Source of the DNA: Deuterostichococcus epilithicus
Taxonomy: Eukaryota > Chlorophyta > Trebouxiophyceae > Prasiolales > Stichococcaceae
Length of the DNA: 64,000 nucleotides
Assembly (NCBI GenBank): GCA_033439295.1
Contig: JAVTLE010000023.1
Span: 1,178,001-1,242,000 of the forward strand
Direction: 5' to 3'
Position numbers and translations under genes: made by a program. How positions within the stretch are numbered: the first letter of the stretch is position 1; each line of letters starts with the position of its first letter. Below the pieces are notes generated by a model. That model saw only the letters and a program-made list of their open reading frames with translations, searched no databases and was not told the origin of the DNA. Below, in pieces: positions 1 through 64,000 of this stretch.

Positions 1-142
1 AGCCACGGGCCACTTGTGGATGACCTTCAGCAAACGGAACCATCCTTGAGGACTGGAACGTGTTCAAGTGTTCACACACGCGCATTGTCAGGAGATAATA
101 AAAATTGTGTAATTTCTTACTGTACATATGTTTTTTTGGCAG

Positions 143-3100
143 GCCGCTGCGGATGCGGGACGCGCAGTTCAGCAGCAAGGCATACGGCACGCACGAGTAC
201 AAGGAGGTGACCTGCGAGGGGCGCACCCAGTTCGACCTGCTGCTCGCCATCCAGCGCGACCACAAGCTGTCCTCCTACTCCCTCAACTCGGTGCGCGCGC
301 GCACCGCCGCTGTGCGCATGCGGCAGGCTGAGGAGTGGGGTCGTCAGATTGCCAACCTCGCCTGCGGCCTGGGCCGGGCTGCATGTGCCAACGAAGAAAA
401 TGAGAAGAAATGCTCCCAGATGACATGTACATAAGTATCATATTTCAAATCTACAGGTGTCGGCGCACTTCCTGGGTGAGCAGAAGGAGGACGTGCACCA
501 CTCCATCATCTCGGACCTGCAGGCCGGCAACGCCGAGTCGCGCCGCCGCCTCGCCGTCTACTGCCTCAAGGTGAAGCATCTCGGTTTCAAGCCAGCACTT
601 AAAGCCAGAGCCTTTTCACACTCGAGAAGAGACCTGAGTGCCGACGCTGCGCTCAGGGACACCTCCGACAACGCACCGCCTGCTCATACGCGAGCGCGGT
701 GGACAGGCGCGGCATCTAAGACACAGCTCAGGCTTCTCACTGCAAGCCTCGTGGCCTCAACCCTGCCGGACACAGCTGGTGGACAGGGTCATGTCCTTGT
801 TCGACTACCTGGAGATGGCATGCCAGAGCAGCCTCCAATGATGCTTCACTTGGTTTTTCCCGGTTGCACAGGATGCGTACCTGCCGCAGCGGCTGGTGGA
901 CAAGCTCATGTACATGTTTAACTACCTGGAAATGGCGCGAGTCACGGGCGTGCCGATGTCCTTCCTGCTGACCAAGGGCCAGTCCATCAAGGTCTTCAGC
1001 CAGCTGCTGCGCAAGGCGAAGCAAAAGAACCTCGTCATCCCCTTCGTCAAGGTACTCGGGGAAACCCCAAAAGCACATGCAGCAGCGAACTCGTCGCCCC
1101 TGACGACCGCACACCACTCATTGTTGGCAGAGCAGGGTATCTGAGCTTTGCGGAGTCCACACCTTGCCATTGGGCAATGCCACAGCTGCCTAGGAGCCTA
1201 TGCTACCGGGAGGGCTACAATACTGTGTGACTTTCTGCTCGCTATGCTGCAGCCACAAGGCGGCAACCCGGACGCCATCGGGTATGAGGGCGCAACGGTG
1301 CTGGACGCTAAGGTGCGACAAATGCTCCTGTCGAATGAGTCTTCGAATTCTGAGCCGGGACGGGTTGCCACGCTACTGGGTATCAGCTGCTTGCTGAGGT
1401 GCTGCGAACGCACCGACATTCAACTGCATTGGAATCGTCAAGCAAGCCTTTGATTGTTTTTGTTCTCACAATTCATGGCGCCCGGCACAGGTGGGCTACT
1501 ACCGCAACCCTGTGGCGACGCTGGACTTTGCATCGCTGTACCCCTCCATCATGATGGCGCACAACCTGTGCTACTCCACCCTGCTGCCGCCCGACGCGTG
1601 CGCTCCCTCCAGCATCCTCTCTCTGGCATCCTTCTCCGCAAGCAGCCTCCCGTTTCAGTGTGACAACGATGAATCTGAAACATACCTGATATCGCAGCTA
1701 TGCAGCGCATGACGCCCGGGCGCCGCAGACGCAGGCCCACCCTGCTGCAGCAGGCGTATCATCTGAATTTCAGCTATGTATTCATGTATCTACGTTTTTT
1801 CTCAAGAAAATGGACCGACCAGCAGTAGATCCCATCCCGCAGGCGGCATGTTCGGAACATTGGTGCCCTCCCGCCGCAGGGTGAAGAATCACGCGCCGGA
1901 GGACTACCAGAAGTCGCCGACCGGCGACTGCTTTGTGCGGCCGCACCTCAAGAAGGGCATCCTGCCTGAGATCTTGGAGGAGCTGCTGGCTGCCCGCAAG
2001 CGGTGCGCAGCCGTGCTATAGAGTTTCATCCATCGAAATGCTGCTCCTGAGGAAAGACATCGCAGGTAACCTGCTGCCTGACATTGTTGAGGAGCTGCTG
2101 GTTGCCCGCAAGTGGGGCGATGAGTTTGCCAATGTCTGCTTCCTGTGCCGCACTCGCACGCACCTGGTCAGCACCCCTGCGGAGAAGCATCCCTCCAAAC
2201 CACCTGGAGTAGCTGCTGGCTGCCGACAAGCGGTGCGGCTGCCGATTTGTGCCGGCTTCCCTTGAGCCCATGCGCGGGGCACATACGGCCATAAGGAGGG
2301 GCAACGGACCCTTGAAAACTATGCTTCGGTTTCGTCTGGTCCACACCTTAGTTTGCTGGTCTGAGGGCTCTGGGTGTTGTTTGTGCAGGGCGAAGACGGA
2401 CATGAAGAAGGAGACGGACCCCTTCAAGCTGGCGGTGCTGGACGGGCGCCAGCTGGCACTCAAGGTGTCCGCCAACAGGTGCGAGAAATGCAGACCATGC
2501 AACCCGCATGTGCAGCAGCGGCCTAGGAGAGGCCTGGCATCACCATCGGGTGTGGTTTCAAAGGCCTGCAGACGGATCTGTTTGCCCAGCTGCTGCAGAA
2601 AGGCGCCTCTGCGCAGAGCACCCTACACTGCTGTGCTCTGCTTGCTGTCCCAGACATGCCTGTCACGTGACTGACGACCAGCATGCAGCATTCCGGGCTC
2701 TGTTGGACCTTGAATGCAGCATGACTCCATAAACTCACACCCTGCAGCGTGTATGGCTTCACCGGCGCGACCATCGGCAAGCTGCCGTGCCTGGAGATCT
2801 CCTCCTCCACCACCGCCTACGGCCGCAACATGATCGACGCCACCGCGTGCGTCCTCTGTTGCTAGTGCCCCAGTCCAGTGCCCTCGACACCCCCCTGCCG
2901 TCAGGTCCCTCTGTCACAGCCGCCCTGTCCTTGGCCCCTTCTCGCTCTGGCCCAGTGACTCCACAACTCGCCTGTGTGCAATGTGCTGTGCTGCGGCGAT
3001 TCGAGATCATGACAGGTGCTCGTGCGAGCACTGCAGCAGCTGCAGCGCATATCGAAACTGGACTGCACATGTGTGGGCACCATTCACAAAAGAGGGCAAC

Positions 3101-6100
3101 AATGCGGCGAACTGGAGAAACTGCACAGCAGCCGCTTGGAATCCGCCATCGTCCTGCCTCACAACCGCTGTGCGGAGCGGCGGATGCGGCAGACAATCAT
3201 AACACCCATGCGTCTGAACCCAGTGCGGTGTTCACCGAAGCCCTGGCCTAAATCTTGACACGCAGGGCGGCGGTGCGGGCCAAGTATAACAAGGCCAACG
3301 GGTACGAGGCGGACTGCGACGTCATCTACGGTGACACCGACTCTGTGATGGTCAACTTCAAGGTAGGCCTTGCTCTTTCAGGTTGATTCATGCCAGACTG
3401 CCTTTCCGGAGGTCGATAGGTGATTTGTAGTCCTTGTCAAGGTCAATTGTAAGGTGTGTTGGGCAGCCAGATTCCGATGTCGCTGTCCATCCGCACGGGA
3501 GGCTATCGTGGATGCTGCGGGCGATTGCATGATTGTGGAGGCAATCACAGGAAACAGCAGGGCTGTAGGTCTGGCCCCCGCTGCACAGGTGTGGTCTCCA
3601 CATGGCGTCGATGAATTGTAGGTTTCGCACCAGCTGGACGACATGTCGCGTGCCATAGATTTGGGCAAGGGGGCGGCTCTCGGCCAGATGTGATTCTGAA
3701 AGTGTGTCTGGGACGGTGAGAACGATGGCAAACCCTGCTTCAGGTGGACGACATTGCGCGCGCCATGGAGCTGGGCAAGGAGGCGGCAGAGTTTGTGTCG
3801 GCCACCTTCATCAAGCCCATCCGCCTTGAGTTCGAAAAGGTGCGTCCGCGTTTGTGAAATGCTACATTGTCCACCAACATGTGCTGCGGCAGACTTCGGC
3901 AAGGCACGTTGACGGTTGCCGGGCTGGGAGTCTGCAGCGCAGGCTCTCCTGCAGTATATCAATTGCTGTAGTATGTTAGGGTACGGTTTAGGGTGTGAGT
4001 CGCTGCCGCCAGACTTGTGTCGCTCCTTGTGCTGCGGCCGCACAGGTGTGCTGCTCTTACCTGCTGATCAGCAAGAAGTGTCAACAGGCCCTGAGTCATG
4101 TTGAAGGAATTTCGATATCTGTGTCTTACCTTGTGTGTCAGTTGCGCAGGTGTACTGCCCATACCTGCTGATCAGCAAGAAGCGGTACGCAGGGCTGCTG
4201 TACACCAACCCGGACAAGCACGACAAGATGGACTCAAAGGCGCGCTTATCTTGGTTTTGCTTTCCTTTTCGTCATCGTTTCGCTCATTTCGCCATCGTCA
4301 GACCTCTGCAGGTTGCCAGGATGTCCACTGGCGGCTCTGCCCAGCACCTCCGCGCTCTACTCAAACAGTGGCGAACATGCGCCTGCCAGACTTTGTTGAA
4401 CGCCATGCCCCATCAAGCAAATGCCTTGGGCATGAACCACTTGGGAACGTACGCCGTGGCAGCCCGCCTGCGGTGCGGCAGCCCAGAAACCGTGCTCCGG
4501 TTCCCCGCAGCTGGCGCAGCTGGCGGCCTCTTTCTCCTCTGGGCAGTACATGGGCAGAAACGCAGCTGAACAGCCATGTCGGTGTCGCGCAGGGCATCGA
4601 GACGGTGCGGCGCGACAACTGCCTGCTGGTCAAGAACGTGGTCACGACCAGCCTGCAGAAGATGCTGGTGGAAAAAGACGTGGAGGGCGCGGTGGCATAC
4701 GTCAAGGGCGTCATCTCCGACCTCCTCATGAACCGCATGGACCTGTCCCTGCTGGTCGTCACCAAGGTGAGGCCTGCAGAATCGTGTACAGCGAGAAAGC
4801 AGTGAGCAATCTCAGGTTTGGTCAGAAAGAAAGTGGTGAGCTAAAAGCGCATGGTTGGCGTCGAGGGCGTCAACCCTGGTGTGCTCATAAACCGCATGGA
4901 TTTCCGCTGCTGGTCGTTCATCCCGGTGTGGGTCTGCAGGTTCTGAACGCTTCAGAATGTCATGATATCGCAATGAAATAAGGATAAACTGTGAAGGAGC
5001 AAGGCATCAAAGGCGGTACCTCCGGCCTGCTCATGAACCGCATGGACCGTTCGCTGCTTGTCAACATCAGGGTTGTTTTACCCTTCCCTATTCTTCTACA
5101 GGGCTCGAAATTAAGGCGTTTGACAGCCAAGGGGTGCGCACTGGGGCCGGCTAGGAGGTTGCAGATGTTCAGCCCGCAGCATTTCCATTTTTCTACCCTT
5201 ATAACAGTGTCTCCTGTTCGAATGGCAGGGCCTGACGAAGGCTTTTGACGACTATGACGCCAAGGGCGCGCACGTGGAGCTAGCCAAGAAGATGCTGAAG
5301 CGCGACCCCGCGACCGCGCCTACCATTGGAGACCGCGTCCCCTACGTCATTATCAAGGTGGGCACGCCCACACTGCTGCAGCGCGTCTCGTGATTCTGAG
5401 AAGCTTGTGGGAAGCGCTGGTCGGTAGGCAGTGGGTGATGCCCACTGCTGAACCCAGCAATGCTCACCAGTTTCGGTGCTGGATGGCTTGCAGCTTGTGC
5501 AGCAGGCACAAGCTGCGAGGCTGGGACTTCCGATCTATGCTTTTGTTCTCCTCAACCAAGCAAAAGGATCACCTCATGCACACCCAGACGTTACAGTGTA
5601 TAATTCAAGTACAATACAGCTGGCTGTGGGCGCCAAGACCCTGAGCAGCAAGTGGACGACCCATGTCAAGCGCCTGCTCATCGACTCCAGCACTACTTGA
5701 GCACCACCTGTCAAATCTGATGAAATAAATCACACTAAATGTCACCTTGTTCGTAACTTCGTATCTCAATCAACACACAGTCCTCCTCCGCAGGCGGCCA
5801 AGGGCGCAAAAACCTGGGAAAAAGCAGAGGACCCGATCTATGCGCTGGAGCACAACCTGCCCATCGACTGCCAGCATTACCTGGAGCACCACCTGAGCCT
5901 GCCGCTCACACGCATCTTCGAGCCCATCATGAAGAATGCCAAGGAGCTGCTCAACGGTGCGCAGCCGTTGCTCAGTTATTGCTCAACATCTTCAGTTCCT
6001 TCATGATGCTGTTTGGAGCACCTCCTGAGCCTGCCGCTAGCGCGCATCCTCGAGCCCATCACAAACAATGCCGAGGAGCTGCTCAGCGGTGCGCAGCCTG

Positions 6101-7814
6101 CTCAAAAACCGCTTGCTGCTTAGAAGTGTTCGATGCATGCTCAGTACCTACCTTGAATACGACGCTGCCCGGAGCGCCCTGGTGAAGGGAGCTGCCTGCG
6201 TCAGGCAGTGCCAGTGCGGGTACTAGCTTGCCGCAGCACGGCGGCCAATCCGGAGGCTGCTGCAATAGGAGCTCGGCGACAAATTCTGGCACATGTGTGA
6301 AACCCTGAAACCCTGCGCAAATCAATGGTGAACGCAGGCGCCCACACGCGGTCCATCGCGGTGACGACGCCGAGCAATGCGGCAGGCGGCATCATGAAGT
6401 TCGCCAAGAAGAAGCTGGCCTGCCTCGGCTGCAAGGCGCCCATCGCAACCGGCTCCCTATGCGCCCACTGCTCGCCCAAGGTGTGGCTTTTTGGGTTTAG
6501 GGTTTTGGAGTCGTCTCGGGGAGTTTGTCCCAAGAGTCCGCCATGAAGAAGCTGGCGTGCCTCAGCTGCCTGGCGCTCGCGGCGGCAGTCTCCCTGTGCG
6601 CACAATGCGCCCAAGGGTGCGGCAGTGTGCAGCCGGTCCGCCAAATTGCAGGACTTTCGCCTTCAAACAGGGTGTGGAGGCTCGCCAGCGCACCAGGCTG
6701 TACGAGTCTGGTATTCGGGGCGAACATCAGCACATAGTTCATTCCCTGCACACGCGCACTGTGCGGCTATGGCTTGGTTACATGCACTCTGCCGCGCCAG
6801 TCCTCTGCACCACCGACGCAAGCGGCGGGTGGTGGAGCTGAAGCATTTTGGCAGTGAGCGGCGCGGAAGCCACGAAACTGCAGACTAGATGCTGTGCATT
6901 GACCACGTCCTCGTGAACCGCATCTGTGTGAGCACGAGACGGCAGTGCCCCATGGCGGCAGCCTCACTCGTGTTGCAACGGAAGCGCCCGTCGGAACCAG
7001 CCCCAGCTTGTCTCTGAGACTTTTGCTTTCAGCCACCTCGTGCCGGTGCGTGCATGCAAAAAGGCGAAACAGGCGCACCAGCGCTGCACGGCGGCGAGCT
7101 TGCCTGTCGCTCTGTTGCAGCAGGACGACCCGTCAAACCTGTCTCAGCTGACCACTTAGTCGCTGCCGCTGCCCGTCCACAGGACGTGGAGTTGTGTACC
7201 AGCGCTCGATGGCGGCGCTCGACGAGCTGAAGCGCGCAGATATCGCCCACGACAACCTGTCCCAGTTCGCACCTACAACTTGTCGCCGGTGCGTGCGCGC
7301 AGGAGGCGGAGGTGTACCAGCGCTCCATGGCGGCGGTCAACGAGCTGGAGGGCCAGTTCGGCGCGCTGTGGACGCAGTGCCAGCGCTGCCAGGGCTCCCT
7401 GCACCAGGTTTGACTGCTCCTGAACCTCCTTTCTTGCTGCCAGATCGGCGCTCGCGGGCCGCCTGATCGCCCTCTGACAATTGTGCGCTCAGGATCTGGG
7501 CAGTGTGTCTGAGGGTTTGAGGGCAGCCGCCTCTGGGGCCGCAGCAGGAGACCAGCCCTGCTGCACGTGCCTGCGCCCATTGCTCCGTGCACGACTCGTT
7601 TTATGTGGTCTGTTGATGCTGCTTTGTGCTGACGCCAATGCTGTGCTGGTGCTGAAGCTGCGCCACCCTGCTGCAGCCATCCTTCTGCTAAACCCTGCAG
7701 GATGTGCTGTGCACCTCCCGGGACTGCCCCATCTTCTACCGCCGCAAGAAGGTGCAGAAGGACCTGGCCGAGGCGCACGGCGTGCTCAGCCGCTTCGGCG
7801 ACGACGACTGGTGA
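143..7814 (+). CDS. POLD1: DNA polymerase delta catalytic subunit, 5' partial
   Basis: Replicative family-B DNA polymerase (nuclear; lagging-strand synthesis with 3'-5' proofreading). Exons read as 143-290, 457-570, 872-1051, 1253-1312, 1491-1598, about 1887-2002, 2389-2478, 2748-2846, 3266-3362, 3744-3839, 4150-4239, 4593-4766, 5229-5357, 5794-5956, 6338-6480, 7303-7407, 7701-7814; phases agree throughout, giving about 675 residues. Seen: motif [11 protein letters not shown], motif B region [13 protein letters not shown] joined to VYGFTGA, motif C YGDTDSV, and a C-terminal metal module with two CX2C pairs (CLGC, CAHC; CysA) followed by CX2C and CX4C (CQRC, CTSRDC; the site that carries an iron-sulfur cluster in this family). 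The stop follows GDDDW. About 400 N-terminal residues expected from the family, including the start and much of the exonuclease domain, lie left of the window. One junction (4239/4240) uses a GC donor. Several introns hold relic copies of adjacent exons. Confidence 0.97.
773..819 (+). repeat. Intronic relic of POLD1 exon 872-1051
   Basis: About 47 bp matching 891-936 (the segment encoding [15 protein letters not shown]), with scattered substitutions such as FDYLEMA for FNYLEMA. It lies in the intron just upstream of the real exon, about 118 bp away. Confidence 0.85.
2056..2125 (+). repeat. Intronic relic of POLD1 exon 1887-2002
   Basis: Encodes [15 protein letters not shown], a decayed copy of [15 protein letters not shown] at the end of the exon just upstream. 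The matching real bases are about 1957-2002. Confidence 0.85.
2198..2237 (+). repeat. Second, more decayed relic of POLD1 exon 1887-2002
   Basis: A shorter copy of the same exon end (pattern ctggagtagctgctggctg then caagcggtgcgg). It has lost bases and carries an in-frame stop. Confidence 0.65.
3631..3678 (+). repeat. Intronic relic of POLD1 exon 3744-3839
   Basis: Encodes [16 protein letters not shown] against real [15 protein letters not shown] at 3744-3790. The cag before the exon is retained as part of the copied block. It lies 110 bp upstream of the real exon. Confidence 0.88.
4040..4080 (+). repeat. Intronic relic of POLD1 exon 4150-4239
   Basis: The block from the acceptor cag through the sequence encoding YLLISKK (4144-4188) is repeated upstream about 104 bp away, nearly identical over 25 bases. 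Confidence 0.9.
4239..4240 (+). other. GC-AG intron donor in POLD1
   Basis: The exon encoding KHDKMDSK ends AAG followed by GCGCGC. No GT in reach keeps the frame, and the next exon (4593, GIETVRRDN) joins in phase 0 as the family requires. Confidence 0.75.
4861..4920 (+). repeat. Intronic relic of the end of POLD1 exon 4593-4766
   Basis: Copy of the segment encoding [17 protein letters not shown], now with a frameshift and lost donor. It lies downstream of its source. Confidence 0.8.
5005..5067 (+). repeat. Second relic of the end of POLD1 exon 4593-4766
   Basis: Encodes [15 protein letters not shown], a better preserved second downstream copy of the same exon end. With 4861-4920 it makes a three-step series. 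Confidence 0.85.
5672..5711 (+). repeat. Intronic relic of POLD1 exon 5794-5956
   Basis: Copy of 5865-5905 (sequence for [14 protein letters not shown]). The copy has a one-base change creating TGA in the corresponding frame, so it is not a usable alternative exon. Confidence 0.82.
6014..6100 (+). repeat. Intronic relic of the end of POLD1 exon 5794-5956
   Basis: 87 bp copy of 5879-5966 lying directly downstream. It still reads open ([19 protein letters not shown] against [19 protein letters not shown]) and keeps the splice-donor-like end ggtgcgcagcc. This is the best preserved relic in the gene. Confidence 0.92.
6542..6617 (+). repeat. Intronic relic of the POLD1 CysA exon
   Basis: Encodes [21 protein letters not shown], copied from [21 protein letters not shown] at 6408-6484. 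The four cysteines are still recognisable. Confidence 0.9.
7181..7232 (+). repeat. Intronic relic of POLD1 exon 7303-7407
   Basis: Copies the acceptor and exon start ([13 protein letters not shown] against [13 protein letters not shown]), 120 bp upstream of the real exon. Confidence 0.9.
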
Positions 7815-7849
7815 TGAGATGGCCAATTTGGGTATGACAACTGGCAAAA

Positions 7850-7889
<40 letters not shown>

Positions 7890-8549
7890 GCGCAGGCGGG
7901 GTTCCGAACCTGAGCAGTGCTGTTACAACGGTCGCTCTGGCGGAAGCGACTGATGAAGCGGGCGGCGGCCGCAGCGGCTGCAGCGGCGGCGGGGCAAGAA
8001 AGGTTGGAATGAGAAAGTTAGGAAATGTGGATGGGCATGGCGTAGTGCTGAGCCCCATCGGCAACGATGACTGGATTGGGGCAAGGCAGCGCCGGCCAGC
8101 GGCAGTGCAGGGGCTCCAAGGTTGTGATCTTGAGACACTTGCACCGTAGGCAGCCCTCGGGGGTGCCCGTTTGGAGAAGACACTACAGCGCCGGGAACTC
8201 CTGACCTTTTGCCGTTAGCACGGGTGTGGCGGACCATCTGCACCCAAAGTGTGACTGATTGGATGTATAGATGAGCAGTCAAGGTCTGAGAGGGCATTCA
8301 GCCTGTGTGACTGATGACTCGACTCGTTGGTGAAAACTTTGCAGATGGAGGCTGCTGTGCGATGCGAATGTTTTGTAAAAGCTGCAGACACAGAGAGGTT
8401 TTCACTGAGGCCCTGCAAATATTATGCAGCATCACACACCGCCATGCATGAACATGCGAATTGCCAAATAAGTCGGCATCACCTACAGTCTCGCCCATGC
8501 TCAGATTCATAAGGCTCTTTTTGGTAATTAAAACAGGGCGGTGCAGCAG
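7815..8549. other. Convergent 3' intergenic region
   Basis: Lies between the stop of POLD1 (+) and the stop of the minus-strand gene ending at 8550. Apart from the GGC tract at 7849-7890 I see no coding, RNA or mobile-element signal. It probably holds the two 3' UTRs. Confidence 0.6.
7849..7890 (+). repeat. (GGC)n microsatellite
   Basis: About a dozen uninterrupted GGC triplets in the presumed 3' UTR of POLD1, 35 bases after the stop codon. Confidence 0.9.
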
Positions 8550-11166
8550 TCACGCGGGGCTTGTGGCCGCCGCTGCCTTCCTGGCGCTCTGCTGTTTGCG
8601 TGCCGCCTTCTTGCGCAAAGCCTTCTGATTCGCAGCGGTCGTAGCTTCCTCCTCCTCCTGCAGCAAAAGTGTTCAGAGGATTCAACCGTCAGAAGAGCAC
8701 ACATTGTCCTTCGGCAACAGCACCTGCGGCAACAGCCTCGCGCGGACGCGGCTGTGCTCACTGTCCAGAGCGAGGCATTCACAACAACAGCGGCGTCGAC
8801 TGCCATCATCTGCACAATTACAGCAAGCACAAGACTGAAAACGCTGCTCAAGACCAGTTTCTTCGAATGCAAAGATGCGCACCAGCAAGGCCCGCATGGT
8901 GACATCCGCTGCTTCCTGCTGCTGCGCCGGCCGACGTTGCGTCCGCCCGCGGCCCGACGGCGACCGCTGTTTGCAGCCCGTTCAGAGCAGCGTCGACCAG
9001 GCGCAGCGGCGAGGCGTGGCAGCGGCCCAGGCGCCTCCGCATGCTGGCCCAGCCCCAGCCGTTGACATCTGTCAACACCCTGCGGCTGCCAGCATCGGTT
9101 GCCACCGCCGCCGCGAGCAGGAAGCAGGCCTCCGCCACCAGCGCCTGGGCGAGGCGCTGCCTGCTGTCGGCCGCCCAGACGAGCGTGCGCAGCAGGGCTG
9201 CGGCGACTTCCGGCGACGCAGCCCGCCGCCGCAGCACCCCCACCTCGGCGGTCGCCATAAAGCGCAGCGTTTCGCAGACGGCCAGCGCTATGCGGTGGGC
9301 CCTCCCGCCCCGAGGGCCGCGGCTGCCGTGCGTCAGCTGGGTGTCGGCCCGCCGCAGGACCGCCCCCGCCATCGCTGCCACTGCAAGGGCGACGCTGTCG
9401 CTGCGCGGCAGCGCGCCGGCTTCCCAGTCGGCCTCGGCGGCGCCGGCGAGCGCACACAGCGCGTTGCACACGAGGTCCAGAGTTGCGAGCCTCGGCCTGT
9501 CGGCGTCGTCGCGGCAGGCGCTGACGCTCAGGGCGTCCGGCAGCGGCAGGTGCAGAAACTCAGCCAGGCCAGCGGCCGCAATGCTGAGCAGCTGCTCAAG
9601 GGCCGTCGGCCGACTGCCGGCACAGGTCGAGCCGCAGGCCTGCAGCAGGCTGCGCGACAGCAGCTCCGCCGAAAGGGCCGCCGCCACCCGAGCCACATCC
9701 ACCTTGCCGGCCCGCTCCTTCTCAGCTGCAAAGCCTGGTGGAGCCGCTGACACGTCGGCGCCGGCAGTGTGGACGTCGTCAATGGCTTGGAGACTGCACC
9801 GCAGCAGCCAAGACGGCGCAACGAACTGCGCGTCGAAGCTGTGTTCGTCGATCGGCGAGCAGCCGCTGGCGACGCTGAGGAGCCGCGCCCCCGTCAGCAG
9901 GACGAAGCATTCGCTCGCTGCCGGACTGCTGACGCGGTCCAGCTGCCCACATGTGAACGCGACACACGCGGCGAGGCTCCTCGCCTCTGCGACCGGCGCC
10001 GCGGCGACGGCCGCCACCAGCAGGTCATGCGCCTGATTCAGCTCCCGCGTGACCAGCGGCTGCAGCAGGCCCAGACGTGCGACCGCCGACGTGAGCCGCA
10101 GCGCCGCTGCCGCTTGGCCGGGCGCCAGCCGCGTGTCCGGCCGCCAGTCCCGCTGCGCGGCTGCCAGGCAGGCCGCCAGTCCCTGCAGCAGAGCGCTTTG
10201 CCGCCTGCCAGCCGCAGCCCTGTCCGTCGACTCGGGCGCCGGGTCGGCACCGCCAGGGCCGCGGGCGACGGCTGTACGCCCTGTAGGGGCAGGCACTGCT
10301 GCAGGCGCCTGGACAGGATCAGGGCGTAAGACAGCAGGCCCCCGCTGTCGTACTCAGCTAGCGTCTTTTCGCCCTTCGTCACAAGGTTCAGCAGCGCCGC
10401 CGCACCGGCAACATGCTCCAGCTCGACGCCCGACTGGCGGCCGCCGCTCGACCCGCCGAGCACCCACACGACGGCGTCGCCAGCCGCAGGGCAGAGGTGG
10501 CGCGCCGCCGCCACCGCCGACGTGACACTGCNGCCCNGCATGCCCGCCNCCAGGCACGCAACGCAGCAGCCGGCGGCGCCGGGCGTGGCGGCCTGCACGG
10601 CCGCTGCGAGGCCGGGGCAGCGCAACGCTCGCCCTATGCGGTCCGGCACGGTGCTGAGCAGGAGTGCAAGGTCGGTCGCATTGCACTGAGCCATGCAGTG
10701 CGCCAGCGCCGCCATGGCGCTGGCCGCGACGTTTAGTCGCGTGTCGTCCAGCAGGCCCACAAAAAGGACGGCCCGCTGCGTCGGCGACGCATCCGCTGCT
10801 CCCATAGACAGCCGCCTGTGCTCGAAGGACGCCCCTGGTTTGGCAGGGCGGTGATCGCACGTGGCTGCCGCTCACGGCTGATGAGCAGCACTCGGCATGC
10901 TTGTGCAGCCGCAACAGCGCGACTCACCAGTGCAGTGCGTCGAGCGCGCCGTCGTGGAAGGCATGCCAGTCCATGCACGGCGTGACAGCCACCCGCGTCA
11001 GAGTATCCTGAAAGGCTGCTGACCGAGTGCCGCTTGCGACCATCTCGAAGAAAGCTTCGAATTCCCTGCAATCCCAGACGCTGCGTTTGGTCACGTTGCA
11101 GCGAGAATTGTTCCGCCAAAATCTCACGGGTACCGGCGCGTTTGCAAGCCAACTCGGAGAACACAC
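8550..11166 (-). CDS. Unrecognised helical-repeat-like protein (multi-exon, approximate)
   Basis: Long open minus-strand coding from about 11166 to 8850, rich in Ala/Leu helical stretches that look like ARM/HEAT repeats (for example LLDDTRLNVAASAMAALAHC). I do not recognise the family; a meiotic ARM-repeat protein such as PRD1 is only a guess. Probable exons: about 11080-10925 (ending DGALDALH), 10820 to about 10290, about 10290 to about 8920, and a terminal exon 8657-8550. The last begins after a ctgcag acceptor, starts EEEEATTAANQKALRKK and ends TSPA plus stop. The frame changes near 10290; this is either a short intron I could not fix or a one-base error. Three Ns (10531, 10537, 10549) lie in the gene. 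The true start was not found, and further 5' exons may lie in 11170-11800. The assignment of the last exon to this gene is inferred. Confidence 0.5.
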
Positions 11167-12176
11167 ACCTCACAGCAATGATCGTCAACTCCGATGAGGT
11201 TGCCTCTGCGTCGTGTATCATTCTTTGTTTTGCAGATGCCTCCGTTTCGGAGGGCTGCCTGACGCTAGCAGTTGAGGAAACCAGGCATCTGAACCGTTTC
11301 CAGACTGCACCCTAGGCCGGCATCCTGGATCAGCGCTCGAACCCCGTCACAGTAATCGTTCTGGTGTATCTCGTTGTACAATGTGTAATATCAAGTTAAG
11401 TTGCAGTCCGAGGGGCACTCTCCAAATCAGAACGGGACGACGCGCGGGGCACGTGGGCAAGATCTCGCAGCCAGGAGAAGATGCAGTTGGAGCGGACAAT
11501 TGCAAGAGAGGCGGACTCTCGCCAGTAGTTATCACACACGGAAAAGTTGCATGGACTGTCAACGCGCACTGCGCGTGTGCACCAGTAGCACCGCAAGTTG
11601 CGAATGGCTTTGCGGATGACAATGTCATGAGAGGTAGCCATGGACGCATAGTTTTCGCCCTGCCAAGAAATTGGTACCAGGAAAGGAAAGAACGCCTCGC
11701 TCTTGACCTCCGTGGCTGGCTGGATGATGTGCGGTCGACGGCGGCGTCAGGTGGCATGGTGGCGAGGTCGACACCCTGTCGATGCCGTCGCGATACTACG
11801 TTCATCAGCAACTATTGATGAACATCAAGCCTTCCTGAGTGTGGGTTTGGATCATGCCTTCGTTTACACGGTGCTGCATGAAACAATGACTCCAGAGGCT
11901 GGGACTGCCCAATGTTCGACAGCTGGACACCATCAATCGTCATGGCTACCCGGTACCTACCCAGTGAGGGACCTAGCTCAAGACCCAGCAAAACGTTACA
12001 AGTACACTATCGGGCTGGTGTGCCATCTGAGAGCGCATCCCTGACAAGGTCACCCCGTTCTCTCGGGACAGTCCTGCGGCCAGACGCCAGACAGCGGTCC
12101 TCCCCCTGGCAGGGGCTGCGCAGCCCCAGGCATGGCCAGCCGTCCATCTGGCACCCAGCATCTGGCCAAGCCCGGA
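11167..12176. other. Stretch without a supported gene
   Basis: Lies between two minus-strand genes. It has open frames on both strands but none with family similarity or clear splice structure. It may include the promoter and first exons of the 8550-11166 gene and the 3' UTR of the gene starting at 13125. Confidence 0.5.
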
Positions 12177-13125
12177 TCAGAGCTGCTCACCGCCATGGCC
12201 TGCTGGCTCGTGCACCGCCGGCTGCGGCGCGTACAGGTTGGGGTTGGATGGTGGCGGCTCGTAGAAGGGATCGTGCCGCGGCCCTGCCGCTGCTGGTTGG
12301 TACTCTGAGCCTGTTCAATTGATCGAAGACAGGAGTATCAGGCGAAGGATGCTGGCACTATGAGTGGCAGTCGATACATGCCACGAGTTGCAATGCTGGT
12401 GCTGGTGCCAGTATCTGTACCAATTCCAGTGCTGTGGCGCTTTGCTCATGCGACAGAGAGCTGCACAGCAGCAGCAAAGGATCACGCACCATCTCCGCCG
12501 GCTGCAGAGCCGCCGCCCATGCCAAAGAGATCGTAGCACTGGTACGTCACATATGCCTGTTCATGTCACAGGATTTGTCATGCAGCGTGTCAGCATTGTG
12601 TGCGCGAGCTGCCCTCCTGAATCAGGCCACCAACGACTATGCCTGGGCCAGTTGCATTGCAGCGCTCATCACCGGCGCACGCTTTACCCACACGGAACAT
12701 GATGACGCACCTTGCAGAGCATGCCGGCGAGCTGCAGAATGACTAGCAGAACGAAGCCGCCCGCGTGCTCCGCGATCGCCAGTCGAAACACGTCCAGGAT
12801 GATCGAGGCCGCATTGAAGAAGATGAACTGCAGCAGGTTCAGGTGCATTTGGCATAAATACTACGGTGTAAAGGAGACAAAGCTCCATAATCCCGCATCA
12901 CTGTGCGTCCAGACGGCGCCCCGCATTGCAAAGGCATCACAGCGGCGTACGACTTACCAGCTGCACCAGAGTTTGATGTCCCTGTATGATTGCGACAAGC
13001 CCGAAAAGCGCCAGCGCGATCGAGGGGTCCGCAATGAAGCAGCTGCTTAGTAGGCCAAGGCTTCCTTGTGCTATGAGCACTGTCCGCAACAGGTCGCCCG
13101 TAAACAGGTCTACGATGCCTGCCAT
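12177..13125 (-). CDS. AGTRAP-like small membrane protein
   Basis: Exons on the minus strand: 13125-12958, 12860-12711, 12538-12490, 12304-12177; phases fit and give about 164 residues, close to the roughly 160 of animal AGTRAP. Predicted membrane segments: VLIAQGSLGLLSSCFIA, IALALFGLVAIIQG, LLQFIFFNAASIILDVF and FVLLVILQLAGMLC. A short proline-rich cytosolic-type tail follows (HDPFYEPPPSNPNLY, ending GGEQL). The order of segments, the II-LD-V element and the DPF in the tail resemble angiotensin-receptor-associated protein, which in animals sits in ER/Golgi/endosomal membranes and promotes receptor internalisation. The algal role is unknown. The start was chosen as the first Met (MAGIVDLF) before the first membrane segment. 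It could instead be an unrelated four-segment membrane protein. Confidence 0.6.
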
Positions 13126-13620
13126 ACTTCCTTTGACCTGCCGGGCAATGCCCTGAATCGAACAGGAGAAACCCTGCCGTGTGTGCGTCACAAAGCCAGA
13201 GGTTCACTCAGGGACGTTTCAAGGTCCTGCGGAGGCCCGCATGTCGGCACCGCCCTGCCGTATGTGCCTCTCAAAACCGAACGGTCCTCCAAGGACGATC
13301 CAATCCCTTGTGGAGCCCAGCGTCGCAACACAGTTGCGCCTTTCAAGTAGATGCCGCTATTCTCTGAGCAGTACAAGCCTGAATGACGCAGAAGCTTTGC
13401 AAAGCACTGAAAGCAGCAACTGTAGCTTGCTGTGCTATAGTGAGCTTCCTCAGTGAGCTTTGTCAGCATGTCGTCGACCCTTGCTTTAGTGGGCAGCAAA
13501 GTATCGAGAAGCGTGCGCGCACGTGCTCAGGCTGCCAACTACGTGCCCAAAGCAGTCTGTTGTGCAGCTTGCAATGCTGCAACGTAGGTAGCTTCCACTT
13601 CACTTGCAGCTGAGGCCGCC
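13126..13620. promoter_or_regulatory. Divergent promoter region
   Basis: About 495 bp between the start codons of the AGTRAP-like gene (-) and the first TauE/SafE gene (+), so it must hold both promoters and 5' UTRs. No TATA box stands out. Two loosely similar blocks (13171-13203 and 13252-13285, both starting ccctgccgt) suggest an old tandem duplication. Confidence 0.5.
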
Positions 13621-16600
13621 ATGGCACGCTGCATGTGCGGCAGCCGTATGCCGAAAGTGGTGCCGCGCCTTGTCACAGTCCTGCTGCTGGCTGCATGTGT
13701 CACAGCTCAGCAGCGCGCGGCGCCAGCATTAGCCTCGCGTTCCGCAGAAGACCTCGGTTACAGGTGCGCGTGCCGCCGCCGCTTTGGCGGGTCATTCGAG
13801 ACTGTCCCGCTTGCTGGTGAAGACACAGCCCGACAAGATGTCAGCCTCTCAAGCAGCTGACGTACAGCGACTCTGGAAATTATTGAGAACGACTGGCGAT
13901 CATCCTTCTGCGCACCATCTGATCAAGACACTGTTGGTCGTACTCATCTTGGGTGTGCCCAAGTGTTATGTGTGCCCGAGTGTTACGGCTCAATGCGTCG
14001 ACGCGCGTTTCACGTTGCCGTGAAGAGCTATCGTGCTCACTTGAAGCAGGTCGTGGCTCGGCGATCCTAGCCGCCTCGTCTATAGCAGCCAGCGCCACTC
14101 TGGCGGCGGGCAGCAGCTGGCCGGCAGCAGACTGACCCTGCATCAGCGCACCGACCCGCTGGGGGCTGGCGCCGCAGCGCAGCCCGACGCCGACACCCCT
14201 TTTGAGTGGTCCGGCAGGACCGCTGCGGCGGCAGTCGCGGCGTCCCTGTGTGCGCTGCTGGCAAATGCTGCAGGCCTGGGCGGTAAGCGTGTCGCCTTTC
14301 TTGGTGCTTGGTTCTTGTGGACAAAGGTGTTTTATACGACGTTCGCCTTGGTGCCAGTATGCATGCGCTGTGCCATGCAGACCTTCTCGCATTGCTGGCG
14401 CATGCAGGCTGACCATACATCCTGCAAGTTGTGCCTGGAACTGACGTGCTGGGTGTGCGCAGGCGGCCCGTTCTTCGTACCCCTGTTTAACACGGTGCTG
14501 GGCTTTGACTTGCGGCTGTGTACCGGGCTGTCGCACACCGTCGTAGCGATTGGTGCCCTGGGCGCCGTAGTGTATGGTATCCTGCAGCCATCGCCGGTGG
14601 ATCCCGGCGCGACGCTCCTCAGTTTTGACCTGGCCATGGTGAGGGCGCTTGCAGGAATGCACACAAATGGACGAGCGAGCCTTGCTGCAGGGCAGACACT
14701 CCGTCTGCAGAAGCCTTGACACTATTCCCCAGTGTGTCATGGGGATGCTGCAGATGGGCCACCCTGTTGTGACAATGACTCATATGCAGGTGCTGGTGCC
14801 GGCAATGCTCTTTGGCATCAGCATCGGTGTGGTGCTGTGCCCCATGTCGCCGGAGTGGCTGCAGACGCTGCTGCTGTCCGTGCTACTTGTGGCGGTCACG
14901 CAAAAGGTCTTCAGCCAGGGAGTACGCAAGTGGCGCGAGGAGCAGGCAGCTCGAGTGTACGTCATTCAGCTGTCTCCTCGTTGCACTCCTGTAGCCTGAA
15001 GCTCTCTACTCCTTGCGCTGTTGCTGATCTGCTACTCGTTTGCCCAGCGATGCACATCTGCGTGCCGGCATGACCTGCAAGGACGCGACATCTCGTCTGC
15101 AGGTCGACACACACCAGTCCGCCGGGTCTGCAGCCGCTGCTGGCCGCAGAGAGCGGCACGCTGCTCAGTCCGATTCCCGAAAATCAAGTCAGGTGAGGAG
15201 GTAGATGCTTGGGGAAGCAGACGCGTTTCAGGTCTCAAGCTTCACCAGAGCATTGCCCGACCGGCTCGTGCTTCCTGCATCCTGAAGACTTACTCAAGGT
15301 GGACCTGGTGTGCGTCCGCAGCCTGCTCAAGAAGCGCGGCCCTGAAAGCAGCAGCGGCAAGGTCATCGGCGCGCAAGCCGGCGGCGCCATTGCTCGTGTG
15401 CTTCGTCGGATCCCTTTCCTCAAGGTACGACCTGTTTTGAGAAGCCTGAGACCTCAAACGTGTGTTGTCTTCATCGATTCGAGCCCTACAGGGCCGCTTG
15501 TCATGGCCAGCGAGCACTTCGTGCAGGCAGCCAGACAGGCCTTGCTTCGACAACATTTCCCAATATGCCTCGTCGACCTTATGCTCCCCGGGCAGGCGGG
15601 GGCTCTGGCGCTGCTGTGGTCCTTCTTTGTGGGCGTCCAGCTAGCAAAGGCGCAGCAACCGCACTGCTCCTGGGCATATGTCGGCCTGGAGCTCGGCCAA
15701 AGCGTCGTCCTGATGGCGTTTGCGGGCTCGTACGCATACTTCCAGGTGACTCTCTCCGAACTCCTGGCCTTGCGCAGCTGTTGGAGCGGTTATTGTGTGC
15801 CATTAGTTGCAGCCTGATCATATGCGTGAAGCCACGTTGAGGACGCGACTGTGCAACATGGCCCTGTCGTGTTTCACAGATTTTGCACAATGTCTCGCTC
15901 TGGGCTCAAGTCCCATGCACGTGAACACAGCCGCACACTTGCTGGCCACAAAGCCGTGAGGTTGTCCTTCCAATTCCCGCAGGCATGGAAGGCAAAGCGG
16001 GACCTTGGGTCTGTTGACCATGAGTTCATCAAGGTGATGGCGGTGCCTCAGGCAGGCGGTGCCGGCAGTAGCCTCGGCGGCAGCGGCGGCGTGACATATG
16101 AGCCGCTGCGCATGCTGACGACCGTGGCAGTTGTGGCATGCGCTGGCTTCATTGCAGGGTGCGACTTGCACACCTCAAGTAGTTCTCACAATCCGAGCTT
16201 GCAACTGGAGTGTGCTGTCGAATCATCACCCATGTTGCACGTGCCACTGAAAGCGATTCAAGGCTCCAGAAATGATGGCTCGGCCGTCGCAGTTATTCCC
16301 ACCATTTCTTGACGATTTGATTGTTTTTTAATGCTTCAACCGTTTGACGCGCAGACTTTTGGGCATAGCTGGGGCTTTGCTGTTTACTCCAGGCTTGATC
16401 GTAAGCCCTCCGCCTTTGTCAGCCGAGCATGAGGCATGGCTGACGGCGGCTGCAACGCCCACTGATGATGCATTATGCAATTGGCCGCATGCCGAGCAAA
16501 CTGCCAGAGTAAATTTTATCCCCATGCCCTTGCCAATCATGTGCGAGTGCTGATTGCAGGAAATGGGCGTGCACCCACAGGTTGTTGCCTCTACCGCCAT

Positions 16601-17017
16601 CGTGATCGTCCTTTTCGGTAGCGGCGCCATCAGCCTCAGCGCCTGGTGTGCCCCAACCCTCATCTTGTCTCGCAGCCTGCATGCGCTGCTCATCGAGACA
16701 CACCCATCTAACTGAACGCTGACTCCCTTAAAGCATATTAGAGCTGATGATGCTCATGCTGCTGCAGGTTCAACGGCGTTCTGAATGTCTCGTACCTCCG
16801 GATATATGCACCGATCGCCTTTGTCTCATCAATACTGGGGGTCACGGTGTGTGGCTGGGCGATCCGGAGGACGGGTCGGCAGTCGGTGCTGCTGCTGCTC
16901 ATGAGCGGCGTGCTGGCGGTCGGCATGGTCTCGGTCGTGGTCTTTGGGGGCGGTCGGACGGTCAGCGACATCCGCGGCGGCCGCCGCATCGGGTTCAACC
17001 CCTTCTGCGATGATTGA
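13621..17017 (+). CDS. TauE/SafE-family membrane protein, copy A
   Basis: Membrane anion-exporter family; in bacteria these move sulfite or sulfonate compounds, and plant members are poorly characterised. Exons are approximately 13621-13763, 14050-14282, 14463-14638, 14790-14956, 15102-15190, 15299-15424, about 15590-15744, about 15981-16155, 16353-16400, 16561 to about 16660, and 16769-17017. The N-terminus (KVVPRLVTVLLLAACVTAQ) looks like a signal peptide. The first repeat half has ALLANAAGLGGGPFFVPLFN then GFDLRLCTGLSH and MSPEWLQTLLLSVLL. The second half has GFIAGLLGI, then GVHPQVVASTA and YAPIAFVSSILGVTVCGW, ending in a basic RRIGFNPFCDD. The two glycine-rich segments and the PEWLQT motif are family hallmarks. 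It pairs with copy B (18310-22778) as a tandem duplicate. Substrate unknown. Confidence 0.88.
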
Positions 17018-17290
17018 GCGAGGGGTCGGCGACAGATTGCATCTGCCGCCTCATTGTTGATTGTTCTAGTTAAAGAAACAGTTGACCGTCTTTCTGTTTC
17101 TGCCGCTGTGGTTTGGCTGCGGTGCTTGTCCTAGCTTGACATTGCTAGTCGCAACAGGTTGGCTACATGTGGCAGCGTCCTACATGGAAGAATGCCGCCA
17201 CAGGGTCAGCGGGGCCTATCTACTTTGTGTTGAAGTCTTTTGACGCAGGAGATGCTGTGAGATTAGGGGTATGATATGGTGTGTGATGCT
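17018..17290. other. 3' region of copy A
   Basis: Between the stop of TauE/SafE copy A and the end of a questionable minus-strand ORF. Nothing else is seen. Confidence 0.5.
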
Positions 17291-17927
17291 TCAAATAAAT
17301 GAGCTGGCTGATGACGTATCCGAGAAAGCAGCTCTGTGCTCCTCTTTAAAGTTAGGCGGCCGTCGTGCCCAAATGTCGTCCTGCGCCTTTCGAGCAGCGG
17401 CAAAAAGGCTCAGCCGCTGAGCGCCATCGACCAACAGGTTGATCGCCTGCCGGCGGTCCTCTTGGCTAAAGCCGCTGACGTCCACACCGCTGCTGGTGAC
17501 GCGCTGATGCATGATGTCAAATTGGCTGCACATGTGTGCGTCATGGGGCGTGCCGCGCACGAACTTGCTGCCAGCACCTTGAGAGCCGTCCGCGGTGCGC
17601 AGGCTGTCACGGTTGCGGCAATACAGCTGATCGACGATGTCACGCACAGCGCCTTTGACACACGACAGCAATTCGTTGCTTCCATTTTCGCCGCAGGAGC
17701 TGCAGCAGCTTCGAGCTGACTGAATTTGTGTAAGCGCCGTGGCGCACATCCAGCGCCGCCGTCACGACTGCTGCCGGGGCAGGCGTCAGGAAGGTGGACA
17801 ACAGCAGCCACTGAGCAACCGAAGGCTGCTGGGCTGCGGCACGGTGCCTGTAGCTAGGTGCCGCAGCCGGCAGTCCGCACTGTGCTTCCGCCGTCACTGC
17901 CGCTGCAACCAGCGCCATGGCAGGCAC
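17291..17927 (-). CDS. Doubtful small protein between the TauE/SafE pair
   Basis: A minus-strand frame from 17749 to 17291 reads 152 residues with ordinary composition, including a CSSCGENGSNELLSCVKG cysteine cluster and VDVSGFSQEDRRQAINLL. Upstream, in another frame, a leader-like start at 17927 (MPAMALVAAAVTAEAQ) could be joined by a short intron. No family is recognised. It lies antisense to the interval between the tandem copies and may be a spurious ORF in GC-rich DNA. Confidence 0.3.
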
Positions 17928-18309
17928 CTACACATGTCTGCTTCGAGTCTCAGGAGGTGCATGGCAGGTGCGGCAAGGGAGCAACTACCTCACACAGCCG
18001 TGTGCAGAGACTCTAAGCACCTTCCTGGGTGCGCAACACAGAATCGCCTATTCCTGACAGCACGAATCGGCTGGCGGGGTACCTAAATCTACGGCTCCCA
18101 CGGATCTGCAATGCTGGTCTGGGGCTGCGGCACGCAGGGTTTCAATTCACATGTAATTATCTTAGATACCCCCTCGGCTAACTCATGGCCGCGTGAGGTT
18201 CACACGTGAGGATTACGAGCCTGTGATCGAGCCCTCGGCAGCCCGGGTCGTGGCAGCGGCAGCAGTGCTGGCGAGTAACCGCCCAGCAATCGTGGGACCT
18301 GGCAGAAAA
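17928..18309. other. Upstream region of TauE/SafE copy B
   Basis: Presumed promoter and 5' UTR of copy B. No other supported feature. Confidence 0.45.
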
Positions 18310-21300
18310 ATGAGGCGCGGCCTTGTCTGCGCCTTTCTGGCGCAATGCATGTGGCTGGCCATAGCCAGCAGCAGCGTCGGCGCCAGCACCCTCGGCGGCC
18401 GAGGGATCGCCGCCAGCGAGCACCACCACGGGTACGCGCAGCACATCCAACAGATCGCTTGACGCACTGTCGCCAGCGGCTGATCTTGAACAAGCCCGGG
18501 CATCGGCAGCGGAAGGCGAAGTTTGAGGACACTTGCAAACCTAATGCAGGCAGCGTGTCCCCGATCAACGGATGAATGGGCCACCCTCCTGCGAACGCCC
18601 TGCATCATACCGATGCCTGCGGATCCTCTCGTTGACACCTGCCGCGTCTGCAATGCAGCGCGCCGGCTGCCCACCTGGACACTCTGGCAGCCGCTGGCAC
18701 GGCTAGCAGCCGGACAAAGCACCATGAGCACGAAAAGAAGCACCACCACCACAAGGAGCCGGACTTTGATGATGGCCCAGATTCGACGACACCACTCAAG
18801 TGGACGACGCGCACAATTGCGGCGGCGGTGGCAGCTTCAGTGGTGCGCAGCATCCTGCATCGCTGGCCGCAGAGATATGCAGAGACAGTATTGGAGGTCT
18901 GGGAGGTGTGAAAAGCCTGTTCGTGCTCCGTGAAGCTGTCTCTGTTCACTACAAGCCTGCCGCATCTGCCGCAGTGCGCGCTGCTGGCAAACGCGGCCGG
19001 CATCGGGGGCGGACCCTTCTACGTCCCTCTTTTCAACGTAGTGCTCGGTGAGATCAGTGGGGAAGCTTGTTGAGCTCTTGAATCGCAGGTCCAGATGCTT
19101 ACAGCATGCCGCTCCTGCAGCTTGCAGCCTGGAAGTGCCCACAGTTGCAGCCTGACGAGCAGAGCCTAGCTGCGCAACGCAGGCTTCGACCTCAAGCTGT
19201 GCACCGGGCTGTCGCACTCGGTCGTTGCAGTCGGGGCTATAGGATCGTGCCTGTATGGGCTCATTCAGCGCTCCCCAGTAGACCGAAACAAGACGCTGCT
19301 GAACTTCGACATCGCGCTGACGCTCATCCCGGCCATGCTCTTTGGCGTCTCTTTCGTGAGTGCTGCTCCAGTCCTGTACTGGTTTCATTTCACCCGTTAT
19401 TGCCGCCGCTATTGCCATCATGTATACGATTTGCAACATGCCTCAGAGTGCAAATTGCCAGAGCGCTGCTCCCTGCCCTTCAGGGCGTCTTGCTCAACCC
19501 CCTCACGCCAGAGTGGCTGCAGACAGCGCTGCTGTCCGTGCTCCTGATCGTCGTCGTGCGGAAGACGTATGCTAAAGGGATCAAGCAGTACAAAGAAGAG
19601 GAAAAGCAGTCCAAGCCGGCTGAACTGTGCGTCTTCATCGCCCCCTGACAACTCTCTGGCTCAATTAGGCCCCCCATGCACACGGACTTGTCCCCTTACC
19701 CAATCTACATCGATGATGCAAGCTGTGCATGGCAGTGGCGCTTCGACCATGCACTGCACATGGCATGTCGATCCATTGTTCGACATGAATCTCGTCTTGG
19801 GCGTGCAGCAGTGACGAGGACAATGGCGTGCGCGACTCCCTGCTGGAGGGAGGCAATGCTGACGGCGAGCAGGACGCACGCCGCAAATGGGGCCGCGCCG
19901 TCAGTCTGGCGCTGGACCGTGGCGGCGTCGACGAGCACTACTCCAGGTGGAGACATGTGTACACTCCCTTTATGTTGCGTCTTGGAGCTGGCGGCAAGGG
20001 GCACGAGCTGCACTTAGCTGCGCCCTGGGTCGCAACCCGCTAGTCAAGGCTCCAATCCGGCAGCGCCTCAAGAACGTATTACACCAGCTGACGAGGCCGC
20101 TGCTGCCTAGCTGGTTAAGCGGTCTGAGAGCAGAGCTGCTGACTGCCTGGTGCAAGGTTGCTGTTGTGTCTCTCAGTTGACCACAGAGCCATCAACATTG
20201 TTGCTGCTTTGCCCCGGCAGGGCATTGCATTTTGCTTTTCGTTGCAGTACCTGCCAGGCTTTGAGTGTTGCGGCTCACATGCCAGTTTACTGGCTGCAGC
20301 GCCCACATAGAGGAGCAGAGCCACAGCAGCGCGACGCACCTCGTGGTGGAAGCTGAGGCATGGATCGTCGGCGTCGCACGCCGCGTACCATGGCTGAAGG
20401 TGCGCCACACATCATGCACCGCCCGGGTTCCTCGCACTGTGCTTTGACCCGTCTCGCTGCTTGATGCGAAGAGTCCACGCTGCGGCAGCGACGGTGGGCC
20501 ACAGCTGCAGAGGTCTGCGGCGGCTGGCGAAGCTTTGTACCACCCCGACTGGCCCCCCATGCTCCTTGCTCCGGGGCTGCGGACCTGATGACACACACGA
20601 AAAGAAGCACTGCCGCCGCATTGCCGCTTGCCGCAGGCCCTGTTGGCAGGCGACAAACACACAGACTCATACAGTTACTCGTACAGTACAATGCAAGTTG
20701 CATGCGGCTGCAGCTGGGCGCGCTGGTCCTGCTGTGGGCCGCATTCCTGGCGCTGCAGCTGGAGAAGGCGCGGCACCCGCACTGCACCTGGCAATTTGCG
20801 CTGGTGGCCGGCAGCCAGGCGCTGATGCTGGGTGCTGTCGCCGGCGCTTTCGTCTACTTCCAGGTTGGGCCATCCCTCCTGGCCCTGGGTCGTGGGCTAG
20901 TGTATGCGCTTGCGGGCTGTGCAGCAGGCGTGGCAAACATGCGCATATCGGTTCAATTTTTTCTGTGCCAAACCACCTTGCAAAGTCTGCAGCCCGGCAT
21001 GACGCTCGTTATCGTGGCATCCGTCGCAGTCGTGGCGCTTCTCGCACAGCCCCGACGAAGTCGACTCAGAGCTGCGCAAGATGATGACTCATCCGCTGAT
21101 GGGTGGGGAGGATGCTGAGGCGGACGCCAGCCACGGCCCCAAAAACCTGGTCGTCGTCAGCAGGTGCCGGATCTGGTGCCATGTGATCTGATGCCATGTT
21201 GCATGACACATGATGCTGGATTGCCATGCTCACTTGCGGGGGGTGTCTGCACCCGCCGGAGTGGCTCCAGCACACCATCGCGCGGCACCAGCAAGCACGC

Positions 21301-22778
21301 AGAAGCCCTCACGCCTTCAAGTCACTGGTTGCAAGCAAATGCCGAGTCTGCTTGTGCGGCCATGTTTGTTTGTTCGTTTGCCCTGCAAATGGCGGCGCTC
21401 ACATGCTTCTGTCTTGGCCGCAGCGTCGTTGCGGCCTCCGGTTTCATTGCCGGCCTGCTGGGCATTGGTGAGCAGCAGATGCGCCGCAGCAGTGTTTGCA
21501 CTGCACATGCAACATATTTGCCGGAGTCCTACATGCCACTCCCATGTGCTGCTGCGGACAACCGGTATAGTCCCCAGGACCCGACGAGCACACCCGAATG
21601 TCAGCTTGCGGGTTGGATTACAGGGTGTGGACTCAATTTCAAGATTTCAACACCCTCTTGCAGGTGGTGCTTTGATCTTCAACCCCTTCCTGCTGGCGCT
21701 GGGCGTGCAGCCGCAGGTCGTGGCTTCCACAGCGGTGCGTTGCATCAGGAAATTCGACTGGCCTATGTTCATCGTGACTGATCCCATATGGCATGGTGCT
21801 GACAATTGCATGCGCTGCGGCCACTGGATTTGGTGCACGGTCTCGAGAAATCCATCATCGGTTCGTGTCGGCCATGCCCCCCTCCTGCCGGCATGATCGC
21901 TGCAAGCGCGGTGATGCAGAGAGCAGCAGGACAGATTGGCCTTGGGGACCAAGCATGTAATTGTGCCATTGTGCGCAGGTGCTGATTATTCTATTCGGCA
22001 GCTCCAGCATCTCGCTGTCCTTCCTGTTTAACCACATGTTGAACATCTCCTACGTGAAGGTGAGTCGTGCTGGGCGCCCCCTGCATTTCTGCATGCGCAG
22101 CATGCGTCAGTGCCACGGTGCAGCCGCAAACATGTGCTGACAGCAGTAGGCACACGTCGCGCTTGCGATCGTCCTGACGAGGTTTCATCTGCTGCCGCCT
22201 CCAGGTGTTTGCACCCATCGCCTTTGTGTCATCGCTGGTGGGCGTGACGGTCGTCGGCTGGGCCGTGCGGAAGTCGGGCCGCGCTAGGTGCGCCAGTACA
22301 ATCTATGTTGTGCAACTTGAATTGCAAACTATTGCACGCTATTGCATTGCAATGGAGACCTTGCTATATACTTTGAGGGGACCACGCTGACAGGGGTTCC
22401 TTGTTTCGCGCTGCAGCATCATCATCCTGCTGATGGTGCGCTCGTGGGGCGGCCGATGCCTTTTACCCCATCCGCTGCCATGTACCCCAATGCGACATGT
22501 GCTTCAACCCCTGTAAGCTCGCATGCATGTCAGATGACAGGTCAAACAAATGGATCTTCAAGCCAAGCCTGCTGCCCCACGCAGGCCAGCGTCATCCTCG
22601 CCGGGACAGTGGTGGGTCTCTCGCTGATGCATGTGCATTCCAAGCTTGCAAAAAGGCTTTGCAGATGTTCACACGTCTGTCCTGCTGGCTACAGGCCACC
22701 GTCACATTCGGCGGCGTGAGATCCTACCACGAGATCCGGCGAGGCGAGGTCGGCTTCAAGTCGTTCTGTTCCAGCTAG
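18310..22778 (+). CDS. TauE/SafE-family membrane protein, copy B
   Basis: Same family and gene order as copy A. Exons include 18310-18431, about 18707-18842, 18975-19047, 19193-19355, 19484-19626, about 19811-19947, about 20340-20400, 20700 to about 20862, and later short exons to 22778. The start was chosen at MRRGLVCAFLAQCMWL, which gives a signal-peptide-like leader. Before the first membrane repeat there is a His-rich acidic stretch, HHEHEKKHHHHKEPDFDD, absent from copy A. Then CALLANAAGIGGGPFYVPLF, GFDLKLCTGLSHSVVAVGAI, LTPEWLQTALLSVLL, a loop with DEDNGVRDSLLEGG, LQLGALVLLWAAFLALQL, GFIAGLLGIG, GGALIFNPFLLALGVQPQ and FAPIAFVSSLVGVTVVGW, ending GEVGFKSFCSS. An intron splits AASV and CALLANAAG here but not in copy A. 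Substrate unknown; the His-rich stretch could bind metal. Confidence 0.87.
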
Positions 22779-23280
22779 CTGCGGGGTGGCCAGTCTGCCC
22801 AGTCTAGAGCAAGGCACGAGCCTACTACATTAGGAGCTTATGACGCAGCCTGCCGCCCTCGCGTGTTTAGTTTCGTACCCACCCGTAGCGCAGTTTTCGA
22901 TCAGGTTGCATGTGCCAGTGCTGTCCAGTCATGTCTCCATTTCTTGTTTGGTTGAGTAGTGATATCGCGTAGATATATTGTTGAATCCGCTGCCGTGGTG
23001 ACGCCGACTGGTGCTTCGGCCGCGGACCAAGCCTATGCGCACGCAGCTCCAGTAGGCAGAATCAAGAGGGTCAAAGATAGGCATTTTGAAGGTATTGAAT
23101 TTAAAAGCCGCTGCTCGTTAACTTTGACGCCAGCGCATCCGCCATGTCGAAGCAGCCTCGACATGGCTCGAGGGTGGTCGAGAAGGACTCCAAATTTCCC
23201 CCTACTTCGATGACCCCTTGCACAAGTGCAGCTCTGATCGACAGTTGACAGGCAGTAGCCGAAGCCAACATGGCAGTGTC
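22779..23280. promoter_or_regulatory. Intergenic region and NOT1 upstream region
   Basis: Head-to-tail interval between copy B and NOT1. It must contain the copy B 3' end and the NOT1 promoter. No recognisable element beyond the upstream ATG at 23270. Confidence 0.5.
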
Positions 23281-23302
23281 ATGTCGCTGGAGGCCCGTTT
23301 GA
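23270..23302 (+). other. Overlapping upstream ORF at the NOT1 start
   Basis: ATG at 23270 in the context ccaacATGgc opens a ten-codon frame ending TGA at 23300-23302. It overlaps, out of frame, the NOT1 start at 23281, whose own context (gtgtcATGtc) is weaker. It could reduce initiation at the main start by leaky scanning. Whether it is transcribed is not known. Confidence 0.4.
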
Positions 23303-26300
23303 CAGAGATCCAGCAGTGTGTTGACCGGCATCTGAGCCCCGGCTGCGACGCCGAGGCCGCAGCCCGAGACTTGCTGCAGGTGAACATCAAAGCTGGGCAG
23401 TTAGTGCTCTGTGTAGCAGCTCCTCGGGTTGCATTGCCCGATCCTTGTGCGAGCTGCTGCTTGCGCTATCGGCTCTGCCGTCTGTAGCACGATCTGCATC
23501 CCCCAGGCCTGCGATCGTTGCTTATCGACATCACCGTCAGCACACGAAAGCGCGCCGCAGACTGACGCAGACGCATCTGTTTGCCATCACAGATCTGCCA
23601 GGATCGCAGCCTCGGGCCAGCTGTGCCGCTGAGGGCGCTGCTACTGCAGCTGCGGGACCAGGGCAGCCCTCGGGACAGTGCTCTTTGTCGCCTGCTCACA
23701 GCGCTGCTGCAGCAGTTGGCGCTGCGCTTTGCGTTCCCGACTGTTCTGTGCAGTGCACTTGGCTCTCATCTCGGTGCGGCTTTCGTCGGCTCGGCGCTGC
23801 GAGATTGCCTGCAGCATCACCTGCAACTGCAGCTGATCGTCAGCCTTTCCATCCTCGAGGGAGCGGAGGGCGAGGCTCTCGTGTCATCAGGTGATGTGAG
23901 ATTGGCAACACTGCATGCTTCTGCTCGGGCCGAGCTGCGAATGCTTGCAGGTTTTGACTTGTCCACATCTGGGTTTTCCACTATTGCGCGCAACTGACTC
24001 TTTCTGGTCGACCCTACAACCGCAGGCCGCGAGTGGCTCGCGGAGGGCCTGCAGCAGCCGCAGGCCGCACACGCAGTCGAGACTCTCCCGGCGTCGCTGC
24101 TGCACCGCCTAGTTGCGGCGCTCACGGCAGACCCGGCAGCTTTTGCGCCGCAGCTCAAGCGGCTTGCAGCCTCCTGCCCGCCGCTGTGCAGCGCCACTGC
24201 AGAGCCGGCGCTGCTAGCGCTGCTGCCACCTTCCACAGCGAGTGCAGCAGAGGCAGCAAGCCAGCAGCAAGGACAGCTCGCAACCGCCGCGGCCCGCGCC
24301 GCCGACATCGCCGTCCACATGGCGGCACACAGCGCGAACGGCTCCAGCGGCGGCCTGGCCCCGCTGTTGGAGCAGCTGGGCTACGCCGCCACCGCCAGCG
24401 ACGCGGCTGCCCGCAAGGTGGTCTCCGCCGCCGGCGAGCTCAGCCCCCGGGCCATCGCCTCGGCGCTGGGCCTCATGGCTGGCACTCGCGAGGGGCTGGC
24501 GCCCCGCCGCGAGGACGCTCCCGCCGCCCTGGCGTCCGCACTCAGCGGCCTGTCCCTGGACGGTGGCGTCCCTGCCTCCTGGCAGCCGGAAGCCCTGGTG
24601 GACGCCATCAAGGCCCGGGCGCCGGAGCTGGATTGGGCCGCGGTCGCGGACGCCCTGGACCAGCCAGGGTTCAGCGTCCCCGACCAGGCGGCCCTGCAGC
24701 TACTGGTGGGCGCCTTCCGGCGCGCCGGCGGCGACGCCGGGCTGCCGCTGCGCGCCGCGCTGGGCCGCGTGTGGGCCAATGCNGGGGGGCAGCTGTCGCT
24801 GCTGCGCGCGGCCGCCGGCGCGCCGACGGAGGTGGCAGACTTTTCCGGCGCCAGCCGCCGGCAGCCGCCGGTGGNGGGCCTCGCCGGCGGCGCATCCGCC
24901 ACCGGCACCCCCAACGAGGCGTGGCTCAGCTTGGAGCTGCTGGAGACCCTGGCCAGGCTGTCAACGGAGGGCGGCAATCATGCCGGGGTGCGAGCCGTCC
25001 TGGAGGTGGGCGCCCAGGCGGCGCCCGAGGTGCTGCTGCTCGGCTTCGTGCAGGCGCGCGCTGACTGGGGCGTGCTGCAGCGCGAGGTGCGCACCTTCCT
25101 GAGGGTCCACCGGGCACTGAAATTGATATATCACTTCGTTGACGTCGCCTGCTTCAAGGACTTTGAGACCTTATCTGCGCATCACCCAGTCGCTTGTGCG
25201 TCCTGTTGCAGACTCTTGTCACAGGCGCCTCTGGTAAATATGAATTGGTCAGCGGTCAAATATTGTACACATCAAGTTTTCAACTCAGCAGACATGTGCA
25301 ATCCAGGTTGGCGACGCCCTGGCGGCGACGTACATCGCGGGCCACCCCAACAGCAGTCTGGTGCTCGGGCGGCTGTGGCCGCTGGATGCGGACACCGTGA
25401 TGCGCGCCATGTGCGTGCTGTACGAGCGGGACGCCTCGAGCATCTTCCGCATCTTCGATGTCGCCCAGGTGCGTGCTGCCGCCGTGTCCTCCCATCGCAC
25501 CCAGCCATGGCCGCGCTCTCAGGTATGCACTCAGCCCCGTGGAGGGTGCAGGAGGCCAATGCGCTCGTGTGCTGAGCGGCATTTCCAGTGCCATCGGCAT
25601 CCAGCCCAGAGCACGTGCAGGGGTGACTGCGCAACGTACCTCTAGCACCTGCCGGCGACCTGATGTGCGGTAACAATGCCGAACATGTGCTTTGGGAGGG
25701 ATGTCGCGCTTGCAGCCGCTGGCATCTTCTGGGTGCTCTGACAGCGCGGTCACCAGGTTGCGACCACCCAAGCATGCTCCGTCATGCTGCAGGAGGTGCA
25801 GGGGCTGGCGATTGTGCTGGAGCGGACGCCGTACCCCCTGGCCATTGAGCTCGCGGTGACCGCTGCGCGCCGAGGCGCCAGCGCCGTGTCCCTGCAGCCC
25901 TGGCTCCAGGCACGTTGCCTTCACCGATCCACTGCCAGCGAAGCTTTCCCAAGCTCTTCAGCCTGCGCTTGAATCAACATGCGAGTGCCTCCTCAGGGAC
26001 CTCGGATGGCAGCAAGTGAAGCACGACTCATTGTACGTGGTAGGCAGATTGTAGGACCGGTGGCCATTTCGTGTGTCTTGTCTGCCTTGCCGTCATGACA
26101 CATGCTTCATTTGTTGGCCGTGCAGCCCTCCTGAATGAGGAAGCCTCCTGACTGAGGACGCGCTGACCTGTGCGCACAGGAGAGGCTGGCGGCGTGTGGG
26201 CTGCCATTCCTGCAGGCGGCGCTGCACTTCCTGTCGGAGAAGCTCGCCAATTCCGCCGTGCTGCCCTCCGCTGACGGCCCGCCGCAGGTGCGTCCCTTGC

Positions 26301-29300
26301 TTTCGCCCATTCGACCCGTCCCAGGGTGCGATGCCAGCGTGGCCAATGTACTAGAATTACAGGTCGTTCCCCGACAAAATTGCCGTCTGAGTGTCCATGA
26401 CCCGCGCGTTGGCAGCAAGGTGACGGTGACGCTGGAGGGCGTGGCCACGCTGCTGCAGGCGCTGCAGAAGCTCGTGACATCCACTCTGGACCAGCCGGTC
26501 TGATCCTGCCATGGTATCACCCGCAGGTGAACGGCAAGGTGACGGTGACGCTGGAGGGCGTGGCCACAGTGCTGCGGGTGCTGCAGGAGAAGCTGCCCGT
26601 CATGCCGGAGGTGGCCGCGTCGAACCTGAAGCAGATCCACAGCCAGGTGCGGTAGGAACTGGGAGTAGGAGCTAGGTCTCCAGGTAGGAACTGGGAGTAG
26701 GGGTTGCCATGGCTGGACAGAATCTCGCATGTGTCAGTCATTGTGAACCATAGTTCCACTCTGTTCTGAACCATCTGTCGTGAACCACCAGGCAAGCAGG
26801 CATGCGCAGGCAGGCAGTTGGGACCCTGTATCGGCAAGGCTGTCTGAGACTGGTGAATCTCCAGTCTCGTTCCGTTTTGCACAGCCAGTGTCGCCTTGAT
26901 CTGTTTGCATATGCCTGCGCCGGGCTGCATGCTGGAATGGAACTGCGTCCGCACAGCCTCAAAAATGGTACCGAACGATGCTTGGGAACATCAATAAAGA
27001 GGACTAGTGTGTCGTCTGGGTCGAGTAGCCTCGCAGCTCACCAGCTCCTTCCTGACCTGCAGAGTTATCAGGCTCCAAACTGGAGGAGCGGCGCCACTGT
27101 GTGGCCTGGGGTCTTGTTAGTGATAAGAAGACATAATAAAAAACAGAAAGCCTGTATCTGCAGAAGATGGCGGCTTCATCTCAAACTCAATCCTGCTTGG
27201 TCCTGTCTTTCCAGGCAACAGCGGCCTGCCCGGCTTTTCCAAGGCTTGCGGGGCTGCTGGTGTCCGGATGGCGGCATTTCCCGCCTCCCTTCAGACTTGG
27301 TCCTGTCCCAGACTCGATCCTGGTCTCTGCAGGCGATGGCGGCCTTCCCGGCGCTGGCGGGCCTGCTGGTGCCGGCCGGCGAGGCAGCCGGCGGCCCCGA
27401 CAGTTTCCCGCCCGACATCGAGGAGGAGGCCAACAACTACTTCCAGGTGAGGGGCAGCTGTTTCAAGGTGGTTGTGCTTGACACAGCAGAGCAGTGCCTG
27501 GTGTGCGAACATGCGGACTTCAAAAGTCAGCAGCGCTGCAACTCGTGTGCTTTTGCAGCAGGGTACAGTGGTCAGTTAGAAACAGAGCAGGTCACATGAA
27601 GGTTTCCCCTGCACGAAAAATGTGGCTGCGTAGCGCAAGCAAAATCAACGCTTGCGGGTCCACTCAGCATCGTGTTGCCCTGCTGCCGCCGCCGGACGGG
27701 TCATCTATGGCAGTAAGCCATTCCTGCGTGCGTGGACTTGCAGGCACTCAAACATGAAGCCAGCACACCACTGATGGAGAACAGGAGTTTTAGATCGATG
27801 GCTGCCCGCAATGTCGAGCAACCTACAGTGGGCAGCTGGCCAAACCCCGGTGGTTGTGGACATGTCGCTCGGCAGTCGAATAGGCCAGCTCAGATGTGAT
27901 CCAAACCATGAGACTGAGTCTGTGTCGTGCCACAACAGGCAATCTACGGTGGCCAGCTGGCCATCCCCGCGGTCGTGGACATGCTGGCCCGCTTCCGGGA
28001 CAGCGCCGCGCGCCGCGAGCAGCAGGTCTTCTCCTGCATGGTGCACAACTTGTTCGACGAGTACCAGTTCTTCACCAAGTACCCCGACAAGGTATGGTGC
28101 TGCTTCCGTCCCCTATTTTCGGCTTGGACACGTTCTCAGCATGGACATGTTTTCAATCTCGAGGACGAATACCGATGAGATGCACCTGACGCGCTGGTGC
28201 AATTGAAGGCTTGCCTGCTTCAGTGTCCGAGGGTGCCCCATGGTGCGAAGCATCCTGCAACTGTTCAGATGTTTGGACAGCAGGGGAACAGTGCAACTGG
28301 CAGTTGTGCTAGAATGCATCTACGCGGCGTTCAATAGGGGTTGAAGGCCTCAAATGCAAGCCATTGCAGCTGCACGGCAATGCTGGATGAGAGCTGCCTG
28401 CGGCAACGGCTTGTGCCTCATGTGGATGGCACAATCTGAGTCGTGAAGTCTGCCCAGCAATGTCGTACCATGCGTCTGCTAGTTCATGCCCCTCAATCAT
28501 GCCTCGCACGCCGCCTGAACTTCGAGTGTCCTCCCAACACCCTGCCTGCTCGCGCAGGAGCTGCACATCACGGCGGTGCTGTTTGGCAGCCTCGTGCGCC
28601 GCCGCCTCGTCTCCGGCGGCGCTCTGGCGACCGCGCTGCGCTGCGTGGCGGAGGCGGCGCGATCGCCGCCGGGCTCCAAGCTATCGCGGTTCGCACTGGA
28701 CGCGCTTGCGCAGTTCCGGGACGAGCTGTCCTCGTGGCCCGACTTCTGCGCCACGCTGCTGCAGGTGCGCGGCAGTCGATCTTCGACGGAATGTTGAAGG
28801 GGCAGACTCATCGAGTACACTGGCCGGCCTGCGACCATATTGGCCTGCAGCCATGTGGCGTCACGCCCGTTGGAAGTCTTGGCTGAAGGCTTGTGGGAAG
28901 TTGTCCGGCGTCCATTGAAGACCAGGCATCTCTCGGCACACCGTCTGGCCCAGGCGTTCATATGTAGCATCGCTTCGCCTCAAGGCCGCTTGTGGGCTGC
29001 CTGCTGCTGAGCTTGCATTAGAAGCCCGTCCACACACTAAACAGTCATCAGCGCTGGTCTTGCGGCAGACAGAGCACCCGAGGCAGGTGGGTTTCGATCT
29101 GAGGCAGCTGCCAAATGAATTCAGCGCACCATTGCGGGGCGCGCAAGCTTGTATGTCACCTGTCGATCCGCAAGTGTCATCCTCCATCGTCTGCACAGAC
29201 GGAGCACCTGAGGCAGGCGGACCCGGAGGTTGCGGCCGCGATCGAGCGCGCCATGGCGGGGCGCGCCGGCGAGGGCGGCGGCGCCGGCGGTCTGCTGCCG

Positions 29301-32300
29301 GAGGGGCTGATCGCAGCGGAGCCGGAGGGCGCAGCCACGCCCATGCAGCCGATGCCCACCGAGGTGAAATTCTACAATTTGCGTCAAGTTCTATGATGGT
29401 GCAACCACTCTGATGTCTTTTGTACGACAAGCGAAGCACAGTCTGGGTGAGGCAGCTGCCAGATTCGCACACGAAGCAGCAGTTGTGTTGGAAGGCATGG
29501 CTAGCTGCTGTGCGGGCGGGGGACTGCAATGGCGCGGCGGCGCCTTGGTTATTCACTGCTGTCGTCGTGAAAGTTCTGAAGGGGATTGAGAAGCAGTCTG
29601 TTTGTGGCTTTGCCATCCCACATGATGTGTTTGGCATGACCGAGGGTGCGCTAACCCTTTGCGCATGTGCAGTCCACTCACGAGAAGCACTTGCGCAAGT
29701 CTTCGTAGTGTGCTGCCCATGCAGCATGCCAATGCAGTGCGTATTCCAGTCTCCGATGTACGGCTGCCCTCGTTAACCCGTGGGGCCAGATATGGCTGCC
29801 CTCGTTGCCCTGTGGGGCCAGAAACACACGAGCAGGACAAATGTTGGCTTTCAATTGGCTTGGACTCCCTCGGCAGCTTCTTGTGGCCTCTCATTCAATT
29901 GCACCACGCATCTGCAGGCCAAGGCGGAGGGGAGCGGCGAGCCTGCGGCAGCGGAAGACAAAGCAGCCGTGCCGCCGGCCGTCAGCCAGGCGCGCGCAGC
30001 GGCAGCGTTCGAGTCTGGCGGCATGAACGCCGCGGCGGCCCCATTCCAGTCGGGCGGCTCCCGCGGCGGCGACGCCTTCCCAAGGTGTGCAGCTTAAGAG
30101 GAACTGCCCCTTCACACTGACAGTGTGGTAACTCCTCTCCTGCCTCCTGCAGGCAGCAGATGTGGCAAAGGGGCGCTCGTGCTGGGATTGCCTCCGTCAC
30201 TGCATATTCTGAGACAGCCAGCTGTGCTGGGCTTCTGTATTCTGCAAGGTGCTGGGGTGGGCGCTGGATCCCTGACAGGGCGGCGGATGCACACAGCATG
30301 CGCGACATTGGGCTGCACAGCATCAGAAGACCCATGGGAAAATGCCAATGGAAATAACTTATTTTCGCCGCAGGGGAGCGCTTGGCCTGCCGGACGTGCG
30401 GCTGGGCGGCAGCGGCGGCAGCACCTCCAGCCTGGGCCTGCCCTCTGGCGGCGCGGCGCCCGCGGCGCGCGGGTTGACCTTTGCCACCATCAACGCCGAG
30501 ACTCTGGAGACTGCCGCAAAAGACGCCGACTTTCCGGTGCCTTCGGAAGCCATCATCGATAAGGTGACCCAGGATGGGTCAGCATTATCACTCTTGCCGG
30601 GATGAGTTTGCTGTGTAGACGAGCTGCTGTGTAACCCCCTGCTTGCGCAGCTGAGGCCTTCACTCAACCTTTTCTCCTGCCGCATATGCGCAGCACCATG
30701 CAGACAGGTGGTGGTCACCATCTGGGCCTGTCTGTTGGAAAGCTGCTCGTGCTGCTGGTTGAGCGGGTCGCAGCGCGGCGCTGTCATCGCGCGGTCGTGG
30801 CAGCCAAGCTTCCTTCATACCGAGGGCCTCATCTGTGCTTCCAGGAAGCAACCCCCATTCCTAACATGCACTGACGACACAAACTGAACGCGGTCTGATT
30901 CCATTTCGTTTCTGGTCTCCATTAACTCAGGTGCACTTCATTGTGAACAACCTGTCAACGGCGAACCTGGAAGCCAAGGGCAATGCGCTCAAAGACCTGC
31001 TGCCGCGCGAGTTCTGGCCCTGGTTCTCCAACTACATGGTGGTCAAGCGCGCTGCGCAGGTAGGAAGTTTACACAGTCATGCAACACCACCACAAAGGCT
31101 AGCAGACTTCCAACTTCTGTTCCACAAAGGCTAGCAGAAAAGGGTAGCAGAAATGCTCCGGCTGCTCTTTACAAGGTTAGGCCTGATTCTGCACCTGCAC
31201 GGTCGTCAGGCACGCTGTGCTGGTCGAGACTAGCCACATCTTGTCGAACTCTTGCACTTTTCCAGGCGGCTGACGGCTGCAATCAATCCACTCCTTTATG
31301 TGCTCCATTCTCACCTCAGCAACGCAAGGAGCAGCCGTATCACGTCTGCCTTGGTTTGTGCTTCCGTGATGATGGAGACTGCCGTGGAGCACAATATCTA
31401 TGTTTGCTGGTCGAATTGTTCAGTACTGCTGCCCTGACGGCATGCATGCCCCATCAGCAAGGTCCAGTATCCTCTGTTGCGCCAGTGTCAGGTTCAAGGC
31501 ACAACATATATGTCTTCTGTGCGTCGGGCTCTGCCCCGTGCCGTGGCATATTGCTTGCCTTCACCAGGCAAACCTCGACCAGTAGGACTCTCACATTTGC
31601 CACAATCGCAGGAGCCCAACACTCACAGGCTGTACCTCACTCGCGCTGCTGGAGCAGCTGGGCGACGATGTCTGTCCTGTTGTCTATGTGGTGACATCCA
31701 CTGTAACCTGACCACTTTACTCAATCGCAGGAGCCCAATTTTCACGGGCTGTACCTGGCGCTGCTGGACAAGCTGGGCGACAAGAAGCTGTCGGAGTCGC
31801 TGGTGGCGACCACGCACAAGTACATCCGCATCCTGCTGGCCTCCTCCCGCATCAAGACGCACACGAGCGAGCGCTCGCTGCTCAAGAACCTGGGCACCTG
31901 GTGCGCCATCCCTCTCCCTCGTCAGCATCCCGCAGTAGCAGATGCCTCAAATTTGACAGGTTCTGCAACATCCCTTGTCACTCCCCCGGCCGACGCTGGG
32001 CATTGCGCCATTGGGCTTGCCAGCTGCAAGCACGGTACCTTCGCCTTCAAACCAGTGCACCTGGTCTTGCGGGACAGGCTGGGGTCGCTGACGCTGGCGA
32101 GGAACCAGGCGCTGCGGCACAACCACCTCGACGTCAAGGCCGTCATTGCCGACGCCTACGAGCAGGTCCGAACCTCTTTCAAGAAGCTCTTGGGCTTGAT
32201 GAACAGTCTTTGTATTCTTAAACCTGCGCACGGTTGCACATCTTCCAGGGCCACTGCGCCCATTATCTGTGCATCTTCTTTTGTTAAACTCCCAGAGTCA

Positions 32301-35300
32301 GGGCCTGTGGCACATCCAGGCCTGGCGGCACTCAGCGCTGCACATTTTGCACCCTGTGCGTCGCGCGGGCAGAACGATCCTGTGGTGCTGCCCTCTGTCG
32401 GCAGGAAAGATCCTGGCACTGTAACCCTTCACAATTCTGATAGGTGTCTTGATCTACAGTCTACATCATGTACGCTGCAGGGCAAGATGATCGCGGTGCT
32501 GCCCTTTGTCGGCAAAATCCTGGAGGCGACGAAAGACTCCAAGTCATATCGACCCTCCAACCCCTGGATCATGGGCATCATGGGCCTGCTGGCGGAGATC
32601 TACGCGATGGAACGCCTCAAGCTCAACCTCAAGTTCGAGATCGAGATGGTGTTCCGCAACCTGGGGCTGCAGGCATGGCTTCTGTTCTGAGACTCTTTCT
32701 TGGGAAAGGAGACTGGATTTGGTAGGAGAGGGACTCGATCAGGAGAGGGATTCGATCAAGACTCTGCTACCCACTGCTGCAGCCTATGAGCCGCTGCAGG
32801 TTCCTCGACAAGAGCCCTTGCCGCCTGTAGCATTGCATGGTCAGCCATTGGAAGCTGCTCCTGCTTGGCAGGGTCTGCAGAGACGGCATGGACTGTGACG
32901 TAGGCTGCACAGTCCATGCTCACGGTGCAACCATGCCTAGCTGAGAAGTTGGCGCTAATGGCTGGCCCGCATGCCTTAGAGGCCTAGGGGAGATCTCCCC
33001 ACCCTGCAATCGCTCATGCGCAAGAAGGAAGAGCACGCATCAGGCAGCACCGGCAGGATCTACAGTAGCTGAGGATGTGCAACCCTGCCGGCAATGCAGA
33101 TCTCGGACGTCAAGGCGTCGGACCTGCTGGCCAAGCGCACGCGGCTGCAGGGCGTGGAGAACCCGGACTTTGCCGTCGACAAGGCGGCGCTGCCGCCGGT
33201 GCCGGCGCGGCAGGACGCCGCGGCCACCGCCGCGGCGTCGCTGCCGCGGCCGCCGCCGCCAGAGGGCGAGCGGCCCGGCGCGGCAGCCATCCCGCAGGAG
33301 TCGGTGCCGCTGCCAGGTATGACACCGCAGCTTGGGGCTTGGGGTTGGAGGCAAATCAACCTTGAGAGTCCCGCCATGATGCACCAGCAAATGCACAGTC
33401 CGCGGCAGCAGGGAGACCCCAATCATTGCAGGGCGTCATTGTCTGTACCAGAAGCTGCAGGCATATGCTGCCGCCAAGTCTGGCCTGCATCGTGTCGCAT
33501 GTGCCTTCGATGAGAGTCTGTACCGCGTACTAATCAACTTGCAGGCCTGTGCGGCATGACACAGGGCTTTTGCTGCCATTGAAGGTTTGCCAGCAGCGTT
33601 GTCCAGGCAGGGCACCAACTGAGCCTTCTGGAACGCTTTCCGCAGGCCCGGGCGGCATGGATCAGGGGCTGTTTGCCAACCTGGCGGCCTTCGTCGCCAT
33701 CTCCCCCTCGCTGGGCCTGCTGTCAGAGCGGCTGCAGCTCAAGCGCGTGGTGCCCGTCGCAGTGGACCGCGCCATCTGCGAGGTGCCGCACTTCCACCCT
33801 GTGCCAGCCTCCAGCGTCTTGTTCCATATCCTACTTTGCAGGGTGCCACCCTGCTCCGTCAGTTTCCAGTCCGCCTGTGTCCCTTTCACACTGCGTTTCT
33901 CCACATGGCCTGCTCACCATACACCCGCGTCTTGAGTGGTGTCATTTGCATCACTTGGGCAGCCGCCCGACCCACGGCCGGTGCAGGTGCCTCTCCTCGC
34001 GGATGTTCAGGCGCTGGCAGAGACATCTTCGCATGGAGGGAATCCAGTCGGACTCTCAGCTCTTAGCTTCTCAGCTTCACACGAAGCGAGCGTGTGCCTG
34101 CTGCAGATCATCACGCCGGTCAGGCGGAGACATCCTCGCATAGAGTGAATTCAGTCGGACTATCAGCTTCTCAGCGTCTTACGAGGCGCGCGTGTGCCCG
34201 CTGCAGATCATCACGCCGGTCGTGGAGCGCAGCGTCACGATCGCGTGCATGACGACGCGGGAGCTGGTGGTCAAAGACTTCGCCATGGAGCCCGACGAGA
34301 ACACCGTGCGCCAGGTGCGCTACTGTATAATGACACTGGCGCTGCGCAGCACACGTGCCGTCGGGGTTGCAGCCTGTCTCCCGGCAGGTGACGGCCCACC
34401 AGCAGCGGCTTGCCACACCCTTTGAATTTTGCTTTATCGCCCAAAAAGTCATCCAAGAGTAATGTCAATCGAGGTGTGTTGGGGGTGTGCAGGCGGCGCA
34501 CGCGATGGTGCGGTGCCTGGCGGGCAGTCTGGCGCTGGTCACCTGCAAGGAGCCGCTGCGGGGCGCCCTCGCACAGCACCTGCGCCAGCTGCTGCAGGTG
34601 CAAGGCCGCAACCTCACTGCCACTCCGCCCTGTCGTTCCTCTGCTGAGCGATGCCACGCGGCTCCTGGTGCCGCAAATTGCCCTCTTGCAGCTTCTGCCC
34701 CAGCTGCTGCAGGCGGCAAGCCTTGCAACCGCTCCGACCGTCCCAGCCCCTCGGTGGCACTCTGTGGCGGATTTGGTCATGTCTGGAAATGCCGTGCTCC
34801 GCCTAGCGCTGCTCAGTGCCGTCGCGCAGCACGTGCCCCAGCTGCTGCAGGTTGGGCATGCAATCGGTCTGCAGATGCATGAGCAATGTCTTGCAGCGCC
34901 TGGCGCAATATATCTCAACAGCCAGCTGTTGGCAATGGGATGCTCGTGTTGCGGGGGTTCGATTGGAGGAATCGAAACTCATGATGCAAGCTCACAGCAG
35001 GCCAAGCGCATCATTCTGCAGCTGCAGGCTTGGCACAGTCTGCAGTCGAGCCGTGCCGCCCCGGCTGCACATCGTGCCGATGCTGATGACTCAGACTGAT
35101 GTGGCTGACTCTGTCCCCACCTTTCAGATGCAGCCTGTGCAATGGTCTGCGCTAGCCTAGCAGGACGGGAACTTGCAGTAAGGACAGTCACAGCGGAAAC
35201 CCCGGAACCTGGGCTGCTACAAGTTTGGAACGCATCACACCCTTCATAAATAAAGTTGCAGCACTCTAGGGGCCTAGCTGTGGGGCCCGCAGCAGCGGAC

Positions 35301-38300
35301 AGTGTCAACTGACTCCATCACGGCAGACAACCTGGACCTATTGGTCATTCAACAGGACCCAACCTGCTCAATTATGGTCACCCCAACCCACAGGTGCCGG
35401 GGCTGGAGCCGGCGGCGCTGGACAACGCGGTCAACACCGTCACGGCGGACAACCTGGACCTGGGCTGCCGCATGATCGAGAAGGCGGCGCACGATAAGGC
35501 TGTGCGCGACATCGACGACCGCCTCGCTCCCGGCTACACGGTGCGGATTCGTGGTGGAGGACCTCCCTTCTCGGTGCTGATTATGGCTGCTTTGCGCCCG
35601 GCTGCACGGCGCGTGCGTCTCTCCCGGCACCTGCTCAGTTCTCAATCAGCCCTGGTGCAGCGCGTGCATTATGGGTGCAAGGCTGCGGCATGGGCTCACG
35701 TGCGGCATAGGAGAGTTTGTCCATTCCCGAGTGGTACTGGGAGGTGCCCCGTCCTAGCAGACACAACGCCAAAGCAGCGGGCGTTCGATGACATTGGCAT
35801 GCTGCTGGAGCCTGCCGCCAGCCGGCCTGTGCACTGCCGGCCGCCTCAACTTCTGCCGGCCCAAGATCATCCCGTGGACCTGATACGGGTCCCTGAATCG
35901 CTGTCTGGAACGGGTTCCTGGAAACGCTGTCTGGAACGAGTCCCTGAACCGCTGGGCAGGCGCGCAAGAACGCGAAGGCGGCGGGGCAGGCCTTCTACGA
36001 TGTCGGCGTCCTGCAGGCGCTGGCCGGCACGCTAGGCAACTCGCTGCCCGAGTCGCTGCGGCCGCGCGCGTCGGCGCTCTCGCCGCATCAGGCGCGCGAT
36101 TCTCCGTGCATTGCCTGCTCAACAAAAGCTGGTGTCAAACATCGTGCTGCGGCTGCAATCTGGAACTGGCTCGAGTCGTTGTGGCATGTTGCCTTCTGTG
36201 CTGCAGCCGAGTCAGGTGTGGTTGCAATTCAAGCATTTGATGCAAGTCAATGCAGATTGCGGCTGCGGCTCGCTTGGTTGCTGCTTTTGCCGCTTCGCAA
36301 CTGCACTAAGCATGCAAGCATCAAGCCGCAGCCGCAGTCTCTCATGCAAACACCGACTTTGCATCGAAGAGGTCATTCCAGATGACGGATCTGGAGCAAT
36401 GTGCTGCGTCTCACCATTGTCGTTTCACCTGCATCACCTTGGTGCGCAGGCGCGGCTGTATGCGGACTACGGCCGCATCCGCGCCAAGGACGAGCCGACT
36501 TCCGCAGGAGGCGGCCTGGCGGGCACGGCCGGGCAGCCGCCGCCGCCGCCGGGCGGCGGCCTGGGTGCAGCAGGGCGCCGCCCNNNCNCNGTTCCCGGCG
36601 CCCGCCGGCCCGGGCCTCGGCGGCATGCAGTCGACGGTGCGCGCACCTGGCCATCTTCTCACGCTCCACCCCAATTGGCAGAGCTCTTTGTGGAGTTGCG
36701 GTCGGCTGCCATCCCGCAGCGCAGGGCAACCCGCGCGCCTCGCCAAGTCAGCTGCTGAGAGTTGCGCCTCGATTGATCGCCCCTGGAGGACAGATGTCTG
36801 TGGACCGAAGAGGTCGTCAACAAGCAGCAGTTTATCGTGTTGGGTGCTGGCAACAAAGAGCGCCTGCAGATGGCAGTGTCTGCTGCGGGTGTGTGGAGCT
36901 GCTGCCTCAGCCAGCTTGAAGCCAACTCACACGATGCAAGTTTCCCTTTGGCGGAGCTCCCGACGGAATGGAAGGCAAATCCCTGGCTTTTTGCTGCATG
37001 TACTGCCTATCTGTGTCGTGTAGGCCGTGTGACCGCAGCGCAATGCGCACGGAAGTACACCTCCGAAATCCCTCACGCAATGTTAGCTCGCTGTGGGGCC
37101 CGGCACCGCCAGAGGGCGAGCGACAGCAGCCGCACGACTTCCGCTGCGTCATGCGCAGTCTGCCTGCACCTCAGGTTGCCTCACTCTTCATGCGCTGGAC
37201 TTTCTCCACTGCAGGGCCTTGATGGCGAGCGGCCGCAGCCGTACGAGGGCTCCCCTGCCGCAGGGGCGCCACACAGAACCCCTCACACACCCTGGTCGGT
37301 TGTGCATCTCACATGCTGCACTGTCACTCTGTCTAGGGACTCGATGGCGAGCGGCCACAGCCGCACGAGGGCTCCGCAGCCGCAGCTGCCGCAGTGCTGC
37401 AGGAAAAGTACGTCGCCTGGCAGCAGCGCCTGGACCAGCTCATCACCAAGGACCCGCAGGTATGGTGATTCGACTGCTGGTCATGCTTGCTGAAACCTCG
37501 AATTCGATGTGTTCAATCCCAGAATTCATATCTGTCACAAAGTATTCCGCCTGGCAGCAGCGCCTGGACCAACGCACGACCAGGGACCCACAGGAGTTGG
37601 GGCTGGGGTGCTGCTGCTATGCCCTCCACAGCATGTCTGTCGTGGACCACGCTGGCGGTGCCAGAGGCTCTGGACAAGTGAAGGCTCGGCCGCGCTGTGC
37701 CCTGCCCGGCTTTGTGGGTGATGCACGCGGCCTGGCCGCCGTGGGTGCTGAGAGTTCTCGGCGGGTGGCAGGCAACGTCCCCGTCCCATGACGGCGTGGG
37801 TGGTCCCGGCGCTGCTGAGCGGCCGCGTGCAGCAGACACAGCATCTGCATATCACTCCTCTGATCCGGCATGGCTCCCGGGCATGACTTCACCTTGGGTC
37901 TGCGCTGCTCGTGTTCTGCGGCAGCACCAGCCAGGTTCACATGCCAGCCTCTGCCGCCGCCTCAGAGGAGCACCCCTGCCAGCAGCGATGCAAATCAAAT
38001 CTGCCCCGCCTCCTCCCCCGGCCCTGCTCCTGATGCGTGCCTCGCACTGGACTGACTGTCCCTCTTACCCTAAACCCTAAACCGTTTTGCACTGCAGGCG
38101 GACTTCGGGGCGCTGCCGGAGGGCGCCCCGCTCCGCACCGCTGCGCTGGAGGCCGCGGCGGTGCCCGCCCCGGGCCCGGCGCAGGAAGACGCCGCCCTCG
38201 CCGTCGCCCGGAAGGTGTTTGGGCGGCTTCTGGAGACCGCCGGCGTCCGCGCTGCAGTGGGCNCGTACGCCGCCGCGCTGGGCGCTCTGGCCGCGGGCCC

Positions 38301-41300
38301 CGCGCCGCGGCTGCCGGCGGAGCTGTCTGGCTGGTTTGGCCGCGCCGAGGACGACCGCAAGTACCAGCGCGATGTCGGTGCGACAATGTTCTCCCACCAT
38401 TTCGGATTTCTCAACTTGATTTCACATTGATTGATCTGGCTGGTTCGGCCGTGCCAAGGACGGCCGCAAGTACCAGTCCACACTGGTGCGACAACTGTCT
38501 CAAAGTTTCTCGGAAGGATCACTCGAGTTGAATGTCTATTGAATGATCTGGCTGGGTTTGGCCCTGCCGAGGAAGCTGGCAAAGTACCAGTGCGCCATTG
38601 GTGCGATGTCCGAACTCAACAGTTCGAACAAGGTTGAATACAGATGTCATTCATCGGAACAGTGAATGCCGAGTGTTGGTGCGAATGCCATTCTGGTGTG
38701 ATTTCTCACTCGAGGTGTTCGATCAGATGCAAAAGCGCTGTAGGACGGCTCATTGCCTACCAATATGGGCTGACCAATCTTGCAGCTGGCTAGCCCCACC
38801 CATCGCTAGAGCTCAAGCATTCCACCCTAGAAGCTGGATCAAGCCAGTTGTCTGCAGGACAGGGCTCACGTAGTTGCCGCTTCAGCACCCACACTCACCC
38901 TCGACTCGTCCCATTGGTCGCTGTGTGGCGCTGATGAGCGCTACTCAGTATGGGCCCTGTTCGTAGAGTAGTCGTGGGAAAGGTTTCCTGCCCAGCTCAA
39001 TCCACGACGCGCTTGCCCGAGGCTTCGTCTGAGTATGTGTGTGGCCCTCAACGTCCCGTAACTCGAATCGCCTGCAGGTGAGGCGCTGGTACAGGGCGCT
39101 GCTGTGGCTGTTCACACCTGGCGGATGCCATTTGGTCATGCTCATTGCTATTGTTCACTTCCAATCTCACACTGTTCATGAACATCACAAAGGACTCCCT
39201 TGGAAATTGGCAGGCGAGGCACTGGTGCAGGGCGCTCTGATGCGGTAGCTCGGAACTGGGCGCGCAAAATGGTCCGCAACTTGCGGACGCCATCAGGTCA
39301 AGCTGCAATGCTTCAATGAAGCGGCAGAGATTGCAGTTCAAGCTCATACACCCAACGGGTAGCACCCATACTTGCAGGCGAGGCGCTGGTGCGCGCGGCG
39401 CTGCTGCGGCTGCCAGAGCTCGATGCGCACCTCGCGGGCGCCATCAGCATGCGCTCCGCAGGCGCCACCGAGCTGGCGGTGCACCTCCTGCGCGCCGCGG
39501 CGCAGGACCCATCCCCGCCGCTGGCCGGCGCGGACCTGCCGTCCAGCATCGACGTGAGTGCCGTCCGCTTTTCGTTTCAAATATGAGACTTCAGCCGCCG
39601 TCCAAAGTCTTCTGTCCCTGATTGACACTGAGGCGCCTGCTGCGCGCCCGCCGCGCATTGCCCCGCCCCAGCATTGATGTGTGCGCATCCGGAATTCATG
39701 ACCAGCAGCCCAAGCTTCAGCTCGCTGAGACCAGAGCCGCCCGCTGCTGGCAGAGGCATGCTGCAATGTTGCCGCCTTCCAGCGGCTGTTGCCGGATGCG
39801 TTTTGCGTCGCACAGGGTGCTGCTCTCGAAGGGAGTCTGGTGAACCATCGGGTGCTAGGCATGACACTTGTTGGTTCGGCCTAGGGCAAATCCCACCATG
39901 ACATCTGCCGTCAACAGGTGCTGGCCAAGCTCGCGGCGCAGTCGAGCGGCGGCGCTCCGCTGCTGGCGCTGCTCGAGTCCGCCCGCGCGTCGCGGGGCCC
40001 GGTGCAGCGCGGACCAGCGCAGGCGCCGCCGCAGGACCAGGGCCCGCCGCCGCCGCGGCCGGGCAGCCGGCAGGGGCTGCCGCCCGACCCCAACGAGCCC
40101 GCCGGCCTGCGCGAGCAGGTGCGCCGTGGAGGGTGTAGGGTTCAGAGCCGCTCCCTGCCAGAGACGCCAGCGGCCACACCAGAGCATGCAGTTGCTCAGG
40201 AAGCTGCACAGCCATGCAAATCTGATCGATGTCCTGTGGCTCCAGCTGCCCGGTGCTGCTGCTGCGCGGGTCCAGGGCCTTGTAGGTTGTATCCCCGGGC
40301 TCTGGTTCTCGCCAAGCAGCACCTGGGCAGGGCACCCCTGCCGGCATGCCTGAGCAACCCTGCCAGGCTTCTGGCCCGTACATGCAGCGTTCTCGTGTGC
40401 CAGCGCAAGCCCTGGCGGCGCATCGTCCAGCCCCTCATGCTCTCGTCGCCTGATGCATCATTTCCCCATAGCAACCTCCTCCCCTGAACCCTATAGCATC
40501 CCCCCGCGTCGACCTCCTCCCTGAACCCTATAGCACCATATCAGGCTGCTCCTGCGTATTCGAACAGTCGCTCGCTGCGCACAGGTGGCGGTACTGTTCG
40601 ACCGCTGGGCGGCGCTCGTGGAGGAGTCCCCGGGCGAGAAGGTGCATGCGCCTTTCGTGTCCCACCTGCAGCAGGCTGGCTTCCTCAAGGTGGGCCGCCC
40701 CTCCTTTGCTGGCACAGCGTCTTGTCCCTTGTTTTAATCAAAAAAGGTACTATTCTATCAAAGCCGCAGCGATGTCATGCACGGTTCCTCCCTCGTTCGT
40801 GTGCACGCAGCTTGCAGAGGCGTGCGCACGTCAAGCACTGCTCCTGTCGACAGCATCAACCAGGGCAGTCCGCAGGACATCGCCCTCTTGCCATGGCACC
40901 TCCTCCGTATCAGCGCTGTCGCCAGCCCTGATCCGAGGGGAGGCATGCCTCGTAAATGGGCGGCAAAGCTGCTAACCGCCACACATTGCCTTCTGTTCAT
41001 CAAATACATGCGCCCGGGGGATGACGCCAGGGGCCGCTTCCTGCGGGTGCTGCTGCAGCTGGTTGCTCCCTCCCCGGCGAGGCAAAGCTTCATGTCCCTG
41101 TTGCTCAACACACTTTTGAGCTACCATCCAAGGGCGATTACGCCATGGGCCGCTTTCCTGCGGGGGCTGCTGGAGCTGCGGGTTGTGCCAGGAGCAAATC
41201 TCCTGGCAAAGGCAATGCATATGTCTCTTTCGCGCCGTCCCGCTCAACACACCGTTACCTTCAACACATTCTCCTGCTCAGGGAGACGACGCCACAGACC

Positions 41301-44300
41301 GCTTTCTGCGGGTGCTGCTGGAGCTGGCGGTCGCGCACTGCCTGGCGTCGGAGGCGGGTGCCGGCGGCGGCGCCCCCCCTGGAGCGGCGGCCGCCGCCGG
41401 TTCTCCGCGGGGCGCTATCCTTCCTGGCNGTGGACGCCGCGGCCCGCCTGCTGGTCACGCTCATCAGCGCGCACGGCGGCGGCCCGCCGCTGCTCGCCCG
41501 CGCGCTGTCGGTCATGACCACAGGTGAGTCTGGGTCGCGTGCCTCGGAGGAGACCTCCTTCTTGTAGACAGGTGTTCAGCAGAAAGGCTCTGGTCACGCT
41601 TATCAGCGTGCACGGCGGCGGCCTGCCGCTGTTGGCGAGCTCGATGTCCGCCATGACCACTGGTGGGTGGGTACTAGCTTTTCGGAAACGAGGAAGTTTG
41701 TCAAGCCTTTCGAATGGAAGTCTGGGATGGGTGCGAGGCACTCGCGAGAGGATGCCTGCCGCTGCTGTACAGTATTAGTCACTGGCAAGTCGGGACCTGA
41801 GTTGCTCTACAGACGTCAATCGGTGCAGCTTCAGATTGCGTTCCAGCCTCGTCTGGGGCTGTGAGCTGCTGCCATTGACTGGGGCGTCCGTCATGCGCAA
41901 TATTTCGGCCCAGAGTCTTGTGACACGGCCGGATGGCACCCGATACGGCAGGGCTGCGCGCCTGTGTTCTGTGCAGACCATGGCCCAGGCAGCTGCGATG
42001 GCCCGTCAATTGTTGTGAGAGCCGTCAGTTGGCGCTGGAGCGCTCCGTGCCATGGTATGCCGCGAAGCCGCGTCCAGCCCGACTCGTGCATGGTGTTTAC
42101 ATGCTCATTTGGGTGCACTCTCGAGGCCTGTGCTGCTGCTCACCTGCCCCTCACACGACATCGGCATTCCACATCTGTCGCTGCCCACTGAGCGGCCCCG
42201 CCCCTCCAGCACAGGCCCACGAGGCGTGCAAGACGGCTTGCAGAAGCAGGGCTGGCTAGAACTATAGACGGGCACCGCAACATGCTACTGGTCCTGAGGT
42301 TGGTAGTGTACCAACGGACAATACTGCGCACATAGTACTCTCTGGGAGGAGCAGGACCAAGCCAAGCCAAGCTGCAGGTCAAACCCATCTCGGCAGCAAC
42401 ACTGGCGAACCTGCATCTCCGCCCCGACGACCGTCAGTTCGCCCCTGCGCAGTGCTGCGGCGGGATGCGGAGGAGCGCGGCGAGGCGTTCAACGCGCGGC
42501 CCTACTTCCGCCTGTGTGTGGGGCTCATTAGCGAGCTGGCGCCGGTGGCAGGCGGCGAGGACGCGGCCGGCTTCGGCATGCTGTCTGCGCTGGCGAGCGC
42601 GTTCCACGCGCTGCAGCCGCTGAGAGTGCCAGGCTTTGCCTTCTCCTGGCTGGAGCTCATCAGCCACAGGTGGGACCCTCCTTGAGGGTTTGTCAGACGT
42701 CGGGAACGATGAAGCCTCTTCAAGCCTGCACTGGTCCAGTCTGAGTATGTTCGGGGAACAGGCCTGTGTTCATGGCTTGTATCCATGCTGCCAGAGAGCT
42801 CCTTGCATCGAAGCCTTCGTGTGGGGCTGGACTGCCGTCATCCAGCCTGGTGCCCTCCTCCATCCCGCAAGCGCCGCTACTGCGAGCTCACGGCCCCGCC
42901 ATGTCCCGACCCCGTGACCAGGGCCCCCGCTGTATGCAGGCACTTCATGCCTGCGATGCTGATGTACCCCGGCAACCGCGGGTGGCCGGCCTTCCAGGGG
43001 CTGCTGCGCGGCCTGCTGCGCTTCCTGGAGCCCTACCTGCGGAACGCGCAGCTCACGGAAGCCATCCGCCTGCTGTACAAGGTGTGGTGGCCGGCAAGGC
43101 GCCTGCTTGTTTTCCTTTCGTTTGGCTTTGTTTCCTCCCCGATAGTCCAGTCTTGATTGCGCACAGCGCCGCTGAGTGGCGCCATGCGCCTGCTGCACAA
43201 CATGCGCACGAGGTGCTGCTCCTCCTGTCAACCTTGCATCCCTTCAGTCTTCCGAGCTCTGAGGCATGCAGCAAGATGCACCAATGTTTGGAGTATTCCT
43301 GAGGTGTGTACGCGGCGGCAGGCAGTAACTGTCGAGGTTGTGCTTGTCTGTACCTGCCTTCCTCAAGCAGTCCACCGTTGGGTGCCCCGCTTGGCAGCAC
43401 CTTGCAACGTATGCGGCCCGCCAGTGCACTGCAGTTTGGCTGCTTGTCGTCGTGTGCTGGCACTGGCGCAGCAGTCCTGGTGAGGACGCTGCACCGTGCT
43501 CTGTTGGCCAGAGCAGCCACACTGCCCTCACCAAATCCGAATGCACCTCCAGAAGCACCCTCTGGAGACTTTGTCATGGAGACTCTGCACAATCGTCGGT
43601 CAAAATGGTCACACTGCCAGAAGCCTGGTCAAACTCTCAGCTCTCGCACACACATGTACACATGCTTATCGCCCCGTGCGCGCGCGCTTCCGCAGGGCAC
43701 GCTGCGGGTGCTGCTGGTGCTGCTGCACGACTTCCCAGAGCTCCTGTGCGAGTACCACTTCGGGCTGTGCGACTGCGTGCCGCCCAGCTGCATCCAGATG
43801 CGCAACCTGCTGCTGAGCGCCTTCCCTCGGGCGATGCGCTTGCCCGACCCCTTCACCCCCAACCTCAAGGTGCACACATTACGCTACCTTCCACTCCAAC
43901 CTGTTCCGTTCAGTCCATTCCATTCTTCATTCCCTAACAACTGTATCTAGTATGACAACCTGACCTTGCAACCCCTGTATGAAGAGTCTCCGAAGTCTCA
44001 CTGTCGGCTTGACCAGCCTGCATGCCTGTCGCCGGGAAGCTGGGCTCATTCCGTCCGGCCTGGCCGCCGCACAGCCGGGCCAGGGCACCGCAAATTGTAG
44101 GCCGCCTTGCTTGCGCGATTAGCCCGCTGAGCGGCTGCCAGGCACAGCGACCTCTGGTGGACACGGACCCTCCTGCTGTCATGCTCCTGTGCGCATCATC
44201 TGCTCGATCTCTGCACATTCCAAGTGCACCAAGCGCGTCTCTCAGCCCGTGGGCATCGCTCGTTGTGATGGTCCGCAACTCTCGAGCCTTGCCTCCGTCC

Positions 44301-46284
44301 TTCCGTCTTGCTAGCTGCGGTTGCGAGCCAGTGTCAAGGCACAGCTGGCTTGCTGCGGCAGCGGCTCTGCCTCGAAGTTGGCGCGGCCATTGCTCGCAAG
44401 CATTCAGGACTCATGAACAACATGCCTCCTATCCCTGAACCCGCAACCGAACCTCCTGCACGAGGTCGCGTGCTGCCGCGCTTTGTGCTTCCATGCCGAC
44501 ATCTTCTTGTGAAGCTGGCGATACCACAATCACGAATCGCAAGCACGCCTCCCGATGATGCTAAACCCTACCTATACCCGCAGGTGGACCTGCTGCCGGA
44601 GATCGCGCACCCGCCGCACTTCCAGCCGCACCCCGATTCTCTGCTGGAGCGCGCCCCCGGCCTCAAGTGCGCCTGGATAATTTGTCAATGAGAATGCCTG
44701 TTGTCTGCCAGACACAGGCGTGCAACAGCCATGCAGCCAGCCGCGGCTGTGTCAGAAAACTCATCTCCTGCCTGTCTTTACGGTCTGCCTCCTCTGTCGC
44801 TGCAACCCACCGCCACCATGCATGCGACCTGTGACGTGCCGCCTGCCGTATCCAGCTTTGAGGATGACTGCTCATGACAATTCCTCAAACCGACTGCAGG
44901 GCCGAGGTGGACGGCTACCTGGCCAGCCGGGGCCCGGTCGCCTGGCTGGGCAGCCTGCGCGGGCGGCTGCTGCTGCCGCCGGGCGAGGTGCCGGTGGCCG
45001 GCACGCACTACGACGTCCCCCTGCTCAACGCGCTCGTCTTCTACGTCGGCATCCGGGTACTGCTCTTTCGCCCCCTGCGCTGCCTGCTCCGCGCTGCTTC
45101 CCCTTGCATCCTGCTTTGGTTCTGCGGGTGTTCCGGATATTGCGGCACAAACGAGTTCAATCCACCCTGTCTTCGAGCCATCGTGGACCACTATCCCGGC
45201 ACCAGGCAGTGACAAAGCCAAGAGGCAGAGCACTGATGTGTTGGAAGGGGAATGGCGCGCCGCAGGCGATTGAGGCGGCCCAGGGCGCGGGCGGCTCTGC
45301 CTCGGCGCCATCACTGGCCAGCCCCGCCATGGACGTCTTCACCCGCCTGGCATCCGACCTGGACACGGAGGTCTGTTTCGGTTTGTGGGGTTTGCGGGCT
45401 TCGACGCCTTCTGCTGAACAGTGTCGGGGGGCGCACGCCCGTCTGTTGCTGGTCAGGAGGAAGCAGGTGGCATGGTCGCACATCGATTGTGCGGCATCGC
45501 CTTTTGAGCCCCGCAGCATCACCGCCACGCCCTCCTGGCGTGTTTGCTGCCCGTGGAGCCGGCTTGGACCCTGGTCTTGCTTCTGCTTGTTGGCGCGTCA
45601 GTCAACACTGCGGGACCTGCCGCCGGCACCGACGCTGGTCGTCTCCCAACCCACGCAGGGCCGCTACCTGTTCCTCAACGCGCTGGCCAACCAGCTGCGC
45701 TACCCCAACAGCCACACGCACTACTTCTCCTGCGTCCTGCTGTTCCTGTTTGCGGAGGCGGGACAAGAAATCATCCAGGAGCAGATCACGCGTGTGCTGC
45801 TGGAGCGGCTCATCGTCAACCGGCCCCACCCCTGGGGCCTGCTCATCACCTTTATCGAGCTCATCAAGAACCCGCGGTGCGCCCTGACATCACATGCCCC
45901 TAATCAGATGAGACGCTGCACTCTTCTCCGCATGAATGACCAGCGGGGCATGGTGCTCAAGCGCACAAAGTCCAGGAGCACAAGTTGTGCACTGTTGTTC
46001 AAGTGGCCATGAGCATCCACCTGGCACTTTGGGCATATCTGGCTGCCTGGTCACACGCTCATGCACACAACTCAATCTGCACACAAGTGACCTCACCTAC
46101 TCAAGCGCTTCCCTCCCCTCATGCGCGACGCAGGTACAGCTTCTGGACGCACGCCTTCACGCACTGCGCGCCCGAGATCGACCGCCTGTTCGAGAGCGTT
46201 GCACGCAGCTGCATGGGCCCCGCGGCGCCGCCCAAGCCCGACGACGAGCTGCAGCACGCGCCCGAGCCCGTCCGCGCGCAATAG
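23281..46284 (+). CDS. NOT1: CCR4-NOT complex scaffold subunit NOT1 (CNOT1)
   Basis: Scaffold of the CCR4-NOT mRNA deadenylase. About 38 exons, about 2,320 codons, close to the family's 2,300-2,400. Exons: 23281-23379, 23593-23890, 24026-25104, 25307-25468, 25793-25909, 26180-26287, 26527-26646, 27333-27446, 27939-28091, 28558-28764, 29199-29363, 29918-30084, 30374-30563, 30931-31059, 31731-31900, 32078-32165, 32481-32672, 33100-33316, 33646-33782, 34207-34314, 34493-34597, 35394-35540, 35960-36091, 36450-36636, 37337-37459, 38098-38377, 39378-39553, 39918-40118, 40585-40689, 41282-41523, 42453-42669, 42940-43081, 43696-43869, 44584-44666, 44900-45056, 45266-45370, 45659-45876, 46134-46284. 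Seen: [16 protein letters not shown] (N-terminal HEAT region), [11 protein letters not shown] and [13 protein letters not shown] (MIF4G-like middle), [12 protein letters not shown] and [18 protein letters not shown] (CAF1-binding part), [12 protein letters not shown], and the conserved C-terminal Not1 domain with [31 protein letters not shown] and [13 protein letters not shown]. Ns and one N-linked frameshift occur in exons. A further exon near 36790 is possible. Confidence 0.96.
25909..25910 (+). other. GC-AG intron donor in NOT1
   Basis: Exon 25793-25909 ends CTCCAG followed by GCACGT and joins in phase to exon 26180 ([12 protein letters not shown]). Confidence 0.75.
26421..26478 (+). repeat. 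Intronic relic of NOT1 exon 26527-26646
   Basis: Encodes [21 protein letters not shown] against [22 protein letters not shown]. Nearly identical over 40 bases, about 112 bp upstream of the real exon. Confidence 0.93.
26652..26701 (+). repeat. Short direct repeat in a NOT1 intron
   Basis: The block ggtaggaactgggagtagg occurs twice, about 30 bp apart, directly after the donor of exon 26527-26646. Confidence 0.85.
27213..27270 (+). repeat. Intronic relic of NOT1 exon 27333-27446
   Basis: Copy of the acceptor plus the exon start ([15 protein letters not shown]). The upstream intron text (cttggtcctgtc) is also repeated, so the copied unit spans the junction. Confidence 0.85.
27820..27870 (+). 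repeat. Intronic relic of NOT1 exon 27939-28091
   Basis: Copy of 27939-27990 (real reading [15 protein letters not shown]). The copy reads [14 protein letters not shown] with a frameshift. Confidence 0.85.
29063..29100 (+). repeat. Intronic relic of NOT1 exon 29199-29363
   Basis: The copy gcagacagagcacccgaggc matches the acceptor and start of the real exon (TEHLRQAD), 130 bp upstream. Confidence 0.8.
29762..29822 (+). repeat. Two-unit direct repeat in a NOT1 intron
   Basis: Units 29762-29790 and 29794-29822, both beginning ggctgccctcgtt and ending gtggggccaga. Not derived from an exon I can identify. Confidence 0.85.
31603..31672 (+). repeat. Intronic relic of NOT1 exon 31731-31900
   Basis: Copies aatcgcaggagcccaa plus the exon start (real [17 protein letters not shown]) 118 bp upstream. 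The acceptor is intact, but the reading frame is broken by substitutions and an indel. Confidence 0.92.
32368..32416 (+). repeat. Intronic relic of NOT1 exon 32481-32672
   Basis: Copies the start of the exon encoding [15 protein letters not shown]; the copy encodes [15 protein letters not shown] with an indel. About 110 bp upstream. Confidence 0.85.
32672..32673 (+). other. GC-AG intron donor in NOT1
   Basis: The exon ending RNLGLQ stops at CTGCAG followed by GCATGG. Joining to 33100 gives [18 protein letters not shown], as expected for the family. Confidence 0.75.
34028..34120 (+). repeat. Junction-spanning tandem duplication at NOT1 exon 34207-34314
   Basis: A block from intron sequence (cgcatggagggaatccagtc) through the acceptor into the exon start (atcatcacgccggtc) is repeated with period about 105 bp. 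The second copy (34133-34224) contains the real exon start. The relic keeps a full acceptor, then diverges after the first 15 exon bases. Confidence 0.93.
34675..34718 (+). repeat. Intronic relic of the end of NOT1 exon 34493-34597
   Basis: The block ending cagctgctgcagg matches the exon end QHLRQLLQ, including the donor region. First of two downstream copies. Confidence 0.65.
34804..34855 (+). repeat. Second relic of the end of NOT1 exon 34493-34597
   Basis: Encodes [11 protein letters not shown] against [11 protein letters not shown], followed by the donor-like ggttgg. Better preserved than the copy at 34675. Confidence 0.82.
35301..35345 (+). repeat. Intronic relic of NOT1 exon 35394-35540
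   Basis: Copy of 35424-35468; the block cacggcagacaacctggacc is nearly identical to the real sequence for TADNLDL. It lies about 123 bp upstream. Confidence 0.88.
35888..35955 (+). repeat. Tandem repeat of about 26 bp at an acceptor
   Basis: Two full units and one partial unit of the type tccctgaatcgctgtctgga lie directly before the acceptor of NOT1 exon 35960-36091. Confidence 0.85.
36091..36092 (+). other. GC-AG intron donor in NOT1
   Basis: The exon ending ALSPHQ stops at CATCAG followed by GCGCGC and joins in phase to [15 protein letters not shown] at 36450. Confidence 0.7.
37108..37255 (+). repeat. Two intronic relics of NOT1 exon 37337-37459
   Basis: Copies near 37108-37140 and at 37212-37255 of the exon start (real [12 protein letters not shown]). 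The second copy includes a full cag acceptor and is nearly identical over 40 bases. With the real exon they form a series with 105-125 bp spacing. Confidence 0.85.
37541..37595 (+). repeat. Intronic relic of the end of NOT1 exon 37337-37459
   Basis: Copy of 37408-37462 (real [17 protein letters not shown]); the relic still encodes [17 protein letters not shown] and lies 133 bp downstream. Confidence 0.93.
38068..38083 (+). repeat. Interstitial telomere-like motif
   Basis: ccctaaaccctaaacc, two units of plant/green-algal type TTTAGGG on the opposite strand, in a NOT1 intron just before the acceptor at 38098. Single TTTAGGG-like motifs also occur near 3985-3994 and 6493-6502. Confidence 0.8.
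38433..38635 (+). repeat. Two-step ladder of relics of the end of NOT1 exon 38098-38377
   Basis: Copies 38433-38543 and 38544-38635 repeat 38325-38432: exon end (real [15 protein letters not shown]) plus donor plus intron start. They read [13 protein letters not shown] and then a shifted [13 protein letters not shown]-type frame. Each unit is about 110 bp, so the repeat unit clearly crosses the exon-intron boundary. Confidence 0.94.
39073..39110 (+). repeat. First relic of NOT1 exon 39378-39553
   Basis: caggtgaggcgctggtacag repeats the acceptor and exon start (real [12 protein letters not shown]) about 304 bp upstream. Confidence 0.85.
39210..39300 (+). repeat. Second relic of NOT1 exon 39378-39553
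   Basis: caggcgaggcactggtgcag plus a decayed remainder ending gcggacgccatcagg, matching the exon as far as AHLAGAIS. Contains an in-frame TAG. Confidence 0.85.
39650..39692 (+). repeat. Intronic relic of the end of NOT1 exon 39378-39553
   Basis: The block around ccagcattgatgtgtgcgc repeats the exon end and donor region (real DLPSSID then gtgagtgcc). Confidence 0.65.
40476..40536 (+). repeat. Direct repeat in a NOT1 intron
   Basis: cctgaaccctatagca occurs twice (near 40483-40498 and 40519-40534), with cctcctccc-like flanks. Confidence 0.85.
41014..41189 (+). repeat. Two relics of NOT1 exon 41282-41523
   Basis: Copies 41014-41070 ([15 protein letters not shown]) and 41129-41189 of the start of the exon (real [15 protein letters not shown]). 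The intron text caacacac..t between units is repeated too, giving a ladder with 115-150 bp steps. Confidence 0.92.
41589..41668 (+). repeat. Intronic relic of the end of NOT1 exon 41282-41523
   Basis: Encodes [15 protein letters not shown] against real [15 protein letters not shown]. 80 bp, about 85 percent identical by eye, 135 bp downstream, and extends into the donor region. Confidence 0.95.
43165..43207 (+). repeat. Intronic relic of the end of NOT1 exon 42940-43081
   Basis: Copy of the segment for [10 protein letters not shown]; the relic reads AMRLLHN. Confidence 0.7.
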
Positions 46285-47198
46285 GAGGCGTGCTCGGGTC
46301 ACAAAGAGGCGGCGCCGCGGCGGGGGTGTGCGAGAGCCCGACGTGGTCCAACAATGCATTCAACAGGGACCGTTCTCCTGGCTGCATGCGTGTGCCAGAA
46401 CAAACTCGCATTTCATGGAAGAGCGTATAAATGTCAAATTTGAAGCAGCACTGGTGGGATTTGGAGAGCTGCCGTTCTGGGGTGTGATGTTGCTCGGGAG
46501 CTTTGTGGGGGTTGACAGTAGACAACATGTAGGTAAATTCTATAGGCTAGCAAGCCTCTGTAATACTTGAGTAAAACGAGCCTCTTAGAGCATATTAGAG
46601 AGGATATAGAGAAATCGAGCCTTGCAAACTTTCGGTGCGGTGCATGCCATGGCTCAACAGTTGACATTCGCAGCGGCATATGTGAAGGCTGCACCTCCAC
46701 TGTCGTCGTCTGTCGATGAGCAATGTCTTGGCAAGCGAGCACATTCAAGCCACTGAAAGGAGTTCGTTGGCCCTGTATGATTCAGCGCAAGTGTGGCCGC
46801 ACTCAGACAGACGCAGCCCTCCCCTCCCTGCAACGCCAAACCACAAAACCGCTCTGACTAGCCTCATTCAACCCTTGCAGCTTCTAAAACATGCTCCTAC
46901 TCTATGTCAGCCTGAGCGCATCAGTAGCCCCATGCAGGCGCAGCCAGCACCATGAAAGTGGCAACCCATCGGCTGCCCCACGTTCTCTACATTGATGCTG
47001 ACAGTGAGCCGGCAAACAATAGCGTGCTTCTCGTCGATGCGTCTCACGTGATCTCTGCATTCATGCGCCGAGGTCCTCTACGGAACCCCCCGGCAGGCCA
47101 GCACAGCGTGTTGCCATTCCTTGGCTCCCTGGCCTTTCCATACGCCAAGGGCAGCGACAGCACCCGCCCAGCCACGAACTTCCTTCGATTCAAAAAAC
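46285..47198. other. Convergent 3' intergenic region
   Basis: Lies between the stops of NOT1 (+) and the MscS-like gene (-). No gene, RNA or transposon signal is seen. Presumably holds both 3' UTRs. Confidence 0.6.
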
Positions 47199-50100
47199 TC
47201 AAATGGTGCCGTCGTAGCGGCCAGAGTCGTACGATGGCTGCTCCGGGTCCATTGCCCAGGAGGGGGTGCCGAACTCGTCGTCGCCGGGGGGCTGCCGCCA
47301 GAGGCGCTGCCGGCGGCCCCGCTGGCGGGCGGGCACCGCCCAAGGGCGGCCGCCGTCGCGGCCGTCGCCATTGGCGGAGCCCGGCTGCCGGCCGTACTGG
47401 CTGTCCAGGGCACTGCGCATCCACCATCGAAAGTACTGTCAACCTGTTGCAGCTCGTGATGCACTTGGGACTGAGAACCCGGCATGCGCTCTCTCGATAA
47501 GGATTCCCCGAGAGCAGGCTGCCGGCGGCTCGGACACGCTCCAGCACGGATGCCGGTGTCGATCTAAGGGACCGGTCTAGGAGGGTGTCACCTGGCGCGT
47601 GAGGCACTCTGGGAGCTGGCGGCGTGGAAGGGCTGCTGCTCCAGCACCGTGTGCCGTACCCAGTCGTGGGCTGCGTCCTCGCGCGCCCGCCGCTGCTGCT
47701 GGCTCTCCTGCCCCTGCGTGGGGGCCAGCATCGCATTGTACAGTTGCAGATCCCATATGGCCCCCGCACCCAGTCGTGATACTGGCTCTCCTGCCCCTGC
47801 GCAGATCCAGCACGGCTCAAGCGTCATGTGGACTCCGTCCACCTGGGACTCTGTCCGAATGCCGCATTGAGCAGCTGCCAGCCAGGCACACCTCTCACTG
47901 CCTCTTGAAACCTTGTTTGTGATGCATGTCCTGCACAGGCACCCTCCCCGAAGTGCACCCTGCCCTCTCACTGCCACTGACATGGCTACTGGACTGGGGC
48001 TGTACGGGAGCACGAGCTCTGTGGGGGGCACCTGGGGCCGGTCCCAGGGGCCGGGCCCGATGTCGGAGGGGCCGTCGTCAAGCACCATGAACTCGCGGGT
48101 GATGAAGGCTGAGTTGGGCACTAGCAGCCGTCGCCGCCCGCTCTTGATGGTCGTGTACCTGGGGTGCGAGCGCGGACACATGACGATGTCAGGACTCCGG
48201 GTTTCGTGGTCGCTGGTGCCGAGGCAGCACATTGGACACCGGGAGCAGCAGCGGCCTTCGGCAACCGTGTGCGAGCAGAATGCTGCAGCGCCTCTGAAAT
48301 TGCCACATGGACCGTGTGCCACGGCGCATCCGAGTCGCATGGCCCAGTCAGCAAAACCCCCCGGTCCAGCAATGCCCGTCGCATGCTATGGAAACGTGGC
48401 GACGCAAAGCCTCCAGGGGGGAAAGGGGGTTACTGAATGCGCACCGCAGGTCCACCTTCTCGCAGACGCCCTCAAACCAGGCTCCCTGCGGCCCGCCGGA
48501 CAGCGATGGCGCCGCGCTGCTGTACGCAACGCCCACCCGGTCGCCCAGCTTGAACGGCTGCAGGAAAACCGCTCCCAAATTGAAACATGCATTTCCGGGC
48601 GAGTGTCTGGTGTCAGGGCGGACTTGTGCAAACAGCTGCGGAATGTGTTGATGCTCGGCGGTGAAGAGCCCCGGGAGGGGGCAGTCAGCCACGGCCAGGC
48701 CATGACCGACATGCACACCCGCAGTGCCTCAAGAGAGGAGCACAGGCATGCAAAACTCGCATGCCTGCAGGGCAGGCACGAGGAGAGCACACGTGCACTC
48801 TCTCTGTTGACACAGGGGGGGCCTTGCCGCTGCTTGCCTGCACGGCAAACAGGAAGAAGCCGGCGAGGAAGTTGTGGGACAGGTCTTTTGCGGCCAGCGC
48901 CAGCGCGACGCCGGCGGGGATGAGCAGGCCGCTGAGGTTGAGCCCCAGCATGGAAAGCAGGATGACGACCGCCGCCACCAGGACGCACACCTCACTGCCG
49001 TTGATGATGGCGCCCGATACCCTGCATTTGAATTTGAGTCTGAGTTTCATTTTGACGGCTCTGTTGGTGTTTTGGTGTGCAGAACAAGTGTGCAGAACAA
49101 GTGTGCAATCTGCAACTCGAGCTCGGTAGCGCAGTGACACAGCGTCTTAGCTTCAGGCCTGTGCAGGGTGATCATGCCAGCGCAGGCTGCAAAGTGCCGA
49201 CAGGAGGACGGAAGACAAACGTGTACAAGAAACAAAGCCCCTGGACATCTGCCAGAAGGAAGCCTCACAAGGGTGACCGCAATCACGACAAAAGATATGG
49301 AGAAGGAACGCAGAGCGGCGCACCGGTGGTCGATGGCGCCCTGGCGGCGCAGGTACATGACCGTGTTCTGCACCACGGAGTTGGCGAACCACAGCACCCA
49401 CAGGAGGACCACCAGCAGGCCGATGCGCGGGAAGATGATGCTGGCGTTGGCCTTGATGCTGCGGAACATCATGCCCGTGCCCAGCAGCAGCGGCGCCAGC
49501 ATCGGCAGCGACACCTGCACAACGCATAGCAATCCGCTTGGGAGCAAACTTGTGCAGGCATGAGGGGACATCCACCATAAACATAGCAGCAACCCATGTG
49601 GACCATCCTTCTTTCTTTGCGCTCTGTCCATTTGTCAGGTTTGGCAAAGCGGCTTGCTACTGGGACCATCCTTCTTTCCTTTTCCCATTCCTGCTTCACA
49701 AGTGGCGAAGTGGCTCACGACTGGGAGTGCGCAAGCTACAGCAGCCCACCTGGGTGGCCAGCAGGCCGATCTGGGTGCCGACGAGCGCCATGATGGCCGG
49801 CAGCCGCACGCTCAGGTTGGCCATGCTGATGGTGAAGCGCAGCCGCTGGAACGCCGGCCGGTCCCACACCCACAACACGCGGCCCCACAGGTCCTGCACA
49901 TACAGCGACATTGTAAAGCAGATGCCATGGCAACCAGATGAAACCTAATCCAGAGCTCGCTGAGCCCCAACAAGGTCCCACTGTTGCGCTGCGTGGCAAA
50001 GCATGGCGTGGTGTATCGACGAGCACCGAGTGGCATGGCGGTCATGGCTTTGAAAGCAACACTCAGCCTTTGATAGCTCGAGGGGGCTGGTCAAATCAGT

Positions 50101-51571
50101 CGGAGCTTGCCTTCGGCAGCTCAGCCGCAGTCTCCTCCCAGCGCTCGTTTGCACGTGCCGCCGCGCGGCCCACCGGCGTCTTGCCGGCCTGCACCGCAGT
50201 GTATGCCCGCGATGTGGTCAACCTGGCGGAACGACTGCTGTGTAGCCAGAAGCGAGCAGCAGATACACGTTTTCATCGTTTACGATTGGCTGTTATATGA
50301 GACTTGTTTCACAGGTTCAACACTTGAATCGACAAGTGGGACGCAACAAGGTGGGCCGACCTGGGTAGCAGCATGGCGGCGTGCCTCCCGCAGCATGCCG
50401 ACCGTGCCGCTCGCAGTGGTGGCAACGGCCGCCGCCGTCCGCTGCGGCACGCTGGCGAGCGCGGTGGCCACCCGTGCCACGGCGGCGCTCCTGTTTGACG
50501 CAACACGTGGGTAAACTTCTCGCGACTCGGACCAACGCTCCGCAGGCGCCAGGATTGAGCATGTTTGGCGCCGTGGCTGCAGACGGTCTTCCATCCTTCG
50601 ACATCGATGCTGGAGTGCAGCATGAGGTAGATTGGCAGCATCTCGGCAGTGTCTGACCTGTCATGTGCGTCATCAGAGTGGCCGCCCACTGCTGTGCCCT
50701 GCGCGCAAAAGCCACCGCATTGAAGCCCATAGAAACATGAGCGAGTGTGAATGTAATGTGTATCGTGACCATAAATCTGCGCATGCAGTCATGCCTGACC
50801 TGTGCGATCGATGCAGCTTCAGGCACGCCGTCTGCGTCCCGGAAGAAGTAATCGTCGTCGTCATAGAAGTGGGCGCCGTCAACTGCATCGGCCGGCCCGC
50901 CGCCACCGCCGCTGTGGCTGTCGCTCAATGCACGCGGCGTGGCGATGACCGGCCGCCGCAGCGGCCGCCAGCGGCCGCCGCCCACTGGCCGCCATCTTGC
51001 CAAGCTGGGAAGGAGGCCTTGGCGGCGGTGGCTGCTGTTTGAAGCCGACACCGGGCCATGGCTCTGTGTGCAGCACAATCGTACCGGCTCGGAAGCGGAA
51101 CAGGAGCAGTCATGACGATTGAAGATGCATCTCGCCTATTGCTTATAGGCCAAACAGCAAGCGCGCTGACAGCTGTGCGCCCTTTCAGAATTGGCTGCTC
51201 AGGTGTGCCTCCTTGGCCACCGACACACTTGGTCTCGATTCCAGCACCTGCGAGGCGCCCGGCCGGCGCCACAGCCTGGCATCCAGTGCCGTCACCCGCC
51301 CATCTGACATGTGGAGATAGTCATCCGGGTCGTCCTCCTGCCACTCGTACTCGTCCGGATCGTAGCCGTCGGACAGCTGCGCCGCTGCAGCAACCCGCCG
51401 CCGCCGGCCGCTGACGCCCTGGCACTGATGCGCTGAGGCCCCAATGCAGAGGCTGAAGAGCGCCTGTGCAGAGGAGAGGGAGGAGAAGGCGTGGGGGGAG
51501 AGTAGCCAGGCCAGATGTGAGCATGGACAAAGAGGACCGTTTTCGCTCTGCAAACTGCTGCAGGACTGCAC
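47199..51571 (-). CDS. MscS-like mechanosensitive ion channel, probably plastid-targeted
   Basis: Tension-gated channel family (plant MSL type). Minus-strand exons are approximately 51571-51248, 51040-50800, 50500-50352, 50220-50113, 49905-49750, 49515-49310, 49025-48830, 48560-48449, 48185-47990, 47800-47597 and 47413-47199. The first exon starts MQSCSSLQSEN, a Ser-rich leader followed by SGRRRRVAAAAQL and an acidic stretch (DPDEYEWQEDDPDDY), as in a plastid transit peptide. Membrane segments include FTISMANLSVRLPAIMALV, LPMLAPLLLGTGMMF, PRIGLLVVLLWVLWFANSVV and CVLVAAVVILLSMLGLNLSG. The pore helix AGVALALAAKDLSHNFLAGF is followed by PFKLGDRVGV and TIKSGRRRLLVPNSAFITRE, the MscS beta-domain motifs. 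A Gly/Gln-rich tail ends YDSGRYDGTI. The 5' exon assignments are less certain than the pore region. Confidence 0.88.
47766..47805 (-). repeat. Intronic relic of an MscS-like gene exon
   Basis: cccagtcgtgatactggctc plus ctcctgcccctgcgcag repeats parts of 47655-47725 (real APTQGQESQQQRRAREDAAHDW read in minus) with an internal deletion. Confidence 0.8.
49077..49110 (+). repeat. Short tandem repeat
   Basis: Two and a half copies of a 14 bp unit, gtgcagaacaagtg, in an intron of the MscS-like gene. Confidence 0.85.
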
Positions 51572-53063
51572 AGCCGGCCGCGCCGCTAGAATATGCTGCA
51601 GCTGCCACAGTCACGTCAAAGCTCATGGCAGGAGGCTTTCGCGTTGAAGGGCAGGTTGCACCTGGTAAGGTCGCCGTGGGCCCAGGTGCTGCTGCTGGGG
51701 AATCTGACACTGCAGCAGTCGTGCGCAGGACAGGTGAGCAATCGAGGGTCGGGGCCCGACGACGCAGCGACCCGCGACCGCCAGATCCGGCTGACTGATC
51801 ACAGTTTGATAGATCATACGTTACGTCACATCGGCAAGGCCCGCGAGGCAAGATTCAAATGTTCTCATCTGGCTCGTCTGGTGAATTGTCCAACAAGGTT
51901 CGCTTGCAGAGGACTTGCTGCACGCGCAATCAGCTTGACTCGCAATGACTTGCATAATCGACAGATGGCGAAATGGACAACAGAGTATCTGCGAGTTGAA
52001 ATCGGCTGGATCAAAGAGCCGATTCACAGGGAATCGGAACCCGCCCTGTATAACCATCTGTGCTGTCAACGTTGGCAGCGTGTCTGTCCCTTGACCGCCT
52101 GAGGCACTTGCAAAACGTCCCTTGACCGACAATAACCGCTGATACTTTTCCCTGCCCGTTCATCTTCACCTGGGTGCACTTCGTGCCGTCGGTAATGGTA
52201 AGGTGGTCTTCGTGGCAGCGCGCTTCGAAAGGATCGATCCTGCAGCGGTAAGTCCGGCGGTAGCAGCAGAATGGGACAAAACTCATCCGCGACGTCGTCA
52301 CAGACAGTCAGCGAGACGACACACGACCGACTGGACTCCAGAGCATCGCTGACTGTTATATTCGCGCCTCGGACGGGAAAGTGTTCAAGCTATACCAGTG
52401 TCAGCTGATGATTCATCAGTGGACCATTTGTAGGTGATGTCCATTCAGTGGGCCGTGGAATTCATCTGTTGATAGAGTGCACGGCCACGGCTGCTGTGCG
52501 GCAACGCTTGAGATGTTTGTTTGACACGGCGCCACCGCCCTGCGTGCATGCAGCAGTTGATTTGGTCTGGGGATAGAACGTTCATTCTGTCTTGTATGCA
52601 TGAGGTGGACCTTATTGGTCGCTCCGCATGACCGATCAGCAATCAGCAAACTAAAGACAATTTAATTGTGATTCGATGCCTTATCAGCCTAAGTGAGGCT
52701 GGCGGGTGTAACACTCCCTCTCTCTCTCAGGGTGTCAACACCATGAGACTGCAATGTTACACTCCGTGCGTAACATGTATGATCTGAGACACAATGACCG
52801 GGTGCTAGTAGGAAAGGCAAAGATGCTCAACAATGATCTGAGTTAACAATAAACCATACAGCCTGACGGAGAAGAGCCTCTGTTTCGAAAACGGGCAAGT
52901 GCAAACCTTGTCCAGACATGCATACCGCATTACCGTGCGCATGCATACAGATCAGGACAAAGGTTTGATGCCGCATGTGGCGCAGGAAGACTACTCGCGC
53001 TATCATCAGCTGTCAAGTGCACATGGCTTTGGGATGACGTGGACAATGTATTGCCAGGCAACC
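51572..53063. other. Intergenic, about 1.5 kb
   Basis: Between the start of the MscS-like gene and the stop of the Sec14-like gene. It has a short CT tract near 52721 and a 96-codon minus-strand frame (52301-52011) without recognisable similarity. No supported gene. Confidence 0.5.
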
Positions 53064-55659
53064 TCAAGAGCAAGCTGCGCAAGCCGACATTGCGCAGACG
53101 TTGACGCCTGTTTTTCGCTTTGTCTCGGCGCATGTATTATCTGTGCTGCTGTGCTGCTCTAGCTGCAGCGCCTTGATGCGGCGGTCCATTTCCAGCCAAA
53201 ACTCTGGAACGAAACCTGTGAAACGGCGCACAGCTTGAGTTCCCTTGCTGCTGCTGCAGCCGCAGCAGCATCAACGGCGGCAATGGCGCATTGTGCAGCC
53301 AGCATCGTGCACCTGATCCCGACGAAGTGCTGGACTCGGATTGAAGAGCGTGCATGTAAATGTAGCCACCAGACCGTGCACCTCCGAATGCCGGCGGCAG
53401 CAGGGCTTCGTCGATCTCCTCCGTAAGCTCCTTTGGCCCCAAGAACTTGACCTTGTCCCGCGTCACTGAAGCAGGCGCAACCACACGGTCTGCCTTGCGA
53501 AAGGGCTCACTTCTGCTCATGATGGCTGATACGGTTACCCATGAGCACATATATACGACGATCGTGCCACCTGGACTTTGCTCGTGCATCATGACGGCAA
53601 ACAAGTACGATGGTGCGACTTCACATCATGCAGACGTCTTAATCAAAGTCTTTTCCCCAACCAGTGGCAATTATCATGTTGTTAGAGCGACAGCAGAAAT
53701 GCCCAGAATGATGGATATCGCAAGCGACGCACCGGCGTCCATGAAGACAGTCAATGCCTTGTAGATGATGTTGATCACCATGGGCTCCTGCATCATTGCA
53801 GGTAGGTGTCATGATTCAAGTCTTGACCCGAACTTATGAGCGGCAGCAGGTGGCAGGCATGACTGGCCATGTGACAATCAGAGCGAAGGGATCTGTTGAC
53901 ACCTCCCACCCCTCTCCCCACCCCAAGAGCGGGCGGCGCGCGCTTGCACCGGGCAGGGCAGTGAAGCCTCATGCCGGATTGGTGGCCCTATCAGGTTATG
54001 ATGCAGAAGTCATGGAGCGTGCCGGGTAATGGTCGCTGTAGATCGCAGACATCCTCTGGAACAGCTTCAGGTTGGGCGATGAGAGCAAATCCAGGCCCGC
54101 ACCGTCAAAGTCCTGCAGCACAGAATGCCAGTCGTGAACAGTCCGGTGCACGCAGTCACTGGCTTTCTCCTGCCACACTCTCAATCTGCATCTGTTCCAG
54201 CTCACCTGGCAGCTCCACAGGTATAGTCCCGCGTGATGAGCAGGGCCTTGCAGTATGCAGACAAACGCCGCGCTGCGCTTCCACCATACCGCAGCATGGT
54301 CCTCACCGAGATCACAACGTTGCCCTCGACCAGGCGCCCAGCCTTGGCACTGGCATCCTTCAAGAGGACCTGGACGAGGTACTCCATCATCTGCACACAT
54401 TGTGACGACATCACAGTGCTTTGACACTTTTGTGTGACCTTCCCGCCAGTGGATCATCTTGTTGACCAGGCAGCAGCTCAGCTGAAGATCCTCCCGCTTC
54501 TGAACGGGGAGGGAACATGCCGACACTTTAAAACAGCATTGCCACGGTGTTGCAGGCGTCTGTCGCAGTTGTCCCTGTCAAGCACAGATCCTCTCCACTC
54601 ACCCTGATCTGCGTGAACACGAAGTCGTCTACTGTGACGCCAGCTGCAGCCATGTCACTCAGGTTTGTGGACGCGCTCTTCTCAATGTAGATCGGCAGAC
54701 CCTGTGGCAGGCGATTCGGTGGCCCAGCTCAAGTGAGGAGATGCAAACCCATGAGCATTGAAGACCATCGTGTGTAGTGCAGCCAGCAGCAGCAGTGCAG
54801 TCGTCGCCGGCACGATCGAAATGTGTGCTGGCGTCATGCAGCGTCAACACCAGCGTGAAGGAGCTGTGACGAGGTGCTGCACTCACCTTCTTGCTGACAC
54901 CAAGGTTGCCGTCCTGCTTGTTGCGCCGCACAACGGCCTCCTTGACCCCCGGCAGGAAGCGCGTCAAGTATGAGTCGTTGTCATTCTCCGTCCTCCACTT
55001 GATGGTGGCTGCAGTGGCGGGCAGACGATTCTCACAGGGTTTGTCGGGGTGGCTCACTAGAGAGCAGGTCAGACGTTTGACTCAGGTGACGCTTCACGTC
55101 CGGCCGCAGTGGACCAATGGCATCACTGTGCTGTGCTTCGCGGCCGCCAAAGATGCAACAGCCATCAAAGCATCTGCCATAGCCTCCTGAGGGGCTCCTG
55201 CTCGCGGACTCTACCCTTTCCATCGCTTCCGCATTCGAACCCACCCTTCAGCATCTCGAATGCCTTCTGCACGTCCCATTTGCGTGCACGCAGGTAGCGA
55301 CACAGCGTGGCGTCCCGGTCGCCGCCCGGCATCATGGCAGTGGGAACGGTGACCAGGTCCGCCTTCAGCAGCTCCTGTTGCACAGGTTGCAGTGCTCAAG
55401 CCAAATGTTAACTGCGCCACATGGATCATGTGCAGAGCCAGCGCCGCCGCGGGATGAGATAGCCTGCGCCGCGCCAGCTGATGCGGGGGCAATCACACAA
55501 GTGCACTGTATCCAAGGATGATACGTATCTGAATCCAGCTGGATCCTTTGAGATCACAATCCTGGTCAATGCGAGCATCTCACCTTGAAGCGCTGAAGGT
55601 GCAGCTCCTCGGTGGGAAGGAGGACGACCGACCGTGCCACCCCATTGTTCTTCGCCATA
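53064..55659 (-). CDS. Sec14-like CRAL-TRIO phospholipid-transfer protein
   Basis: Cytosolic or membrane-peripheral lipid exchange protein. Starts MAKNNGVARSVVLLPTEELH (55659-55586). Further minus-strand exons are approximately 55380-55225, 55050-54895, 54700-54604, 54500-54440, 54400-54305, 54112-54025, 53787-53731, 53475-53365 and 53215-53064. Seen: the N-terminal CRAL-TRIO helix TLCRYLRARKWDVQKAFEML, GLPIYIEKSASTNLSD, EYLVQVLLKDASAKAGRLVEG, NLKLFQRMSAIYSDHYP, VINIIYKALTVFMD, then TRDKVKFLGP and LTEEIDEALLPPAFGG, the order expected for Sec14. The last exon reads EFWLEMDRRIKALQL and runs to a stop at 53066-53064 after a Cys-containing tail. The exact ends of the middle exons are uncertain. 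Confidence 0.88.
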
Positions 55660-56199
55660 GTGTCAGATAATCACTTGATGCTGCCGAGCGGAATTTTAGG
55701 ATTGATGACCAAAGTCTGCTGCCGTGGTGTCCCTTGATGGTGGCGTGCAGATTCGACAAGGCGTTGTTTACGTTTCACAACACGTTGTACCTCAGCTCCC
55801 GAGCGATGATTACAAGTGTGTCATCGATCGTCACCGCAAGCCGCTATGTTGCTGTGTCATTGAACTGCTGCTCTCGGCGTTCTCAAGAACGTTACAGGGG
55901 CGGTGACAATACGACACCCCGTCAAAACACCTTGTCCAAGAAAGCCCTGTTTTTGCCGGATCATGGTGCAGCAACTTGTCCATGTGTGGACGAACTTCTG
56001 CAGATGCCTGACGAGCCAGAAATATCACATGTAGTTTTTTTTATGCACCGCGTTGTCGTTACTGGTTGCTGCGCTACTAGTGCGGCAACACCCCACTGAT
56101 GCAGCTACGGTGCATGATGCGCAGCGCTGCCAGCGGGATCTTCCAGGGTGCTTCCAGCTCGATGTCTGGCTGTAGACATCAAGCACCGCTAGGTGCTAA
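55660..56199. promoter_or_regulatory. Intergenic and upstream region of the Sec14-like gene
   Basis: 540 bp between head-to-tail minus-strand genes. Presumably the Sec14-like promoter plus the glycosyltransferase 3' UTR. Nothing else recognised. Confidence 0.5.
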
Positions 56200-58806
56200 T
56201 CACCACCATTTGTCGTGGCGCTCCGGCTGGCGCGGCGCCTCCCGGCACGCCGAGAGTGCAGACACGCCCCGCACAGGGTACGTCCCGCTGGCGATCTCCG
56301 CCATCATGTCCTTTGCAATCCGTTCCATCTCCCGCATGTGGCTGGTGCCCTGCGCCAACACAAGCTTCTCTCGGAGCTTGACACCCACGTCTGACGCTCA
56401 GGCGAACAGGCAACTGCAACCTGGAGCGTGGATGTAAGCACGAACAACATCCAGATCGATGCAGGACCTCGCAGAGCATGCCAGATGGTCGGAGGGCGCA
56501 CCCTGTGATTTTGGCTGTATGCTGGGCCGGTGAAGGCCTTCTGGTACCCTGCAGACGGTGCGTGGGGCCGGTGGACCACCCATGCTGCCGGGTGCCCCAT
56601 GAACTGGAAACCCTGGGCGTCCAGCTGCCAGATGTGCATGACCTACACGAACATGTGTTAGCGTCAAAACAGCAGCCTGCGGCAGCAGCGTCCACTGGGC
56701 ATGGCCCGCAAGCCACGTCAGAAGTGTCTGCAGCGGCAAAGAAAGCTTGGCCCAATGGAATGGTTGAGAGAATTTGCACAGCTGAGTTGGCAGGATTTTG
56801 AAGCAGTCCCAACTTTCCAACACCTTGTCAAAGCCATAGCCGCGAAACCGCTCGTCATACAGCGGCATCAGGCGGCGGCTGATCAGGAGGTAGGGCTCAT
56901 AGCCGACTGCGTACGAAATCTTGTAGGGCGCGGTCGAGTTGAACCACTGCTTGTAGTTGGTCGGCCCGTGACCTGCGCAGCCACAGACAAACTGATAGGC
57001 GGAGGCAACATCGCTCAAGTACAGTGGAGCGCCCAGACCAACTAACTTCGTGGCGCATGTGCATCAACCATTGGTCACACCTGTTGGGTAGAACTCTGCG
57101 AACTGGATGACGGAGCGTGCACGGAACATCTTGAGCAGATGGCGCTTGCTCTCTGCAAGCATCAAAGTTGTTTGAGGATTTGAGTGGTCCTGAGCAGTTG
57201 CGCATGAAACGTCGACGCACTTGGGTGGGCGTGCGCCATGAACAATGCACCACTGCGGGGTCTTTGGCAGGCACTCACTACTGACGGCCTGGAGCGCGGC
57301 TGCGTGCCCCTCCGGCAGGCTCAGCAGCGGGCTGGTCTCGAACGCGGGCACCACGACTGCGTGCTTGTGAATGGTCAGGTCATCCGCAAGCGCCTCGGCC
57401 GCCGCCGCCGCTGACAGCCTGTCGTGCAGGCCCTCAGTCACCACAAAATCGACGTCCAGCAGCAGTATAACCTGCACGTGGAGCAGCCTCGTACATAAAG
57501 TTTTGAAGGACGACAAGGCCTGCTACAAAACGTTCACAAAGGTCTCGAGCCAGAGCAAAAACACGAAGCTCAGCCATCATGTCCCTGCCGCTGACATGCA
57601 TGCGAACAGGACACACGGCACGGCAATATGCAATCGCAAGAGCGGCCAGCCTGTCCTCACATCAGTGGCTGCTCGCAGCACGGCCTGGTTGCGGAGCGCG
57701 TTGTAGGCATAAGCCCACAGCAGCTCCGGCTGGATGTGCTCTGACACCAACACGATGTTCATTCGGCATCCGCCTGCACATGTAAACTCGATGTTGAAAT
57801 TCCTCTCCGCCTCGGAAAAGCAACCGGAGTGTCAACACCCGGGCAGGTCTTAGACGGGGATGCTCACTTGGCACGCAAAGCCGGCAAAGGCGTATCAGCC
57901 GGCTGGCGCCGTGAGTGCGCAGGGCATATGGCAGACAGTAAGCGGAACATGTGCACTTGGAGGCCTGGTTGTACCAGTCTGCAGAGCTGCATTTGTGCGT
58001 GCACACACCCTGAGACTCCAGGTGGGCGTGGAAGGCCGCCAGCTGCGCTTTCGCCTCCTTCAGCTGAGCCGCCTGCAGGTTGGCGGCGTGCTCTGTACCA
58101 TTGGACACGAATAGCGGCCAGTACACGGCGGCGCTGGTGATGCCGCCCCAGTGACTGCACTGCGCCTCCAGCATGGCCAGCCTGCAGCGCCAAGAGTTTC
58201 TGTGTCAACAGTTGAAGCTTGCAGCGCCATGTGTGCATCTCCGCGGATAAGCTGATTCTTCAATATGAACTGAGCAGAGCACAGGTACTACCTGTCAAAG
58301 GAGCACTGCGTCACGATGGTGATCTCCGAGGCCTTCCTGGGACGCTGACTCCTGTGGCATACGCAAGAGCGCGGCGCTCAGGCGACGCCGAGCGACCATT
58401 GAAGCGACATTGGTGGCTGCACAAGATGAGCAAGATGGCATCTTTCGAACGGCATGTACAGTTTTGACTTCTCACGTGAACTCAGCCTCGATGTGGAGGT
58501 TCGGCAGCGCTACGCCATTGTGGGAGGCGCCTTGAACAGGCGCATTGATGCACATTGGGGCAGGCGGTTGCTGCTGCTGCAGCGCCTGCTGCAGGGATAG
58601 CTGCACAAACGGCAGGCCCCGCGAAGCATCTGCAGGACTGAAAGCTGCCTGCAAGTGGCACGTGCAGTGTCAGATCTGCCTGTGATCCCGGACGCGAACC
58701 TAGCTGATGCACATGCCGAGCATCCTGTGTTGTGCAGCCCTCGCACCAGGCCAATGGCGAGGAGCACTGCCGCTTGCAGTGCTGTAGAAGCCACTTCAGA
58801 GGTCAT
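56200..58806 (-). CDS. Family 49 glycosyltransferase, LARGE-like
   Basis: Golgi-type transferase related to the GT49 domain of animal LARGE and B4GAT1. Start chosen at MTSEVASTALQAAVLLAIGL (58806), which gives a short signal anchor. Minus-strand exons are approximately 58806-58710, 58650-58475, 58355-58287, 58182-58014, 57776-57665, 57475-57280, 57160-57083, 56980-56823, 56645-56530 and 56395-56200. Seen: EITIVTQCSFDR and HWGGITSAAVYWP (domain start), MNIVLVSEH then LLWAYAYNALRNQAV, the metal-binding DVD in VILLLDVDFVV, AVVVPAFETSPLLSLP, ARSVIQFAEFYPTG, GHGPTNYKQWF, YEPYLLISRRLMPLYDERF, and RGYGFDK then the C-terminal AAWVVHRPHAPS. The Gln-rich stem after the anchor (QQALQQQQPP) is typical of a lumenal spacer. 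Acceptor and sugar are unknown in algae. Confidence 0.88.
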
Positions 58807-59554
58807 GTCAGATCTTTAGCAGGACGCAGGCCCGACAACCCTGGAAAAACCAGCGAAACCAGCTGGTGCGGATGCTGTTGCAACGATGGTTTGGCCCCGA
58901 TCGACCTTCAACTCGCCAGTACACCGCTGCAGATCCTTGAACGAGGCTGAGAGGAGAATCCCAAATATTGCTGCTGGTGGACCGTCGATGCTGCTCAGCG
59001 ACGCTGCTGATGAGCTCAAATCTTGAAGATTTCAGCATAGGGAGGTCCGACAGAGACAGTCGGCCCAGGGTTTTGCAGGCCTGTGGCAATTTCCCCTCAC
59101 TTCGTGCTCTTAACACGACGGCCAACGATGGAAACGAACTCAGAGGACGAGCTCCAAAGCGCAGGCAGGTGACATGCACTCAAGCGGGGTTGGCCAAGCA
59201 TCGACACAACTAACGAGGGCAACTCTTTTGAGGGCTGACAGGAGGGGTGGGGTGTGAAAGAGCGGCGGCCCACAGAACACCGTCAGGGGCACAGGGGGGG
59301 CAGCGAATGTCAGGCCTTATGCTGATCCAGCTTGAGCACATATGTGCCACTGTCTGATGCCGCAGGGTTTTGGTAAACACTTCGGCATTGTGCGCCGCCA
59401 CCCTCTCAAACTTCAGCAAGGACAGCCAATTGAGACAGCGGCACGCGCCGTCACAAAGCGCTGCGACATTGCCCTCAGACAAAATCCGCGATGAGCCAAA
59501 CAAATATCGGTAAATCTGCACTTTCTGTTGTGCAGCCGATTCCCCTGCTCGACA
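58807..59554. other. Intergenic region
   Basis: Lies between the start of the glycosyltransferase and the stop of the CrtI-like gene, both minus strand. No supported feature. Confidence 0.5.
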
Positions 59555-62500
59555 TCACACGGGCGCAAAGTCCGCTGCGATGTGCTCATCCGCTAGCGCT
59601 GCGCTGATCATGACCAGCGGCACGCCATTGCCCGGCCGTGTGGAGGCGCCCACGAAGTACAGACCGCGCAGCTGCCCGTCGCGGATCGATGGCCGGAACA
59701 CCGCCAGCTGGTCCAGCCCATGCGACAGGCCGAACACTGCACCGTGCTCCACCCCGTAGCGCTCCCGCCACTTGCAAAGTGAGAGGAGACCGTCAGCTCA
59801 GAGTTTGTGATTCTTTTCGGGAGCATACAGTGTCGCAGGCTGTGCGACAGGCCGAACATGGTGCCATGCCCACCCCATAACGACTCCGTGGTCGCTTGAG
59901 AATACAAGAGATGCTGGGCTCTCAGCGCGGCTGTCATTTCCAGCACAGTAATCATGAACAGGGCTAGTTGTTCCAGTCCCTGTGACAGCCCAGAGAAAGC
60001 GTTGCGATGTAGGTCATGCAGGGCGGGCTCAAGCTGCGCACAGTCGCCCTGCTACTCTTAACTATTGCCACTCAGGGCCCACCGGCGGCACCAAGCTTCA
60101 AGCAATGGAAAGTACAAGTGCGTCCCAGCGCTGCAGCCATTCGTTCGTCCACCATCATCTCGACCCCAGATCGTTGCGGAGCAGGCACACATGCAGTGCG
60201 TGACTTCAAGACTCGACTCACGACGCACCTCTGCCGGCGAGATGACCTGCTCGTGCACCACATGCGGCTCTAGATCACCGATGCCGGCGTCCGCAAAGGT
60301 GCGGAAGATCGCGCGGCGGCCCGCCTCGATCAGGTCGCTGTAGTCGTCTGCGGCGGCAGCAACACGCTCCCCTTCAGCAGCATTGTCATGCTGATCGCTG
60401 CCATGCTAATCGCTGTCCGACCAGAGCCGGAAGGAGGTTTGCCTTCTCCGGACGTCATGGGCAAGCTTGCAGATGTGCAGACACAATTGGCACAGAAGCC
60501 AATGAAGCATGCAGCGATGCTGGGGGGTTCCATGCGGCAAAACTGTTCCAGCGGCTGACCTGTGCCTGCCTCCTGCATGTTGGCTACCGGCAGCAGCGCC
60601 ATGACGCTGTCGCCGTCGGCCGGCGCCGCTGTCGGGTCCGTGCGCGAGGGCACATGCACATAGAAATTGGGGCTCTGCAGCAGCTCCCCCACGGTGCGAG
60701 CCCGCCGCCAGGCCGCCTCGCCCTTTTCTGCGGTGCGGAAGCCCGGAGCGCTCAGTTCGGACTGCAATCAAGCTTTGATGGGGTTAGAATTTGGGAGTAA
60801 CCTCAGCCAGCGGTGCGCACTCGTGCCCAAGCCGCCTCGCCCTCGTTTGCAGCGCAGGAGCACGAGGCGCTCACGGCGTGCGCAGGTGGGAGCCTGCCAG
60901 TTCCAGGCGGGCTGTTGGCAGCAGCTGCTGCGGCACTGGCGTGGCGAACGAAAGATAGCAAAAAGTCAATCCAAAGCGGCACGCCTCATGCCGCGTACAC
61001 TGCGCAGCAAGGCGCTCACGCATGCAGCTGGAATCAGTGCAAGGAACATCTGAAGGTTGGCCTCCTGGGTCTGCAGGGCAGGTGACACAATGCACCTCCA
61101 CACCCGGCAGCGAGGTAGTCTGCAGGCCTCGAAGGGCAAGCAGCAGCAGCCCACCTGACAGGAAGACGTTGTGGTGCTGCAGCCGGTCGAACCGCTTCCC
61201 CACCGACCAGTTGTAGGCTATGACAGCGGCGCTGAACTTTTTGGCGGACACCTCCTTGTGCTTCCTGCTGCCGTAGTCATTGTGTAACAACTGGTACCCC
61301 TTCGGCAGGTCCCGGTTGGACACCACGACATCAGCCGGCAACCGCTCCCCGGAGGCGAGCGTGACGCCCAAAACCCTGCCATCGGCGGTGTCGATGGACG
61401 CCACCTCGGCACCGAACCGGAAGGTCGCGCCGCAGGCAACCGCCGCGCTCAGCAGGCCGCTGACCACCTGATGCCCAGTTGGGCACATGCTTGCCTGTTG
61501 TTTTCTTCATACTGCAGCGTTTTGCATGGACTGCCGTGCACGTGTACTATCCATGTGGAGGACAGCACATCAAATCTCAGACGCGCGTGGGAAAGTCACA
61601 TGGGTGGTCCGCACCTGTTTGAAACCTCCTATAGGATACCTGCAGACGCAGCGCGACCGCCTTGTCAGGAAAAATTCCAGAAAATAGCCAGGATGCAAAC
61701 ATCCATTGCTGGTAGCCAGTCTCATCAACGCGCAACCCCCGGCATCAGGATCCCAAGAAATGCGTGCAGGTGAGACGCGCACCAGACGCCGTCAGTCAGC
61801 TCTGTGCCTGCCAGCAGGCTGTACACTCCCGGGGCGGTCTGCGGGCTGAGGCCCACGTACAGGTCCTGGAAGGAGAACAGGCCCCGCAGCCGCCAGTCGT
61901 TGGGGAAGTACTTCCTCAGCCTGCGGCAGCGCGCGCGTACGAAGGGTCTCAGCATGACCCCGCCTTCACACCAGTTGCGGAGAGCACATGGCAAGGCGGG
62001 GTCGAAAACCGTCCATATCAGGCTGCCAGTGTGGATGGCGTGTGGGGTGCTGTACAGTGCCGAAAAGACATCCTCACATGTTTTCGTGCGGCCCCAGGAT
62101 CTGCGGCAGCGAGATGTCGCGCAGCGACGGCAGCACACTCGCCAGCGTGCGCGGCAGCTTGGCGACGTCCGCCAGGCTGGCAAAGTCCTGCTCGATGAAG
62201 TTGGGCAGGCCCATGCGCAGCGCGGCACGCGCTTGCGCCAGGAACGCCAGGTACTGCTGACCTGCGGCCCAGGTCATGTCGACGCATGAGCACGCATCGC
62301 AGGTTGACTTGCATGTAAGCATGCGCGTGCACTATGCTGAAACAACAGCTGCAGCATCAGCGGTCTCCAGCATGCTGCAGCTCTCGACGGTTGCCCCATT
62401 TCCTCGCGGGGTAGGACGCCGCTTTGCATGATGCTGCGCTCAAAGGACAGGATCGGATCTCTGGGGGATTTAGGGGATTTGGGGTTTTGCACCTGCGCCC

Positions 62501-63285
62501 TGCTCGACGCCCTCCATCTGCCGCTGCATCGCGTCGACATCATTCAGCAGGTCTAGGTGGCCTCCGTTTTCAAAGTGCACCCGGTACGCCGCGGGGTCCA
62601 CCTGGACCAGGTCCACGTGGTCCTCTATATGCGAGCCCAGCGCCTCGAACGCCTGTGGTAGTCCGGCGGATCACGATCGGCTTGGGGCTCCGATTGATCG
62701 TCAGTGCTGTGCAGGACTCGTGCACCATCTAAGGGCGTGTGCGCCCAGCTCCCTGCAGCACCCCAGCAGCAGGCGGTTGCCATGACAAGCATTTGACAGC
62801 GCTTTATTCGCTGGTTTCCAGCTGCTTACCTGGCGGTAGGTGTCTGGAAACAGCAGCAGCGATGGGCCAGTGTCAAAACGAAATGCGCCATGCTGCACCG
62901 TCTGCGCCCTTCCGCCGGCCTGCAGAAAGCACACGGAAAAACGCATGGTGCAATCCTGAAAGCATCTAAGCTATCCAGCCGTTTATCAGGAGCTCACGCT
63001 TGTTACAACAAGCATGGATTGCCAGCCACGCCGCATGTCCGCGCTTACCTCTGGATTCTTTTCCACGACTGTTACGTTGAAACCGCGCTTAGCGAGCCTG
63101 CCCGCCAAGCAGATTCCTCCGATGCCCGCGCCAACCACGACGACCTCCTTGGCCGCTTGCGTTGCTCGACACGTCACGGCATGCTTGCCACGCCTCAAGC
63201 ATCGCCGGAATGCAACCCCGGAAGGCGGCCGTGACGGCGCCAGCAGCGTATTGCTGTGGTTGACCTGCATCATATTTTGCGTCAT
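59555..63285 (-). CDS. CrtI-like phytoene-desaturase-family flavoprotein
   Basis: FAD-dependent carotenoid desaturase/isomerase superfamily, probably plastidial. Minus-strand exons: 63285-63049, 62919-62830, 62652-62493, 62261-62078, 61920-61783, about 61490-61155, about 60762-60560, about 60350-60235 and about 59772-59555, roughly 560 codons. The leader (MTQNMMQVNHSNTLLAPS to VTCRAT) resembles a transit peptide. Then the dinucleotide fold KEVVVVGAGIGGICLAGRLA, VTVVEKN, GGRAQTV, RFDTGPSLLLFPDTYRQ, LYVGLSPQTAPGVYSLLAGT, ASGERLPADVVVSNRDLP, FYVHVPSRTDPTAAP, and the FAD-closing LYFVGASTRPGNGVPLVMIS. The VPSR-DP-AAP block and GAST-PG-GVP ending fit bacterial/fungal CrtI better than plant PDS, ZDS or CRTISO as I know them. 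Start set at the in-frame Met 63285. Catalytic activity not established. Confidence 0.87.
59833..59892 (-). repeat. Intronic relic of the last CrtI-like exon
   Basis: Repeats 59713-59770 (real RYGVEHGAVFGLSHGLDQ); the relic reads LWGGHGTMFGLSHSL. About 120 bp away in the preceding intron. Confidence 0.9.
59963..59997 (-). repeat. Second relic of the last CrtI-like exon
   Basis: A more decayed copy (ttccagtccctgtgacagcc) of the LSHGLDQLA segment, a further 125 bp or so upstream in the gene. Confidence 0.7.
60809..60880 (-). repeat. Intronic relic of CrtI-like exon 60762-60560
   Basis: Repeats 60692-60765 (real ELSAPGFRTAEKGEAAWRRA); the copy contains cggtgcgcactcgtgcccaa and is degraded. Confidence 0.88.
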
Positions 63286-63549
63286 GACGAGCTTCGTTTG
63301 CCGGGACACGGCCTTGCTGCTGCAAGAGCTTTGGCTACAAACCGCCGCCCTGTAGCGCTGGCACTGTTCTGTCTGACGAGTGTCCGAAGAGCTGCACTGA
63401 CACACAATCGTCTACCGACTCCAAGCTCGATTGTCGTCTCGTTGCTGTGCTACTGTTCGTTGCCTGCACCGCCTTGCGCGTGACGCCAGCTAAACCTCAA
63501 ATCTGGGTCCAGTCAAGTAAATCAGTCGATCTGCCGAGCACCGAACGCC
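63286..63549. promoter_or_regulatory. Short divergent promoter
   Basis: Only 264 bp separate the start codons of the CrtI-like gene (-) and TVP23 (+), so both promoters and 5' UTRs must share it. No obvious TATA box. Confidence 0.6.
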
Positions 63550-64000
63550 ATGGCTGATGCAGGAGACCCCCAGCAGGCTGCGTATGCACACCCCACGGCA
63601 GCATTCTTCACTGTCCTGTTCAAGGTGGGGGCACACGGAGGTATTTTAATGTGTTGGCGATCTGCTCAGCACCCGTCTGTATAGCTCAACGTGATGATGA
63701 TGCACGCAGGCGGCGTCCTTTACAGTGTATATACTGTCGGGAATCTTTGGGATGGGCTTCATCGCCACCTTCGTCATCTGCATCGTGTCACTCATGCTCG
63801 ATTTCTGGACGGTGCACGCTGGCCAACTCACATCGTGTTATTCCCTGTGCAGTGCTGCGATGAACCGTTACGCCTTGCCTTACTTCTTGAATGTGCACGC
63901 ACCATGCACGGAGATCAGATCGCGGACACACGGCCTGACACGTCGGCAGCTCAATGACGCGCAGGTGAAAAATGTGTCCGGGCGCTTGCTGGTGGGGCTG
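63550..64000 (+). CDS. TVP23: TVP23 (FAM18) Golgi membrane protein, 3' partial
   Basis: Late-Golgi multi-pass protein of vesicle trafficking. Exons 63550-63624 (MADAGDPQQAAYAHPTAAFF to FK), 63710-63811 and 63965 to beyond 64000, phases all 0. Seen: HPTAAFFTVLFK, the membrane segments around YILSGIFGMGFIATFVICIV, then LDFWT joined across the intron to VKNVSGRLLVGL. DFW followed by VKNVSGRL is the family signature. The gene runs off the right edge with the conserved WW region still to come. Confidence 0.93.

Follow-up and report, generated by a model that had tools for sequence, protein, structure and literature searches.

Genes of the window and exon copies in their introns

The window, a stretch of 64,000 nucleotides of the Deuterostichococcus epilithicus genome, contains twelve ambiguity codes and carries POLD1, NOT1, an MscS-like gene and a CrtI-like/GT49 glycosyltransferase region. 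Gene models were built with a gene finder trained in this analysis. Introns of some of these models contain partial copies of neighboring exon edges, hereafter called relics, which are listed with their lag from the source (in bp) and their identity to it.

153-7811, + strand: gene model of POLD1 (17 exons from the 3' part), with relics in 8 of 16 introns; aligned to the DNA polymerase delta catalytic subunit (E 5.1e-253)
762-819, +: upstream copy of the start of exon 872-1051, lag 118, 81%
2074-2119, +: downstream copy of the end of exon 1880-2002, lag 112, 85%; another at 2205-2237
3631-3677, +: upstream copy of the start of exon 3744-3839, lag 110, 83%
4016-4078, +: copy of the intron end plus the start of exon 4150-4239, upstream, lag 104; among the few relics whose intron half partly still matches
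4859-5073, +: end of exon 4593-4766 copied twice (4859-4939, 5007-5073), lags 159 and 305
6014-6104, +: end of exon 5794-5956 copied together with 18 bp of intron, lag 132, 87% to 5882-5974
6535-6616, +: copy of the end of exon 6338-6480, lag 137, 77%
7180-7235, +: copy of the start of exon 7303-7407, lag 120, 84%, intron half partly matching; weaker copy at 7042-7096
23281-46281, + strand: NOT1 gene model (CCR4-NOT subunit 1, E 3.7e-156), 46 exons, 16.3 kb of intron; relics in 12 of 45 introns
26397-26470, +: copy of the exon 26527-26646 region, lag 119, 84%; gene model uncertain here, with a 39-bp exon predicted across the copy's end
27818-27864, +: copy of the start of exon 27939-28091, lag 121, 83%
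31603-31666, +: copy of the start of exon 31731-31900, lag 119, 83%
34016-34221, +: complete tandem unit, period 107, 82%, mostly intron, the duplication visible along its whole length
34680-34852, +: end of exon 34493-34597 copied twice (34680-34730, 34807-34852)
37335-37385, +: copy of short exon 37215-37265, lag 122, 88%
37539-37594, +: copy of short exon 37403-37459, lag 134, 84% to 37405-37460
38435-38606, +: end of exon 38098-38377 copied twice, lags 109 and 221; the intron half matches too (complete tandem units)
39073-39245, +: start of exon 39378-39553 copied twice (39073-39110, 39210-39245), lags 300 and 164
41016-41178, +: start of exon 41282-41399 copied twice (41016-41062, 41131-41178), lags 265 and 149
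41590-41668, +: copy of the end of exon 41431-41523, lag 139, 84% to 41451-41529
60811-60873, - strand: weak copy of the edge of exon 60560-60727 (60692-60754), lag 119, 73%, in the CrtI-like/GT49 region

A sequence-only reading of this DNA had placed at least 30 copies in introns of POLD1, NOT1, the CrtI-like gene and the MscS-like gene, and had named three of them as still open; these were located at 6014-6104, 37539-37594 and 41590-41668. Its total was close: self-BLAST of the window (E of at most 0.01, search space set to 1e8, lag below 400) gave 37 direct pairs, comprising 29 between an exon edge and an intron, seven intron-intron pairs, several of which are second or third copies of one exon, and one non-genic pair. 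Its gene list held for POLD1 (11 of the 29 exon edge-intron pairs) and NOT1 (17). The CrtI region contributed one pair, and in the junction test described below a single weak relic among 16 introns at score 32 and none among 16 at score 36. The MscS-like gene dropped out, with no relic in 14 introns by the junction test and only a 20-bp pair (47699/47782) by self-BLAST. The pair survey also recorded 13 exon-exon pairs, which are not among these 37.

Abundance and geometry of the copies

For the junction test, exon edges were aligned to their own introns in the window and 22 ten-kb stretches (23 loci, 581 introns, 1162 junction sides). Matches with a score of at least 32 were found at 52 junction sides, in 45 introns, versus 1 with the exon reverse-complemented and 0.6 with swapped introns; at a score of at least 36, 36 sides in 33 introns matched, and both controls gave 0. 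Exon-intron matches are far commoner than in unrelated introns, a comparison that the sequence-only reading had proposed. A second survey covered 17 ten-kb stretches, one per contig at a fixed position (20 were requested, but 3 contigs were too short). It yielded 34 direct pairs at lags below 400, 13 at longer lags and 11 inverted matches, versus 3 matches of any kind in Markov-shuffled versions. Together, the reverse-complement, swapped-intron and shuffled controls rule out chance similarity. Inverted matches were nearly all self-palindromes (2 of 2 in the window, 10 of 11 in the 17 stretches), and inverted duplication was dropped as a candidate; the same orientation claimed for the copies is what we observe.

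Relics were present in 9 of the 23 loci, and the junction test detected none in the other 14. They cluster by gene, to a degree that 0 of 2000 permutations equaled. Relics were also found in 5 of 41 introns of four chaperonin genes elsewhere in the genome. Since all four of the chaperonin genes fetched carry relics, easier detection in conserved exons, rather than a gene-specific process, may account for much of the clustering. The phenomenon had been called genome-wide; it does extend over several contigs, in a sample of about 0.3 Mb of the 46.8-Mb genome.

Lags spanned 83 to 305 bp, with 37 of 52 between 95 and 155 bp, in agreement with the 100 to 150 bp first noticed. Copies lay within 12 bp of the splice junction in 31 of 33 cases at a score of at least 40 and in 43 of 52 at a score of at least 32. 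For the 26 relics with a score of at least 40, at most 12 bp from the junction and with a lag below 200, the lag was 125.6 ± 18.3 bp: block and spacer compensate for each other, and none of 20,000 permutations was as narrow (P = 0.015 for the exon part alone). The copies, their size class, their single orientation and their contact with junctions are direct observations.

Junction contact favors duplication of a junction-spanning unit, because such a unit requires it and a random template does not. The same evidence bears on exon-limited copying. Under this explanation some 40 to 90 bp of exon edge, taken with hardly any or none of the intron beside it, would have been copied into the intron through templated repair, filler-using repair or repair from an RNA/cDNA template; alternatively, conversion would keep the block similar to the exon. 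Random templates would include mid-exon sequence, yet 31 of 33 copies touch the junction; the single orientation, the compensation of block and spacer to a constant lag, and the relics that hold a whole unit also argue against this explanation, which we regard as doubtful despite the evidence for it from the intron side of the relics given below.

Decay of the copies and their mostly unrecognizable intron half

Differences between exon and copy amounted to 0.127, 0.130 and 0.202 at codon positions 1, 2 and 3, as expected if one exon copy is kept while the other drifts. The frameshifts in 14 of 36 copies and the equality of positions 1 and 2 likewise indicate that the copy drifts; gap columns totaled 39 in 36 copies. 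This neutral decay is observed directly and bears on the proposal that the copies might serve as alternative or mutually exclusive exons under selection. In its favor, splice-site letters are preserved in some copies, synonymous changes outnumber those of a one-branch neutral model (72 versus 50, P = 0.001), and stops are slightly fewer than expected (2 versus 5.1, P = 0.12). However, besides the frameshifts and the equal change at positions 1 and 2, most copies are partial exons, and the POLD1 model aligns with few gaps without them. Judged from sequence, such a use appears very unlikely.

We consider it highly improbable that the pairs are an assembly artefact, i.e., diverged alleles or read errors set side by side. 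The window does contain ambiguity codes, but the differences are mainly substitutions with few gaps, the lag is narrow, divergence shows no constraint at codon position 2, and introns next to the copies fail to match as alleles should.

Mean copy identity was 0.838. Decay varies among copies, as had been noted, but very few are young: only 3 of 33 are at least 90% identical to their source, versus about 40% of detected copies expected under a steady supply (simulation rows weighted equally). The scarcity of young copies and of intron-only pairs rules out a steady supply, and the description of the process as ongoing is not supported. An old wave would be expected to leave both scarcities.

The intron half of the supposed unit was analyzed in the 31 of 52 relics with a score of at least 40 and at most 12 bp from the junction. 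Complete tandem units including intron occur in the window (34016-34221 and 38326-38606) and at loci L010 (4909-5066) and L021 (9178-9469). Intron-half homology was clear in only about 5 of the 31 and reached a score of at least 12 in 3; the mean intron-side score was 8.4 versus a null of 6.6 (SD 1.45, n = 31). Homology in most of these relics extends at most about 20 bp past the junction, as little as in shuffled controls. Homology was observed in 19%, versus 94% in simulations at the age read from the exon half, which contradicts plain neutral tandem duplication at that age. A greater age, of about 0.25 per lineage, is only a partial remedy: it fits the intron half but predicts a mean copy identity of 0.80. 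Gap counts argue against higher indel rates as the reason why intron homology was lost, since four base-rate simulation rows already exceed the observed gaps (1.4 to 1.6 per relic versus 39 in 36). As the intron half is mostly unrecognizable, tandem duplication followed by neutral decay requires an extra assumption.

The early end of homology is what exon-limited copying predicts, and two further observations support that explanation. At L010, copies 2 and 3 agree at 95% over 39 bp, with flanks that are unrelated (a direct comparison, 35/50, understates this match because hand-set block limits were a few bases off register). Where an exon has two copies (seven exons), the 60 bp flanking the block on its intron side showed no significant homology in any copy-copy pair. 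A stricter version, in which the splice junction itself limits copying and exon edges without adjoining intron are repeatedly copied 100 to 150 bp into the intron, e.g., by spliced-RNA-templated repair or exon-to-copy conversion, strikes us as improbable; if true, it would be a splicing-linked source of intron sequence.

Intron growth and comparison with known systems

Relic-bearing introns are longer than the others (median 443 versus 229.5 bp), in keeping with the proposed lengthening. The further proposal that copies explain why NOT1 spends about 16 of 23 kb on introns is not supported, as its 17 recognized copies of about 120 bp cover only about 2 kb of 16.3 kb.

The copies probably stem from an old, mostly finished wave of tandem duplications of about 125 bp across splice junctions, the redundant copy drifting neutrally. 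The unit (about 125 bp, SD 18) would comprise 31 to 83 bp of exon edge and no less than 37 bp of the neighboring intron, and would be duplicated head to tail. Of the two exon edges, one would retain a functional splice site and remain in use and the other would turn into intron, each event lengthening the intron by one unit. In most cases the unit presumably included the intron half. End-joining repair of paired nicks or staggered breaks 100 to 150 bp apart may have been the cause, splicing may have weeded out units with too little intron, and the wave would now be mostly over. We count against this explanation the mostly unrecognizable intron half, the unrelated flanks at L010, the 14 relic-free loci, the clustering by gene, the synonymous excess and the few stops.

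Two mechanisms of intron gain were also weighed. Under the Rogers model of intron birth by exonic tandem duplication, the intron is one duplicated exon unit. One intron is indeed near unit size (37266-37402, 137 bp, copy lag 122), but most relic introns far exceed one unit (median 443 bp versus a lag near 125), and copies adjoin an existing junction with more intron beyond, making this origin highly unlikely. Mobile intron-like elements (introners) are reported from some algae; here, however, the copies stem from the adjacent exon, and a 66-bp intron and a 132-bp spacer, the two stretches searched genome-wide, each occurred solely at their own locus. For these two, no transposon or introner family was found, and an introner origin is extremely unlikely.

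Intron length is commonly ascribed to transposons and small indels. The readable record in several genes and contigs ties intron growth to one class of short junction duplication. As the exon is constrained, each relic holds a datable copy of its source, and the tempo of intron growth becomes measurable within one genome. Exon-like stretches in such introns may be relics rather than missed exons. A literature search, with subscription journals mostly outside its scope, returned no description of this as a general mode of intron growth, which is weak evidence of novelty.

Related systems are known. In rice, break repair yields local duplications as insertions of 10 to 1000 bp that are tandem, partly tandem or drawn from less than 200 bp of the break (Vaughn and Bennetzen 2014, cited in PMC7407515). 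The likeness lies in the local, tandem or partly tandem duplication; the rice insertions are recent and natural, and the account in PMC7407515 does not connect them with splice junctions or describe them as adding to intron length. Small tandem duplications also arise at break ends through CST and Pol alpha-primase (Schimmel et al. 2021, PMC8355091), a repair route with a similar product, described there as a break-repair mechanism with reference to neither introns nor algae. Exonic tandem duplication, as outlined in PMC3443670, resembles our case in that a short tandem duplication puts exon copies into an intron. In that system a new intron forms inside an exon from an AGGT-bearing segment, whereas here existing junctions are involved and introns are lengthened. 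The potato RdRp gene carries a tandem duplication across an intron-exon boundary (Ma, Lan and Niu 2016, PMC4974935), and a further tandem duplication of 83 bp is reported from an intron of that gene. The boundary duplication is one recent case that gave rise to a new intron, whereas here dozens of old, decayed copies lie in existing introns.

Gene models and the frequency of exon copies

Gene models for sampled parts of the genome (46.8 Mb in 21 contigs; the window is C19:1178001-1242000) were made with a purpose-written small HMM gene finder, seeded with Pfam DNA polymerase B exons and trained on the window and 22 stretches of 10 kb each. The trained splice signals (donor CAG/GTGCG-like, acceptor YGCAG/G) are green-algal in look. 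GC starts were found in 84 of 581 predicted introns, including an intron of POLD1; if the models hold, this share is high, though some may be wrong. Two models were anchored by protein alignments:

153..7811 (+), POLD1: aligns with 6s1m_A, the catalytic subunit of DNA polymerase delta, over 624 residues at E 5.1e-253, the gaps being few and short
23281..46281 (+), NOT1, 46 exons: matches CCR4-NOT subunit 1, E 3.7e-156

Exon identity in both genes is therefore independent of the repeats. Of the nine proteins predicted in the window, four were searched against Pfam; they gave TauE, a mechanosensitive channel, CRAL/TRIO and, within one protein, amine oxidase plus glycosyltransferase 49. That protein comes from a predicted gene at 56203-62946 whose amine-oxidase (CrtI-like) and glycosyltransferase 49 parts are probably separate genes fused by the gene finder. 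Tandem paralogous TauE/SafE (sulfite exporter)-type genes lie at 13633-17014 and 18349-22775, the Pfam basis being for the first only; their exons match each other at lags (source-to-copy distances) of 4.7-5.4 kb. Twelve non-ACGT bases occur in the window, at 10532-10549, 24783, 24875, 36584-36590, 38263 and 41429.

Comparing the window with itself revealed direct repeats at lags of roughly 100-140 bp; the only inverted ones were two palindromes. Across 284 kb labelled by gene models, 78 pairs had a lag below 400 (55 exon-intron, 13 exon-exon, 9 intron-intron and 1 non-genic); the window held 37 of these pairs and 29 of the exon-intron ones. Predicted exon-exon pairs alike at lags of 113-139 (L021:4197-4389, L021:5632-5787 and L024:5026-5217, in two sampled stretches) may be copies that continue to be read as exons, or genuine internal repeats.

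The sequence-only reading had held that introns carry copies of neighbouring exons. Exon edges do match their introns beyond what unrelated introns give: at a score of at least 32, 52 of 1162 junction sides matched their own intron, versus 1 for reverse-complemented exons and 0.6 after introns had been exchanged among loci. At a score of at least 36 there were 36 matches, and both controls gave 0. Copies had been reported from POLD1, NOT1, the CrtI-like and the MscS-like gene. This held for POLD1 (8 of 16 introns) and NOT1 (12 of 45), but the CrtI/GT49 model had one in 16 and the same exon-edge test found none in the 14 MscS introns. Nor were relics found in the window introns of the two TauE-type genes (0/24), CRAL-TRIO (0/9), the gene at 8553 (0/6) or the small gene at 12053 (0/4). 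Nine of 23 loci had at least one relic and 14 were relic-free. Four Cpn60/TCP-1 genes, picked from search results for their conservation, all carried relics, which together occupy 5 of 41 introns, with lags of 72-115.

Geometry and decay of the copies

Copies scoring at least 40 lay on either side of the source exon (15 downstream, 18 upstream), and 31 of the 33 came to 12 bp or less from the junction. The exon part of the unit in these 31 spans 31-83 bp; 26 of them have a lag below 200, averaging 125.6 +/- 18.3 bp, with an intron part of at least 37 bp in all 26 and at least 51 bp in 25. This minimum suggests a filter against units short of intron, since the exon edge that is kept would then lack a full splice signal. 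Two copies are present for at least seven exons. In one sampled stretch, the spacer between exon edge and copy (L026:5084-5221) seems, by eye, to contain nested inverted repeats; a genome-wide search with this spacer returned only its own locus.

A lag this constant, with block and spacer compensating, arose in 0 of 20,000 permutations (P 0.015 using the exon part only). The data favor units of about 125 bp duplicated in tandem, because of this compensated lag, the junction-abutting geometry, the single orientation and some complete tandem units.

In 36 relics scoring at least 36, differences from the exon at codon positions 1, 2 and 3 were 0.127, 0.130 and 0.202, and 14 contained a frameshifting gap, as a copy free to drift next to an exon under constraint should show. 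Synonymous changes exceeded a one-branch neutral model (72 versus 50, P 0.001), likely through drift of the exon itself at synonymous sites; stops were slightly fewer (2 versus 5.1, P 0.12), and some copies may have been briefly in use.

The largely missing intron half and the age of the copies

If exon edge and intron were duplicated together, decay of the intron half should be no more than about double that of the exon half. With ages taken from the exon half, intron alignment was 94% in simulation versus 19% observed; gapped scores averaged 8.4 against a null of 6.6 (SD 1.45). An old wave, at about 0.25 per lineage, accounts for these scores, because detection would by then reach only ~20% of exon copies; it predicts a mean copy identity of 0.80, and 0.838 was observed. 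Two copies in the L010 stretch share 39 bp at 95% and their flanks do not match. The near loss of the intron half and this pair therefore imply either copying partly limited to exon edges, faster erasure of the intron half (which may reflect, e.g., selection against duplicated splice signals), or conversion that keeps exon halves alike.

The process had been described as ongoing, a view that the near-absence of young copies does not support: 3 of 33 are at least 90% identical, versus ~40% of detected copies under steady supply (equal weighting of modelled rows). A recognizable intron half (score at least 12) was present in 3 of 31, against ~80% expected. Intron-intron pairs are few (9); L010 4909-5066 and window 34016-34221 are intronic units seen in full, and among the others are an exon's second and third copies. 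Since all three classes are scarce, the process is mostly old. Younger events exist, as at L021 9178-9469 (C15:309178-309469), where exon and intron repeat with period 133 at 92% overall. Between the two copies there, the 66-bp intron is 97% alike and the exon parts differ more; a genome-wide search found this intron at no other locus.

Intron growth and known duplication systems

Introns with relics had a median length of 443 bp (n=45) versus 229.5 bp without (n=536), and relics occurred in 8 of 399 introns below 300 bp and 37 of 175 longer ones. Longer introns give more room for matches, yet chance matches number ~1 in 1162. Relic-free introns were also longer in relic-rich than in relic-free genes (median 258 versus 216, P 0.002). 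Exon copies had been proposed as the reason for the ~16 kb of intron in NOT1; the 17 recognized copies, at ~120 bp each, supply ~2 kb of 16.3 kb, only part of the total. Going by modelled detection rates, undetected older copies could add further length.

Paired-nick experiments in plants are reported to have yielded tandem duplications. Break-repair chemistry may be the source of the ~125-bp units in this genome. In rice, local tandem or partly tandem insertions arise from break repair, as cited in PMC7407515; PMC8355091 ties CST/Pol alpha-primase at break ends to small tandem duplications; and in potato a single boundary-crossing duplication is known (PMC4974935).
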